A DNA stretch of 64,000 bases from Thysanoteuthis rhombus (Eukaryota > Mollusca > Cephalopoda > Oegopsida > Thysanoteuthidae), in assembly GCA_963457665.1 (NCBI GenBank), contig OY735225.1, positions 3,883,586 through 3,947,585 on the forward strand, given 5' to 3'. Below are positions 1 through 64,000 of this stretch, one piece after another. How positions within the stretch are numbered: the first letter of the stretch is position 1; the number at the start of each line of letters is the position of its first letter. Under the pieces are notes generated by a model. The model saw only the letters and a program-made list of their open reading frames with translations, was not told where the DNA came from and made no database searches. Both the position numbers and the translations under genes were made by a program.

Positions 1-225
1 ACATTGTAAATAGAGACCCAACTCTAAAACCCTCAAAGAGATTTCTTGAAACTGTTCACTTCAAAGGATTACCGTATTTCCATTGAATGCATGTCAAATT
101 CAGTTAAAGTGTACTTATGTTTAAGAGGGTGACAAACAGAGCCAGTTGTTATAGTCAGATGTTAGAATTTTATGATTTCAGCTAAGAATTCAAAGAAGGT
201 AGTCAAAAAGATGAAAGAGGTGAAT
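1..225. other. AT-rich flank, nothing recognised
   Basis: No gene, RNA or clear repeat was seen here. The sequence is AT-rich with short frames only. Confidence 0.4.
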
Positions 226-610
226 GTTGCTCATTTGATAAACATGTTTTGTTTTGTTTTTATTCAAATTCTTTTACTTTTGTTAAATTCTAAAAGAATG
301 TGGGGTTTCCCTAAAAATACGATTAGCTTACTGATAAATTAATCCCCGTTTGCAACTAATTAGTAATAAGCATTTGTTCAGTGGATCGTTGCTCATTCAA
401 TAAATACGTTTTGTTTTTTTGTTTTTTTTCTTCAGATGATCTGCTTTTTTTTTTTTTTTTGCTTTCGTTTGATTTTAAAAGATTTAAGAAATTCTTTCTC
501 ATCCACAATTCTTTTGGGTTTCCCCGTTTGAAATAGGATCAATTCTCAGATGTATTAGTCTCCGTTTCCAACTAAATAGGCAATAACTTTTCAGTTCAGA
601 TTTTGTTATT
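226..610. repeat. Degenerate two-copy tandem repeat
   Basis: Two diverged copies share an ordered series of blocks: a block like TTGCTCATTTGATAAA at about 226 and 389, a GGGTTTCCC block near 301 and 516, and a CCGTTTGCAACTAA block near 347 and 564. The second copy is longer because it gained T-rich insertions. Family unknown. Confidence 0.45.
445..460 (+). repeat. Poly(T) tract (T16)
   Basis: Uninterrupted run of 16 T inside the second copy of the degenerate repeat; on the - strand it would read as a poly(A) tail, but no retroposed body is recognisable beside it. Confidence 0.8.
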
Positions 611-902
611 ATCCACAATACCACAATAATGAGTTTTTTTTTAAAGAATCAGCCGACAGTAAATATCTCCATTTGAAACCACAATGATGCAAAATGAAAT
701 ATAACATTGCTCTTTTTAAAAAAAAAACTATATAGGCCGTATATACAATGTTTTGACTTTGAACCCTATAATGTTAAATAAATATTTTGAGCTGTAACGG
801 CTGTTTAATTTTTAGTTAAAATTAAACACAAAAATAAATGAGTGTTAGCTTTAGATAAGAAACCCTGATTTTAGCCATATATACAAAACGTTAGCTACTG
901 TC

Positions 903-910
903 TATAAAAG
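903..910 (+). promoter_or_regulatory. Possible Pol II TATA box
   Basis: TATAAAAG stands out from AT-rich surroundings because a more GC-rich stretch (about 911-980) and a GTTCATTCG sequence roughly 30 nt downstream follow it, which is the spacing of a TATA/initiator core promoter. No transcript or open frame downstream supports it, so it may be chance. Confidence 0.25.
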
Positions 911-987
911 CTCTGACCGCTCGTGTTCACGCGTTCATTCGCTCCGGCTTTCTTAGTCATTTACTTCCTCCCATCCCCTTCCTTTCC

Positions 988-1005
988 TTTTTTTTTTTTT
1001 TTTTT
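988..1005 (+). repeat. Poly(T) tract (T18)
   Basis: Run of 18 T at the end of a pyrimidine-rich stretch (about 967-1005). Confidence 0.8.
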
Positions 1006-1384
1006 CAAACCCTGCAACTGGTGAAGTTCCCATCCGCCCCTCAAGATTTAGTGCAACCTGAGTCTATGTAGGTAATTACGAGGTTTCGTGGACTGACCTT
1101 TCAAAAGCCATGATCTTGTTGAATGAAGAGAAAGCTTACACTTGTCCAGGAAGTTAATTGGCCAGACATGAGTGTTTGCGAAATCTTTGTATTCATTGAT
1201 CAAATTCTCCGTGTACAAAATTAATAAAATATCATTTTGCATTTGAAAATAAACTAATCAATAAAGTTAAACACCAATATTTGACCAGTATGGGGGTGGG
1301 ACAAAACCAAAACGCCAGCATAATTAGTGCAACGTTCTTACTAAGTTAGCATTATAACGAGGGAATCCAGTCGGTATTTCACGC

Positions 1385-1713
1385 TTGCTCAACCTCACAC
1401 GGAGAGATCACAAGACAGCACAATATATCAGGAAGAAAATGGGAGTCTGAGACATCATAGAATCTACTAAAAAACTAAAATGGCAATGGGCTGGTCATGT
1501 TGCCAGAATGGCAGACAACTGATGGACATCAAGACTCACAACATGGATCCCCAGAGATTACATGCCAAACCGAGGCCGACAAAATATAAGATGGGGAGAC
1601 AAACTAGACAAATTCAGAAAATACTGGCTCCGGGACGCCCATGATAGAGAAATGTGGCAAATCCTGAGGAAGGTCTATGTCCAACGACGGACGTTTAAAG
1701 ACTGATGATGATG
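1385..1713 (+). mobile_element. 5'-truncated LINE tail (RTE-like)
   Basis: Translation from 1391 gives the C-terminal end of a non-LTR retrotransposon reverse-transcriptase polyprotein: RRDHKTAQYIRKK, then KLKWQWAGHVARMADN, WTSRLTTWIPRD and KFRKYWLRDAHDRE, ending at TGA 1703-1705. The WAGHVARM and WIPRD motifs are familiar from LINE C-termini, best matching RTE-like elements. Two in-frame TGA codons (after GV and after MADN) show it is dead. Everything upstream of the last roughly 105 codons is missing, as expected of 5' truncation. A short TGATGATGATGA run follows the stop and probably is the 3' tail. A second copy of the same tail lies at 4117-4540 on the opposite strand. Confidence 0.8.
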
Positions 1714-1891
1714 AAACTTGATTCATGTGTCTCTCGAAATTGAAACGCCCTTATACAAAAAAGAAAATACGTAAATAAAAAAATGAGTCCGTCTGCGCTA
1801 CAGGAACTGCAGACAAGTTCACAGCCTGTTTTTTTGAACTCATTAAATATCATTGCAAAAAACTTTTTAATGGAGAAAAAAAGATTCAATT

Positions 1892-1945
1892 TGTCCAGAG
1901 TGTGACTTGAAACTACGATATCCACACAAAGGTCACCGGCGATAC
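1892..1945 (-). pseudogene. tRNA-Ile-like remnant, 3' part
   Basis: Only the 3' part aligns. The T arm and acceptor read GTAGTTTCAAGTCACAC then TCTGGACA, against GTGGGTTCGAGCCCCAT and ACTGGCCA in the intact Ile gene. The D arm is missing or unrecognisable. It is preceded on its strand by the same block that precedes the other Ile remnants. Confidence 0.5.
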
Positions 1946-1958
1946 ACAATCGCATCCT

Positions 1959-2031
1959 CTGAATGCATGGAGCCCGAATCTACGACAGTCGCGTATTTGT
2001 ACGACGCTCTAACCAACTGAGCTAATTTGTG
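1959..2031 (-). pseudogene. tRNA-Ile pseudogene
   Basis: The D arm is intact (TAGCTCAGTTGGTTAGAGC matches the functional gene exactly) and the A box is perfect. The anticodon loop is one base short, so no anticodon can be assigned. The T stem is damaged and the acceptor arms no longer pair. Confidence 0.75.
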
Positions 2032-2149
2032 TGAGTTCAGTTTGTATTTTACAATCAATTTCCTTGTGCCATGAGAAGGAAGTTAACTCATGCGATTTTT
2101 CTCATGCATACGGCTATAGGTGCAATTAGAAATAGATAAGTAAATGATT

Positions 2150-2222
2150 ACATATCTTTGGGAATCGAACCCAATGTGTTTGCATCAGAAATTCCGTGCG
2201 CTATCCTCTGATCTACCGACAC
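2150..2222 (-). pseudogene. tRNA-Arg(TCT) pseudogene
   Basis: It aligns without gaps over 73 nt to the intact tRNA-Arg. It keeps AGAGGATAGCGC in the D arm, anticodon TCT in the loop TTTCTGA, and a perfectly paired T arm (TTGGG/CCCAA around TTCGATT). The acceptor and anticodon stems no longer pair. The retained anticodon identifies its origin. Confidence 0.7.
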
Positions 2223-2289
2223 GACTAAAGCAATTTTTGAACTCAAATATCTTTTGTAATTTTCGGCAAATTTTAAATAAGCTAATTTT

Positions 2290-2363
2290 TGGCCAGTGTG
2301 GGGTTCGAACCCAAGACATTATTTTTATTAGCAGGTCTGAACATTCTATTAGTATTTCGTAAT
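2290..2363 (-). pseudogene. tRNA-Ile(AAT) pseudogene
   Basis: The 3' half is well preserved: loop CTAATAA with anticodon AAT (2329-2327), ATGTC variable region, TTGGGTTCGAACCCCAC T arm and the end ACTGGCCA, which is identical to the functional gene. The 5' half is degraded beyond recognition of the D arm. Confidence 0.75.
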
Positions 2364-2448
2364 CTCTGTACTGCAAACAGGTAGTTAACTCATGTGCCTT
2401 TCTTCATGCATTCAGCTGTACGCACAATGAAATATTGACAAATCATAA

Positions 2449-2521
2449 ACTATCTGGTTGGATTTGAACCCACGATATCTGGATTAGTAGCACAAAGCGC
2501 TTTTCCCTACGTTATAGGGGG
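2449..2521 (-). pseudogene. tRNA-Arg-like pseudogene (loop now reads ACT)
   Basis: Ungapped 73-nt alignment with tRNA-Arg: AGGGAAAAGCGC in the D arm, TAATCCAG in the anticodon arm, and GTGGGTTCAAATCC in the T arm. The loop CTACTAA places ACT at the anticodon, one change from TCT. The acceptor stem is lost. Confidence 0.65.
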
Positions 2522-2698
2522 TGCGGACTCATCAAATGTCTTCTTGTGATTTTTCAATAAAAATAGATAATACTCGTATATGAGAATTCACTTAATTTTT
2601 TTTTCTCGATTGCATTCCCAGTACTGTTGGCAGACAGTCAACTCATACGACTTTTTTTGTGCACAATTGAAAATAGATAAATAAAATAAAAAATAACT

Positions 2699-2771
2699 TA
2701 TCCCAAGATGGATTGGAAACAAAGGTCTCTGGATTGCAAGTCCAGCGAGTTATCCACTCTCCTACTGAGCT
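2699..2771 (-). pseudogene. tRNA-Arg-like pseudogene (loop now reads TGC)
   Basis: The anticodon stem CTGGA/TCCAG is perfect and identical to the functional Arg gene, and AGAGACC follows it. The loop CTTGCAA would read TGC. The T arm is degraded and the acceptor does not pair. The ungapped alignment to Arg and its place in the alternation argue for Arg ancestry rather than a true Ala gene. Confidence 0.6.
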
Positions 2772-2861
2772 TGCAGATACGATTGGTAACCGTCTTCAAA
2801 TTCATCAAATATCCTTTCGTAATTGCAAGTAATTTTTCAATAAAGAAAAAAAGGTAATATT

Positions 2862-2933
2862 TAGGCAGTACTTGCTTGAATCTACGACATCGCGTGATCA
2901 GCGTAAGGCTCTAAGCCACGTATCTAACCGATA
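2862..2933 (-). pseudogene. tRNA-Ile-like pseudogene (loop now reads GAT)
   Basis: It matches Ile at CGGTTAG, CTTAGAGC, CGCGATGTCGTAG and TACTGCCTA, with one or two single-base gaps. The loop CTGATCA would present GAT. The D stem is broken. Confidence 0.6.
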
Positions 2934-3104
2934 TGTCACTTATAGACGTGAATCAACTTGTATTTCCCGATCGCACCCTCTGAACTGGAAACAGCTCATC
3001 CACATTTCTTCAGATGGACAAATTCTACGAATCAATTCATTTAATAAAAGACTGGAAAACTCAATATGCACAAAAATACTTAATCCACACTCGAAAGGAA
3101 TTAT

Positions 3105-3735
3105 TTTGTTTTTAGGATATTCGTATAATTTGATAATGCACAAGATTATTGACCAGGGGTGTTTTTTCTTTAGCATTTTGAGTTTTCAAGCTTTTCTGGG
3201 TGGAATGAAATAGAATCATTTGTTTTCGGAGTACACAAGAATATTGGCTAGAGATTGGATTTGGCGTTTTTTTTGTGAATTCTGAGCTTTTAAGTTGCAC
3301 TGCTATAAATTGATGTGTAGAATCCAATGGAATAATTTTTTAAGGATTTTTAAATAATAAAGTTTGTTCACCGGAAAGTGGATTAAGCGTTTCTTATGCA
3401 GTTTGAGTTTTCAGGCTTTTCTGCCATGAATCAATGTGTAGAAACTAATGGAATAATCTTTTAGGAGATGTTTATAATTTGATGCTTCTCAAGAGTTTTG
3501 TCCAGAGGGTGGATCAAATACTTTTAAGATATTTGTATGATTTAATTGTTCACTAGAATAGTGGCTGGAAGGTCGTTCAACTGTTTTTGTGTGTATCATT
3601 TTGAGTTTTCAAACTATCCTGTCATTAATCGATGTGCAAAATCCATTGAAATCATTTCTTTTAGGATATTTGCATTATTTGATAGCAAACAAGTGTATTG
3701 GCTTGTGGAAGAGAGGACAAAAGACCAACAAAAAA
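3105..3735 (+). repeat. Degenerate tandem repeat, period about 120 bp
   Basis: Roughly five to six diverged copies. A consensus unit begins like TTTTAGGATATTTGTATAAT (near 3110, 3336, 3459, 3522 and 3660) and contains TTTTGAGTTTTCAGGCTTTT (near 3176, 3281, 3400 and 3600) followed by AATCAATGTGTAGAAA. Spacing is irregular because of partial copies. Family unknown; open frames in it differ between copies and look incidental. Confidence 0.65.
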
Positions 3736-3918
3736 GTAAAGGAAATTTTGAGCGAATCAATATACGATTATCTCCCCTATGTCCTAGCTAACTGTTGAAA
3801 TTCACAAATATTTCCAAAAGTTTTTATCTCACCACACTTTATCTCCAAATCTTCTGAATGAATCTCGTTTATATTTTGTGCTAAAGGGCATTAAATAAGG
3901 AAAGATGTGATTACATAC

Positions 3919-4016
3919 CGGAGCAGATCCGTTCACAATTACTTCACCTACATTGTAGCTATCTGTCCACACCATGCAATAGCTCCAAATGTTCTCTGCC
4001 TCTCCACACGATATCT
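3919..4016 (-). CDS. Possible internal exon of an unrecognised gene
   Basis: On the - strand a 98-nt open stretch is bounded by an AG acceptor (TTTTAG, 4017-4018) and a good donor, GTATGT (3918-3913). It would encode a Cys/Trp-rich segment around CGEAENIWSYCMVWTDSY and VGEVIVNGSAP, which looks more protein-like than neighbouring frames. The polypyrimidine tract is weak, no flanking exon is evident, and I do not recognise the protein. It may be chance. Confidence 0.2.
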
Positions 4017-4116
4017 CTAAAAGATCCAAATTAATTCCAATAAACCTGCTCTGAAGCGTTTGGTTCCTTTGTCAAATTTATACATGAAATTTACTCATGA
4101 AATTTCCCTTCCAACA

Positions 4117-4540
4117 ATATATCATCATCATCATCAGTCTTTTAGCGTCCGTCGTTGGACATAGACCTTCCCTAGGATTTGCCACACTTCTCTATCATGG
4201 GCGTCACGGAGCCAGTACTTCCTGAACTTGTCTAGCTCGTCTCTCCATCTAACACTTTGCCGGCCTCGGTTGCGCATATGGTCTCGAGGAATCCATGTTG
4301 TGAGTCGTGATGTCCATCGATTATCTGCCATTCTTGCAACATGGCCAGCCCACCGCCATTTAAGATTTTTTTATGGATTTTATGATGTCTCTAACTCTTG
4401 TCTTTTCCCGGATGTACTGTGCTGTTTTGTGGTCTCTCCATGTGAGGCCCAGCATTATTCTTTCATGTGCACGTTGCATGGTTCTCAGCTTATTTGAATA
4501 TTTGTTTGTTTCTAGAGCACCATAGCAAGAATCCGCCATT
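4117..4540 (-). mobile_element. 5'-truncated LINE tail (RTE-like), second copy
   Basis: The - strand encodes the end of a reverse-transcriptase polyprotein: CYGALET, KLRTMQRAHERIMLGLTW, RDHKTAQYIREKTRV, then in another frame WRWAGHVARMADNRWTSRL, WIPRDHMRNRGRQ and KYWLRDAHDREVWQ, stopping at 4136-4134. A frameshift within an A-rich run near 4350-4370 separates the two parts. A (TGA)n-like tail follows the stop (about 4117-4136 on +). It is the same family as 1385-1713, longer by about 60 codons at the 5' end and with fewer stops in the shared part. Confidence 0.85.
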
Positions 4541-5045
4541 ATGGAAAAAGGCGCTAACATATTTTTGCAACCGACCTGGATTCAACTCAAGATATTCTTA
4601 CTCGCTGAAAGTCGGCGTAACGTAAGCGACATGTTTCAAGTTCTCCGGACAGGAAGGGCACGACGGAGGTAAAAGAGTAGATACCTTGATAAATTGAGAC
4701 AGCGATTTGGTGAAAGAAATGTGATAGATGACATTAGTTTTCCTCTCTTCGGAAAGTCAAGGAAGATATATGGACAATATAGAGGTTTCGTTGAATATGT
4801 GCAATGGTGTCTTGTGTTGTCCAGTGCGTACATTTCACTTCACCTTAAAATAATCGACTTACGCAAGATTGAGTTGCATCCATAGCACCAGAATGTAACT
4901 CAGCTAGAAGTTGATGCATGGCTGTAAATTTTAATTAGCTTAAACCAAGTGTTCCACAGTGTTCATCATATTTGTAAGCTTGTAAAATCTGATTTAGCAA
5001 TCTAAAAAGATAGCCCCTTCTTTTTAATCATTGTACTTGTTTTTG
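4541..5045. other. Non-coding stretch, nothing recognised
   Basis: AT-rich sequence after the truncated LINE. Short overlapping frames on both strands at 4636-4885 have no recognisable domain. A segment near 4563-4625 on - has a weak tRNA-like look that I did not accept. Confidence 0.35.
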
Positions 5046-5118
5046 TTGGTGTGCCTGTGTGTGTGTCCGTATGTGTGTGTGTGTGTGTTTGTGTGTGTGT
5101 GTCCGTGTGTATGTTTGG
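5046..5118 (+). repeat. (TG)n microsatellite, interrupted
   Basis: TG dinucleotides broken by short CC, TT and TA interruptions. Confidence 0.9.
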
Positions 5119-5166
5119 GTAGGGGTGATTAATTTAATGTTTTTTTCTTCCCGTTTCGGCAGTTCA

Positions 5167-5178
5167 CCCCCCCCCCCC
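5167..5178 (+). repeat. Poly(C) tract (C12)
   Basis: Run of 12 C, a likely length-variable site. Confidence 0.85.
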
Positions 5179-5289
5179 GGCCATCCTCGGGTTTCTATTG
5201 TATTCTGGAATATTGTTCATTTTTGTTCCATGGGTACACGTACTTCCCCTTTCATACACAGTATCAAGACAACCGCTTCAAAACAATAG

Positions 5290-5452
5290 GACAACTGCGC
5301 CTCTGATAAATTACCATTGACAATTGCCCCCTAGGGGTGATCATTTACACATCCGACAAGTTCATTTCTACAAACTTCAAATCTGGCTTTACAGTTGCTA
5401 TGCTATTGTCAGGGGATAATTATCTGAGGCAATTATATCAGGTGAAGTTGTC
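5290..5452. mobile_element. Foldback MITE-like element
   Basis: The left arm 5290-5332 and the right arm 5411-5452 are imperfect inverted repeats of about 42 bp, roughly three quarters identical. Both begin GACAACT when read inward and end in a CCCCT block, around a central part of 78 bp. There is no coding capacity. The overall shape fits a non-autonomous DNA transposon, but no convincing target-site duplication was found and the superfamily is unknown. Confidence 0.5.
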
Positions 5453-6104
5453 TTAGAAACTCCATACACGTCACTTCCGGCTTTCACTTATCTGTGTTCT
5501 TGGGATTGTCCTCTCCTGACCACTCTGCTGACCCCGTTGAACTTTGCACATTTTCTCAGGTCACGCCCATGTAATCTCGATGTTATTGTCAGTTTCTTCC
5601 CGATTAATAGTTCCAACAAGCTATTTATATTGGTACGCAGTCTGCTGATTGAGTTATCTGAGCGTAGCATGTAGGAAGATCCCTTTATCCTTCTTATTTG
5701 CCAATGCTTATCCCTGTCTATTATTTGGACTTCATTCTATAAAGGTTAGTGCACATTCCCTTTCCATGTTGGATTATGACATAGCAGCTGTTAAAAAATG
5801 ATCGAAAGATATGTTCTTCTCATGACGTGACATCTTTTTATGATATCATCTCTCTTCTTTCGTTTCTCTTTCTGTTGATTAACATGATTGGAATCGACCG
5901 AAAGACCGATGTATTATAACGTATTTGACACAACTTTCGACGAGAAGCAATGCGAATTCAACAGCTCATGGAAGTCGCAAGAGCGGTCTCTGAAACTAAA
6001 GGTGAAAAATTGAGAAAACAAAAGCTGGACAGAGATTAGAACAGGAAAAAATAAGGGGTTCAAATTCAAACAGAAGCAGAGGCGTCGGAAGGATGATTTT
6101 CAAT
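5453..6104. other. Non-coding stretch, nothing recognised
   Basis: No gene, RNA or repeat was identified. The longest frame (5488-5670, -) has no recognisable motif. Confidence 0.35.
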
Positions 6105-6243
6105 TCCAATGAAATTCTTATATATATATATATATGTAGTTGGACAAGCAACACGGTAGCTACTTCCATTAGGGTAGAAACGTTAAACGTAGTGGACCCT
6201 AACTTCATAGTAAGATCTTTTATTGCTATCACACTGCCTCATT
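6105..6243 (-). mobile_element. Possible 3' end of a (TA)n-tailed retroposon
   Basis: On the - strand a distinctive segment containing TACGTTTAACG and CTTGTCCAACTACA runs directly into (TA)8. A unique body abutting a microsatellite tail is how many SINE and LINE 3' ends look. I have a vague memory of similar segments in cephalopod genomes but cannot confirm it. The 78-codon frame across it runs through the TA repeat and is not convincing. Confidence 0.3.
6119..6134. repeat. (TA)8 microsatellite
   Basis: Eight uninterrupted TA dinucleotides. Confidence 0.85.
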
Positions 6244-7436
6244 AGACGATAGCTGGGAGAGATGCATGTGTATCCCCTAGCTTTTGTGGTTGACTTGATA
6301 TCTTGTTTCTCTCCAAACTCTCCGCTCCCTCACCAGCCGGAAGCTTGGGGAAAATGTGAAGGTTCCAATGTCTATTCCCAAACATCCTCTACACAATTGA
6401 AATGTCCCTGCCGCTGACAGTGCAGCTCAGTGTGTCTTTGTTCAAAGAGTCAGTCCATGGGGAGAGATAGCTGCTTTTAAGCTTCACGCTGGTTGGCTAA
6501 AAGATTCGAAACTCTCTGTAAAGGAGACAGCGATTGGCTGCCTTGATTGATGTGCCAACATATGTTTCATAACAGCGACCGAAAAGAGTCTTATTGAGAT
6601 GTGTGGACACTTCTAAAGAAGAAAAAAATGACAATACTTGATGTAAACATCAATATATGATAATTGATATAAAATGGAAAATAGAAAGCACTAAACACTT
6701 TTCAGTGGAAAAGTCCATTGTGTCAAATGATGGATAGGATATATTCTTATCAGCAAAATAGTCATCTCAAAGGGGAACAGTTTATTATTACAGACAGAGA
6801 AATAGAAAAAGTACGATTTTTCGTGATATAAGCAGATGATTCAAGCATTTCTGTGCTAACATTGGATGTCCAGTAGTTAATACTGGAGATTGAGTGATAG
6901 CAGGTCTCAGATTTCTGGCACCTATCTCGGTATCTTCACGGACCTAAATACTGCTCTGAGGTCTAGATAGTTCCGATCAGGATTGCTAGATTTCACTAGA
7001 TTTTGCTAGAGGAAGAGATAATCCATATCTGGCCCAATCCCAATATCTGTATTTGGTGAGTCACTGAGACAAAGCCTGGATATCTCCTCTTCTGGATAAA
7101 TCTGACAACATAGGTTTCAATTTTTCTTCGAATATGAAACACTATGAAACACCCACAAACTTACCATCTTTATTTTTGAGAAGGATAAAATTCAAAGATA
7201 CACAAAGAAAATGAAAAGAAAAACCTGTGATTAATCAGTAGATTTAGTTTGCAATTAAAATGTACAGAAAAAGTTCTTGTTAATTATTAAATTAATCTAG
7301 AAATCAATGTCAATCCTTGAGAAGCCCACTATCAGAATGTCACTCAAGTCCAAGGTTAGATAATCCGAACATTGCCATACAATTGACGGAGTTACCTCCC
7401 TTTGCTAGGAGTTATTTCAAAGGTGGAATCATTTCT
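6244..7436. other. Left flank of the tRNA array, nothing recognised
   Basis: About 1.2 kb of AT-rich sequence with no supported gene, RNA or repeat. It meets the array at an AAATTACCGC stretch shared with the internal unit junctions. Confidence 0.4.
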
Positions 7437-7500
7437 AAATTACCGCTGGCCCAATAGAACAATAGGTAGAATATGACGAGCATTTCTTTCTACATGTGTG

Positions 7501-7512
7501 CATGGTGTAATG
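7501..7512 (+). other. A-box-like motif in the spacer, present in each unit
   Basis: CATGGTGTAATG (CATGGTGTAATGG in other units) matches the D-arm/A-box of eukaryotic tRNA-Gln genes as I remember it. No matching anticodon arm or B box lies at the right distance, so at most this is a relic of a third tRNA gene. Confidence 0.2.
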
Positions 7513-7768
7513 ACCGCCTTCGTGCTATTAGTACATGAATGTGTTTACTGCAATGATGCCCGTCTTTGCTATCAATGTCTCCCTGACTCATATTGACGCA
7601 CCTATTACCGTGGATTTGGATGTTTTTTTCCTGTTCAATGTATGATAAATTCGTTTCTTCTTTTAATCCCTCCATCACAACTTGCTGACTTTATCAAGTG
7701 TACGGTGCGCTGATTTGTCAAGATTTCTTTCTTTGGCTTGATTTCTTTCGAGCAAAACATGCTGAGAA

Positions 7769-7841
7769 GTCCCTGTAGCGCAGGGGATAGCGCGCTGGAC
7801 TTCTAATCCAGAGGCCGTGGGTTCGAATCCCACCAGGGATG
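7769..7841 (+). tRNA. tRNA-Arg-TCT: tRNA-Arg (anticodon TCT), unit 1
   Basis: This tRNA decodes AGA (and AGG by wobble). It is 73 nt with no intron and no encoded CCA. The acceptor GTCCCTG pairs with CAGGGAT and the discriminator is G. D stem GCGC/GCGC, anticodon stem CTGGA/TCCAG, loop CTTCTAA with TCT at 7802-7804, T stem GTGGG/CCCAC. The D loop AGGGGATA offers A20, which with C35 is a known ArgRS identity determinant in most organisms. The B box GGTTCGAATCC is perfect; the A box TAGCGCAGGGG is slightly off consensus. In every unit the anticodon is at gene start +33 to +35. Confidence 0.97.
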
Positions 7842-7847
7842 TTTGTA

Positions 7848-7851
7848 TTTT
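7848..7851 (+). terminator. Pol III terminator of tRNA-Arg (unit 1)
   Basis: First T4 run after the gene, 7 nt past its 3' end, preceded by a weak T3. It is found at the same offset in the other units. Confidence 0.75.
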
Positions 7852-7960
7852 ATTTCATTCATCCTATTCAAGCTATAGCAGCCAGCAAACGTTTAGATTC
7901 GCTCACTGGAGGAATGCTTTGCTAGCTTTCGTTTGGAGGTAAATAAGCAACAATAGTCAG

Positions 7961-7972
7961 TATATATAATAT
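7961..7972 (+). promoter_or_regulatory. TATA box upstream of tRNA-Ile (unit 1)
   Basis: TATATATAATAT covers -32 to -21 relative to the mature Ile 5' end, where TFIIIB/TBP contacts Pol III genes. It is conserved in the units. The Arg gene has no equivalent. Confidence 0.6.
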
Positions 7973-7992
7973 GGGAGCGAAACGAAAGTGTC

Positions 7993-8066
7993 GGCCGGTT
8001 AGCTCAGTTGGTTAGAGCGTCGTGCTAATAACGCGAATGTCGTGGGTTCGAGCCCCATACTGGCCA
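7993..8066 (+). tRNA. tRNA-Ile-AAT: tRNA-Ile (anticodon AAT), unit 1
   Basis: This tRNA decodes AUU, AUC and AUA after A34 is edited to inosine, as in other eukaryotes. It is 74 nt without intron. The acceptor GGCCGGT pairs with ACTGGCC (one G-U) and the discriminator is A. D arm GCTC-AGTTGGTTA-GAGC, anticodon stem TCGTG/CGCGA, loop CTAATAA with AAT at 8027-8029, T stem GTGGG/CCCAT. The A box TAGCTCAGTTGG and B box GGTTCGAGCCC are perfect. A TATA box lies upstream. In every unit the anticodon is at gene start +34 to +36. Confidence 0.97.
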
Positions 8067-8073
8067 AGTGATC

Positions 8074-8077
8074 TTTT
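8074..8077 (+). terminator. Pol III terminator of tRNA-Ile (unit 1)
   Basis: T4 run 8 nt after the gene's 3' end, in the context ATCTTTT, conserved across the array. Confidence 0.75.
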
Positions 8078-8482
8078 CGAATCGAGTAGACATTATTGGC
8101 TCCCTCCAATGCTCAATGATTAGGTTCGATTGAAAAAATCAATTAAAAAAAAATTACCGCTGGCCCAATAGAACAATAGGTAGAATATGACGAGCATTTC
8201 TTTCTACATGTGTGCATGGTGTAATGGCCGCCTTCGTGCTATTAGTACATGAATGTGTTTACTGCAATGATGCCCGTCTTTGCTATCAATGTCTCCCTGA
8301 CTCATATTGACGCACCTATTACCGTGGATTTGGATGTTTTTTTCCTGTTCAATGTATAATAAATTCGTTTCTTCTTTTAATCCGTCCATCACAACTTGCT
8401 GACTTTATCAAGTGTACGGTGCGCTGATTTGTCAAGATTTCTTTCTTTGGCTTGATTTCTTTCGAGCAAAACACGCTGAGAA

Positions 8483-8555
8483 GTCCCTGTAGCGCAGGGG
8501 ATAGCGCGCTGGACTTCTAATCCAGAGGCCGTGGGTTCGAATCCCACCAGGGATG
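8483..8555 (+). tRNA. tRNA-Arg-TCT: tRNA-Arg (TCT), unit 2
   Basis: Consensus. Confidence 0.95.
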
Positions 8556-8706
8556 TTTGTATTTTATTTCATTCATCCTATTCAAGCTATAGCAGCCAGC
8601 AAACGTTTAGATTCGCTCACTGGAGGAATGCTTTGCTAGCTTTCGTTTGGAGGTAAATAAGCAACAATAGTCAGTATATATAATATGGGAGCGAAACAAA
8701 AGTGTC

Positions 8707-8780
8707 AGCCGGTTAGCTCAGTTGGTTAGAGCGTCGTGCTAATAACGCGAATGTCGTGGGTTCGAGCCCCATACTGGCCA
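8707..8780 (+). tRNA. tRNA-Ile-AAT: tRNA-Ile (AAT), unit 2, G1A variant
   Basis: A replaces G at position 1, leaving A1 opposite C72. Confidence 0.85.
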
Positions 8781-9189
8781 AGTGATCTTTTGGAATCGAG
8801 TATTGGCTCCCTCCAATGCTCAATGATTAGGTTCGATTGAAAAAATCAATTAAAAAAAAATTACCGCTGGCCCAATAGAACAATAGGTAGAATATGACGA
8901 GCATTTCTTTCTACATGTGTGCATGGTGTAATGGCCGCCTTCGTGCTATTAGTACATGAATGTGTTTACTGCAATGATGCCCGTCTTTGCTATCAATGTC
9001 TCCCTGACTCATATTGACGCACCTATTACCGTGGATTTGGATGTTTTTTTCCTGTTCAATGTATAATAAATTCGTTTCTTCTTTTAATCCCTCCATCACA
9101 ACTTGCTGACTTTATCAAGTGTACGGTGCGCTGATTTGTCAAGATTTCTTTCTTTGGCTTGATTTCTTTCGAGCAAAACACGCTGAGAA

Positions 9190-9262
9190 GTCCCTGTAGC
9201 GCAGGGGATAGCGCGCTGGACTTCTAATCCAGAGGCCGTGGGTTCGAATCCCACCAGGGATG
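9190..9262 (+). tRNA. tRNA-Arg-TCT: tRNA-Arg (TCT), unit 3
   Basis: Consensus. Confidence 0.95.
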
Positions 9263-9413
9263 TTTGTATTTTATTTCATTCATCCTATTCAAGCTATAGC
9301 AGCCAGCAAACGTTTAGATTCGCTCACTGGAGGAATGCTTTGCTAGCTTTCCTTTGGAGGTAAATAAGCAACAATAGTCAGTATATATAATATGGGAGCG
9401 AAACAAAAGTGTC

Positions 9414-9487
9414 AGCCGGTTAGCTCAGTTGGTTAGAGCGTCGTGCTAATAACGCGAATGTCGTGGGTTCGAGCCCCATACTGGCCA
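9414..9487 (+). tRNA. tRNA-Ile-AAT: tRNA-Ile (AAT), unit 3, G1A variant
   Basis: A1 opposite C72. Confidence 0.85.
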
Positions 9488-9896
9488 AGTGATCTTTTGG
9501 AATCGAGTATTGGCTCCCTCCAATGCTCAATGATTAGGTTCGATTGAAAAAATCAATTAAAAAAAAATTACCGCTGGCCCAATAGAACAATAGGTAGAAT
9601 ATGACGAGCATTTCTTTCTACATGTGTGCATGGTGTAATGGCCGCCTTCGTGCTATTAGTACATGAATGTGTTTACTGCAATGATGCCCGTCTTTGCTAT
9701 CAATGTCTCCCTGACTCATATTGACGCACCTATTACCGTGGATTTGGATGTTTTTTACCTGTTCAATGTATGATAAATTCGTTTCTTCTTTTAATCCGTC
9801 CATCACAACTTGCTGACTTTATCAAGTGTACGGTGCGCTGATTTGTCAAGATTTCTTTCTTTGGCTTGATTTCTTTCGAGCAAAACACGCTGAGAA

Positions 9897-9969
9897 GTCC
9901 CTGTAGCGCAGGGGATAGCGCGCTGGACTTCTAATCCAGAGGCCGTGGGTTCGAATCCCACCAGGGATG
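9897..9969 (+). tRNA. tRNA-Arg-TCT: tRNA-Arg (TCT), unit 4
   Basis: Consensus. Confidence 0.95.
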
Positions 9970-10120
9970 TTTGTATTTTATTTCATTCATCCTATTCAAG
10001 CTATAGCAGCCAGCAAACGTTTAGATTCGCTCACTGGAGGAATGCTTTGCTAGCTTTCGTTTGGAGGTAAATAAGCAACAATAGTCAGTATATATAATAT
10101 GGGAGCGAAACAAAAGTGTC

Positions 10121-10194
10121 AGCCGGTTAGCTCAGTTGGTTAGAGCGTCGTGCTAATAACGCGAATGTCGTGGGTTCGAGCCCCATACTGGCCA
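10121..10194 (+). tRNA. tRNA-Ile-AAT: tRNA-Ile (AAT), unit 4, G1A variant
   Basis: A1 opposite C72. Confidence 0.85.
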
Positions 10195-10603
10195 AGTGAT
10201 CTTTTGGAATCGAGTATTGGCTCCCTCCAATGCTCAATGATTAGGTTCGATTGAAAAAATCAATTAAAAAAAAATTACCGCTGGCCCAATAGAACAATAG
10301 GTAGAATATGACGAGCATTTCTTTCTACATGTGTGCATGGTGTAATGGCCGCCTTCGTGCTATTAGTACATGAATGTGTTTACTGCAATGATGCCCGTCT
10401 TTGCTATCAATGTCTCCCTGACTCATATTGACGCACCTATTACCGTGGATTTGGATGTTTTTTTCCTGTTCAATGTATGATAAATTCGTTTCTTCTTTTA
10501 ATCCCTCCATCACAACTTGCTGACTTTATCAAGTGTACGGTGCGCTGATTTGTCAAGATTTCTTTCTTTGGCTTGATTTCTTTCGAGCAAAACTCGCTGA
10601 GAA

Positions 10604-10676
10604 GTCCCTGTAGCGCAGGGGATAGCGCGCTGGACTTCTAATCCAGAGGCCGTGGGTTCGAATCCCACCAGGGATG
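10604..10676 (+). tRNA. tRNA-Arg-TCT: tRNA-Arg (TCT), unit 5
   Basis: Consensus; followed by the 9-nt spacer deletion. Confidence 0.95.
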
Positions 10677-10818
10677 TTTGTATTTTATTTCATTCAAGCT
10701 ATAGCAGCCAGCGAACATTTAGATTCGCTCACTGGAGGAATGCTTTGCTAGCTTTCCTTTGGAGGTAAATAAGCAACAATAGTCAGTATATATAATATGG
10801 GAGCGAAACGAAAGTGTC

Positions 10819-10892
10819 GGCCGGTTAGCTCAGTTGGTTAGAGCGTCGTGCTAATAACGCGAATGTCGTGGGTTCGAGCCCCATACTGGCCA
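10819..10892 (+). tRNA. tRNA-Ile-AAT: tRNA-Ile (AAT), unit 5
   Basis: Consensus; only 142 nt from the Arg gene. Confidence 0.95.
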
Positions 10893-11301
10893 AGTGATCT
10901 TTTGGAATCGAGTATTGGCTCCCTCCAATGCTCAATGATTAGGTTCGATTGAAAAAATCAATTAAAAAAAAATTACCGCTGGCCCAATAGAACAATAGGT
11001 AGAATATGACGAGCATTTCTTTCTACATGTGTGCATGGTGTAATGGCCGCCTTCGTGCTATTAGTACATGAATGTGTTTACTGCGATGATGGCCGTCTTT
11101 GCTATCAATGTCTCCCTGACTCATATTGACGCACCTATTACCGTGGATTTGGATGTTTTTTTCCTGTTCAATGTATGATAAATTCGTTTCTTCTTTTAAT
11201 CCCTCCATCACAACTTGCTGACTTTATCAAGTGTACGGTGCGCTGACTTGTCAAGATTTCTTTCTTTGGCTTGATTTCTTTCGAGCAAAACACGCTGAGA
11301 A

Positions 11302-11374
11302 GTCCCTGTAGCGCAGGGGATAGCGCGCTGGACTTCTAATCCAGAGGCCGTGGGTTCGAATCCCACCAGGGATG
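11302..11374 (+). tRNA. tRNA-Arg-TCT: tRNA-Arg (TCT), unit 6
   Basis: Consensus. Confidence 0.95.
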
Positions 11375-11525
11375 TTTGTATTTTATTTCATTCATCCTAT
11401 TCAAGCTATAGCAGCCAGCAAACGTTTAGATTCGCTCACTGGAGGAATGCTTTGCTAGCTTTCGTTTGGAGGTAAATAAGCAACAATAGTCAGTATATAT
11501 AATATGGGAGCGAAACAAAAGTGTC

Positions 11526-11599
11526 AGCCGGTTAGCTCAGTTGGTTAGAGCGTCGTGCTAATAACGCGAATGTCGTGGGTTCGAGCCCCATACTGGCCA
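11526..11599 (+). tRNA. tRNA-Ile-AAT: tRNA-Ile (AAT), unit 6, G1A variant
   Basis: A1 opposite C72. Confidence 0.85.
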
Positions 11600-12008
11600 A
11601 GTGATCTTTTGGAATCGAGTATTGGCTCCCTCCAATGCTCAATGATTAGGTTCGATTGAAAAAATCAATTAAAAAAAAATTACCGCTGGCCCAATAGAAC
11701 AATAGGTAGAATATGACGAGCATTTCTTTCTACATGTGTGCATGGTGTAATGGCCGCCTTCGTGCTATTAGTACATGAATGTGTTTACTGCAATGATGCC
11801 CGTCTTTGCTATCAATGTCTCCCTGACTCATATTGACGCACCTATTACCGTGGATTTGGATGTTTTTTACCTGTTCAATGTATGATAAATTCGTTTCTTC
11901 TTTTAATCCCTCCATCACAACTTGCTGACTTTATCAAGTGTACGGTGCGCTGATTTGTCAAGATTTCTTTCTTTGGCCTGATTTCTTTCGAGCAAAACAC
12001 GCTGAGAA

Positions 12009-12081
12009 GTCCCTGTAGCGCAGGGGATAGCGCGCTGGACTTCTAATCCAGAGGCCGTGGGTTCGAATCCCACCAGGGATG
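12009..12081 (+). tRNA. tRNA-Arg-TCT: tRNA-Arg (TCT), unit 7
   Basis: Consensus. Confidence 0.95.
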
Positions 12082-12232
12082 TTTGTATTTTATTTCATTC
12101 ATCCTATTCAAGCTATAGCAGCCAGCAAACGTTTAGATTCGCTCACTGGAGGAATGCTTTGCTAGCTTTCGTTTGGAGGTAAATAAGCAACAATAGTCAG
12201 TATATATAATATGGGAGCGAAACAAAAGTGTC

Positions 12233-12306
12233 AGCCGGTTAGCTCAGTTGGTTAGAGCGTCGTGCTAATAACGCGAATGTCGTGGGTTCGAGCCCCATAC
12301 TGGCCA
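12233..12306 (+). tRNA. tRNA-Ile-AAT: tRNA-Ile (AAT), unit 7, G1A variant
   Basis: A1 opposite C72. Confidence 0.85.
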
Positions 12307-12715
12307 AGTGATCTTTTGGAATCGAGTATTGGCTCCCTCCAATGCTCAATGATTAGGTTCGATTGAAAAAATCAATTAAAAAAAAATTACCGCTGGCCCA
12401 ATAGAACAATAGGTAGAATATGACGAGCATTTCTTTCTACATGTGTGCATGGTGTAATGGCCGCCTTCGTGCTATTAGTACATGAATGTGTTTACTGCAA
12501 TGATGCCCGTCTTTGCTATCAATGTCTCCCTGACTCATATTGACGCACCTATTACCGTGGATTTGGATGTTTTTTTCCTGTTCAATGTATAATAAATTCG
12601 TTTCTTCTTTTAATCCCTCCATCACAACTTGCTGACTTTATCAAGTGTACGGTGCGCTGATTTGTCAAGATTTCTTTCTTTGGCTTGATTTCTTTCGAGC
12701 AAAACACGCTGAGAA

Positions 12716-12788
12716 GTCCCTGTAGCGCAGGGGATAGCGCGCTGGACTTCTAATCCAGAGGCCGTGGGTTCGAATCCCACCAGGGATG
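12716..12788 (+). tRNA. tRNA-Arg-TCT: tRNA-Arg (TCT), unit 8
   Basis: Consensus. Confidence 0.95.
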
Positions 12789-12939
12789 TTTGTATTTTAT
12801 TTCATTCATCCTATTCAAGCTATAGCAGCCAGCAAACGTTTAGATTCGCTCACTGGAGGAATGCTTTGCTAGCTTTCCTTTGGAGGTAAATAAGCAACAA
12901 TAGTCAGTATATATAATATGGGAGCGAAACAAAAGTGTC

Positions 12940-13013
12940 AGCCGGTTAGCTCAGTTGGTTAGAGCGTCGTGCTAATAACGCGAATGTCGTGGGTTCGAGC
13001 CCCATACTGGCCA
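12940..13013 (+). tRNA. tRNA-Ile-AAT: tRNA-Ile (AAT), unit 8, G1A variant
   Basis: A1 opposite C72. Confidence 0.85.
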
Positions 13014-13422
13014 AGTGATCTTTTGGAATCGAGTATTGGCTCCCTCCAATGCTCAATGATTAGGTTCGATTGAAAAAATCAATTAAAAAAAAATTACCGC
13101 TGGCCCAATAGAACAATAGGTAGAATATGACGAGCATTTCTTTCTACATGTGTGCATGGTGTAATGGCCGCCTTCGTGCTATTAGTACATGACTGTGTTT
13201 ACTGCAATGATGCCCGTCTTTGCTATCAATGTCTCCCTGACTCATATTGAGGCACCTATTACCGTGGATTTGGATGTTTTTTACCTGTTCAATGTATGAT
13301 AAATTCGTTTCTTCTTTTAATCCGTCCATCACAACTTGCTGACTTTATCAAGTGTACGGTGCGCTGATTTGTCAAGATTTCTTTCTTTGGCTTGATTTCT
13401 TTCGAGCAAAACACGCTGAGAA

Positions 13423-13495
13423 GTCCCTGTAGCGCAGGGGATAGCGCGCTGGACTTCTAATCCAGAGGCCGTGGGTTCGAATCCCACCAGGGATG
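13423..13495 (+). tRNA. tRNA-Arg-TCT: tRNA-Arg (TCT), unit 9
   Basis: Consensus. Confidence 0.95.
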
Positions 13496-13646
13496 TTTGT
13501 ATTTTATTTCATTCATCCTATTCAAGCTATAGCAGCCAGCAAACGTTTAGATTCGCTCACTGGAGGAATGCTTTGCTAGCTTTCGTTTGGAGGTAAATAA
13601 GCAACAATAGTCAGTATATATAATATGGGAGCGAAACAAAAGTGTC

Positions 13647-13720
13647 AGCCGGTTAGCTCAGTTGGTTAGAGCGTCGTGCTAATAACGCGAATGTCGTGGG
13701 TTCGAGCCCCATACTGGCCA
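13647..13720 (+). tRNA. tRNA-Ile-AAT: tRNA-Ile (AAT), unit 9, G1A variant
   Basis: A1 opposite C72. Confidence 0.85.
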
Positions 13721-14129
13721 AGTGATCTTTTGGAATCGAGTATTGGCTCCCTCCAATGCTCAATGATTAGGTTCGATTGAAAAAATCAATTAAAAAAAAA
13801 TTACCGCTGGCCCAATAGAACAATAGGTAGAATATGACGAGCATTTCTTTCTACATGTGTGCATGGTGTAATGGCCGCCTTCGTGCTATTAGTACATGAA
13901 TGTGTTTACTGCAATGATGCCCGTCTTTGCTATCAATGTCTCCCTGACTCATATTGACGCACCTATTACCGTGGATTTGGATGTTTTTTTCCTGTTCAAT
14001 GTATGATAAATTCGTTTCTTCTTTTAATCCCTCCATCACAACTTGCTGACTTTATCAAGTGTACGGTGCGCTGATTTGTCAAGATTTCTTTCTTTGGCTT
14101 GATTTCTTTCGAGCAAAACTCGCTGAGAA

Positions 14130-14202
14130 GTCCCTCTAGCGCAGGGGATAGCGCGCTGGACTTCTAATCCAGAGGCCGTGGGTTCGAATCCCACCAGGGA
14201 TG
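14130..14202 (+). tRNA. tRNA-Arg-TCT: tRNA-Arg (TCT), unit 10, G7C variant
   Basis: C at 14136 replaces G7 and breaks the last acceptor pair with C66. Confidence 0.85.
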
Positions 14203-14344
14203 TTTGTATTTTATTTCATTCAAGCTATAGCAGCCAGCGAACATTTAGATTCGCTCACTGGAGGAATGCTTTGCTAGCTTTCCTTTGGAGGTAAATAAGC
14301 AACAATAGTCAGTATATATAATATGGGAGCGAAACGAAAGTGTC

Positions 14345-14418
14345 GGCCGGTTAGCTCAGTTGGTTAGAGCGTCGTGCTAATAACGCGAATGTCGTGGGTT
14401 CGAGCCCCATACTGGCCA
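14345..14418 (+). tRNA. tRNA-Ile-AAT: tRNA-Ile (AAT), unit 10
   Basis: Consensus; unit has the 9-nt spacer deletion. Confidence 0.95.
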
Positions 14419-14827
14419 AGTGATCTTTTGGAATCGAGTATTGGCTCCCTCCAATGCTCAATGATTAGGTTCGATTGAAAAAATCAATTAAAAAAAAATT
14501 ACCGCTGGCCCAATAGAACAATAGGTAGAATATGACGAGCATTTCTTTCTACATGTGTGCATGGTGTAATGGCCGCCTTCGTGCTATTAGTACATGAATG
14601 TGTTTACTGCGATGATGGCCGTCTTTGCTATCAATGTCTCCCTGACTCATATTGACGCACCTATTACCGTGGATTTGGATGTTTTTTTCCTGTTCAATGT
14701 ATGATAAATTCGTTTCTTCTTTTAATCCCTCCATCACAACTTGCTGACTTTATCAAGTGTACGGTGCGCTGACTTGTCAAGATTTCTTTCTTTGGCTTGA
14801 TTTCTTTCGAGCAAAACACGCTGAGAA

Positions 14828-14900
14828 GTCCCTGTAGCGCAGGGGATAGCGCGCTGGACATCTAATCCAGAGGCCGTGGGTTCGAATCCCACCAGGGATG
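14828..14900 (+). tRNA. tRNA-Arg-TCT: tRNA-Arg (TCT), unit 11, U33A variant
   Basis: A at 14860 replaces the near-invariant U33, giving loop CATCTAA. The anticodon U-turn would be impaired, so this copy is probably inactive in translation. Confidence 0.75.
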
Positions 14901-15051
14901 TTTGTATTTAATTTCATTCATCCTATTCAAGCTATAGCAGCCAGCGAACGTTTAGATTCGCTCACTGGAGGAATGCTTTGCTAGCTTTCGTTTGGAGGTA
15001 AATAAGCAACAATAGTCAGTATATATAATATGGGAGCGAAACAAAAGTGTC

Positions 15052-15125
15052 GGCCGGTTAGCTCAGTTGGTTAGAGCGTCGTGCTAATAACGCGAATGTC
15101 GTGGGTTCGAGCCCCATACTGGCCA
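15052..15125 (+). tRNA. tRNA-Ile-AAT: tRNA-Ile (AAT), unit 11
   Basis: Consensus. Confidence 0.95.
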
Positions 15126-15534
15126 AGTGATCTTTTGGAATCGAGTATTGGCTCCCTCCAATGCTCAATGATTAGGTTCGATTGAAAAAATCAAATAAAA
15201 AAAAATTACCGCTGGCCCAATAGAACAATAGGTAGAATATGACGAGTATTTCTTTCTACATGTGTGCATGGTGTAATGGCCGCCTTCGTGCTATTAGTAC
15301 ATGAATGTGTTTACTGCGATGATGGCCGTCTTTGCTATCAATGTCTCCCTGACTCATATTGACGCACCTATTACCGTGGATTTGGATGTTTTTTTCCTGT
15401 TCAATGTATGATAAATTCGTTTCTTCTTTTAATCCCTCCATCACAACTTGCTGACTTTATCAAGTGTACGGTGCGCTGATTTGTCAAGATTTCTTTCTTT
15501 GGCTTGATTTCTTTCGAGCCAAACACGCTGAGAA

Positions 15535-15607
15535 GTCCCTGTAGCGCAGGGGATAGCGCGCTGGACTTCTAATCCAGAGGCCGTGGGTTCGAATCCCACC
15601 AGGGATG
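15535..15607 (+). tRNA. tRNA-Arg-TCT: tRNA-Arg (TCT), unit 12
   Basis: Consensus. Confidence 0.95.
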
Positions 15608-15758
15608 TTTGTATTTTATTTCATTCATCCTATTCAAGCTATAGCAGCCAGCGAACGTTTAGATTCGCTCACTGGAGGAATGCTTTGCTAGCTTTCCTTT
15701 GGAGGTAAATAAGCAACAATAGTCAGTATATATAATATGGGAGCGAAACGAAAGTGTC

Positions 15759-15832
15759 GGCCGGTTAGCTCAGTTGGTTAGAGCGTCGTGCTAATAACGC
15801 GAATGTCGTGGGTTCGAGCCCCATACTGGCCA
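15759..15832 (+). tRNA. tRNA-Ile-AAT: tRNA-Ile (AAT), unit 12
   Basis: Consensus. Confidence 0.95.
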
Positions 15833-16241
15833 AGTGATCTTTTGGAATCGAGTATTGGCTCCCTCCAATGCTCAATGATTAGGTTCGATTGAAAAAATCA
15901 ATTAAAAAAAAATTACCGCTGGCCCAATAGAACAATAGGTAGAATATGACGAGCATTTCTTTCTACATGTGTGCATGGTGTAATGGCCGCCTTCGTGCTA
16001 TTAGTACATGAATGTGTTTACTGCGATGATGCCCGTCTTTGCTATCAATGTCTCCCTGACTCATATTGACGCACCTATTACCGTGGATTTGGATGTTTTT
16101 TACCTGTTCAATGTATGATAAATTCGTTTCTTCTTTTAATCCCTCCATCACAACTTGCTGACTTTATCAAGTGTACGGTGCGCTGATTTGTCAAGATTTC
16201 TTTCTTTGGCTTGATTTCTTTCGAGCAAAACACGCTGAGAA

Positions 16242-16314
16242 GTCCCTGTAGCGCAGGGGATAGCGCGCTGGACTTCTAATCCAGAGGCCGTGGGTTCGAA
16301 TCCCACCAGGGATG
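16242..16314 (+). tRNA. tRNA-Arg-TCT: tRNA-Arg (TCT), unit 13
   Basis: Consensus. Confidence 0.95.
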
Positions 16315-16465
16315 TTTGTATTTTATTTCATTCATCCTATTCAAGCTATAGCAGCCAGCGAACGTTTAGATTCGCTCACTGGAGGAATGCTTTGCTAGCT
16401 TTCCTTTGGAGGTAAATAAGCAACAATAGTCAGTATATATAATATGGGAGCAAAACGAAAGTGTC

Positions 16466-16539
16466 GGCCAGTTAGCTCAGTTGGTTAGAGCGTCGTGTTA
16501 ATAACGCGAATGTCGTGGGTTCGAGCCCCATACTGGCCA
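16466..16539 (+). tRNA. tRNA-Ile-AAT: tRNA-Ile (AAT), unit 13, G5A/C32U
   Basis: G5A turns the G-U acceptor pair into A-U. The loop is TTAATAA. Confidence 0.9.
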
Positions 16540-16956
16540 AGTGATCTTTTGGAATCGAGTAGACATTATTGGCTCCCTCCAATGCTCAATGATTAGGTTC
16601 GATTGAAAAAAATCAATTAAAAAAAAATTACCGCTGGCCCAATAGAACAATAGGTAGAATATGACGAGCATTTCTTTCTACATGTGTGCATGGTGTAATG
16701 GCCGCCTTCGTGCTATTAGTACATGAATGTGTTTACTGCGATGATGCCCGTCTTTGCTATCAATGTCTCCCTGACTCATATTGACGCACCTATTACCGTG
16801 GATTTGGATGTTTTTTTCCTGTTCAATGTATGATAAATTCGTTTCTTCTTTTAATCCGTTCATCACAACTTGCTGACTTTATCAAGTGTACGGTGCGCTG
16901 ATTTGTCAAGATTTCTTTCTTTGGCTTGATTTCTTTCGAGCAAAACACGCTGAGAA

Positions 16957-17029
16957 GTCCCTGTAGCGCAGGGGATAGCGCGCTGGACTTCTAATCCAGA
17001 GGCCGTGGGTTCGAATCCCACCAGGGATG
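16957..17029 (+). tRNA. tRNA-Arg-TCT: tRNA-Arg (TCT), unit 14
   Basis: Consensus. Confidence 0.95.
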
Positions 17030-17180
17030 TTTGTATTTTATTTCATTCATCCTATTCAAGCTATAGCAGCCAGCGAACGTTTAGATTCGCTCACTGGAGG
17101 AATGCTTTGCTAGCTTTCCTTTGGAGGTAAATAAGCAACAATAGTCAGTATATATAATATGGGAGCGAAACGAAAGTGTC

Positions 17181-17254
17181 AGCCGGTTAGCTCAGTTGGT
17201 TAGAGCGTCGTGCTAATAACGCGAATGTCGTGGGTTCGAGCCCCATACTGGCCA
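17181..17254 (+). tRNA. tRNA-Ile-AAT: tRNA-Ile (AAT), unit 14, G1A variant
   Basis: A1 opposite C72; the last unit with this change. Confidence 0.85.
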
Positions 17255-17663
17255 AGTGATCTTTTGGAATCGAGTATTGGCTCCCTCCAATGCTCAATGA
17301 TTAGGTTCGATTGAAAAAATCAATTAAAAAAAAATTACCGCTGGCCCAATAGAACAATAGGTAGAATATGACGAGCATTTCTTTCTACATGTGTGCATGG
17401 TGTAATGGCCGCCTTCGTGCTATTAGTACATGAATGTGTTTACTGCGATTATGGCCGTCTTTGCTATCAATGTCTCCCTGACTCATATTGACGCACCTAT
17501 TACCGTGGATTTGGATGTTTTTTTCCTGTTCAATGTATGATAAATTCGTTTCTTCTTTTAATCCGTCCATCACAACTTGCTGACTTTATCAAGTGTACGG
17601 TGCGCTGATTTGTCAAGATTTCTTTCTTTGGCTTGATTTCTTTCGAGCAAAACACGCTGAGAA

Positions 17664-17736
17664 GTCCCTGTAGCGCAGGGGATAGCGCGCTGGACTTCTA
17701 ATCCAGAGGCCGTGGGTTCGAATCCCACCAGGGATG
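17664..17736 (+). tRNA. tRNA-Arg-TCT: tRNA-Arg (TCT), unit 15
   Basis: Consensus. Confidence 0.95.
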
Positions 17737-17887
17737 TTTGTATTTTATTTCATTCATCCTATTCAAGCTATAGCAGCCAGCGAACGTTTAGATTCGCTCA
17801 CTGGAGAAATGCTTTGCTAGCTTTCCTTTGGAGGTAAATAAGCAACAATAGTCAGTATATATAATATGGGAGCGAAACGAAAGTGTC

Positions 17888-17961
17888 GGCCGGTTAGCTC
17901 AGTTGGTTAGAGCGTCGTGCTAATAACGCGAATGTCGTGGGTTCGAGCCCCATACTGGCCA
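17888..17961 (+). tRNA. tRNA-Ile-AAT: tRNA-Ile (AAT), unit 15
   Basis: Consensus. Confidence 0.95.
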
Positions 17962-18370
17962 AGTGATCTTTTGGAATCGAGTATTGGCTCCCTCCAATGC
18001 TCAATGATTAGGTTCGATTGAAAAAATCAATTAAAAAAAAATTACCGCTGGCCCAATAGAACAATAGGTAGAATATGACGAGCATTTCTTTCTACATGTG
18101 TGCATGGTGTAATGGCCGCCTTCGTGCTATTAGTACATGAATGTGTTTACTGCGATGATGCCCGTCTTTGCTATCAATGTCTGCCTGACTCATATTGACG
18201 CACCTATTACCGTGGATTTGGATGTTTTTTTCCTGTTCAATGTATGATAAATTCGTTTCTTCTTTTAATCCCTCCATCACAACTTGCTGACTTTATCAAG
18301 TGTACGGTGCGCTGATTTGTCAAGATTTCTTTCTTTGGCTTGATTTCTTTCGAGCAAAACACGCTGAGAA

Positions 18371-18443
18371 GTCCCTGTAGCGCAGGGGATAGCGCGCTGG
18401 AATTCTAATCCAGAGGCCGTGGGTTCGAATCCCACCAGGGATG
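18371..18443 (+). tRNA. tRNA-Arg-TCT: tRNA-Arg (TCT), unit 16, C32A variant
   Basis: Loop ATTCTAA; A at 18402 replaces C32. Confidence 0.9.
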
Positions 18444-18594
18444 TTTGTATTTTATTTCATTCATCCTATTCAAGCTATAGCAGCCAGCGAACGTTTAGAT
18501 TCGCTCACTGGAGGAATGCTTTGCTAGCTTTCCTTTGGAGGTAAATAAGCAACAATAGTCAGTATATATAATATGGGAGCGAAACAAAAGTGTC

Positions 18595-18668
18595 GGCCGG
18601 TTAGCTCAGTTGGTTAGAGCGTCGTGCTAATAACGCGAATGTCGTGGGTTCGAGCCCCATACTGGCCA
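18595..18668 (+). tRNA. tRNA-Ile-AAT: tRNA-Ile (AAT), unit 16
   Basis: Consensus. Confidence 0.95.
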
Positions 18669-19077
18669 AGTGATCTTTTGGAATCGAGTATTGGCTCCCT
18701 CCAATGCTCAATGATTAGGTTCGATTGAAAAAATCAATTAAAAAAAAATTACCGCTGGCCCAATAGAACAATAGGTAGAATATGACGAGCATTTCTTTCT
18801 ACATGTGTGCATGGTGTAATGGCCGCCTTCGTGCTATTAGTACATGAATGTGTTTACTGCGATGATGGCCGTCTTTGCTATCAATGTCTCCCTGACTCAT
18901 ATTGACGCACCTATTACCGTGGATTTGGATGTTTTTTTCCTGTTCAATGTATGATAAATTCGTTTCTTCTTTTAATCCGTCCATCACAACTTGCTGACTT
19001 TATCAAGTGTACGGTGCGCTGATTTGTCAAGATTTCTTTCTTTGGCTTGATTTCTTTCGAGCAAAACACGCTGAGAA

Positions 19078-19150
19078 GTCCCTGTAGCGCAGGGGATAGC
19101 GCGCTGGACTTCTAATCCAGAGGCCGTGGGTTCGAATCCCACCAGGGATG
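19078..19150 (+). tRNA. tRNA-Arg-TCT: tRNA-Arg (TCT), unit 17
   Basis: Consensus. Confidence 0.95.
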
Positions 19151-19301
19151 TTTGTATTTTATTTCATTCATCCTATTCAAGCTATAGCAGCCAGCGAACG
19201 TTTAGATTCGCTCACTGGAGGAATGCTTTGCTAGCTTTCCTTTGGAGGTAAATAAGCAACAATAGTCAGTATATATAATATGGGAGCGAAACGAAAGTGT
19301 C

Positions 19302-19375
19302 GGCCAGTTAGCTCAGTTGGTTAGAGCGTCGTGTTAATAACGCGAATGTCGTGGGTTCAAGCCCCATACTGGCCA
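19302..19375 (+). tRNA. tRNA-Ile-AAT: tRNA-Ile (AAT), unit 17, G5A/C32U/G57A
   Basis: Same G5A and C32U as unit 13, plus TTCAAGC in the T loop. It is the apparent parent of the unit 21 haplotype. Confidence 0.9.
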
Positions 19376-19784
19376 AGTGATCTTTTGGAATCGAGTATTG
19401 GCTCCCTCCAATGCTCAATGATTAGGTTCGATTGAAAAAATCAATTAAAAAAAAATTACCGCTGGCCCAATAGAACAATAGGTAGAATATGACGAGCATT
19501 TCTTTCTACATGTGTGCATGGTGTAATGGCCACCTTCGTGCTATTAGTACATGAATGTGTTTACTGCGATGATGCCCGTCTTTGCTATCAATGTCTCCCT
19601 GACTCATATTGACGCACCTATTACCGTGGATTTGGATGTTTTTTACCTGTTCAATGTATGATAAATTCGTTTCTTCTTTTAATCCCTCCATCACAACTTG
19701 CTGACTTTATCAAGTGTACGGTGCGCTGATTTGTCAAGATTTCTTTCTTTGGCTTGATTTCTTTCGAGCAAAACACGCTGAGAA

Positions 19785-19857
19785 GTCCCTGTAGCGCAGG
19801 GGATAGCGCGCTGGACTTCTAATCCAGAGGCCGTGGGTTCGAATCCCACCAGGGATG
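19785..19857 (+). tRNA. tRNA-Arg-TCT: tRNA-Arg (TCT), unit 18
   Basis: Consensus. Confidence 0.95.
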
Positions 19858-20008
19858 TTTGTATTTTATTTCATTCATCCTATTCAAGCTATAGCAGCCA
19901 GCGAACGTTTAGATTCGCTCACTGGAGGAATGCTTTGCTAGCTTTCCTTTGGAGGTAAATAAGCAACAATAGTCAGTATATATAATATGGGAGCGAAACG
20001 AAAGTGTC

Positions 20009-20082
20009 GGCCGGTTAGCTCAGTTGGTTAGAGCGTCGTGATAATAACGCGAATGTCGTGGGTTTGAGCCCCATACTGGCCA
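20009..20082 (+). tRNA. tRNA-Ile-AAT: tRNA-Ile (AAT), unit 18, C32A/C56U
   Basis: Loop ATAATAA. T at 20065 replaces the invariant C56, which also damages the B box. Confidence 0.75.
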
Positions 20083-20491
20083 AGTGATCTTTTGGAATCG
20101 AGTATTGGCTCCCTCCAATGCTCAATGATTAGGTTCGATTGAAAAAATCAATTAAAAAAAAATTACCGCTGGCTCAATGGAACAATAGGTAGAATATGAC
20201 GAACATTTCTTTCTACATGTGTGCATGGTGTAATGGCCGCCTTCGTGCTATTAGTACATGAATGTGTTTACTGCGATGATGCCCGTCTTTGATATCAATG
20301 TCTCCCTGACTCATATTGACGCACCTATTACCGTGGATTTGGATGTTTTTTTCCTGTTCAATGTATGATAAATTCGTTTCTTCTTTTAATCCCTCCATCA
20401 CAACTTGCTGACTTTATCAAGTGTACGGTGCGCTGATTTGTCAAGATTTCTTTCTTTGGCTTGATTTCTTTCGAGCAAAACACGCTGAGAA

Positions 20492-20564
20492 GTCCCTGTA
20501 GCGCAGGGGATAGCGCGCTGGACTTCTAATCCAGAGGCCGTGGGTTCGAATCCCACCAGGGATG
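20492..20564 (+). tRNA. tRNA-Arg-TCT: tRNA-Arg (TCT), unit 19
   Basis: Consensus. Confidence 0.95.
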
Positions 20565-20715
20565 TTTGTATTTTATTTCATTCATCCTATTCAAGCTATA
20601 GCAGCCAGCGAACGTTTAGATTCGCTCACTGGAGGAATGCTTTGCTAGCTTTCCTTTGGAGGTAAATAAGCAACAATAGTCAGTATATATAATATGGGAG
20701 CGAAACGAAAGTGTC

Positions 20716-20789
20716 GGCCGGTTAGCTCAGTTGGTTAGAGCGTCGTGCTAATAACGCGAATGTCGTGGGTTTGAGCCCCATACTGGCCA
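20716..20789 (+). tRNA. tRNA-Ile-AAT: tRNA-Ile (AAT), unit 19, C56U
   Basis: B box GGTTTGAGCCC. Confidence 0.8.
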
Positions 20790-21198
20790 AGTGATCTTTT
20801 GGAATCGAGTATTGGCTCCCTCCAATGCTCAATGATTAGGTTCGATTGAAAAAATCAATTAAAAAAAAATTACCGCTGGCTCAATGGAACAATAGGTAGA
20901 ATATGACGAACATTTCTTTCTACATGTGTGCATGGTGTAATGGCCGCCTTCGTGCTATTAGTACATGAATGTGTTTACTGCGATGATGCCCGTCTTTGAT
21001 ATCAATGTCTCCCTGACTCATATTGACGCACCTATTACCGTGGATTTGGATGTTTTTTTCCTGTTCAATGTATGATAAATTCGTTTCTTCTTTTAATCCC
21101 TCCATCACAACTTGCTGACTTTATCAAGTGTACGGTGCGCTGATTTGTCAAGATTTCTTTCTTTGGCTTGATTTCTTTCGAGCAAAACACGCTGAGAA

Positions 21199-21271
21199 GT
21201 CCCTGTAGCGCAGGGGATAGCGCGCTGGACTTCTAATCCAGAGGCCGTGGGTTCGAATCCCACCAGGGATG
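21199..21271 (+). tRNA. tRNA-Arg-TCT: tRNA-Arg (TCT), unit 20
   Basis: Consensus. Confidence 0.95.
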
Positions 21272-21422
21272 TTTGTATTTTATTTCATTCATCCTATTCA
21301 AGCTATAGCAGCCAGCGAACGTTTAGATTCGCTCACTGGAGGAATGCTTTGCTAGCTTTCCTTTGGAGGTAAATAAGCAACAATAGTCAGTATATATAAT
21401 ATGGGAGCGAAACGAAAGTGTC

Positions 21423-21496
21423 GGCCGGTTAGCTCAGTTGGTTAGAGCGTCGTGCTAATAACGCGAATGTCGTGGGTTCGAGCCCCATACTGGCCA
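21423..21496 (+). tRNA. tRNA-Ile-AAT: tRNA-Ile (AAT), unit 20
   Basis: Consensus. Confidence 0.95.
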
Positions 21497-21905
21497 AGTG
21501 ATCTTTTGGAATCGAGTATTGGCTCCCTCCAATGCTCAATGATTAGGTTCGATTGAAAAAATCAATTAAAAAAAAATTACCGCTGGCCCAATAGAACAAT
21601 AGGTAGAATATGACGAGCATTTCTTTCTACATGTGTGCATGGTGTAATGGCCGCCTTCGTGCTATTAGTACATGAATGTGTTTACTGCGATGATGCCCGT
21701 CTTTGCTATCAATGTCTCCCTGACTCATATTGACGCACCTATTACCGTGGATTTGGATGTTTTTTTCCTGTTCAATGTATGATAAATTCGTTTCTTCTTT
21801 TAATCCGTCCATCACAACTTGCTGACTTTATCAAGTGTACGGTGCGCTGATTTGTCAAGATTTCTTTCTTTGGCTTGATTTCTTTCGAGCAAAACACGCT
21901 GAGAA

Positions 21906-21978
21906 GTCCCTGTAGCGCAGGGGATAGCGCGCTGGACTTCTAATCCAGAGGCCGTGGGTTCGAATCCCACCAGGGATG
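21906..21978 (+). tRNA. tRNA-Arg-TCT: tRNA-Arg (TCT), unit 21
   Basis: Consensus. Confidence 0.95.
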
Positions 21979-22129
21979 TTTGTATTTTATTTCATTCATC
22001 CTATTCAAGCTATAGCAGCCAGCGAACGTTTAGATTCGCTCACTGGAGGAATGCTTTGCTAGCTTTCCTTTGGAGGTAAATAAGCAACAATAGTCAGTAT
22101 ATATAATATGGGAGCGAAACGAAAGTGTC

Positions 22130-22203
22130 GGCCAGTTAGCTCAGTTGGTTAGAGCGTCGTGTTGATAACGCGAATGTCGTGGGTTCAAGCCCCATACTGG
22201 CCA
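22130..22203 (+). tRNA. tRNA-Ile-GAT: tRNA-Ile with anticodon GAT, unit 21
   Basis: Loop TTGATAA places GAT at 22164-22166. G34 replaces A34, so the tRNA would read AUC and AUU without inosine. The body is otherwise sound: G5A makes an A-U pair, C32U and G57A are mild, and A and B boxes are essentially intact. It carries the unit 17 haplotype with one added change. Confidence 0.85.
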
Positions 22204-22619
22204 AGTGATCTTTTGGAATCGAGTAGACATTATTGGCTCCCTCCAATGCTCAATGATTAGGTTCGATTGAAAAAATCAATTAAAAAAAAATTACCGCTGG
22301 CCCAATAGAACAATAGGTAGAAGATGACGAACATTTCTTTCTACATGTGTGCATGGTGTAATGGCCACCTTCGTGCTATTAGTACATGAATGTGTTTACT
22401 GCGATGATGCCCGTCTTTGCTATCAATGTCTCCCTGACTCATATTGACGCACCTATTACCGTGGATTTGGATGTTTTTTTCCTGTTCAATGTATGATAAA
22501 TTCGTTTCTTCTTTTAATCCGTCCATCACAACTTGCTGACTTTATCAAGTGTACGGTGCGCTGATTTGTCAAGATTTCTTTCTTTGGCTTGATTTCTTTC
22601 GAGCAAAACACGCTGAGAA

Positions 22620-22692
22620 GTCCCTGTAGCGCAGGGGATAGCGCGCTGGACTTCTAATCCAGAGGCCGTGGGTTTGAATCCCACCAGGGATG
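22620..22692 (+). tRNA. tRNA-Arg-TCT: tRNA-Arg (TCT), unit 22, C56U
   Basis: T at 22675 replaces invariant C56, weakening the B box and the G19-C56 tertiary pair. Confidence 0.8.
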
Positions 22693-22843
22693 TTTGTATT
22701 TTATTTCATTCATCCTATTCAAGCTATAGCAGCCAGCGAACGTTTAGATTCGCTCACTGGAGGAATGCTTTGCTAGCTTTCCTTTGGAGGTAAATAAGCA
22801 ACAATAGTCAGTATATATAATATGGGAGCGAAACGAAAGTGTC

Positions 22844-22917
22844 GGCCGGTTAGCTCAGTTGGTTAGAGCGTCGTGCTAATAACGCAAATGTCGTGGGTTC
22901 GAGCCCCACACTGGCCA
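22844..22917 (+). tRNA. tRNA-Ile-AAT: tRNA-Ile (AAT), unit 22, G42A/U65C
   Basis: G42A leaves C28 opposite A42. U65C converts the G49-U65 wobble into a G-C pair. Confidence 0.85.
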
Positions 22918-23326
22918 AGTGATCTTTTGGAATCGAGTATTGGCTCCCTCCAATGCTCAATGATTAGGTTCGATTGAAAAAATCAATTAAAAAAAAATTA
23001 CCGCTGGCCCAATAGAACAATAGGTAGAATATGACGAGCATTTCTTTCTACATGTGTGCATGGTGTAATGGCCACCTTCGTGCTATTAGTACATGAATGT
23101 GTTTACTGCGATGATGCCCGTCTTTGCTATCAATGTCTCCCTGACTCATATTGACGCACCTATTACCGTGGATTTGGATGTTTTTTACCTGTTCAATGTA
23201 TGATAAATTCGTTTCTTCTTTTAATCCCTCCATCACAACTTGCTGACTTTATCAAGTGTACGGTGCGCTGATTTGTCAAGATTTCTTTCTTTGGCTTGAT
23301 TTCTTTCGAGCAAAACACGCTGAGAA

Positions 23327-23399
23327 GTCCCTGTAGCGCAGGGGATAGCGCGCTGGACTTCTAATCCAGAGGCCGTGGGTTCGAATCCCACCAGGGATG
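23327..23399 (+). tRNA. tRNA-Arg-TCT: tRNA-Arg (TCT), unit 23
   Basis: Consensus. Confidence 0.95.
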
Positions 23400-23550
23400 T
23401 TTGTATTTTATTTCATTCATCCTATTCAAGCTATAGCAGCCAGCGAACGTTTAGATTCGCTCACTGGAGGAATGCTTTGCTAGCTTTCCTTTGGAGGTAA
23501 ATAAGCAACAATAGTCAGTATATATAATATGGGAGCGAAACGAAAGTGTC

Positions 23551-23624
23551 GGCCGGTTAGCTCAGTTGGTTAGAGCGTCGTGCTAATAACGCGAATGTCG
23601 TGGGTTTGAGCCCCATACTGGCCA
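23551..23624 (+). tRNA. tRNA-Ile-AAT: tRNA-Ile (AAT), unit 23, C56U
   Basis: B box GGTTTGAGCCC. Confidence 0.8.
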
Positions 23625-24033
23625 AGTGATCTTTTGGAATCGAGTATTGGCTCCCTCCAATGCTCAATGATTAGGTTCGATTGAAAAAATCAATTAAAAA
23701 AAAATTACCGCTGGCTCAATGGAACAATAGGTAGAATATGACGAACATTTCTTTCTACATGTGTGCATGGTGTAATGGCCGCCTTCGTGCTATTAGTACA
23801 TGAATGTGTTTACTGCGATGATGCCCGTCTTTGATATCAATGTCTCCCTGACTCATATTGACGCACCTATTACCGTGGATTTGGATGTTTTTTTCCTGTT
23901 CAATGTATGATAAATTCGTTTCTTCTTTTAATCCCTCCATCACAACTTGCTGACTTTATCAAGTGTACGGTGCGCTGATTTGTCAAGATTTCTTTCTTTG
24001 GCTTGATTTCTTTCGAGCAAAACACGCTGAGAA

Positions 24034-24106
24034 GTCCCTGTAGCGCAGGGGATAGCGCGCTGGACTTCTAATCCAGAGGCCGTGGGTTCGAATCCCACCA
24101 GGGATG
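24034..24106 (+). tRNA. tRNA-Arg-TCT: tRNA-Arg (TCT), unit 24
   Basis: Consensus. Confidence 0.95.
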
Positions 24107-24257
24107 TTTGTATTTTATTTCATTCATCCTATTCAAGCTATAGCAGCCAGCGAACGTTTAGATTCGCTCACTGGAGGAATGCTTTGCTAGCTTTCCTTTG
24201 GAGGTAAATAAGCAACAATAGTCAGTATATATAATATGGGAGCGAAACGAAAGTGTC

Positions 24258-24331
24258 GGCCGGTTAGCTCAGTTGGTTAGAGCGTCGTGCTAATAACGCA
24301 AATGTCGTGGGTTCGAGCCCCATACTGGCCA
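24258..24331 (+). tRNA. tRNA-Ile-AAT: tRNA-Ile (AAT), unit 24, G42A
   Basis: C28-A42 mismatch in the anticodon stem. Confidence 0.85.
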
Positions 24332-24740
24332 AGTGATCTTTTGGAATCGAGTATTGGCTCCCTCCAATGCTCAATGATTAGGTTCGATTGAAAAAATCAA
24401 TTAAAAAAAAATTACCGCTGGCCCAATAGAACAATAGGTAAAATATGACGAGCATTTCTTTCTACGTGTGTGCATGGTGTAATGGCCACCTTCGTGCTAT
24501 TAGTACATGAATGTGTTTACTGCGATGATGCCCGTCTTTGATATCAATGTCTCCCTGACTCATATTGACGCACCTATTACCGTGGATTTGGATGTTTTTT
24601 TCCTGTTCAATGTATGATAAATTCGTTTCTTCTTTTAATCCCTCCATCACAACTTGCTGACTTTATCAAGTGTACGGTGCGCTGATTTGTCAAGATTTCT
24701 TTCTTTGGCTTGATTTCTTTCGAGCAAAACACGCTGAGAA

Positions 24741-24813
24741 GTCCCTGTAGCGCAGGGGATAGCGCGCTGGACTTCTAATCCAGAGGCCGTGGGTTCGAAT
24801 CCCACCAGGGATG
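24741..24813 (+). tRNA. tRNA-Arg-TCT: tRNA-Arg (TCT), unit 25
   Basis: Consensus. Confidence 0.95.
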
Positions 24814-24964
24814 TTTGTATTTTATTTCATTCATCCTATTCAAGCTATAGCAGCCAGCGAACGTTTAGATTCGCTCACTGGAGGAATGCTTTGCTAGCTT
24901 TCCTTTGGAGGTAAATAAGCAACAATAGTCAGTATATATAATATGGGAGCGAAACGAAAGTGTC

Positions 24965-25038
24965 GGCCGGTTAGCTCAGTTGGTTAGAGCGTCGTGCTAA
25001 TAACGCAAATGTCGTGGGTTCGAGCCCCATACTGGCCA
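24965..25038 (+). tRNA. tRNA-Ile-AAT: tRNA-Ile (AAT), unit 25, G42A
   Basis: C28-A42 mismatch. Confidence 0.85.
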
Positions 25039-25447
25039 AGTGATCTTTTGGAATCGAGTATTGGCTCCCTCCAATGCTCAATGATTAGGTTCGATTGAAA
25101 AAATCAATTAAAAAAAAATTACCGCTGGCCCAATAGAACAATAGGTAGAATATGACGAGCATTTCTTTCTACATGTGTGCATGGTGTAATGGCCACCTTC
25201 GTGCTATTAGTACATGAATGTGTTTACTGCGATGATGCCCGTCTTTGCTATCAATGTCTCCCTGACTCATATTGACGCACCTATTACCGTGGATTTGGAT
25301 GTTTTTTACCTGTTCAATGTATGATAAATTCGTTTCTTCTTTTAATCCCTCCATCACAACTTGCTGACTTTATCAAGTGTACGGTGCGCTGATTTGTCAA
25401 GATTTCTTTCTTTGGCTTGATTTCTTTCGAGCAAAACACGCTGAGAA

Positions 25448-25520
25448 GTCCCTGTAGCGCAGGGGATAGCGCGCTGGACTTCTAATCCAGAGGCCGTGGG
25501 TTCGAATCCCACCAGGGATG
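25448..25520 (+). tRNA. tRNA-Arg-TCT: tRNA-Arg (TCT), unit 26
   Basis: Consensus. Confidence 0.95.
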
Positions 25521-25671
25521 TTTGTATTTTATTTCATTCATCCTATTCAAGCTATAGCAGCCAGCGAACGTTTAGATTCGCTCACTGGAGGAATGCTTTG
25601 CTAGCTTTCCTTTGGAGGTAAATAAGCAACAATAGTCAGTATATATAATATGGGAGCGAAACGAAAGTGTC

Positions 25672-25745
25672 GGCCGGTTAGCTCATTTGGTTAGAGCGTC
25701 GTGCTAATAACGCGAATGTCGTGGGTTTGAGCCCCATACTGGCCA
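25672..25745 (+). tRNA. tRNA-Ile-AAT: tRNA-Ile (AAT), unit 26, G15U/C56U
   Basis: Both internal promoter boxes are altered: A box TAGCTCATTTGG and B box GGTTTGAGCCC. Likely poorly transcribed. Confidence 0.7.
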
Positions 25746-26154
25746 AGTGATCTTTTGGAATCGAGTATTGGCTCCCTCCAATGCTCAATGATTAGGTTCG
25801 ATTGAAAAAATCAATTAAAAAAAAATTACCGCTGGCCCAATAGAACAATAGGTAGAATATGACGAGCATTTCTTTCTACATGTGTGCATGGTGTAATGGC
25901 CGCCTTCGTGCTATTAGTACATGAATGTGTTTACTGCGATGATGCCCGTCTTTGCTATCAATGTCTCCCTGACTCATATTGACGCACCTATTACCGTGGA
26001 TTTGGATGTTTTTTTCCTGTTCAATGTATGATAAATTCGTTTCTTCTTTTAATCCCTCCATCACAACTTGCTGACTTTATCAAGTGTACGGTGCGCTGAT
26101 TTGTCAAGATTTCTTTCTTTGGCTTGATTTCTTTCGAGCAAAACACGCTGAGAA

Positions 26155-26227
26155 GTCCCTGTAGCGCAGGGGATAGCGCGCTGGACTTCTAATCCAGAGG
26201 CCGTGGGTTCGAATCCCACCAGGGATG
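26155..26227 (+). tRNA. tRNA-Arg-TCT: tRNA-Arg (TCT), unit 27
   Basis: Consensus. Confidence 0.95.
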
Positions 26228-26378
26228 TTTGTATTTTATTTCATTCATCCTATTCAAGCTATAGCAGCCAGCGAACGTTTAGATTCGCTCACTGGAGAAA
26301 TGCTTTGCTAGCTTTCCTTTAGAGGTAAATAAGCAACAATAGTCAGTATATATAATATGGGAGCGAAACGAAAGTGTC

Positions 26379-26452
26379 GGCCGGTTAGCTCAGTTGGTTA
26401 GAGCGTCGTGCTAATAACGCGAATGTCGTGGGTTCGAGCCCCATACTGGCCA
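26379..26452 (+). tRNA. tRNA-Ile-AAT: tRNA-Ile (AAT), unit 27
   Basis: Consensus. Confidence 0.95.
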
Positions 26453-26861
26453 AGTGATCTTTTGGAATCGAGTATTGGCTCCCTCCAATGCTCAATGATT
26501 AGGTTCGATTGAAAAAATCAATTAAAAAAAAAATACCGCTGGCCCAATAGAACAATAGGTAGAATATGACGAGCATTTCTTTCTACATGTGTGCATGGTG
26601 TAATGGCCGCCTTCGTGCTATTAGTACATGAATGTGTTTACTGCGATGATGCCCGTCTTTGCTATCAATGTCTCCCTGACTCATATTGACGCACCTATTA
26701 CCGTGGATTTGGATGTTTTTTTCCTGTTCAATGTATGATAAATTCGTTTCTTCTTTTAATCCCTCCATCACAACTTGCTGACTTTATCAAGTGTACGGTG
26801 CGCTGATTTGTCAAGATTTCTTTCTTTGGCTTGATTTCTTTCGAGCAAAACACGCTGAGAA

Positions 26862-26934
26862 GTCCCTGTAGCGCAGGGGATAGCGCGCTGGACTTCTAAT
26901 CCAGAGGCCGTGGGTTCGAATCCCACCAGGGATG
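26862..26934 (+). tRNA. tRNA-Arg-TCT: tRNA-Arg (TCT), unit 28
   Basis: Consensus. Confidence 0.95.
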
Positions 26935-27085
26935 TTTGTATTTTATTTCATTCATCCTATTCAAGCTATAGCAGCCAGCGAACGTTTAGATTCGCTCACT
27001 GGAGGAATGCTTTGCTAGCTTTCCTTTGGAGGTAAATAAGCAACAATAGTCAGTATATATAATATGGGAGCGAAACGAAAGTGTC

Positions 27086-27159
27086 GGCCGGTTAGCTCAG
27101 TTGGTTAGAGCGTCGTGCTAATAACGCAAATGTCGTGGGTTCGAGCCCCATACTGGCCA
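27086..27159 (+). tRNA. tRNA-Ile-AAT: tRNA-Ile (AAT), unit 28, G42A
   Basis: C28-A42 mismatch. Confidence 0.85.
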
Positions 27160-27568
27160 AGTGATCTTTTGGAATCGAGTATTGGCTCCCTCCAATGCTC
27201 AATGATTAGGTTCGATTGAAAAAATCAATTAAAAAAAAATTACCGCTGGCCCAATAGAACAATAGGTAAAATATGACGAGCATTTCTTTCTACGTGTGTG
27301 CATGGTGTAATGGCCACCTTCGTGCTATTAGTACATGAATGTGTTTACTGCGATGATGCCCGTCTTTGATATCAATGTCTCCCTGACTCATATTGACGCA
27401 CCTATTACCGTGGATTTGGATGTTTTTTTCCTGTTCAATGTATGATAAATTCGTTTCTTCTTTTAATCCCTCCATCACAACTTGCTGACTTTATCAAGTG
27501 TACGGTGCGCTGATTTGTCAAGATTTCTTTCTTTGGCTTGATTTCTTTCGAGCAAAACACGCTGAGAA

Positions 27569-27641
27569 GTCCCTGTAGCGCAGGGGATAGCGCGCTGGAC
27601 TTCTAATCCAGAGGCCGTGGGTTCAAATCCCACCAGGGATG
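27569..27641 (+). tRNA. tRNA-Arg-TCT: tRNA-Arg (TCT), unit 29, G57A
   Basis: T loop TTCAAAT; purine 57 is kept, so probably tolerated. Confidence 0.9.
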
Positions 27642-27792
27642 TTTGTATTTTATTTCATTCATCCTATTCAAGCTATAGCAGCCAGCGAACGTTTAGATTC
27701 GCTCACTGGAGGAATGCTTTGCTAGCTTTCCTTTGGAGGTAAATAAGCAACAATAGTCAGTATATATAATATGGGAGCGAAACGAAAGTGTC

Positions 27793-27866
27793 GGCCGGTT
27801 AGCTCAGTTGGTTAGAGCGTCGTGCTAATAACGCAAATGTCGTGGGTTCGAGCCCCATACTGGCCA
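27793..27866 (+). tRNA. tRNA-Ile-AAT: tRNA-Ile (AAT), unit 29, G42A
   Basis: C28-A42 mismatch. Confidence 0.85.
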
Positions 27867-28275
27867 AGTGATCTTTTGGAATCGAGTATTGGCTCCCTCC
27901 AATGCTCAATGATTAGGTTCGATTGAAAAAATCAATTAAAAAAAAATTACCGCTGGCCCAATAGAACAATAGGTAAAATATGACGAGCATTTCTTTCTAC
28001 GTGTGTGCATGGTGTAATGGCCACCTTCGTGCTATTAGTACATGAATGTGTTTACTGCGATGATGCCCGTCTTTGCTATCAATGTCTCCCTGACTCATAT
28101 TGACGCACCTATTACCGTGGATTTGGATGTTTTTTACCTGTTCAATGTATGATAAATTCGTTTCTTCTTTTAATCCCTCCATCACAACTTGCTGACTTTA
28201 TCAAGTGTACGGTGCGCTGATTTGTCAAGATTTCTTTCTTTGGCTTGATTTCTTTCGAGCAAAACACGCTGAGAA

Positions 28276-28348
28276 GTCCCTGTAGCGCAGGGGATAGCGC
28301 GCTGGACTTCTAATCCAGAGGCCGTGGGTTCGAATCCCACCAGGGATG
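28276..28348 (+). tRNA. tRNA-Arg-TCT: tRNA-Arg (TCT), unit 30
   Basis: Consensus. Confidence 0.95.
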
Positions 28349-28499
28349 TTTGTATTTTATTTCATTCATCCTATTCAAGCTATAGCAGCCAGCGAACGTT
28401 TAGATTCGCTCACTGGAGGAATGCTTTGCTAGCTTTCCTTTGGAGGTAAATAAGCAACAATAGTCAGTATATATAATATGGGAGCGAAACGAAAGTGTC

Positions 28500-28573
28500 G
28501 GCCGGTTAGCTCATTTGGTTAGAGCGTCGTGCTAATAACGCGAATGTCGTGGGTTTGAGCCCCATACTGGCCA
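28500..28573 (+). tRNA. tRNA-Ile-AAT: tRNA-Ile (AAT), unit 30, G15U/C56U
   Basis: Same double A-box and B-box change as unit 26, four units away. Confidence 0.7.
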
Positions 28574-28982
28574 AGTGATCTTTTGGAATCGAGTATTGGC
28601 TCCCTCCAATGCTCAATGATTAGGTTCGATTGAAAAAATCAATTAAAAAAAAATTACCGCTGGCCCAATAGAACAATAGGTAGAATATGACGAGCATTTC
28701 TTTCTACATGTGTGCATGGTGTAATGGCCGCCTTCGTGCCATTAGTACATGAATGTGTTTACTGCGATGATGCCCGTCTTTGCTATCAATGTCTCCCTGA
28801 CTCATATTGACGCACCTATTACCGTGGATTTGGATGTTTTTTTCCTGTTCAATGTATGATAAATTCGTTTCTTCTTTTAATCCCTCCATCACAACTTGCT
28901 GACTTTATCAAGTGTACGGTGCGCTGATTTGTCAAGATTTCTTTCTTTGGCTTGATTTCTTTCGAGCAAAACACGCTGAGAA

Positions 28983-29055
28983 GTCCCTGTAGCGCAGGGG
29001 ATAGCGCGCTGGACTTCTAATCCAGAGGCCGTGGGTTCGAATCCCACCAGGGATG
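28983..29055 (+). tRNA. tRNA-Arg-TCT: tRNA-Arg (TCT), unit 31
   Basis: Consensus. Confidence 0.95.
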
Positions 29056-29206
29056 TTTGTATTTTATTTCATTCATCCTATTCAAGCTATAGCAGCCAGC
29101 GAACGTTTAGATTCGCTCACTGGAGAAATGCTTTGCTAGCTTTCCTTTAGAGGTAAATAAGCAACAATAGTCAGTATATATAATATGGGAGCGAAACGAA
29201 AGTGTC

Positions 29207-29280
29207 GGCCGGTTAGCTCAGTTGGTTAGAGCGTCGTGCTAATAACGCGAATGTCGTGGGTTCGAGCCCCATACTGGCCA
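29207..29280 (+). tRNA. tRNA-Ile-AAT: tRNA-Ile (AAT), unit 31
   Basis: Consensus. Confidence 0.95.
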
Positions 29281-29689
29281 AGTGATCTTTTGGAATCGAG
29301 TATTGGCTCCCTCCAATGCTCAATGATTAGGTTCGATTGAAAAAATCAATTAAAAAAAAAATACCGCTGGCCCAATAGAACAATAGGTAGAATATGACGA
29401 GCATTTCTTTCTACATGTGTGCATGGTGTAATGGCCGCCTTCGTGCTATTAGTACATGAATGTGTTTACTGCGATGATGCCCGTCTTTGCTATCAATGTC
29501 TCCCTGACTCATATTGACGCACCTATTACCGTGGATTTGGATGTTTTTTTCCTGTTCAATGTATGATAAATTCGTTTCTTCTTTTAATCCCTCCATCACA
29601 ACTTGCTGACTTTATCAAGTGTACGGTGCGCTGATTTGTCAAGATTTCTTTCTTTGGCTTGATTTCTTTCGAGCAAAACACGCTGAGAA

Positions 29690-29762
29690 GTCCCTGTAGC
29701 GCAGGGGATAGCGCGCTGGACTTCTAATCCAGAGGCCGTGGGTTCGAATCCCACCAGGGATG
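29690..29762 (+). tRNA. tRNA-Arg-TCT: tRNA-Arg (TCT), unit 32
   Basis: Consensus. Confidence 0.95.
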
Positions 29763-29913
29763 TTTGTATTTTATTTCATTCATCCTATTCAAGCTATAGC
29801 AGCCAGCGAACGTTTAGATTCGCTCACTGGAGGAATGCTTTGCTAGCTTTCCTTTGGAGGTAAATAAGCAACAATAGTCAGTATATATAATATGGGAGCG
29901 AAACGAAAGTGTC

Positions 29914-29987
29914 GGCCGGTTAGCTCAGTTGGTTAGAGCGTCGTGCTAATAACGCAAATGTCGTGGGTTCGAGCCCCATACTGGCCA
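29914..29987 (+). tRNA. tRNA-Ile-AAT: tRNA-Ile (AAT), unit 32, G42A
   Basis: C28-A42 mismatch. Confidence 0.85.
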
Positions 29988-30396
29988 AGTGATCTTTTGG
30001 AATCGAGTATTGGCTCCCTCCAATGCTCAATGATTAGGTTCGATTGAAAAAATCAATTAAAAAAAAATTACCGCTGGCTCAATAGAACAATAGGTAGAAT
30101 ATGACGAACATTTCTTTCTACATGTGTGCATGGTGTAATGGCCGCCTTCGTGCTATTAGTACATGAATGTGTTTACTGCGATGATGCCCGTCTTTGCTAT
30201 CAATGTCTCCCTGACTCATATTGACGCACCTATTACCGTGGATTTGGATGTTTTTTTCCTGTTCAATGTATGATAAATTCGTTTCTTCTTTTAATCCCTC
30301 CATCACAACTTGCTGACTTTATCAAGTGTACGGTGCGCTGATTTGTCAAGATTTCTTTCTTTGGCTTGATTTCTTTCGAGCAAAACACGCTGAGAA

Positions 30397-30469
30397 GTCC
30401 CTGTAGCGCAGGGGATAGCGCGCTGGACTTCTAATCCAGAGGCCGTGGGTTCGAATCCCACCAGGGATG
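30397..30469 (+). tRNA. tRNA-Arg-TCT: tRNA-Arg (TCT), unit 33
   Basis: Consensus. Confidence 0.95.
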
Positions 30470-30620
30470 TTTGTATTTTATTTCATTCATCCTATTCAAG
30501 CTATAGCAGCCAGCGAACGTTTAGATTTGCTCACTGGAGGAATGCTTTGCTAGCTTTCCTTTGCAGGTAAATAAGCAACAATAGTCAGTATATATAATAT
30601 GGGAGCGAAACGAAAGTGTC

Positions 30621-30694
30621 GGCCGGTTAGCTCAGTTGGTTAGAGCGTCGTGCTAATAACGCGAATGTCGTGGGTTCGAGCCCCATACTGGCCA
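30621..30694 (+). tRNA. tRNA-Ile-AAT: tRNA-Ile (AAT), unit 33
   Basis: Consensus. Confidence 0.95.
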
Positions 30695-31103
30695 AGTGAT
30701 CTTTTGGAATCGAGTATTGGCTCCCTCCAATGCTCAATGATTAGGTTCAATTGAAAAAATCAATTAAAAAAAAATTACCGCTGGCCCAATAGAACAATAG
30801 GTAGAATATGACGAACATTTCTTTCTACATGTGTGCATGGTGTAATGGCCGCCTTCGTGCTATTAGTACATGAATGTGTTTACTGCGATGATGCCCGTCT
30901 TTGCTATCAATGTCTCCCTGACTCATATTGACGCACCTATTACCGTGGATTTGGATGTTTTTTTCCTGTTCAATGTATGATAAATTCGTTTCTTCTTTTA
31001 ATCCCTCCATCACAACTTGCTGACTTTATCAAGTGTACGGTGCGCTGATTTGTCAAGATTTCTTTCTTTGGCTTGATTTCTTTCGAGCAAAACACGCTGA
31101 GAA

Positions 31104-31176
31104 GTCCCTGTAGCGCAGGGGATAGTGCGCTGGACTTCTAATCCAGAGGCCGTGGGTTCGAATCCCACCAGGGATG
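31104..31176 (+). tRNA. tRNA-Arg-TCT: tRNA-Arg (TCT), unit 34, C23U
   Basis: The D stem keeps a G12-U23 wobble; probably functional. Confidence 0.9.
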
Positions 31177-31327
31177 TTTGTATTTTATTTCATTCATCCT
31201 ATTCAAGCTATAGCAGCCAGCGAACGTTTAGATTCGCTCACTGGAGGAATGCTTTGCTAGCTTTCCTTTGGAGGTAAATAAGCAACAATAGTCAGTATAT
31301 ATAATATGGGAGCGAAACGAAAGTGTC

Positions 31328-31401
31328 GGCCGGTTAGCTCAGTTGGTTAGAGCGTCGTGCTAATAACGCAAATGTCGTGGGTTCGAGCCCCATACTGGCC
31401 A
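31328..31401 (+). tRNA. tRNA-Ile-AAT: tRNA-Ile (AAT), unit 34, G42A
   Basis: C28-A42 mismatch. Confidence 0.85.
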
Positions 31402-31810
31402 AGTGATCTTTTGGAATCGAATATTGGCTCCCTCCAATGCTCAATGATTAGGTTCGATTGAAAAAATCAATTAAAAAAAAATTACCGCTGGCTCAATAGA
31501 ACAATAGGTAGAATATGACGAACATTTCTTTCTACATGTGTGCATGGTGTAATGGCCGCCTTCGTGCTATTAGTACATGAATGTGTTTACTGCGATGATG
31601 CCCGTCTTTGATATCAATGTCTCCCTGACTCATATTGACGCACCTATTACCGTGGATTTGGATGTTTTTTTCCTGTTCAATGTATGATAAATTCGTTTCT
31701 TCTTTTAATCCGTCCATCACAACTTGCTGACTTTATCAAGTGTACGGTGCGCTGATTTGTCAAGATTTCTTTCTTTGGCTTGATTTCTTTCGAGCAAAAC
31801 ACGCTGAGAA

Positions 31811-31883
31811 GTCCCTGTAGCGCAGGGGATAGCGCGCTGGACTTCTAATCCAGAGGCCGTGGGTTCGAATCCCACCAGGGATG
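31811..31883 (+). tRNA. tRNA-Arg-TCT: tRNA-Arg (TCT), unit 35
   Basis: Consensus. Confidence 0.95.
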
Positions 31884-32034
31884 TTTGTATTTTATTTCAT
31901 TCATCCTATTCAAGCTATAGCAGCCAGCGAACGTTTAGATTCGCTCACTGGAGGAATGCTTTGCTAGCTTTCCTTTGGAGGTAAATAAGCAACAATAGTC
32001 AGTATATATAATATGGGAGCGAAACGAAAGTGTC

Positions 32035-32108
32035 GGCCGGTTAGCTCAGTTGGTTAGAGCGTCGTGCTAATAACGCGAATGTCGTGGGTTCGAGCCCCAT
32101 ACTGTCCA
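32035..32108 (+). tRNA. tRNA-Ile-AAT: tRNA-Ile (AAT), unit 35, G70U
   Basis: The 3' acceptor strand reads ACTGTCC, leaving C3 opposite U70. Confidence 0.8.
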
Positions 32109-32517
32109 AGTGATCTTTTGGAATCGAGTATTGGCTCCCTCCAATGCTCAATGATTAGGTTCGATTGAAAAAATCAATTAAAAAAAAATTACCGCTGGCC
32201 CAATAGAACAATAGGTAAAATATGACGAGCATTTCTTTCTACGTGTGTGCATGGTGTAATGGCCACCTTCGTGCTATTAGTACATGAATGTGTTTACTGC
32301 GATGATGCCCGTCTTTGCTATCAATGTCTCCCTGACTCATATTGACGCACCTATTACCGTGGATTTGGATGTTTTTTACCTGTTCAATGTATGATAAATT
32401 CGTTTCTTCTTTTAATCCCTCCATCACAACTTGCTGACTTTATCAAGTGTACGGTGCGCTGATTTGTCAAGATTTCTTTCTTTGGCTTGATTTCTTTCGA
32501 GCAAAACACGCTGAGAA

Positions 32518-32590
32518 GTCCCTGTAGCGCAGGGGATAGCGCGCTGGACTTCTAATCCAGAGGCCGTGGGTTCGAATCCCACCAGGGATG
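32518..32590 (+). tRNA. tRNA-Arg-TCT: tRNA-Arg (TCT), unit 36
   Basis: Consensus. Confidence 0.95.
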
Positions 32591-32741
32591 TTTGTATTTT
32601 ATTTCATTCATCCTATTCAAGCTATAGCAGCCAGCGAACGTTTAGATTCGCTCACTGGAGGAATGCTTTGCTAGCTTTCCTTTGGAGGTAAATAAGCAAC
32701 AATAGTCAGTATATATAATATGGGAGCGAAACGAAAGTGTC

Positions 32742-32815
32742 GGCCGGTTAGCTCAGTTGGTTAGAGCGTCGTGCTAATAACGCGAATGTCGTGGGTTCGA
32801 GCCCCATACTGGCCA
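32742..32815 (+). tRNA. tRNA-Ile-AAT: tRNA-Ile (AAT), unit 36
   Basis: Consensus. Confidence 0.95.
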
Positions 32816-33224
32816 AGTGATCTTTTGGAATCGAGTATTGGCTCCCTCCAATGCTCAATGATTAGGTTCGATTGAAAAAATCAATTAAAAAAAAATTACC
32901 GCTGGCCCAATAGAACAATAGGTAGAATATGACGAGCATTTCTTTCTACATGTGTGCATGGTGTAATGGCCGCCTTCGTGCTATTAGTACATGAATGTGT
33001 TTACTGCGATGATGCCCGTCTTTGCTATCAATGTCTGCCTGACTCATATTGACGCACCTATTACCGTGGATTTGGATGTTTTTTTCCTGTTTAATGTATG
33101 ATAAATTCGTTTCTTCTTTTAATCCCTCCATCACAACTTGCTGACTTTATCAAGTGTACGGTGCGCTGATTTGTCAAGATTTCTTTCTTTGGCTTGATTT
33201 CTTTCGAGCAAAACACGCTGAGAA

Positions 33225-33297
33225 GTCCCTGTAGCGCAGGGGATAGCGCGCTGGACTTCTAATCCAGAAGCCGTGGGTTCGAATCCCACCAGGGATG
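33225..33297 (+). tRNA. tRNA-Arg-TCT: tRNA-Arg (TCT), unit 37
   Basis: One G-to-A change in the variable loop (AAGCC); harmless by position. Confidence 0.93.
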
Positions 33298-33448
33298 TTT
33301 GTATTTTATTTCATTCATCCTATTCAAGCTATAGCAGCCAGCGAACGTTTAGATTCGCTCACTGGAGGAATGCTTTGCTAGCTTTCCTTTGGAGGTAAAT
33401 AAGCAACAATAGTCAGTATATATAATATGGGAGCGAAACGAAAGTGTC

Positions 33449-33522
33449 GGCCGGTTAGCTCAGTTGGTTAGAGCGTCGTGCTAATAACGCGAATGTCGTG
33501 GGTTCGAGCCCCATACTGGCCA
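33449..33522 (+). tRNA. tRNA-Ile-AAT: tRNA-Ile (AAT), unit 37
   Basis: Consensus. Confidence 0.95.
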
Positions 33523-33931
33523 AGTGATCTTTTGGAATCGAGTATTGGCTCCCTCCAATGCTCAATGATTAGGTTCGATTGAAAAAATCAATTAAAAAAA
33601 AATTACCGCTGGCTCAATAGAACAATAGGTAGAATATGACGAACATTTCTTTCTACATGTGTGCATGGTGTAATGGCCGCCTTCGTGCTATTAGTACATG
33701 AATGTGTTTACTGCGATGATGCCCGTCTTTGATATCAATGTCTCCCTGACTCATATTGACGCACCTATTACCGTGGATTTGGATGTTTTTTTCCTGTTCA
33801 ATGTATGATAAATTCGTTTCTTCTTTTAATCCCTCCATCACAACTTGCTGACTTTATCAAGTGTACGGTGCGCTGATTTGTCAAGATTTCTTTCTTTGGC
33901 TTGATTTCTTTCGAGCAAAACACGCTGAGAA

Positions 33932-34004
33932 GTCCCTGTAGCGCAGGGGATAGCGCGCTGGACTTCTAATCCAGAGGCCGTGGGTTCGAATCCCACCAGG
34001 GATG
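33932..34004 (+). tRNA. tRNA-Arg-TCT: tRNA-Arg (TCT), unit 38
   Basis: Consensus. Confidence 0.95.
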
Positions 34005-34155
34005 TTTGTATTTTATTTCATTCATCCTATTCAAGCTATAGCAGCCAGCGAACGTTTAGATTCGCTCACTGGAGGAATGCTTTGCTAGCTTTCCTTTGGA
34101 GGTAAATAAGCAACAATAGTCAGTATATATAATATGGGAGCGAAACGAAAGTGTC

Positions 34156-34229
34156 GGCCGGTTAGCTCAGTTGGTTAGAGCGTCGTGCTAATAACGCGAA
34201 TGTCGTGGGTTCGAGCCCCATACTGGCCA
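34156..34229 (+). tRNA. tRNA-Ile-AAT: tRNA-Ile (AAT), unit 38
   Basis: Consensus. Confidence 0.95.
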
Positions 34230-34638
34230 AGTGATCTTTTGGAATCGAGTATTGGCTCCCTCCAATGCTCAATGATTAGGTTCGATTGAAAAAATCAATT
34301 AAAAAAAAATTACCGCTGGCTCAATAGAACAATAGGTAGAATATGACGAACATTTCTTTCTACATGTGTGCATGGTGTAATGGCCGCCTTCGTGCTATTA
34401 GTACATGAATGTGTTTACTGCGATGATGCCCGTCTTTGATATCAATGTCTCCCTGACTCATATTGACGCACCTATTACCGTGGATTTGGATGTTTTTTTC
34501 CTGTTCAATGTATGATAAATTCGTTTCTTCTTTTAATCCCTCCATCACAACTTGCTGACTTTATCAAGTGTACGGTGCGCTGATTTGTCAAGATTTCTTT
34601 CTTTGGCTTGATTTCTTTCGAGCAAAACACGCTGAGAA

Positions 34639-34711
34639 GTCCCTGTAGCGCAGGGGATAGCGCGCTGGACTTCTAATCCAGAGGCCGTGGGTTCGAATCC
34701 CACCAGGGATG
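34639..34711 (+). tRNA. tRNA-Arg-TCT: tRNA-Arg (TCT), unit 39
   Basis: Consensus. Confidence 0.95.
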
Positions 34712-34862
34712 TTTGTATTTTATTTCATTCATCCTATTCAAGCTATAGCAGCCAGCGAACGTTTAGATTCGCTCACTGGAGGAATGCTTTGCTAGCTTTC
34801 CTTTGGAGGTAAATAAGCAACAATAGTCAGTATATATAATATGGGAGCGAAACGAAAGTGTC

Positions 34863-34936
34863 GGCCGGTTAGCTCAGTTGGTTAGAGCGTCGTGCTAATA
34901 ACGCGAATGTCGTGGGTTCGAGCCCCATACTGGCCA
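34863..34936 (+). tRNA. tRNA-Ile-AAT: tRNA-Ile (AAT), unit 39
   Basis: Consensus. Confidence 0.95.
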
Positions 34937-35345
34937 AGTGATCTTTTGGAATCGAGTATTGGCTCCCTCCAATGCTCAATGATTAGGTTCGATTGAAAAA
35001 ATCAATTAAAAAAAAATTACCGCTGGCCCAATAGAACAATAGGTAGAATATGACGAGCATTTCTTTCTACATGTGTGCATGGTGTAATGGCCGCCTTCGT
35101 GCTATTAGTACATGAATGTGTTTACTGCGATGATGCCCGTCTTTGCTATCAATGTCTCCCTGACTCATATTGACGCACCTATTACCGTGGATTTGGATGT
35201 TTTTTTCCTGTTCAATGTATAATAAATTCGTTTCTTCTTTTAATCCCTCCATCACAACTTGCTGACTTTATCAAGTGTACGGTGCGCTGATTTGTCAAGA
35301 TTTCTTTCTTTGGCTTGATTTCTTTCGAGCAAAACACGCTGAGAA

Positions 35346-35418
35346 GTCCCTGTAGCGCAGGGGATAGCGCGCTGGACTTCTAATCCAGAGGCCGTGGGTT
35401 CGAATCCCACCAGGGATG
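35346..35418 (+). tRNA. tRNA-Arg-TCT: tRNA-Arg (TCT), unit 40
   Basis: Consensus. Confidence 0.95.
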
Positions 35419-35569
35419 TTTGTATTTTATTTCATTCATCCTATTCAAGCTATAGCAGCCAGCGAACGTTTAGATTCGCTCACTGGAGGAATGCTTTGCT
35501 AGCTTTCCTTTGGAGGTAAATAAGCAACAATAGTCAGTATATATAATATGGGAGCGAAACGAAAGTGTC

Positions 35570-35643
35570 GGCCGGTTAGCTCAGTTGGTTAGAGCGTCGT
35601 GCTAATAACGCGAATGTCGTGGGTTCGAGCCCCATACTGGCCA
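35570..35643 (+). tRNA. tRNA-Ile-AAT: tRNA-Ile (AAT), unit 40
   Basis: Consensus. Confidence 0.95.
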
Positions 35644-36052
35644 AGTGATCTTTTGGAATCGAGTATTGGCTCCCTCCAATGCTCAATGATTAGGTTCGAT
35701 TGAAAAAATCAATTAAAAAAAAATTACCGCTGGCTCAATAGAACAATAGGTAGAATATGACGAACATTTCTTTCTACATGTGTGCATGGTGTAATGGCCG
35801 CCTTCGTGCTATTAGTACATGAATGTGTTTACTGCGATGATGCCCGTCTTTGATATCAATGTCTCCCTGACTCATATTGACGCACCTATTACCGTGGATT
35901 TGGATGTTTTTTTCCTGTTCAATGTATGATAAATTCGTTTCTTCTTTTAATCCCTCCATCACAACTTGCTGACTTTATCAAGTGTACGGTGCGCTGATTT
36001 GTCAAGATTTCTTTCTTTGGCTTGATTTCTTTCGAGCAAAACACGCTGAGAA

Positions 36053-36125
36053 GTCCCTGTAGCGCAGGGGATAGCGCGCTGGACTTCTAATCCAGAGGCC
36101 GTGGGTTCGAATCCCACCAGGGATG
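36053..36125 (+). tRNA. tRNA-Arg-TCT: tRNA-Arg (TCT), unit 41
   Basis: Consensus. Confidence 0.95.
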
Positions 36126-36276
36126 TTTGTATTTTATTTCATTCATCCTATTCAAGCTATAGCAGCCAGCGAACGTTTAGATTCGCTCACTGGAGGAATG
36201 CTTTGCTAGCTTTCCTTTGGAGGTAAATAAGCAACAATAGTCAGTATATATAATATGGGAGCGAAACGAAAGTGTC

Positions 36277-36350
36277 GGCCGGTTAGCTCAGTTGGTTAGA
36301 GCGTCGTGCTAATAACGCGAATGTCGTGGGTTCGAGCCCCATACTGGCCA
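36277..36350 (+). tRNA. tRNA-Ile-AAT: tRNA-Ile (AAT), unit 41
   Basis: Consensus. Confidence 0.95.
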
Positions 36351-36759
36351 AGTGATCTTTTGGAATCGAGTATTGGCTCCCTCCAATGCTCAATGATTAG
36401 GTTCGATTGAAAAAATCAATTAAAAAAAAATTACCGCTGGCCCAATAGAACAATAGGTAGAATATGACGAGCATTTCTTTCTACATGTGTGCATGGTGTA
36501 ATGGCCGCCTTCGTGCTATTAGTACATGAATGTGTTTACTGCGATGATGCCCGTCTTTGCTATCAATGTCTCCCTGACTCATATTGACGCACCTATTACC
36601 GTGGATTTGGATGTTTTTTTCCTGTTCAATGTATAATAAATTCGTTTCTTCTTTTAATCCCTCCATCACAACTTGCTGACTTTATCAAGTGTACGGTGCG
36701 CTGATTTGTCAAGATTTCTTTCTTTGGCTTGATTTCTTTCGAGCAAAACACGCTGAGAA

Positions 36760-36832
36760 GTCCCTGTAGCGCAGGGGATAGCGCGCTGGACTTCTAATCC
36801 AGAGGCCGTGGGTTCGAATCCCACCAGGGATG
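36760..36832 (+). tRNA. tRNA-Arg-TCT: tRNA-Arg (TCT), unit 42
   Basis: Consensus. Confidence 0.95.
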
Positions 36833-36983
36833 TTTGTATTTTATTTCATTCATCCTATTCAAGCTATAGCAGCCAGCGAACGTTTAGATTCGCTCACTGG
36901 AGGAATGCTTTGCTAGCTTTCCTTTGGAGGTAAATAAGCAACAATAGTCAGTATATATAATATGGGAGCGAAACGAAAGTGTC

Positions 36984-37057
36984 GGCCGGTTAGCTCAGTT
37001 GGTTAGAGCGTCGTGCTAATAACGCGAATGTCGTGGGTTCGAGCCCCATACTGGCCA
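36984..37057 (+). tRNA. tRNA-Ile-AAT: tRNA-Ile (AAT), unit 42
   Basis: Consensus. Confidence 0.95.
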
Positions 37058-37466
37058 AGTGATCTTTTGGAATCGAGTATTGGCTCCCTCCAATGCTCAA
37101 TGATTAGGTTCGATTGAAAAAATCAATTAAAAAAAAATTACCGCTGGCCCAATAGAACAATAGGTAGAATATGACGAACATTTCTTTCTACATGTGTGCA
37201 TGGTGTAATGGCCGCCTTCGTGCTATTAGTACATGAATGTGTTTACTGCGATGATGCCCGTCTTTGCTATCAATGTCTCCCTGACTCATATTGACGCACC
37301 TATTACCGTGGATTTGGATGTTTTTTACCTGTTCAATGTATGATAAATTCGTTTCTTCTTTTAATCCCTCCATCACAACTTGCTGACTTTATCAAGTGTA
37401 CGGTGCGCTGATTTGTCAAGATTTCTTTCTTTGGCTTGATTTCTTTCGAGCAAAACACGCTGAGAA

Positions 37467-37539
37467 GTCCCTGTAGCGCAGGGGATAGCGCGCTGGACTT
37501 ATAATCCAGAGGCCGTGGGTTCGAATCCCACCAGGGATG
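37467..37539 (+). tRNA. tRNA-Arg body with anticodon TAT, unit 43
   Basis: The loop CTTATAA places TAT at 37500-37502; C35 has become A. The rest matches the Arg consensus, including A20, both promoter boxes and all stems. The UAU anticodon reads the Ile codon AUA. C35 is a principal ArgRS determinant, so Arg charging should be weakened, and Ile charging is possible. The change also opens a 78-codon antisense frame that is not a gene. Confidence 0.85.
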
Positions 37540-37690
37540 TTTGTATTTTATTTCATTCATCCTATTCAAGCTATAGCAGCCAGCGAACGTTTAGATTCGC
37601 TCACTGGAGGAATGCTTTGCTAGCTTTCCTTTGGAGGTAAATAAGCAACAATAGTCAGTATATATAATATGGGAGCGAAACGAAAGTGTC

Positions 37691-37764
37691 GGCCGGTTAG
37701 CTCAGTTGGTTAGAGCGTCGTGCTAATAACGCGAATGTCGTGGGTTCGAGCCCCATACTGGCCA
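37691..37764 (+). tRNA. tRNA-Ile-AAT: tRNA-Ile (AAT), unit 43
   Basis: Consensus. Confidence 0.95.
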
Positions 37765-38173
37765 AGTGATCTTTTGGAATCGAGTATTGGCTCCCTCCAA
37801 TGCTCAATGATTAGGTTCGATTGAAAAAATCAATTAAAAAAAAATTACCGCTGGCTCAATAGAACAATAGGTAGAATATGACGAACATTTCTTTCTACAT
37901 GTGTGCATGGTGTAATGGCCGCCTTCGTGCTATTAGTACATGAATGTGTTTACTGCGATGATGCCCGTCTTTGATATCAATGTCTCCCTGACTCATATTG
38001 ACGCACCTATTACCGTGGATTTGGATGTTTTTTTCCTGTTCAATGTATAATAAATTCGTTTCTTCTTTTAATCCCTCCATCACAACTTGCTGACTTTATC
38101 AAGTGTACGGTGCGCTGATTTGTCAAGATTTCTTTCTTTGGCTTGATTTCTTTCGAGCAAAACACGCTGAGAA

Positions 38174-38246
38174 GTCCCTGTAGCGCAGGGGATAGCGCGC
38201 TGGACTTCTAATCCAGAGGCCGTGGGTTCGAATCCCACCAGGGATG
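38174..38246 (+). tRNA. tRNA-Arg-TCT: tRNA-Arg (TCT), unit 44
   Basis: Consensus. Confidence 0.95.
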
Positions 38247-38397
38247 TTTGTATTTTATTTCATTCATCCTATTCAAGCTATAGCAGCCAGCGAAAGTTTA
38301 GATTCGCTCACTGGAGGAATGCTTTGCTAGCTTTCCTTTGGAGGTAAATAAGCAACAATAGTCAGTATATATAATATGGGAGCGAAACGAAAGTGTC

Positions 38398-38471
38398 GGC
38401 CGGTTAGCTCAGTTGGTTAGAGCGTCGTGCTAATAACGCGAATGTCGTGGGTTCGAGCCCCATACTGGCCA
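38398..38471 (+). tRNA. tRNA-Ile-AAT: tRNA-Ile (AAT), unit 44
   Basis: Consensus. Confidence 0.95.
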
Positions 38472-38880
38472 AGTGATCTTTTGGAATCGAGTATTGGCTC
38501 CCTCCAATGCTCAATGATTAGGTTCGATTGAAAAAATCAATTAAAAAAAAATTACCGCTGGCCCAATAGAACAATAGGTAGAATATGACGAGCATTTCTT
38601 TCTACATGTGTGCATGGTGTAATGGCCGCCTTCGTGCTATTAGTACATGAATGTGTTTACTGCGATGATGCCCGTCTTTGCTATCAATGTCTCCCTGACT
38701 CATATTGACGCACCTATTACCGTGGATTTGGATGTTTTTTACCTGTTCAATGTATGATAAATTCGTTTCTTCTTTTAATCCCTCCATCACAACTTGCTGA
38801 CTTTATCAAGTGTACGGTGCGCTGATTTGTCAAGATTTCTTTCTTTGGCTTGATTTCTTTCGAGCAAAACACGCTGAGAA

Positions 38881-38953
38881 GTCCCTGTAGCGCAGGGGAT
38901 AGCGCGCTGGACTTCTAATCCAGAGGCCGTGGGTTCGAATCCCACCAGGGATG
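38881..38953 (+). tRNA. tRNA-Arg-TCT: tRNA-Arg (TCT), unit 45
   Basis: Consensus. Confidence 0.95.
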
Positions 38954-39104
38954 TTTGTATTTTATTTCCTTCATCCTATTCAAGCTATAGCAGCCAGCGA
39001 ACGTTTAGATTCGCTCACTGGAGGAATGCTTTGCTAGCTTTCCTTTGGAGGTAAATAAGCAACAATAGTCAGTATATATAATATGGGAGCGAAACGAAAG
39101 TGTC

Positions 39105-39178
39105 GGCCGGTTAGCTCAGTTGGTTAGAGCGTCGTGCTAATAACGCGAATGTCGTGGGTTCGAGCCCCATACTGGCCA
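39105..39178 (+). tRNA. tRNA-Ile-AAT: tRNA-Ile (AAT), unit 45
   Basis: Consensus. Confidence 0.95.
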
Positions 39179-39587
39179 AGTGATCTTTTGGAATCGAGTA
39201 TTGGCTCCCTCCAATGCTCAATGATTAGGTTCGATTGAAAAAATCAATTAAAAAAAAATTACCGCTGGCCCAATAGAACAATAGGTAGAATATGACGAGC
39301 ATTTCTTTCTACATGTGTGCATGGTGTAATGGCCGCCTTTGTGCTATTAGTACATGAATGTGTTTACTGCGATGATGCCCGTCTTTGCTATCAATGTCTC
39401 CCTGACTCATATTGACGCACCTATTACCGTGGATTTGGATGTTTTTTACCTGTTCAATGTATGATAAATTCGTTTCTTCTTTTAATCCCTCCATCACAAC
39501 TTGCTGACTTTATCAAGTGTACGGTGCGCTGATTTGTCAAGATTTCTTTCTTTGGCTTGATTTCTTTCGAGCAAAACACGCTGAGAA

Positions 39588-39660
39588 GTCCCTGTAGCGC
39601 AGGGGATAGCGCGCTGGACTTCTAATCCAGAGGCCGTGGGTTCGAATCCCACCAGGGATG
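39588..39660 (+). tRNA. tRNA-Arg-TCT: tRNA-Arg (TCT), unit 46
   Basis: Consensus. Confidence 0.95.
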
Positions 39661-39811
39661 TTTGTATTTTATTTCATTCATCCTATTCAAGCTATAGCAG
39701 CCAGCGAACGTTTAGATTCGCTCACTGGAGGAATGCTTTGCAAGCTTTCCTTTGGAGGTAAATAAGCAACAATAGTCAGTATATATAATATGGGAGCGAA
39801 ACGAAAGTGTC

Positions 39812-39885
39812 GGCCGGTTAGCTCAGTTGGTTAGAGCGTCGTGCTAATAACGCGAATGTCGTGGGTTCGAGCCCCATACTGGCCA
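39812..39885 (+). tRNA. tRNA-Ile-AAT: tRNA-Ile (AAT), unit 46
   Basis: Consensus. Confidence 0.95.
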
Positions 39886-40294
39886 AGTGATCTTTTGGAA
39901 TCGAGTATTGGCTCCCTCCAATGCTCAATGATTAGGTTCGATTGAAAAAATCAATTAAAAAAAAATTACCGCTGGCCCAATAGAACAATAGGTAGAATAT
40001 GACGAGCATTTCTTTCTACATGTGTGCATGGTGTAATGGCCGCCTTCGTGCTATTAGTACATGAATGTGTTTACTGCGATGATGCCCGTCTTTGCTATCA
40101 ATGTCTCCCTGACTCATATTGACGCACCTATTACCGTGGATTTGGATGTTTTTTACCTATTCAATGTATGATAAATTCGTTTCTTCTTTTAATCCCTCCA
40201 TCACAACTTGCTGACTTTATCAAGTGTACGGTGCGCTGATTTGTCAAGATTTCTTTCTTTGGCTTGATTTCTTTCGAGCAAAACACGCTGAGAA

Positions 40295-40367
40295 GTCCCT
40301 GTAGCGCAGGGGATAGCGCGCTGGACTTCTAATCCAGAGGCCGTGGGTTCGAATCCCACCAGGGATG
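40295..40367 (+). tRNA. tRNA-Arg-TCT: tRNA-Arg (TCT), unit 47
   Basis: Consensus. Confidence 0.95.
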
Positions 40368-40518
40368 TTTGTATTTTATTTCATTCATCCTATTCAAGCT
40401 ATAGCAGCCAGCGAACGTTTAGATTCGCTCACTGGAGGAATGCTTTGCTAGCTTTCCTTTGGAGGTAAATAAGCAACAATAGTCAGTATATATAATATGG
40501 GAGCGAAACGAAAGTGTC

Positions 40519-40592
40519 GGCCGGTTAGCTCAGTTGGTTAGAGCGTCGTGCTAATAACGCGAATGTCGTGGGTTCGAGCCCCATACTGGCCA
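40519..40592 (+). tRNA. tRNA-Ile-AAT: tRNA-Ile (AAT), unit 47
   Basis: Consensus. Confidence 0.95.
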
Positions 40593-41001
40593 AGTGATCT
40601 TTTGGAATCGAGTATTGGCTCCCTCCAATGCTCAATGATTAGGTTCGATTGAAAAAATCAATTAAAAAAAAATTACCGCTGGCCCAATAGAACAATAGGT
40701 AGAATATGACGAACATTTCTTTCTACATGTGTGCATGGTGTAATGGCCGCCTTCGTGCTATTAGTACATGAATGTGTTTACTGCGATGATGCCCGTCTTT
40801 GCTATCAATGTCTCCCTGACTCATATTGACGCACCTATTACCGTGGATTTGGATGTTTTTTTCCTGTTCAATGTATGATAAATTCGTTTCTTCTTTTAAT
40901 CCCTCCATCACAACTTGCTGACTTTATCAAGTGTACGGTGCGCTGATTTGTCAAGATTTCTTTCTTTGGCTTGATTTCTTTCGAGCAAAACACGCTGAGA
41001 A

Positions 41002-41074
41002 GTCCCTGTAGCGCAGGGGATAGCGCGCTGGACTTCTAATCCAGAGGCCGTGGGTTCGAATCCCACCAGGGATG
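41002..41074 (+). tRNA. tRNA-Arg-TCT: tRNA-Arg (TCT), unit 48
   Basis: Consensus. Confidence 0.95.
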
Positions 41075-41225
41075 TTTGTATTTTATTTCATTCATCCTAT
41101 TCAAGCTATAGCAGCCAGCGAACGTTTAGATTCGCTCACTGGAGGAATGCTTTGCTAGCTTTCCTTTGGAGGTAAATAAGCAACAATAGTCAGTATATAT
41201 AATATGGGAGCGAAACGAAAGTGTC

Positions 41226-41299
41226 GGCCGGTTAGCTCAGTTGGTTAGAGCGTCGTGCTAATAACGCGAATGTCGTGGGTTCGAGCCCCATACTGGCCA
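41226..41299 (+). tRNA. tRNA-Ile-AAT: tRNA-Ile (AAT), unit 48
   Basis: Consensus. Confidence 0.95.
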
Positions 41300-41708
41300 A
41301 GTGATCTTTTGGAATCGAGTATTGGCTCCCTCCAATGCTCAATGATTAGGTTCGATTGAAAAAATCAATTAAAAAAAAATTACCGCTGGCTCAATAGAAC
41401 AATAGGTAGAATATGACGAACATTTCTTTCTACATGTGTGCATGGTGTAATGGCCGCCTTCGTGCTATTAGTACATGAATGTGTTTACTGCGATGATGCC
41501 CGTCTTTGATATCAATGTCTCCCTGACTCATATTGACGCACCTATTACCGTGGATTTGGATGTTTTTTTCCTGTTCAATGTATGATAAATTCGTTTCTTC
41601 TTTTAATCCCTCCATCACAACTTGCTGACTTTATCAAGTGTACGGTGCGCTGATTTGTCAAGATTTCTTTCTTTGGCTTGATTTCTTTCGAGCAAAACAC
41701 GCTGAGAA

Positions 41709-41781
41709 GTCCCTGTAGCGCAGGGGATAGCGCGCTGGACTTCTAATCCAGAGGCCGTGGGTTCGAATCCCACCAGGGATG
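41709..41781 (+). tRNA. tRNA-Arg-TCT: tRNA-Arg (TCT), unit 49
   Basis: Consensus. Confidence 0.95.
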
Positions 41782-41932
41782 TTTGTATTTTATTTCATTC
41801 ATCCTATTCAAGCTATAGCAGCCAGCGAACGTTTAGATTCGCTCACTGGAGGAATGCTTTGCTAGCTTTCCTTTGGAGGTAAATAAGCAACAATAGTCAG
41901 TATATATAATATGGGAGCGAAACGAAAGTGTC

Positions 41933-42006
41933 GGCCGGTTAGCTCAGTTGGTTAGAGCGTCGTGCTAATAACGCGAATGTCGTGGGTTCGAGCCCCATAC
42001 TGGCCA
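41933..42006 (+). tRNA. tRNA-Ile-AAT: tRNA-Ile (AAT), unit 49
   Basis: Consensus. Confidence 0.95.
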
Positions 42007-42415
42007 AGTGATCTTTTGGAATCGAGTATTGGCTCCCTCCAATGCTCAATGATTAGGTTCGATTGAAAAAATCAATTAAAAAAAAATTACCGCTGGCCCA
42101 ATAGAACAATAGGTAGAATATGACGAACATTTCTTTCTACATGTGTGCATGGTGTAATGGCCGCCTTCGTGCTATTAGTACATGAATGTGTTTACTGCGA
42201 TGATGCCCGTCTTTGATATCAATGTCTCCCTGACTCATATTGACGCACCTATTACCGTGGATTTGGATGTTTTTTTCCTGTTCAATGTATGATAAATTCG
42301 TTTCTTCTTTTAATCCCTCCATCACAACTTGCTGACTTTATCAAGTGTACGGTGCGCTGATTTGTCAAGATTTCTTTCTTTGGCTTGATTTCTTTCGAGC
42401 AAAACACGCTGAGAA

Positions 42416-42488
42416 GTCCCTGTAGCGCAGGGGATAGCGCGCTGGACTTATAATCCAGAGGCCGTGGGTTCGAATCCCACCAGGGATG
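42416..42488 (+). tRNA. tRNA-Arg body with anticodon TAT, unit 50
   Basis: Same C35A change as unit 43, with TAT at 42449-42451, exactly 4949 bp (seven units) downstream of it. No other departure from the Arg consensus. Confidence 0.85.
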
Positions 42489-42639
42489 TTTGTATTTTAT
42501 TTCATTCATCCTATTCAAGCTATAGCAGCCAGCGAACGTTTAGATTCGCTCACTGGAGGAATGCTTTGCTAGCTTTCCTTTGGAGGTAAATAAGCAACAA
42601 TAGTCAGTATATATAATATGGGAGCGAAACGAAAGTGTC

Positions 42640-42713
42640 GGCCGGTTAGCTCAGTTGGTTAGAGCGTCGTGCTAATAACGCGAATGTCGTGGGTTCGAGC
42701 CCCATACTGGCCA
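42640..42713 (+). tRNA. tRNA-Ile-AAT: tRNA-Ile (AAT), unit 50
   Basis: Consensus. Confidence 0.95.
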
Positions 42714-43122
42714 AGTGATCTTTTGGAATCGAGTATTGGCTCCCTCCAATGCTCAATGATTAGGTTCGATTGAAAAAATCAATTAAAAAAAAAATACCGC
42801 TGGCCCAATAGAACAATAGGTAGAATATGACGAGCATTTCTTTCTACATGTGTGCATGGTGTAATGGCCGCCTTCGTGCTATTAGTACATGAATGTGTTT
42901 ACTGCGATGATGCCCGTCTTTGCTATCAATGTCTCCCTGACTCATATTGACGCACCTATTACCGTGGATTTGGATGTTTTTTTCCTGTTCAATGTATGAT
43001 AAATTCGTTTCTTCTTTTAATCCGTCCATCACAACTTGCTGACTTTATCAAGTGTACGGTGCGCTGATTTGTCAAGATTTCTTTCTTTGGCTTGATTTCT
43101 TTCGAGCAAAACACGCTGAGAA

Positions 43123-43195
43123 GTCCCTGTAGCGCAGGGGATAGCGCGCTGGACTTCTAATCCAGAGGCCGTGGGTTCGAATCCCACCAGGGATG
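43123..43195 (+). tRNA. tRNA-Arg-TCT: tRNA-Arg (TCT), unit 51
   Basis: Consensus. Confidence 0.95.
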
Positions 43196-43346
43196 TTTGT
43201 ATTTTATTTCATTCATCCTATTCAAGCTATAGCAGCCAGCGAACGTTTAGATTCGCTCACTGGAGGAATGCTTTGCTAGCTTTCCTTTGGAGGTAAATAA
43301 GCAACAATAGTCAGTATATATAATATGGGAGCGAAACGAAAGTGTC

Positions 43347-43420
43347 GGCCGGTTAGCTCAGTTGGTTAGAGCGTCGTGCTAATAACGCAAATGTCGTGGG
43401 TTCGAGCCCCATACTGGCCA
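43347..43420 (+). tRNA. tRNA-Ile-AAT: tRNA-Ile (AAT), unit 51, G42A
   Basis: C28-A42 mismatch. Confidence 0.85.
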
Positions 43421-43829
43421 AGTGATCTTTTGGAATCGAGTATTGGCTCCCTCCAATGCTCAATGATTAGGTTCGATTGAAAAAATCAATTAAAAAAAAA
43501 TTACCGCTGGCTCAATAGAACAATAGGTAGAATATGACGAACATTTCTTTCTACATGTGTGCATGGTGTAATGGCCGCCTTCGTGCTATTAGTACATGAA
43601 TGTGTTTACTGCGATGATGCCCGTCTTTGATATCAATGTCTCCCTGACTCATATTGACGCACCTATTAACGTGGATTTGGATGTTTTTTTCCTGTTCAAT
43701 GTATGATAAATTCGTTTCTTCTTTTAATCCCTCCATCACAACTTGCTGACTTTATCAAGTGTACGGTGCGCTGATTTGTCAAGATTTCTATCTTTGGCTT
43801 GATTTCTTTCGAGCAAAACACGCTGAGAA

Positions 43830-43902
43830 GTCCCTGTAGCGCAGGGGATAGCGCGCTGGACTTCTAATCCAGAGGCCGTGGGTTCGAATCCCACCAGGGA
43901 TG
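43830..43902 (+). tRNA. tRNA-Arg-TCT: tRNA-Arg (TCT), unit 52
   Basis: Consensus. Confidence 0.95.
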
Positions 43903-44053
43903 TTTGTATTTTATTTCATTCATCCTATTCAAGCTATAGCAGCCAGCGAACGTTTAGATTCGCTCACTGGAGGAATGCTTTGCTAGCTTTCCTTTAGAGG
44001 TAAATAAGCAACAATAGTCAGTATATATAATATGGGAGCGAAACGAAAGTGTC

Positions 44054-44127
44054 GGCCGGTTAGCTCAGTTGGTTAGAGCGTCGTGCTAATAACGCGAATG
44101 TCGTGGGTTCGAGCCCCATACTGGCCA
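44054..44127 (+). tRNA. tRNA-Ile-AAT: tRNA-Ile (AAT), unit 52
   Basis: Consensus. Confidence 0.95.
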
Positions 44128-44536
44128 AGTGATCTTTTGGAATCGAGTATTGGCTCCCTCCAATGCTCAATGATTAGGTTCGATTGAAAAAATCAATTAA
44201 AAAAAAATTACCGCTGGCCCAATAGAACAATAGGTAGAATATGACGAACATTTCTTTCTACATGTGTGCATGGTGTAATGGCCGCCTTCGTGCTATTAGT
44301 ACATGAATGTGTTTACTGCGATGATGCCCGTCTTTGCTATCAATGTCTCCCTGACTCATATTGACGCACCTATTACCGTGGATTTGGATGTTTTTTTCCT
44401 GTTCAATGTATGATAAATTCGTTTCTTCTTTTAATCCCTCCATCACAACTTGCTGACTTTATCAAGTGTACGGTGCGCTGATTTGTCAAGATTTCTTTCT
44501 TTGGCTTGATTTCTTTCGAGCAAAACACGCTGAGAA

Positions 44537-44609
44537 GTCCCTGTAGCGCAGGGGATAGCGCGCTGGACTTCTAATCCAGAGGCCGTGGGTTCGAATCCCA
44601 CCAGGGATG
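44537..44609 (+). tRNA. tRNA-Arg-TCT: tRNA-Arg (TCT), unit 53
   Basis: Consensus. Confidence 0.95.
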
Positions 44610-44760
44610 TTTGTATTTTATTTCATTCATCCTATTCAAGCTATAGCAGCCAGCGAACGTTTAGATTCGCTCACTGGAGGAATGCTTTGCTAGCTTTCCT
44701 TTGGAGGTAAATAAGCAACAATAGTCAGTATATATAATATGGGAGCGAAACGAAAGTGTC

Positions 44761-44834
44761 GGCCGGTTAGCTCAGTTGGTTAGAGCGTCGTGCTAATAAC
44801 GCAAATGTCGTGGGTTCGAGCCCCATACTGGCCA
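44761..44834 (+). tRNA. tRNA-Ile-AAT: tRNA-Ile (AAT), unit 53, G42A
   Basis: C28-A42 mismatch. Confidence 0.85.
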
Positions 44835-45243
44835 AGTGATCTTTTGGAATCGAGTATTGGCTCCCTCCAATGCTCAATGATTAGGTTCGATTGAAAAAAT
44901 CAATTAAAAAAAAATTACCGCTGGCTCAATAGAACAATAGGTAGAATATGACGAACATTTCTTTCTACATGTGTGCATGGTGTAATGGCCGCCTTCGTGC
45001 TATTAGTACATGAATGTGTTTACTGCGATGATGCCCGTCTTTGATATCAATGTCTCCCTGACTCATATTGACGCACCTATTACCGTGGATTTGGATGTTT
45101 TTTTCCTGTTCAATGTATGATAAATTCGTTTCTTCTTTTAATCCCTCCATCACAACTTGCTGACTTTATCAAGTGTACGGTGCGCTGATTTGTCAAGATT
45201 TCTTTCTTTGGCTTGATTTCTTTCGAGCAAAACACGCTGAGAA

Positions 45244-45316
45244 GTCCCTGTAGCGCAGGGGATAGCGCGCTGGACTTCTAATCCAGAGGCCGTGGGTTCG
45301 AATCCCACCAGGGATG
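45244..45316 (+). tRNA. tRNA-Arg-TCT: tRNA-Arg (TCT), unit 54
   Basis: Consensus. Confidence 0.95.
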
Positions 45317-45467
45317 TTTGTATTTTATTTCATTCATCCTATTCAAGCTATAGCAGCCAGCGAACGTTTAGATTCGCTCACTGGAGGAATGCTTTGCTAG
45401 CTTTCCTTTAGAGGTAAATAAGCAACAATAGTCAGTATATATAATATGGGAGCGAAACGAAAGTGTC

Positions 45468-45541
45468 GGCCGGTTAGCTCAGTTGGTTAGAGCGTCGTGC
45501 TAATAACGCGAATGTCGTGGGTTCGAGCCCCATACTGGCCA
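45468..45541 (+). tRNA. tRNA-Ile-AAT: tRNA-Ile (AAT), unit 54
   Basis: Consensus. Confidence 0.95.
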
Positions 45542-45950
45542 AGTGATCTTTTGGAATCGAGTATTGGCTCCCTCCAATGCTCAATGATTAGGTTCGATTG
45601 AAAAAATCAATTAAAAAAAAATTACCGCTGGCCCAATAGAACAATAGGTAGAATATGACGAACATTTCTTTCTACATGTGTGCATGGTGTAATGGCCGCC
45701 TTCGTGCTATTAGTACATGAATGTGTTTACTGCGATGATGCCCGTCTTTGCTATCAATGTCTCCCTGACTCATATTGACGCACCTATTACCGTGGATTTG
45801 GATGTTTTTTTCCTGTTCAATGTATGATAAATTCGTTTCTTCTTTTAATCCCTCCATCACAACTTGCTGACTTTATCAAGTGTACGGTGCGCTGATTTGT
45901 CAAGATTTCTTTCTTTGGCTTGATTTCTTTCGAGCAAAACACGCTGAGAA

Positions 45951-46023
45951 GTCCCTGTAGCGCAGGGGATAGCGCGCTGGACTTCTAATCCAGAGGCCGT
46001 GGGTTCGAATCCCACCAGGGATG
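45951..46023 (+). tRNA. tRNA-Arg-TCT: tRNA-Arg (TCT), unit 55
   Basis: Consensus. Confidence 0.95.
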
Positions 46024-46174
46024 TTTGTATTTTATTTCATTCATCCTATTCAAGCTATAGCAGCCAGCGAACGTTTAGATTCGCTCACTGGAGGAATGCT
46101 TTGCTAGCTTTCCTTTGGAGGTAAATAAGCAACAATAGTCAGTATATATAATATGGGAGCGAAACGAAAGTGTC

Positions 46175-46248
46175 GGCCGGTTAGCTCAGTTGGTTAGAGC
46201 GTCGTGCTAATAACGCAAATGTCGTGGGTTCGAGCCCCATACTGGCCA
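46175..46248 (+). tRNA. tRNA-Ile-AAT: tRNA-Ile (AAT), unit 55, G42A
   Basis: C28-A42 mismatch; last unit with this change. Confidence 0.85.
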
Positions 46249-46657
46249 AGTGATCTTTTGGAATCGAGTATTGGCTCCCTCCAATGCTCAATGATTAGGT
46301 TCGATTGAAAAAATCAATTAAAAAAAAATTACCGCTGGCTCAATAGAACAATAGGTAGAATATGACGAACATTTCTTTCTACATGTGTGCATGGTGTAAT
46401 GGCCGCCTTCGTGCTATTAGTACATGAATGTGTTTACTGCGATGATGCCCGTCTTTGATATCAATGTCTCCCTGACTCATATTGACGCACCTATTACCGT
46501 GGATTTGGATGTTTTTTTCCTGTTCAATGTATGATAAATTCGTTTCTTCTTTTAATCCCTCCATCACAACTTGCTGACTTTATCAAGTGTACGGTGCGCT
46601 GATTTGTCAAGATTTCTTTCTTTGGCTTGATTTCTTTCGAGCAAAACACGCTGAGAA

Positions 46658-46730
46658 GTCCCTGTAGCGCAGGGGATAGCGCGCTGGACTTCTAATCCAG
46701 AGGCCGTGGGTTCGAATCCCACCAGGGATG
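46658..46730 (+). tRNA. tRNA-Arg-TCT: tRNA-Arg (TCT), unit 56
   Basis: Consensus. Confidence 0.95.
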
Positions 46731-46881
46731 TTTGTATTTTATTTCATTCATCCTATTCAAGCTATAGCAGCCAGCGAACGTTTAGATTCGCTCACTGGAG
46801 GAATGCTTTGCTAGCTTTCCTTTAGAGGTAAATAAGCAACAATAGTCAGTATATATAATATGGGAGCGAAACGAAAGTGTC

Positions 46882-46955
46882 GGCCGGTTAGCTCAGTTGG
46901 TTAGAGCGTCGTGCTAATAACGCGAATGTCGTGGGTTCGAGCCCCATACTGGCCA
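46882..46955 (+). tRNA. tRNA-Ile-AAT: tRNA-Ile (AAT), unit 56
   Basis: Consensus. Confidence 0.95.
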
Positions 46956-47364
46956 AGTGATCTTTTGGAATCGAGTATTGGCTCCCTCCAATGCTCAATG
47001 ATTAGGTTCGATTGAAAAAATCAATTAAAAAAAAATTACCGCTGGCCCAATAGAACAATAGGTAGAATATGACGAACATTTCTTTCTACATGTGTGCATG
47101 GTGTAATGGCCGCCTTCGTGCTATTAGTACATGAATGTGTTTACTGCGATGATGCCCGTCTTTGCTATCAATGTCTCCCTGACTCATATTGACGCACCTA
47201 TTACCGTGGATTTGGATGTTTTTTTCCTGTTCAATGTATGATAAATTCGTTTCTTCTTTTAATCCCTCCATCACAACTTGCTGACTTTATCAAGTGTACG
47301 GTGCGCTGATTTGTCAAGATTTCTTTCTTTGGCTTGATTTCTTTCGAGCAAAACACGCTGAGAA

Positions 47365-47437
47365 GTCCCTGTAGCGCAGGGGATAGCGCGCTGGACTTCT
47401 AATCCAGAGGCCGTGGGTTCGAATCCCACCAGGGATG
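47365..47437 (+). tRNA. tRNA-Arg-TCT: tRNA-Arg (TCT), unit 57
   Basis: Consensus. Confidence 0.95.
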
Positions 47438-47588
47438 TTTGTATTTTATTTCATTCATCCTATTCAAGCTATAGCAGCCAGCGAACGTTTAGATTCGCTC
47501 ACTGGAGGAATGCTTTGCTAGCTTTCCTTTGGAGGTAAATAAGCAACAATAGTCAGTATATATAATATGGGAGCGAAACGAAAGTGTC

Positions 47589-47662
47589 GGCCGGTTAGCT
47601 CAGTTGGTTAGAGCGTCGTGCTAATAACGCGAATGTCGTGGGTTCGAGCCCCATACTGGCCA
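47589..47662 (+). tRNA. tRNA-Ile-AAT: tRNA-Ile (AAT), unit 57
   Basis: Consensus. Confidence 0.95.
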
Positions 47663-48071
47663 AGTGATCTTTTGGAATCGAATATTGGCTCCCTCCAATG
47701 CTCAATGATTAGGTTCGATTGAAAAAATCAATTAAAAAAAAATTACCGCTGGCTCAATAGAACAATAGGTAGAATATGACGAACATTTCTTTCTACATGT
47801 GTGCATGGTGTAATGGCCGCCTTCGTGCTATTAGTACATGAATGTGTTTACTGCGATGATGCCCGTCTTTGATATCAATGTCTCCCTGACTCATATTGAC
47901 GCACCTATTACCGTGGATTTGGATGTTTTTTTCCTGTTCAATGTATGATAAATTCGTTTCTTCTTTTAATCCCTCCATCACAACTTGCTGACTTTATCAA
48001 GTGTACGGTGCGCTGATTTGTCAAGATTTCTTTCTTTGGCTTGATTTCTTTCGAGCAAAACACGCTGAGAA

Positions 48072-48144
48072 GTCCCTGTAGCGCAGGGGATAGCGCGCTG
48101 GACTTCTAATCCAGAGGCCGTGGGTTCGAATCCCACCAGGGATG
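48072..48144 (+). tRNA. tRNA-Arg-TCT: tRNA-Arg (TCT), unit 58
   Basis: Consensus. Confidence 0.95.
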
Positions 48145-48295
48145 TTTGTATTTTATTTCATTCATCCTATTCAAGCTATAGCAGCCAGCGAACGTTTAGA
48201 TTCGCTCACTGGAGGAATGCTTTGCTAGCTTTCCTTTGGAGGTAAATAAGCAACAATAGTCAGTATATATAATATGGGAGCGAAACGAAAGTGTC

Positions 48296-48369
48296 GGCCG
48301 GTTAGCTCAGTTGGTTAGAGCGTCGTGCTAATAACGCGAATGTCGTGGGTTCGAGCCCCATACTGGCCA
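48296..48369 (+). tRNA. tRNA-Ile-AAT: tRNA-Ile (AAT), unit 58
   Basis: Consensus. Confidence 0.95.
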
Positions 48370-48778
48370 AGTGATCTTTTGGAATCGAGTATTGGCTCCC
48401 TCCAATGCTCAATGATTAGGTTCGATTGAAAAAATCAATTAAAAAAAAATTACCGCTGGCCCAATAGAACAATAGGTAGAATATGACGAGCATTTCTTTC
48501 TACATGTGTGCATGGTGTAATGGCCGCCTTCGTGCTATTAGTACATGAATGTGTTTACTGCGATGATGCCCGTCTTTGCTATCAATGTCTCCCTGACTCA
48601 TATTGACGCACCTATTACCGTGGATTTGGATGTTTTTTTCCTGTTCAATGTATGATAAATTCGTTTCTTCTTTTAATCCCTCCATCACAACTTGCTGACT
48701 TTATCAAGTGTACGGTGCGCTGATTTGTCAAGATTTCTTTCTTTGGCTTGATTTCTTTCGAGCAAAACACGCTGAGAA

Positions 48779-48851
48779 GTCCCTGTAGCGCAGGGGATAG
48801 CGCGCTGGACTTCTAATCCAGAGGCCGTGGGTTCGAATCCCACCAGGGATG
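48779..48851 (+). tRNA. tRNA-Arg-TCT: tRNA-Arg (TCT), unit 59
   Basis: Consensus. Confidence 0.95.
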
Positions 48852-49002
48852 TTTGTATTTTATTTCATTCATCCTATTCAAGCTATAGCAGCCAGCGAAC
48901 GTTTAGATTCGCTCACTGGAGGAATGCTTTGCTAGCTTTCCTTTGGAGGTAAATAAGCAACAATAGTCAGTATATATAATATGGGAGCGAAACGAAAGTG
49001 TC

Positions 49003-49076
49003 GGCCGGTTAGCTCAGTTGGTTAGAGCGTCGTGCTAATAACGCGAATGTCGTGGGTTCGAGCCCCATACTGGCCA
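49003..49076 (+). tRNA. tRNA-Ile-AAT: tRNA-Ile (AAT), unit 59
   Basis: Consensus. Confidence 0.95.
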
Positions 49077-49485
49077 AGTGATCTTTTGGAATCGAGTATT
49101 GGCTCCCTCCAATGCTCAATGATTAGGTTCGATTGAAAAAATCAATTAAAAAAAAATTACCGCTGGCTCAATAGAACAATAGGTAGAATATGACGAACAT
49201 TTCTTTCTACATGTGTGCATGGTGTAATGGCCGCCTTCGTGCTATTAGTACATGAATGTGTTTACTGCGATGATGCCCGTCTTTGATATCAATGTCTCCC
49301 TGACTCATATTGACGCACCTATTACCGTGGATTTGGATGTTTTTTTCCTGTTCAATGTATGATAAATTCGTTTCTTCTTTTAATCCGTCCATCACAACTT
49401 GCTGACTTTATCAAGTGTACGGTGCGCTGATTTGTCAAGATTTCTTTCTTTGGCTTGATTTCTTTCGAGCAAAACACGCTGAGAA

Positions 49486-49558
49486 GTCCCTGTAGCGCAG
49501 GGGATAGCGCGCTGGACTTCTAATCCAGAGGCCGTGGGTTCGAATCCCACCAGGGATG
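49486..49558 (+). tRNA. tRNA-Arg-TCT: tRNA-Arg (TCT), unit 60
   Basis: Consensus. Confidence 0.95.
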
Positions 49559-49709
49559 TTTGTATTTTATTTCATTCATCCTATTCAAGCTATAGCAGCC
49601 AGCGAACGTTTAGATTCGCTCACTGGAGGAATGCTTTGCTAGCTTTCCTTTGGAGGTAAATAAGCAACAATAGTCAGTATATATAATATGGGAGCGAAAC
49701 GAAAGTGTC

Positions 49710-49783
49710 GGCCGGTTAGCTCAGTTGGTTAGAGCGTCGTGCTAATAACGCGAATGTCGTGGGTTCGAGCCCCATACTGGCCA
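49710..49783 (+). tRNA. tRNA-Ile-AAT: tRNA-Ile (AAT), unit 60
   Basis: Consensus. Confidence 0.95.
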
Positions 49784-50192
49784 AGTGATCTTTTGGAATC
49801 GAGTATTGGCTCCCTCCAATGCTCAATGATTAGGTTCGATTGAAAAAATCAATTAAAAAAAAATTACCGCTGGCTCAATAGAACAATAGGTAGAATATGA
49901 CGAACATTTCTTTCTACATGTGTGCATGGTGTAATGGCCGCCTTCGTGCTATTAGTACATGAATGTGTTTACTGCGATGATGCCCGTCTTTGATATCAAT
50001 GTCTCCCTGACTCATATTGACGCACCTATTACCGTGGATTTGGATGTTTTTTTCCTGTTCAATGTATGATAAATTCGTTTCTTCTTTTAATCCGTCCATC
50101 ACAACTTGCTGACTTTATCAAGTGTACGGTGCGCTGATTTGTCAAGATTTCTTTCTTTGGCTTGATTTCTTTCGAGCAAAACACGCTGAGAA

Positions 50193-50265
50193 GTCCCTGT
50201 AGCGCAGGGGATAGCGCGCTGGACTTCTAATCCAGAGGCCGTGGGTTCGAATCCCACCAGGGATG
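50193..50265 (+). tRNA. tRNA-Arg-TCT: tRNA-Arg (TCT), unit 61
   Basis: Consensus. Confidence 0.95.
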
Positions 50266-50416
50266 TTTGTATTTTATTTCATTCATCCTATTCAAGCTAT
50301 AGCAGCCAGCGAACGTTTAGATTCGCTCACTGGAGGAATGCTTTGCTAGCTTTCCTTTGGAGGTAAATAAGCAACAATAGTCAGTATATATAATATGGGA
50401 GCGAAACGAAAGTGTC

Positions 50417-50490
50417 GGCCGGTTAGCTCAGTTGGTTAGAGCGTCGTGCTAATAACGCGAATGTCGTGGGTTCGAGCCCCATACTGGCCA
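50417..50490 (+). tRNA. tRNA-Ile-AAT: tRNA-Ile (AAT), unit 61
   Basis: Consensus. Confidence 0.95.
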
Positions 50491-50899
50491 AGTGATCTTT
50501 TGGAATCGAGTATTGGCTCCCTCCAATGCTCAATGATTAGGTTCGATTGAAAAAATCAATTAAAAAAAAATTACCGCTGGCCCAATAGAACAATAGGTAG
50601 AATATGACGAACATTTCTTTCTACATGTGTGCATGGTGTAATGGCCGCCTTCGTGCTATTAGTACATGAATGTGTTTACTGCGATGATGCCCGTCTTTGC
50701 TATCAATGTCTCCCTGACTCATATTGACGCACCTATTACCGTGGAATTGGATGTTTTTTTCCTGTTCAATGTATAATAAATTCGTTTCTTCTTTTAATCC
50801 CTCCATCACAACTTGCTGACTTTATCAAGTGTACGGTGCGCTGATTTGTCAAGATTTCTTTCTTTGGCTTGATTTCTTTCGAGCAAAACACGCTGAGAA

Positions 50900-50972
50900 G
50901 TCCCTGTAGCGCAGGGGATAGCGCGCTGGACTTCTAATCCAGAGGCCGTGGGTTCGAATCCCACCAGGGATG
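50900..50972 (+). tRNA. tRNA-Arg-TCT: tRNA-Arg (TCT), unit 62
   Basis: Consensus. Confidence 0.95.
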
Positions 50973-51123
50973 TTTGTATTTTATTTCATTCATCCTATTC
51001 AAGCTATAGCAGCCAGCGAACGTTTAGATTCGCTCACTGGAGGAATGCTTTGCTAGCTTTCCTTTGGAGGTAAATAAGCAACAATAGTCAGTATATATAA
51101 TATGGGAGCGAAACGAAAGTGTC

Positions 51124-51197
51124 GGCCGGTTAGCTCAGTTGGTTAGAGCGTCGTGCTAATAACGCGAATGTCGTGGGTTCGAGCCCCATACTGGCCA
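51124..51197 (+). tRNA. tRNA-Ile-AAT: tRNA-Ile (AAT), unit 62
   Basis: Consensus. Confidence 0.95.
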
Positions 51198-51606
51198 AGT
51201 GATCTTTTGGAATCGAGTATTGGCTCCCTCCAATGCTCAATGATTAGGTTCGATTGAAAAAATCAATTAAAAAAAAATTACCGCTGGCCCAATAGAACAA
51301 TAGGTAGAATATGACGAGCATTTCTTTCTACATGTGTGCATGGTGTAATGGCCGCCTTCGTGCTATTAGTACATGAATGTGTTTACTGCGATGATGCCCG
51401 TCTTTGCTATCAATGTCTCCCTGACTCATATTGACGCACCTATTACCGTGGATTTGGATGTTTTTTACCTGTTCAATGTATGATAAATTCGTTTCTTCTT
51501 TTAATCCGTCCATCACAACTTGCTGACTTTATCAAGTGTACGGTGCGCTGATTTGTCAAGATTTCTTTCTTTGGCTTGATTTCTTTCGAGCAAAACACGC
51601 TGAGAA

Positions 51607-51679
51607 GTCCCTGTAGCGCAGGGGATAGCGCGCTGGACTTCTAATCCAGAGGCCGTGGGTTCGAATCCCACCAGGGATG
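51607..51679 (+). tRNA. tRNA-Arg-TCT: tRNA-Arg (TCT), unit 63
   Basis: Consensus. Confidence 0.95.
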
Positions 51680-51830
51680 TTTGTATTTTATTTCATTCAT
51701 CCTATTCAAGCTATAGCAGCCAGCGAACGTTTAGATTCGCTCACTGGAGGAATGCTTTGCTAGCTTTCCTTTAGAGGTAAATAAGCAACAATAGTCAGTA
51801 TATATAATATGGGAGCGAAACGAAAGTGTC

Positions 51831-51904
51831 GGCCGGTTAGCTCAGTTGGTTAGAGCGTCGTGCTAATAACGCGAATGTCGTGGGTTCGAGCCCCATACTG
51901 GCCA
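51831..51904 (+). tRNA. tRNA-Ile-AAT: tRNA-Ile (AAT), unit 63
   Basis: Consensus. Confidence 0.95.
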
Positions 51905-52313
51905 AGTGATCTTTTGGAATCGAGTATTGGCTCCCTCCAATGCTCAATGATTAGGTTCGATTGAAAAAATCAATTAAAAAAAAATTACCGCTGGCCCAAT
52001 AGAACAATAGGTAGAATATGACGAACATTTCTTTCTACATGTGTGCATGGTGTAATGGCCGCATTCGTGCTATTAGTACATGAATGTGTTTACTGCGATG
52101 ATGCCCGTCTTTGCTATCAATGTCTCCCTGACTCATATTGACGCACCTATTACCGTGGATTTGGATGTTTTTTTCCTGTTCAATGTATGATAAATTCGTT
52201 TCTTCTTTTAATCCCTCCATCACAACTTGCTGACTTTATCAAGTGTACGGTGCGCTGATTTGTCAAGATTTCTTTCTTTGGCTTGATTTCTTTCGAGCAA
52301 AACACGCTGAGAA

Positions 52314-52386
52314 GTCCCTGTAGCGCAGGGGATAGCGCGCTGGACTTCTAATCCAGAGGCCGTGGGTTCGAATCCCACCAGGGATG
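52314..52386 (+). tRNA. tRNA-Arg-TCT: tRNA-Arg (TCT), unit 64
   Basis: Consensus. Confidence 0.95.
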
Positions 52387-52537
52387 TTTGTATTTTATTT
52401 CATTCATCCTATTCAAGCTATAGCAGCCAGCGAACGTTTAGATTCGCTCACTGGAGGAATGCTTTGCTAGCTTTCCTTTGGAGGTAAATAAGCAACAATA
52501 GTCAGTATATATAATATGGGAGCGAAACGAAAGTGTC

Positions 52538-52611
52538 GGCCGGTTAGCTCAGTTGGTTAGAGCGTCGTGCTAATAACGCGAATGTCGTGGGTTCGAGCCC
52601 CATACTGGCCA
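52538..52611 (+). tRNA. tRNA-Ile-AAT: tRNA-Ile (AAT), unit 64
   Basis: Consensus. Confidence 0.95.
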
Positions 52612-53020
52612 AGTGATCTTTTGGAATCGAATATTGGCTCCCTCCAATGCTCAATGATTAGGTTCGATTGAAAAAATCAATTAAAAAAAAATTACCGCTG
52701 GCTCAATAGAACAATAGGTAGAATATGACGAACATTTCTTTCTACATGTGTGCATGGTGTAATGGCCGCCTTCGTGCTATTAGTACATGAATGTGTTTAC
52801 TGCGATGATGCCCGTCTTTGATATCAATGTCTCCCTGACTCATATTGACGCACCTATTACCGTGGATTTGGATGTTTTTTTCCTGTTCAATGTATGATAA
52901 ATTCGTTTCTTCTTTTAATCCGTCCATCACAACTTGCTGACTTTATCAAGTGTACGGTGCGCTGATTTGTCAAGATTTCTTTCTTTGGCTTGATTTCTTT
53001 CGAGCAAAACACGCTGAGAA

Positions 53021-53093
53021 GTCCCTGTAGCGCAGGGGATAGCGCGCTGGACTTCTAATCCAGAGGCCGTGGGTTCGAATCCCACCAGGGATG
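53021..53093 (+). tRNA. tRNA-Arg-TCT: tRNA-Arg (TCT), unit 65
   Basis: Consensus. Confidence 0.95.
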
Positions 53094-53244
53094 TTTGTAT
53101 TTTATTTCATTCATCCTATTCAAGCTATAGCAGCCAGCGAACGTTTAGATTCGCTCACTGGAGGAATGCTTTGCTAGCTTTCCTTTGGAGGTAAATAAGC
53201 AACAATAGTCAGTATATATAATATGGGAGCGAAACGAAAGTGTC

Positions 53245-53318
53245 GGCCGGTTAGCTCAGTTGGTTAGAGCGTCGTGCTAATAACGCGAATGTCGTGGGTT
53301 CGAGCCCCATACTGGCCA
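53245..53318 (+). tRNA. tRNA-Ile-AAT: tRNA-Ile (AAT), unit 65
   Basis: Consensus. Confidence 0.95.
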
Positions 53319-53727
53319 AGTGATCTTTTGGAATCGAGTATTGGCTCCCTCCAATGCTCAATGATTAGGTTCGATTGAAAAAATCAATTAAAAAAAAATT
53401 ACCGCTGGCCCAATAGAACAATAGGTAGAATATGACGAGCATTTCTTTCTACATGTGTGCATGGTGTAATGGCCGCCTTCGTGCTATTAGTACATGAATG
53501 TGTTTACTGCGATGATGCCCGTCTTTGCTATCAATGTCTCCCTGACTCATATTGACGCACCTATTACCGTGGATTTGGATGTTTTTTTCCTGTTCAATGT
53601 ATGATAAATTCGTTTCTTCTTTTAATCCCTCCATCACAACTTGCTGACTTTATCAAGTGTACGGTGCGCTGATTTGTCAAGATTTCTTTCTTTGGCTTGA
53701 TTTCTTTCGAGCAAAACACGCTGAGAA

Positions 53728-53800
53728 GTCCCTGTAGCGCAGGGGATAGCGCGCTGGACTTCTAATCCAGAGGCCGTGGGTTCGAATCCCACCAGGGATG
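53728..53800 (+). tRNA. tRNA-Arg-TCT: tRNA-Arg (TCT), unit 66
   Basis: Consensus. Confidence 0.95.
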
Positions 53801-53951
53801 TTTGTATTTTATTTCATTCATCCTATTCAAGCTATAGCAGCCAGCGAACGTTTAGATTCGCTCACTGGAGGAATGCTTTGCTAGCTTTCCTTTGGAGGTA
53901 AATAAGCAACAATAGTCAGTATATATAATATGGGAGCGAAACGAAAGTGTC

Positions 53952-54025
53952 GGCCGGTTAGCTCAGTTGGTTAGAGCGTCGTGCTAATAACGCGAATGTC
54001 GTGGGTTCGAGCCCCATACTGGCCA
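53952..54025 (+). tRNA. tRNA-Ile-AAT: tRNA-Ile (AAT), unit 66
   Basis: Consensus. Confidence 0.95.
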
Positions 54026-54434
54026 AGTGATCTTTTGGAATCGAGTATTGGCTCCCTCCAATGCTCAATGATTAGGTTCGATTGAAAAAATCAATTAAAA
54101 AAAAATTACCGCTGGCTCAATAGAACAATAGGTAGAATATGACGAACATTTCTTTCTACATGTGTGCATGGTGTAATGGCCGCCTTCGTGCTATTAGTAC
54201 ATGAATGTGTTTACTGCGATGATGCCCGTCTTTGATATCAATGTCTCCCTGACTCATATTGACGCACCTATTACCGTGGATTTGGATGTTTTTTTCCTGT
54301 TCAATGTATGATAAATTCGTTTCTTCTTTTAATCCGTCCATCACAACTTGCTGACTTTATCAAGTGTACGGTGCGCTGATTTGTCAAGATTTCTTTCTTT
54401 GGCTTGATTTCTTTCGAGCAAAACACGCTGAGAA

Positions 54435-54507
54435 GTCCCTGTAGCGCAGGGGATAGCGCGCTGGACTTCTAATCCAGAGGCCGTGGGTTCGAATCCCACC
54501 AGGGATG
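54435..54507 (+). tRNA. tRNA-Arg-TCT: tRNA-Arg (TCT), unit 67
   Basis: Consensus. Confidence 0.95.
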
Positions 54508-54658
54508 TTTGTATTTTATTTCATTCATCCTATTCAAGCTATAGCAGCCAGCGAACGTTTAGATTCGCTCACTGGAGGAATGCTTTGCTAGCTTTCCTTT
54601 GGAGGTAAATAAGCAACAATAGTCAGTATATATAATATGGGAGCGAAACGAAAGTGTC

Positions 54659-54732
54659 GGCCGGTTAGCTCAGTTGGTTAGAGCGTCGTGCTAATAACGC
54701 GAATGTCGTGGGTTCGAGCCCCATACTGGCCA
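54659..54732 (+). tRNA. tRNA-Ile-AAT: tRNA-Ile (AAT), unit 67
   Basis: Consensus. Confidence 0.95.
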
Positions 54733-55141
54733 AGTGATCTTTTGGAATCGAGTATTGGCTCCCTCCAATGCTCAATGATTAGGTTCGATTGAAAAAATCA
54801 ATTAAAAAAAAATTACCGCTGGCTCAATAGAACAATAGGTAGAATATGACGAACATTTCTTTCTACATGTGTGCATGGTGTAATGGCCGCCTTCGTGCTA
54901 TTAGTACATGAATGTGTTTACTGCGATGATGCCCGTCTTTGATATCAATGTCTCCCTGACTCATATTGACGCACCTATTACCGTGGATTTGGATGTTTTT
55001 TTCCTGTTCAATGTATGATAAATTCGTTTCTTCTTTTAATCCGTCCATCACAACTTGCTGACTTTATCAAGTGTACGGTGCGCTGATTTGTCAAGATTTC
55101 TTTCTTTGGCTTGATTTCTTTCGAGCAAAACACGCTGAGAA

Positions 55142-55214
55142 GTCCCTGTAGCGCAGGGGATAGCGCGCTGGACTTCTAATCCAGAGGCCGTGGGTTCGAA
55201 TCCCACCAGGGATG
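55142..55214 (+). tRNA. tRNA-Arg-TCT: tRNA-Arg (TCT), unit 68
   Basis: Consensus. Confidence 0.95.
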
Positions 55215-55365
55215 TTTGTATTTTATTTCATTCATCCTATTCAAGCTATAGCAGCCAGCGAACGTTTAGATTCGCTCACTGGAGGAATGCTTTGCTAGCT
55301 TTCCTTTGGAGGTAAATAAGCAACAATAGTCAGTATATATAATATGGGAGCGAAACGAAAGTGTC

Positions 55366-55439
55366 GGCCGGTTAGCTCAGTTGGTTAGAGCGTCGTGCTA
55401 ATAACGCGAATGTCGTGGGTTCGAGCCCCATACTGGCCA
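55366..55439 (+). tRNA. tRNA-Ile-AAT: tRNA-Ile (AAT), unit 68
   Basis: Consensus. Confidence 0.95.
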
Positions 55440-55848
55440 AGTGATCTTTTGGAATCGAGTATTGGCTCCCTCCAATGCTCAATGATTAGGTTCGATTGAA
55501 AAAATCAATTAAAAAAAAATTACCGCTGGCCCAATAGAACAATAGGTAGAATATGACGAACATTTCTTTCTACATGTGTGCATGGTGTAATGGCCGCCTT
55601 CGTGCTATTAGTACATGAATGTGTTTACTGCGATGATGCCCGTCTTTGCTATCAATGTCTCCCTGACTCATATTGACGCACCTATTACCGTGGAATTGGA
55701 TGTTTTTTTCCTGTTCAATGTATAATAAATTTGTTTCTTCTTTTAATCCCTCCATCACAACTTGCTGACTTTATCAAGTGTACGGTGCGCTGATTTGTCA
55801 AGATTTCTTTCTTTGGCTTGATTTCTTTCGAGCAAAACACGCTGAGAA

Positions 55849-55921
55849 GTCCCTGTAGCGCAGGGGATAGCGCGCTGGACTTCTAATCCAGAGGCCGTGG
55901 GTTCGAATCCCACCAGGGATG
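55849..55921 (+). tRNA. tRNA-Arg-TCT: tRNA-Arg (TCT), unit 69
   Basis: Consensus. Confidence 0.95.
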
Positions 55922-56072
55922 TTTGTATTTTATTTCATTCATCCTATTCAAGCTATAGCAGCCAGCGAACGTTTAGATTCGCTCACTGGAGGAATGCTTT
56001 GCTAGCTTTCCTTTGGAGGTAAATAAGCAACAATAGTCAGTATATATAATATGGGAGCGAAACGAAAGTGTC

Positions 56073-56146
56073 GGCCGGTTAGCTCAGTTGGTTAGAGCGT
56101 CGTGCTAATAACGCGAATGTCGTGGGTTCGAGCCCCATACTGGCCA
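56073..56146 (+). tRNA. tRNA-Ile-AAT: tRNA-Ile (AAT), unit 69
   Basis: Consensus. Confidence 0.95.
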
Positions 56147-56555
56147 AGTGATCTTTTGGAATCGAGTATTGGCTCCCTCCAATGCTCAATGATTAGGTTC
56201 GATTGAAAAAATCAATTAAAAAAAAATTACCGCTGGCCCAATAGAACAATAGGTAGAATATGACGAGCATTTCTTTCTACATGTGTGCATGGTGTAATGG
56301 CCGCCTTCGTGCTATTAGTACATGAATGTGTTTACTGCGATGATGCCCGTCTTTGCTATCAATGTCTCCCTGACTCATATTGACGCAGCTATTACCGTGG
56401 ATTTGGATGTTTTTTTCCTGTTCAATGTATGATAAATTCGTTTCTTCTTTTAATCCCTCCATCACAACTTGCTGACTTTATCAAGTGTACGGTGCGCTGA
56501 TTTGTCAAGATTTCTTTCTTTGGCTTGATTTCTTTCGAGCAAAACACGCTGAGAA

Positions 56556-56628
56556 GTCCCTGTAGCGCAGGGGATAGCGCGCTGGACTTCTAATCCAGAG
56601 GCCGTGGGTTCGAATCCCACCAGGGATG
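56556..56628 (+). tRNA. tRNA-Arg-TCT: tRNA-Arg (TCT), unit 70
   Basis: Consensus. Confidence 0.95.
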
Positions 56629-56770
56629 TTTGTATTTTATTTCATTCAAGCTATAGCAGCCAGCGAACGTTTAGATTCGCTCACTGGAGGAATGCTTTGC
56701 TAGCTTTCCTTTGGAGGTAAATAAGCAACAATAGTCAGTATATATAATATGGGAGCGAAACGAAAGTGTC

Positions 56771-56844
56771 GGCCGGTTAGCTCAGTTGGTTAGAGCGTCG
56801 TGCTAATAACGCGAATGTCGTGGGTTCGAGCCCCATACTGGCCA
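56771..56844 (+). tRNA. tRNA-Ile-AAT: tRNA-Ile (AAT), unit 70
   Basis: Consensus; unit has the 9-nt spacer deletion. Confidence 0.95.
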
Positions 56845-57253
56845 AGTGATCTTTTGGAATCGAGTATTGGCTCCCTCCAATGCTCAATGATTAGGTTCGA
56901 TTGAAAAAATCAATTAAAAAAAAATTACCGCTGGCCCAATAGAACAATAGGTAGAATATGACGAGCATTTCTTTCTACATGTGTGCATGGTGTAATGGCC
57001 GCCTTCGTGCTATTAGTACATGAATGTGTTTACTGCGATGATGCCCGTCTTTGCTATCAATGTCTCCCTGACTCATATTGACGCACCTATTACCGTGGAT
57101 TTGGATGTTTTTTACCTGTTCAATGTATGATAAATTCGTTTCTTCTTTTAATCCGTCCATCACAACTTGCTGACTTTATCAAGTGTACGGTGCGCTGATT
57201 TGTCAAGATTTCTTTCTTTGGCTCGATTTCTTTCGAGCAAAACACGCTGAGAA

Positions 57254-57326
57254 GTCCCTGTAGCGCAGGGGATAGCGCGCTGGACTTCTAATCCAGAGGC
57301 CGTGGGTTCGAATCCCACCAGGGATG
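57254..57326 (+). tRNA. tRNA-Arg-TCT: tRNA-Arg (TCT), unit 71
   Basis: Consensus. Confidence 0.95.
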
Positions 57327-57477
57327 TTTGTATTTTATTTCATTCATCCTATTCAAGCTATAGCAGCCAGCGAACGTTTAGATTCGCTCACTGGAGGAAT
57401 GCTTTGCTAGCTTTCCTTTGGAGGTAAATAAGCAACAATAGTCAGTATATATAATATGGGAGCGAAACGAAAGTGTC

Positions 57478-57551
57478 GGCCGGTTAGCTCAGTTGGTTAG
57501 AGCGTCGTGCTAATAACGCGAATGTCGTGGGTTCGAGCCCCATACTGGCCA
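57478..57551 (+). tRNA. tRNA-Ile-AAT: tRNA-Ile (AAT), unit 71
   Basis: Consensus. Confidence 0.95.
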
Positions 57552-57960
57552 AGTGATCTTTTGGAATCGAGTATTGGCTCCCTCCAATGCTCAATGATTA
57601 GGTTCGATTGAAAAAATCAATTAAAAAAAAATTACCGCTGGCCCAATAGAACAATAGGTAGAATATGACGAGCATTTCTTTCTACATGTGTGCATGGTGT
57701 AATGGCCGCCTTCGTGCTATTAGTACATGAATGTGTTTACTGCGATGATGCCCGTCTTTGCTATCAATGTCTCCCTGACTCATATTGACGCACCTATTAC
57801 CGTGGATTTGGATGTTTTTTTCCTGTTCAATGTATGATAAATTCGTTTCTTCTTTTAATCCCTCCATCACAACTTGCTGACTTTATCAAGTGTACGGTGC
57901 GCTGATTTGTCAAGATTTCTTTCTTTGGCTTGATTTCTTTCGAGCAAAACACGCTGAGAA

Positions 57961-58033
57961 GTCCCTGTAGCGCAGGGGATAGCGCGCTGGACTTCTAATC
58001 CAGAGGCCGTGGGTTCGAATCCCACCAGGGATG
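57961..58033 (+). tRNA. tRNA-Arg-TCT: tRNA-Arg (TCT), unit 72
   Basis: Consensus. Confidence 0.95.
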
Positions 58034-58184
58034 TTTGTATTTTATTTCATTCATCCTATTCAAGCTATAGCAGCCAGCGAACGTTTAGATTCGCTCACTG
58101 GAGGAATGCTTTGCTAGCTTTCGTTTGGAGGTAAATAAGCAACAATAGTCAGTATATATAATATGGGAGCGAAACGAAAGTGTC

Positions 58185-58258
58185 GGCCGGTTAGCTCAGT
58201 TGGTTAGAGCGTCGTGCTAATAACGCGAATGTCGTGGGTTCGAGCCCCATACTGGCCA
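58185..58258 (+). tRNA. tRNA-Ile-AAT: tRNA-Ile (AAT), unit 72
   Basis: Consensus. Confidence 0.95.
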
Positions 58259-58667
58259 AGTGATCTTTTGGAATCGAGTATTGGCTCCCTCCAATGCTCA
58301 ATGATTAGGTTCGATTGAAAAAATCAATTAAAAAAAAATTACCGCTGGCCCAATAGAACAATAGGTAGAATATGACGAACATTTCTTTCTACATGTGTGC
58401 ATGGTGTAATGGCCGCCTTCGTGCTATTAGTACATGAATGTGTTTACTGCGATGATGCCCGTCTTTGATATCAATGTCTCCCTGACTCATATTGACGCAC
58501 CTATTACCGTGGATTTGGATGTTTTTTTCCTGTTCAATGTATGATAAATTCGTTTCTTCTTTTAATCCCTCCATCACAACTTGCTGACTTTATCAAGTGT
58601 ACGGTGCGCTGATTTGTCAAGATTTCTTTCTTTGGCTTGATTTCTTTCGAGCAAAACACGCTGAGAA

Positions 58668-58740
58668 GTCCCTGTAGCGCAGGGGATAGCGCGCTGGACT
58701 TCTAATCCAGAGGCCGTGGGTTCGAATCCCACCAGGGATG
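58668..58740 (+). tRNA. tRNA-Arg-TCT: tRNA-Arg (TCT), unit 73
   Basis: Consensus. Confidence 0.95.
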
Positions 58741-58891
58741 TTTGTATTTTATTTCATTCATCCTATTCAAGCTATAGCAGCCAGCGAACGTTTAGATTCG
58801 CTCACTGGAGGAATGCTTTGCTAGCTTTCCTTTGGAGGTAAATAAGCAACAATAGTCAGTATATATAATATGGGAGCGAAACGAAAGTGTC

Positions 58892-58965
58892 GGCCGGTTA
58901 GCTCAGTTGGTTAGAGCGTCGTGCTAATAACGCGAATGTCGTGGGTTCGAGCCCCATACTGGCCA
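58892..58965 (+). tRNA. tRNA-Ile-AAT: tRNA-Ile (AAT), unit 73
   Basis: Consensus. Confidence 0.95.
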
Positions 58966-59374
58966 AGTGATCTTTTGGAATCGAGTATTGGCTCCCTCCA
59001 ATGCTCAATGATTAGGTTCGATTGAAAAAATCAATTAAAAAAAAATTACCGCTGGCCCAATAGAACAATAGGTAGAATATGACGAACATTTCTTTCTACA
59101 TGTGTGCATGGTGTAATGGCCGCCTTCGTGCTATTAGTACATGAATGTGTTTACTGCGATGATGCCCGTCTTTGCTATCAATGTCTCCCTGACTCATATT
59201 GACGCAGCTATTACCGTGGATTTGGATGTTTTTTTCCTGTTCAATGTATGATAAATTCGTTTCTTCTTTTAATCCCTCCATCACAACTTGCTGACTTTAT
59301 CAAGTGTACGGTGCGCTGATTTGTCAAGATTTCTTTCTTTGGCTTGATTTCTTTCGAGCAAAACACGCTGAGAA

Positions 59375-59447
59375 GTCCCTGTAGCGCAGGGGATAGCGCG
59401 CTGGACTTCTAATCCAGAGGCCGTGGGTTCGAATCCCACCAGGGATG
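59375..59447 (+). tRNA. tRNA-Arg-TCT: tRNA-Arg (TCT), unit 74
   Basis: Consensus. Confidence 0.95.
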
Positions 59448-59598
59448 TTTGTATTTTATTTCATTCATCCTATTCAAGCTATAGCAGCCAGCGAACGTTT
59501 AGATTCGCTCACTGGAGGAATGCTTTGCTAGCTTTCCTTTGGAGGTAAATAAGCAACAATAGTCAGTATATATAATATGGGAGCGAAACGAAAGTGTC

Positions 59599-59672
59599 GG
59601 CCGGTTAGCTCAGTTGGTTAGAGCGTCGTGCTAATAACGCGAATGTCGTGGGTTCGAGCCCCATACTGGCCA
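59599..59672 (+). tRNA. tRNA-Ile-AAT: tRNA-Ile (AAT), unit 74
   Basis: Consensus. Confidence 0.95.
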
Positions 59673-60081
59673 AGTGATCTTTTGGAATCGAGTATTGGCT
59701 CCCTCCAATGCTCAATGATTAGGTTCGATTGACAAAATCAATTAAAAAAAAATTACCGCTGGCTCAATAGAACAATAGGTAGAATATGACGAACATTTCT
59801 TTCTACATGTGTGCATGGTGTAATGGCCGCCTTCGTGCTATTAGTACATGAATGTGTTTACTGCGATGATGCCCGTCTTTGATATCAATGTCTCCCTGAC
59901 TCATATTGACGCACCTATTACCGTGGATTTGGATGTTTTTTTCCTGTTCAATGTATGATAAATTCGTTTCTTCTTTTAATCCCTCCATCACAACTTGCTG
60001 ACTTTATCAAGTGTACGGTGCGCTGATTTGTCAAGATTTCTTTCTTTGGCTTGATTTCTTTCGAGCAAAACACGCTGAGAA

Positions 60082-60154
60082 GTCCCTGTAGCGCAGGGGA
60101 TAGCGCGCTGGACTTCTAATCCAGAGGCCGTGGGTTCGAATCCCACCAGGGATG
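60082..60154 (+). tRNA. tRNA-Arg-TCT: tRNA-Arg (TCT), unit 75
   Basis: Consensus. Confidence 0.95.
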
Positions 60155-60305
60155 TTTGTATTTTATTTCATTCATCCTATTCAAGCTATAGCAGCCAGCG
60201 AACGTTTAGATTCGCTCACTGGAGGAATGCTTTGCTAGCTTTCCTTTGGAGGTAAATAAGCAACAATAGTCAGTATATATAATATGGGAGCGAAACAAAA
60301 GTGTC

Positions 60306-60379
60306 GGCCGGTTAGCTCAGTTGGTTAGAGCGTCGTGCTAATAACGCGAATGTCGTGGGTTCGAGCCCCATACTGGCCA
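60306..60379 (+). tRNA. tRNA-Ile-AAT: tRNA-Ile (AAT), unit 75
   Basis: Consensus. Confidence 0.95.
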
Positions 60380-60788
60380 AGTGATCTTTTGGAATCGAGT
60401 ATTGGCTCCCTCCAATGCTCAATGATTAGGTTCGATTGAAAAAATCAATTAAAAAAAAATTACCGCTGGCCCAATAGAACAATAGGTAGAATATGACGAA
60501 CATTTCTTTCTACATGTGTGCATGGTGTAATGGCCGCCTTCGTGCTATTAGTACATGAATGTGTTTACTGCGATGATGCCCGTCTTTGCTATCAATGTCT
60601 CCCTGACTCATATTGACGCACCTATTACCGTGGATTTGGATGTTTTTTACCTGTTCAATGTATGATAAATTCGTTTCTTCTTTTAATCCCTCCATCACAA
60701 CTTGCTGACTTTATCAAGTGTACGGTGCGCTGATTTGTCAAGATTTCTTTCTTTGGCTTGATTTCTTTCGAGCAAAACACGCTGAGAA

Positions 60789-60861
60789 GTCCCTGTAGCG
60801 CAGGGGATAGCGCGCTGGACTTCTAATCCAGAGGCCGTGGGTTCGAATCCCACCAGGGATG
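60789..60861 (+). tRNA. tRNA-Arg-TCT: tRNA-Arg (TCT), unit 76
   Basis: Consensus. Confidence 0.95.
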
Positions 60862-61012
60862 TTTGTATTTTATTTCATTCATCCTATTCAAGCTATAGCA
60901 GCCAGCCAACGTTTAGATTTGCTCACTGGAGGAATGCTTTGCTAGCTTTCCTTTGGAGGTAAATAAGCAACAATAGTCAGTATATATAATATGGGAGCGA
61001 AATGAAAGTGTC

Positions 61013-61086
61013 GGCCGGTTAGCTCAGTTGGTTAGAGCGTCGTGCTAATAACGCGAATGTCGTGGGTTCGAGCCCCATACTGGCCA
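61013..61086 (+). tRNA. tRNA-Ile-AAT: tRNA-Ile (AAT), unit 76
   Basis: Consensus. Confidence 0.95.
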
Positions 61087-61495
61087 AGTGATCTTTTGGA
61101 ATCGAGTATTGGCTCCCTCCAATGCTCAATGATTAGGTTCGATTGAAAAAATCAATTAAAAAAAAATTACCGCTGGCCCAATAGAACAATAGGTAGAATA
61201 TGACGAACATTTCTTTCTACATGTGTGCATGGTGTAATGGCCGCCTTCGTGCTATTAGTACATGAATGTGTTTACTGCGATGATGCCCGTCTTTGATATC
61301 AATGTCTCCCTGACTCATATTGACGCACCTATTACCGTGGATTTGGATGTTTTTTTCCTGTTCAATGTATGATAAATTCGTTTCTTCTTTTAATCCCTCC
61401 ATCACAACTTGCTGACTTTATCAAGTGTACGGTGCGCTGATTTGTCAAGATTTCTTTCTTTGGCTTGATTTCTTTCGAGCAAAACACGCTGAGAA

Positions 61496-61568
61496 GTCCC
61501 TGTAGCGCAGGGGATAGCGCGCTGGACTTCTAATCCAGAGGCCGTGGGTTCGAATCCCACCAGGGATG
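61496..61568 (+). tRNA. tRNA-Arg-TCT: tRNA-Arg (TCT), unit 77
   Basis: Consensus. Confidence 0.95.
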
Positions 61569-61718
61569 TTTGTATTTTATTTCATTCATCCTATTCAAGC
61601 TATAGCAGCCAGCGAACGTTTAGATTCGCTCACTGGAGGAATGCTTTGCTAGCTTTCCTTTGGAGGTAAATAAGCAACAATAGTCAGTATATATAATATG
61701 GAGCGAAACGAAAGTGTC

Positions 61719-61792
61719 GGCCGGTTAGCTCAGTTGGTTAGAGCGTCGTGCTAATAACGCGAATGTCGTGGGTTCGAGCCCCATACTGGCCA
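61719..61792 (+). tRNA. tRNA-Ile-AAT: tRNA-Ile (AAT), unit 77
   Basis: Consensus gene; one G is missing between its TATA box and its start. Confidence 0.95.
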
Positions 61793-62201
61793 AGTGATCT
61801 TTTGGAATCGAGTATTGGCTCCCTCCAATGCTCAATGATTAGGTTCGATTGAAAAAATCAATTAAAAAAAAATTACCGCTGGCCCAATAGAACAATAGGT
61901 AGAATATGACGAGCATTTCTTTCTACATGTGTGCATGGTGTAATGGCCGCCTTCGTGCTATTAGTACATGAATGTGTTTACTGCGATGATGCCCGTCTTT
62001 GCTATCAATGTCTCCCTGACTCATATTGACGCACCTATTACCGTGGATTTGGATGTTTTTTTCCTGTTCAATGTATGATAAATTCGTTTCTTCTTTTAAT
62101 CCCTCCATCACAACTTGCTGACTTTATCAAGTGTACGGTGCGCTGATTTGTCAAGATTTCTTTCTTTGGCTTGATTTCTTTCGAGCAAAACACGCTGAGA
62201 A

Positions 62202-62274
62202 GTCCCTGTAGCGCAGGGGATAGCGCGCTGGACTTCTAATCCAGAGGCCGTGGGTTCGAATCCCACCAGGGATG
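62202..62274 (+). tRNA. tRNA-Arg-TCT: tRNA-Arg (TCT), unit 78
   Basis: Consensus. Confidence 0.95.
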
Positions 62275-62425
62275 TTTGTATTTTATTTCATTCATCCTAT
62301 TCAAGCTATAGCAGCCAGCGAACGTTTAGATTCGTTCACTGGAGGAATGCTTTGCTAGCTTTCCTTTGGAGGTAAATAAGCAACAATAGTCAGTATATAT
62401 AATATGGGAGCGAAACGAAAGTGTC

Positions 62426-62499
62426 GGCCGGTTAGCTCAGTTGGTTAGAGCGTCGTGCTAATAACGCGAATGTCGTGGGTTCGAGCCCCATACTGGCCA
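62426..62499 (+). tRNA. tRNA-Ile-AAT: tRNA-Ile (AAT), unit 78
   Basis: Consensus. Confidence 0.95.
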
Positions 62500-62908
62500 A
62501 GTGATCTTTTGGAATCGAGTATTGGCTCCCTCCAATGCTCAATGATTAGGTTCGATTGAAAAAATCAATTAAAAAAAAATTACCGCTGGCCCAATAGAAC
62601 AATAGGTAGAATATGACGAGCATTTCTTTCTACATGTGTGCATGGTGTAATGGCCGCCTTCGTGCTATTAGTACATGAATGTGTTTACTGCGATGATGCC
62701 CGTCTTTGCTATCAATGTCTCCCTGACTCATATTGACGCAGCTATTACCGTGGATTTGGATGTTTTTTTCCTGTTCAATGTATGATAAATTCGTTTCTTC
62801 TTTTAATCCCTCCATCACAACTTGCTGACTTTATCAAGTGTACGATGCGCTGATTTGTCAAGATTTCTTTCTTTGGCTTGATTTCTTTCGAGCAAAACAC
62901 GCTGAGAA

Positions 62909-62981
62909 GTCCCTGTAGCGCAGGGGATAGCGCGCTTGACTTCTAATCCAGAGGCCGTGGGTTCGAATCCCACCAGGGATG
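62909..62981 (+). tRNA. tRNA-Arg-TCT: tRNA-Arg (TCT), unit 79, G29U
   Basis: T at 62937 replaces G29, breaking its anticodon-stem pair with C41. Confidence 0.8.
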
Positions 62982-63132
62982 TTTGTATTTTATTTCATTC
63001 ATCCTATTCAAGCTATAGCAGCCAGCGAACGTTTAGATTCGCTCACTGGAGGAATGCTTTGCTAGCTTTCCTTTGGAGGTAAATAAGCAACAATAGTCAG
63101 TATATATAATATGGGAGCGAAACGAAAGTGTC

Positions 63133-63206
63133 GGCCGGTTAGCTCAGTTGGTTAGAGCGTCGTGCTAATAACGCGAATGTCGTGGGTTCGAGCCCCATAC
63201 TGGCCA
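63133..63206 (+). tRNA. tRNA-Ile-AAT: tRNA-Ile (AAT), unit 79
   Basis: Consensus. Confidence 0.95.
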
Positions 63207-63615
63207 AGTGATCTTTTGGAATCGAGTATTGGCTCCCTCCAATGCTCAATGATTAGGTTCGATTGAAAAAATCAATTAAAAAAAAATTACCGCTGGCCCA
63301 ATAGAACAATAGGTAGAATATGACGAGCATTTCTTTCTACATGTGTGCATGGTGTAATGGCCGCCTTCGTGCTATTAGTACATGAATGTGTTTACTGCGA
63401 TGATGCCCGTCTTTGCTATCAATGTCTCCCTGACTCATATTGACGCACCTATTACCGTGGATTTGGATGTTTTTTACCTGTTCAATGTATGATAAATTCG
63501 TTTCTTCTTTTAATCCCTCCATCACAACTTGCTGACTTTATCAAGTGTACGGTGCGCTGATTTGTCAAGATTTCTTTCTTTGGCTTGATTTCTTTCGAGC
63601 AAAACACGCTGAGAA

Positions 63616-63688
63616 GTCCCTGTAGCGCAGGGGATAGCGCGCTGGACTTCTAATCCAGAGGCCGTGGGTTCGAATCCCACCAGGGATG
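63616..63688 (+). tRNA. tRNA-Arg-TCT: tRNA-Arg (TCT), unit 80
   Basis: Consensus. Confidence 0.95.
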
Positions 63689-63839
63689 TTTGTATTTTAT
63701 TTCATTCATCGTATTCAAGCTATAGCAGCCAGCGAACGTTTAGATTCGCTCACTGGAGGAATGCTTTGCTAGCTTTCCTTTGGAGGTAAATAAGCAACAA
63801 TAGTCAGTATATATAATATGGAAGCGAAACGAAAGTGTC

Positions 63840-63913
63840 GGCCGGTTAGCTCAGTTGGTTAGAGCGTCGTGCTAATAACGCGAATGTCGTGGGTTCGAGC
63901 CCCATACTGGCCA
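63840..63913 (+). tRNA. tRNA-Ile-AAT: tRNA-Ile (AAT), unit 80
   Basis: Consensus gene; surrounding spacer has several private bases and the AGACATT insertion. Confidence 0.95.
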
Positions 63914-64000
63914 AGTGATCTTTTGGAATCGACTAGACATTATTGGCTCCTTCCAATGCTCAATGATTAGGTTCGATTGAAAAAATCAATTAAAAAAAAA

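What the first reader, a model, noticed from the sequence alone, without database searches (positions are those of the whole stretch)
7437..64000. A 56-kb array of 80 two-gene tRNA units (160 tRNA genes)
Each 707-bp unit carries one tRNA-Arg(UCU) and one tRNA-Ile(AAU), always in the same order and strand. Tandem tRNA arrays are known, for example the 3.18-kb Xenopus tDNA repeat and the Entamoeba tRNA arrays, but I know of no described animal array built on this Arg/Ile pair at this copy number. It could supply extra AGA/AUU decoding in one tissue, feed tRNA fragments, or act as a chromatin boundary; the sequence does not decide which.
Basis: partly seen in the sequence, partly recalled or inferred. 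Interest (0 to 1): 0.85.

Follow-up and report, generated by a model that had tools for sequence, protein, structure and literature searches.

The report
Tandem array of Arg/Ile tRNA genes
A stretch of a eukaryotic chromosome carries at least 80 head-to-tail copies of a two-gene tRNA unit beside the decayed remains of what looks like an older array of the same gene pair; such arrays are a known kind, but this pair and its fossil neighbour may be new.

Summary
In detail: 160 tRNA genes in 80 head-to-tail units from 7437 to the window end, no right edge seen. Period is 707 bp in 72 of 79 spacings. Mean pairwise identity is 99.1%, 66 of 80 units are distinct and every 3-kb stretch is unique, so this is no simple assembly loop. 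Two Arg bodies read UAU and one Ile gene reads GAU.

Added here: (1) units differ by mosaic exchange, and gene columns are as polymorphic as spacer columns; (2) transitions concentrate at CpG, in genes and spacers alike, as germ-line methylation would leave; (3) at about 1100-2930, minus strand, lie relics of an older array of the same pair, spacers unrelated.

Best reading: a recently amplified, homogenised, promoter-complete tDNA array, probably methylated and mostly silent, like the clustered zebrafish tRNA genes. Expression could not be tested; the organism is unknown. Tandem tRNA arrays and large animal clusters of mixed pairs are published, so this is a new member of a known kind; the Arg/Ile pair and fossil neighbour are the new parts.

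The parts
7437..64000 (+). Tandem array: 80 units (707-bp consensus), each spacer(333)-Arg tRNA(73)-spacer(151)-Ile tRNA(74)-spacer(76); runs off the window end
53395..54101 (+). Unit 66, identical to the consensus (as is unit 59); Arg gene 53728-53800, Ile gene 53952-54025
37467..37539 (+). Arg-type tRNA body with UAU anticodon (unit 43)
42416..42488 (+). Arg-type tRNA body with UAU anticodon (unit 50, seven units later, other variants differ)
22130..22203 (+). Ile-type tRNA with GAU anticodon (unit 21)
2862..2930 (-). Decayed Ile-type tRNA relic (50/69 to the array gene)
2700..2769 (-). Decayed Arg-type tRNA relic (51/70); the only relic near the Rfam threshold (28.5 of 29 bits)
2520..2699 (-). 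Relic spacer between two Arg relics: resembles the after-Arg class, and its 3' part the after-Ile class, so an Ile gene was probably lost here
2454..2519 (-). Decayed Arg-type tRNA relic (51/66)
2290..2343 (-). Decayed Ile-type tRNA relic (44/54)
2151..2222 (-). Decayed Arg-type tRNA relic (51/72)
1965..2025 (-). Decayed Ile-type tRNA relic (53/61)
1788..1807 (-). Possible 5' stub of an Arg relic (17/19); score 27 is below the null, so it rests only on its place after an after-Ile spacer
1282..1358 (-). Decayed Ile-type tRNA relic (49/69), followed by sequence (1281-1100) resembling one after-Ile spacer

Best explanation
This is a tandem array of nuclear tRNA genes. SHOWN: 80 nearly identical units; mosaic sharing of variants between units, exact multi-unit duplications, and a more diverse left end; both consensus genes keep their stem pairs, internal promoter motifs and a T-run terminator; relics of an alternating array of the same pair lie nearby. 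INFERRED: the array grew recently from an Arg-Ile pair by unequal exchange, which with conversion still homogenises it; its CpGs are methylated in the germ line, across genes and spacers alike; and it is silent in most cells, with transcription by Pol III, if any, limited to a stage or tissue such as oocyte or early embryo. Arrays at this locus seem to be born and to decay, the relics being a previous generation. Confidence is for the array, homogenisation and methylation together; the restricted-expression step alone I put near 0.35. The inert-satellite rival shares all but that last step.
For: Array. Mosaic exchange: 95 of 561 pairs of informative columns fail the four-gamete test; units (39,40)=(41,42), (53,54)=(55,56), (59-61)=(66-68) exactly; neighbours more alike than in shuffled order (5.43 vs 6.30 differences, 0 of 2000 shuffles); diversity 8.12, 6.58, 3.81, 4.59 in successive blocks of 20 units. 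CpG: C>T/G>A at 20 of 66 CpG bases vs 18 of 238 other G/C bases (p 6e-6) and 5 of 65 GpC bases (p 0.0015); reverse changes at 2 of 92; polarity-free test 22 of 158 vs 24 of 549 (p 7e-5) and singletons 9 of 66 vs 10 of 238 (p 0.009). Genes and spacers alike: 8 of 25 vs 12 of 41 CpG bases. Promoter-complete: A box 80/80 in both genes, B box 78/80 Arg and 73/80 Ile, T-run 79/80 and 80/80, TATA-like element starting 32 or 31 bp before Ile in 80/80. Relics: seven matches of score 54-90, null maximum 46.5; spacer classes. Precedent: zebrafish tRNA genes in large clusters are nearly fully CpG-methylated (PMC11574265, passages).
Against: No methylation, Pol III or tRNA-seq data. CpG observed/expected of the array is 1.01 and of the left flank 0.71 (stretches of 1 kb 0.50 to 0.98), so the consensus is not depleted; youth or homogenisation must explain that. 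The CpG tests treat sites as independent, mostly take the majority base as ancestral, and are not corrected for several tests. tRNA columns are as polymorphic as spacer columns (19/147 vs 62/560, p 0.56), so nothing here shows selection for function. The Arabidopsis authors doubt that methylation is what silences their cluster (PMC12308677). The organism is unknown, so whether it methylates DNA is unknown.
Confidence: 0.6

Rival explanations
1. Inert satellite: the pair was amplified by chance by unequal exchange, is permanently heterochromatic, and never contributes tRNA.
For: tRNA columns are no more conserved than spacers; 26 of 80 Ile genes fail the pair/box test; the CpG-transition footprint covers the genes; most predicted zebrafish tRNA genes showed no accessibility in early embryos (PMC11574265, passages).
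Against: Both consensus genes, promoter motifs and terminators are canonical and 52 of 80 units are wholly intact. With 0.9% divergence there is little power to see selection.
Confidence: 0.35
2. Dosage array: constitutively active genes selected to raise AGA and AUU/AUC decoding in the whole organism or one tissue.
For: Copy number and intact consensus genes. Arg variants stay rare (9 types, the commonest in 2 copies).
Against: Arg variants are not significantly rarer than spacer variants (p 0.07) and the 60 bp before the gene are about as quiet (1.88 vs 1.71 changes per kb). CpG transitions in the genes argue against an unmethylated active state in the germ line. Gene number did not predict tRNA level in zebrafish embryos (PMC11574265).
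Confidence: 0.15
3. Assembly artefact: a short array inflated by the assembler.
For: Three exact multi-unit duplications exist; no reads were available.
Against: 66 of 80 units distinct; longest exact repeat 2809 bp and every 3-kb stretch unique; structured variant sharing.
Confidence: 0.04
4. The relics are tRNA-derived SINEs rather than an older array.
For: tRNA-derived SINEs are common in animals (recalled); one of two LINE-like copies lies among the relics.
Against: Seven same-strand relics of two tRNA types, alternating except at two gaps. All 3 pairs of after-Arg spacers are alike, and 3 of 6 pairs of after-Ile spacers, as in a decayed tandem array.
Confidence: 0.08

Closest known systems
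Large tDNA clusters of teleosts and Nematostella (PMC2888827)
   Same: Clusters of fifty or more members, mostly mixed pairs in zebrafish and Nematostella, nearly all parallel in Danio; a figure legend of a cluster of many Arg(TCT) and Thr genes (section read). Zebrafish clusters are near-fully CpG-methylated (PMC11574265, passages) and tRNAs present in eggs come from repetitive regions (PMC11417395, passages).
   Different: Here the partner is Ile(AAU), the unit is strictly regular at 707 bp, and relics of the same pair lie nearby. The legend names no species and does not say that the genes alternate; that paper calls a cluster any tDNAs under 1 kb apart and says tandem tRNA repeats were then reported only in Entamoeba.
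Xenopus oocyte-type tDNA tandem repeat
   Same: [quoted passage not shown] primary paper not read).
   Different: The Xenopus unit is 3.18 kb (as given in the finding) with, from recall, about eight tRNA genes; here 707 bp and two.
Arabidopsis SYY cluster (PMC12308677, passages)
   Same: Tandem units of a fixed tRNA set, heavily methylated, silent in most tissues.
   Different: Plant; Ser and Tyr genes; shown to be expressed in root cap cells. No expression data here.
Human 1q23.3 tRNA VNTR (PMC4041453, passages)
   Same: Tandem tRNA units, 98% alike, 9-43 per allele.
   Different: 7.3-kb GC-rich CTCF-binding unit with five genes on both strands.
Entamoeba tRNA arrays (PMC2652664, outline and abstract)
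   Same: Tandem multi-tRNA units, mostly uniform within an isolate.
   Different: There almost all tRNA genes are arrayed, with short tandem repeats between genes in E. histolytica and E. dispar; none found inside this array.

Membership tests
Tandem tDNA array (Xenopus / human VNTR / SYY kind) | Head-to-tail units each carrying the same complete tRNA genes | tested here: met
   80 units, 160 genes
Tandem tDNA array (Xenopus / human VNTR / SYY kind) | Concerted evolution of the units | tested here: met
   99.1% mean identity, mosaic variants, block duplications
Animal tDNA array | Host is an animal | not testable with these tools
   No genome held; one window pattern each gave 0 matches in viral and in prokaryotic contigs
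Methylated, conditionally expressed array (SYY / oocyte kind) | CpG methylation | tested here: inconclusive
   Indirect: CpG transition excess, but CpG o/e not depleted
Methylated, conditionally expressed array (SYY / oocyte kind) | Expression limited to a tissue or stage | not testable with these tools
   Needs tRNA-seq or Pol III ChIP
Inert satellite DNA | Unit makes no functional product | tested here: inconclusive
   Both consensus genes intact, expression unknown
Human 1q23.3-type tDNA VNTR | GC-rich unit | tested here: not met
   Array G+C 0.427
Human 1q23.3-type tDNA VNTR | CTCF site in the unit | not tested
   No CTCF motif search was made
Entamoeba-type arrays | Almost all tRNA genes of the genome are in arrays | not testable with these tools
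   Whole genome not available
Entamoeba histolytica/dispar-type arrays | Short tandem repeats between the genes | tested here: not met
   Tandem Repeats Finder (period up to 500, score 50) lists none in the array

The most novel reading that the evidence does not exclude
The Arg(UCU)-Ile(AAU) pair has been amplified at least twice at one locus, with unrelated spacers and on opposite strands, so the pair rather than the spacer is what selection or a copying bias keeps amplifying; the present array is a methylated reserve switched on in one developmental window to supply AGA and AUU/AUC decoding together.
Probability: 0.17. Interest if true: 0.72.

Novelty: new member of a known kind. Interest (0 to 1): 0.45.

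Why it matters
Some copies carry distinguishing variants (10 distinct Arg-type and 11 distinct Ile-type gene sequences), and what looks like a fossil array lies near the living one. The locus could therefore help test two open questions: whether clustered tRNA genes are ever used, and how such arrays are born, homogenised and lost. The CpG footprint gives a sequence-only prediction (germ-line methylation) that one nanopore or bisulfite run could check. The two UAU-anticodon Arg bodies, if expressed, would be a natural test of mistranslation.

Tried and rejected
Assembly loop: rejected as a simple explanation because every 3-kb stretch is unique. Other RNA genes in the spacer: a permissive Rfam scan of 1-9000, which holds units 1 and 2 whole, gave 8 matches: four array tRNAs, one relic (28.5 bits) and three sub-threshold matches, two antisense to Arg genes (E 0.47) and one at 5106-5177 (E 0.92). 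Selection on genes versus spacers: not detected. Protein genes in the left flank: Pfam gave 0 families for 5 frames that I picked out of 52 listed; at least two look to me like the end of a LINE reverse transcriptase, which is recall. Relics: nine places were compared; 2958-3019 (34.5) and 2560-2680 (20.5) fell below the null and were dropped. Homology of relic spacers to array spacers: none of 12 comparisons reached z 2, although three BLAST matches run 18 to 40 bases past the Arg gene's 3' end into T-rich sequence. Relatives: one window pattern in viral contigs and another in prokaryotic contigs, 0 matches. Ten paper searches; one search listed only mitochondrial papers (15 of 42 shown). The relics were compared only with this array's two tRNA genes, not with other tRNA types.
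Full report
OBSERVATION. ARAGORN lists 160 tRNA genes in the window, all on the + strand, from 7769 to 63913, strictly alternating between a 73-nt Arg-type and a 74-nt Ile-type gene. Rfam counts 160 matches above the gathering score; the 150 shown are all tRNA. The shared sequence begins at 7437 and the window ends at a unit junction, so 80 units is a minimum. Spacing is 707 bp in 72 of 79 intervals; 70 of 80 Arg-type genes are identical, and 53 of 80 Ile-type genes. Three anticodons differ from the finding: UAU in two Arg bodies, GAU in one Ile gene.

IS IT AN ASSEMBLY PRODUCT? Mean pairwise difference is 6.3 per 707 bp, gaps ignored (99.1% identity), and 66 of 80 units are distinct. The longest exact repeat is 2809 bp and every 3-kb stretch is unique. 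Reads well over 3 kb could therefore place units. No reads were available, so copy number itself is untested.

HOW IT EVOLVES. Of 561 pairs of informative columns (34 columns), 95 show all four combinations, so variants have been exchanged between units. Three exact block duplications (two of two units, one of three) point to recent unequal exchange. Adjacent units are more alike than in shuffled order (0 of 2000 shuffles as low), and the left 20 units are the most diverse of four blocks. The two UAU copies (units 43 and 50) share that variant but differ at others, as conversion or exchange would leave.

ARE THE GENES COMPETENT? By stem pairs plus recalled A-box and B-box motifs, 76 of 80 Arg-type, 54 of 80 Ile-type and 52 of 80 units are intact. 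A T-run follows 79 of 80 Arg and 80 of 80 Ile genes, and a TATA-like element starts 32 or 31 bp before all 80 Ile genes. Of the 26 failing Ile genes, 8 lose the first acceptor pair, 10 an anticodon-stem pair, 1 another acceptor pair, and 7 lack only the B-box motif. Polymorphic columns are as frequent in genes (19 of 147) as in spacers (62 of 560; one of these is the flank base in unit 1). So there is no sign of selection on single copies, though at this identity the test is weak. Arg variants stay at one or two copies, but this is not significant (p 0.07), and the 60 bp before the gene are about as quiet.

CpG FOOTPRINT. C>T or G>A variants occur at 20 of 66 CpG bases against 18 of 238 other G/C bases (p 6e-6) and 5 of 65 GpC bases (p 0.0015). 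Changes that create CpG are rare (2 of 92). A test without polarity (22 of 158 vs 24 of 549, p 7e-5) and one on singletons (9 of 66 vs 10 of 238, p 0.009) agree. The rate is about the same in genes and spacers (8 of 25, 12 of 41). This is what deamination of methylated CpG in the germ line would leave, with no protected island over the genes. Against it: the array's CpG observed/expected ratio is 1.01 and the left flank's 0.71, with 1-kb stretches of 0.50 to 0.98, so the consensus is not depleted. Youth of the array, or homogenisation toward CpG-bearing copies, could reconcile the two; neither was tested. Linked sites, majority-base polarity and several uncorrected tests weaken the p-values.

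A FOSSIL ARRAY. On the minus strand between 1282 and 2930 lie seven tRNA relics scoring 54 to 90, where 200 simulated flanks gave at most 46.5 (places found). Two further places fell below the null. From high to low coordinates the relics read Ile, Arg, Arg, Ile, Arg, Ile, and, beyond a LINE-like copy, Ile; so the alternation breaks twice. The three after-Arg spacers resemble each other (z 4.9 to 9.5, 0 of 300 shuffles each). After-Ile spacer 2861-2770 resembles 1957-1800 (z 5.7), 2289-2223 (z 3.0) and 1281-1100 (z 5.6); the other three after-Ile pairs gave z 1.0, 1.8 and 0.6, no clear support. Of the pairs across classes, only 2861-2770 against the Arg-to-Arg spacer stands out (z 2.9, 4 of 300); the 3' part of that spacer aligns with after-Ile sequence (no separate control), so an Ile gene was probably lost there. 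The stretch 1787-1715, after a possible Arg stub, matched spacers of both classes (z up to 4.0 and 3.8), and 3110-2931 showed weak after-Arg likeness (z up to 2.9). None of 12 comparisons linked relic spacers to the present array's spacers. I read this as an older, independent array of the same pair. SINE origin is less likely given the two alternating types and the matching spacers.

WHAT IS KNOWN. PMC2888827 (passages and one section) describes tDNA clusters of fifty or more members in Nematostella and teleosts, mixed pairs in zebrafish and clawed frog, and, in a legend that names no species, a cluster of many Arg(TCT) and Thr genes; R-T is among the most frequent pairs in Danio. PMC11574265 (passages) reports near-complete CpG methylation of tRNA genes in large zebrafish clusters and no correlation of gene number with tRNA level in embryos. 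PMC11417395 (passages) reports that tRNAs already present in eggs are encoded in repetitive regions. PMC11500080 (first of two parts) summarises that oocyte-specific tandem tRNA genes of Xenopus carry 5-formylcytosine and are activated at zygotic activation. PMC12308677 (passages) shows a methylated Arabidopsis cluster reactivated in root cap cells; its authors doubt that methylation is what silences it. PMC4041453 (passages) describes the human 1q23.3 tRNA VNTR; PMC2652664 (outline and abstract) the Entamoeba arrays. Ten searches of this open-access library, two of them with Arg and Ile terms, listed no Arg/Ile array. Listings were capped; subscription papers and supplements were not seen.

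VERDICT. The array is real and is a new member of a known kind. The most likely account is a young, homogenised, promoter-complete and probably germ-line-methylated tDNA array that is silent most of the time, near the remains of a predecessor. Whether it is ever transcribed is open. The organism, and that it is an animal, could not be established here.

Noticed in passing
1386-1714 (+) and 4125-4454 (-): Two copies of one repeat, 278 of 325 aligned bases identical; frames 1523-1705 + and 4134-4370 - read like the end of a LINE reverse transcriptase (recall; no Pfam match). One copy sits among the relic tRNA pieces.
   Followed up: partly
3110-3708: Imperfect direct repeats (45-74 nt, 60-80% alike to their reference copy) in an A+T-rich stretch beyond the relic array; origin unknown.
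   Followed up: no
8087-8093 and 63934-63940 (units 1 and 80; also units 13 and 21): A 7-bp TAGACAT stretch after the Ile gene is kept in 4 of 80 units, including the first and last seen, so the shorter form may be the derived one that spread.
   Followed up: partly
units 5, 10 and 70 (10271-10968, 13797-14494, 56223-56920): A shared 9-bp deletion after the Arg gene in three distant units, another sign of exchange along the array.
   Followed up: partly
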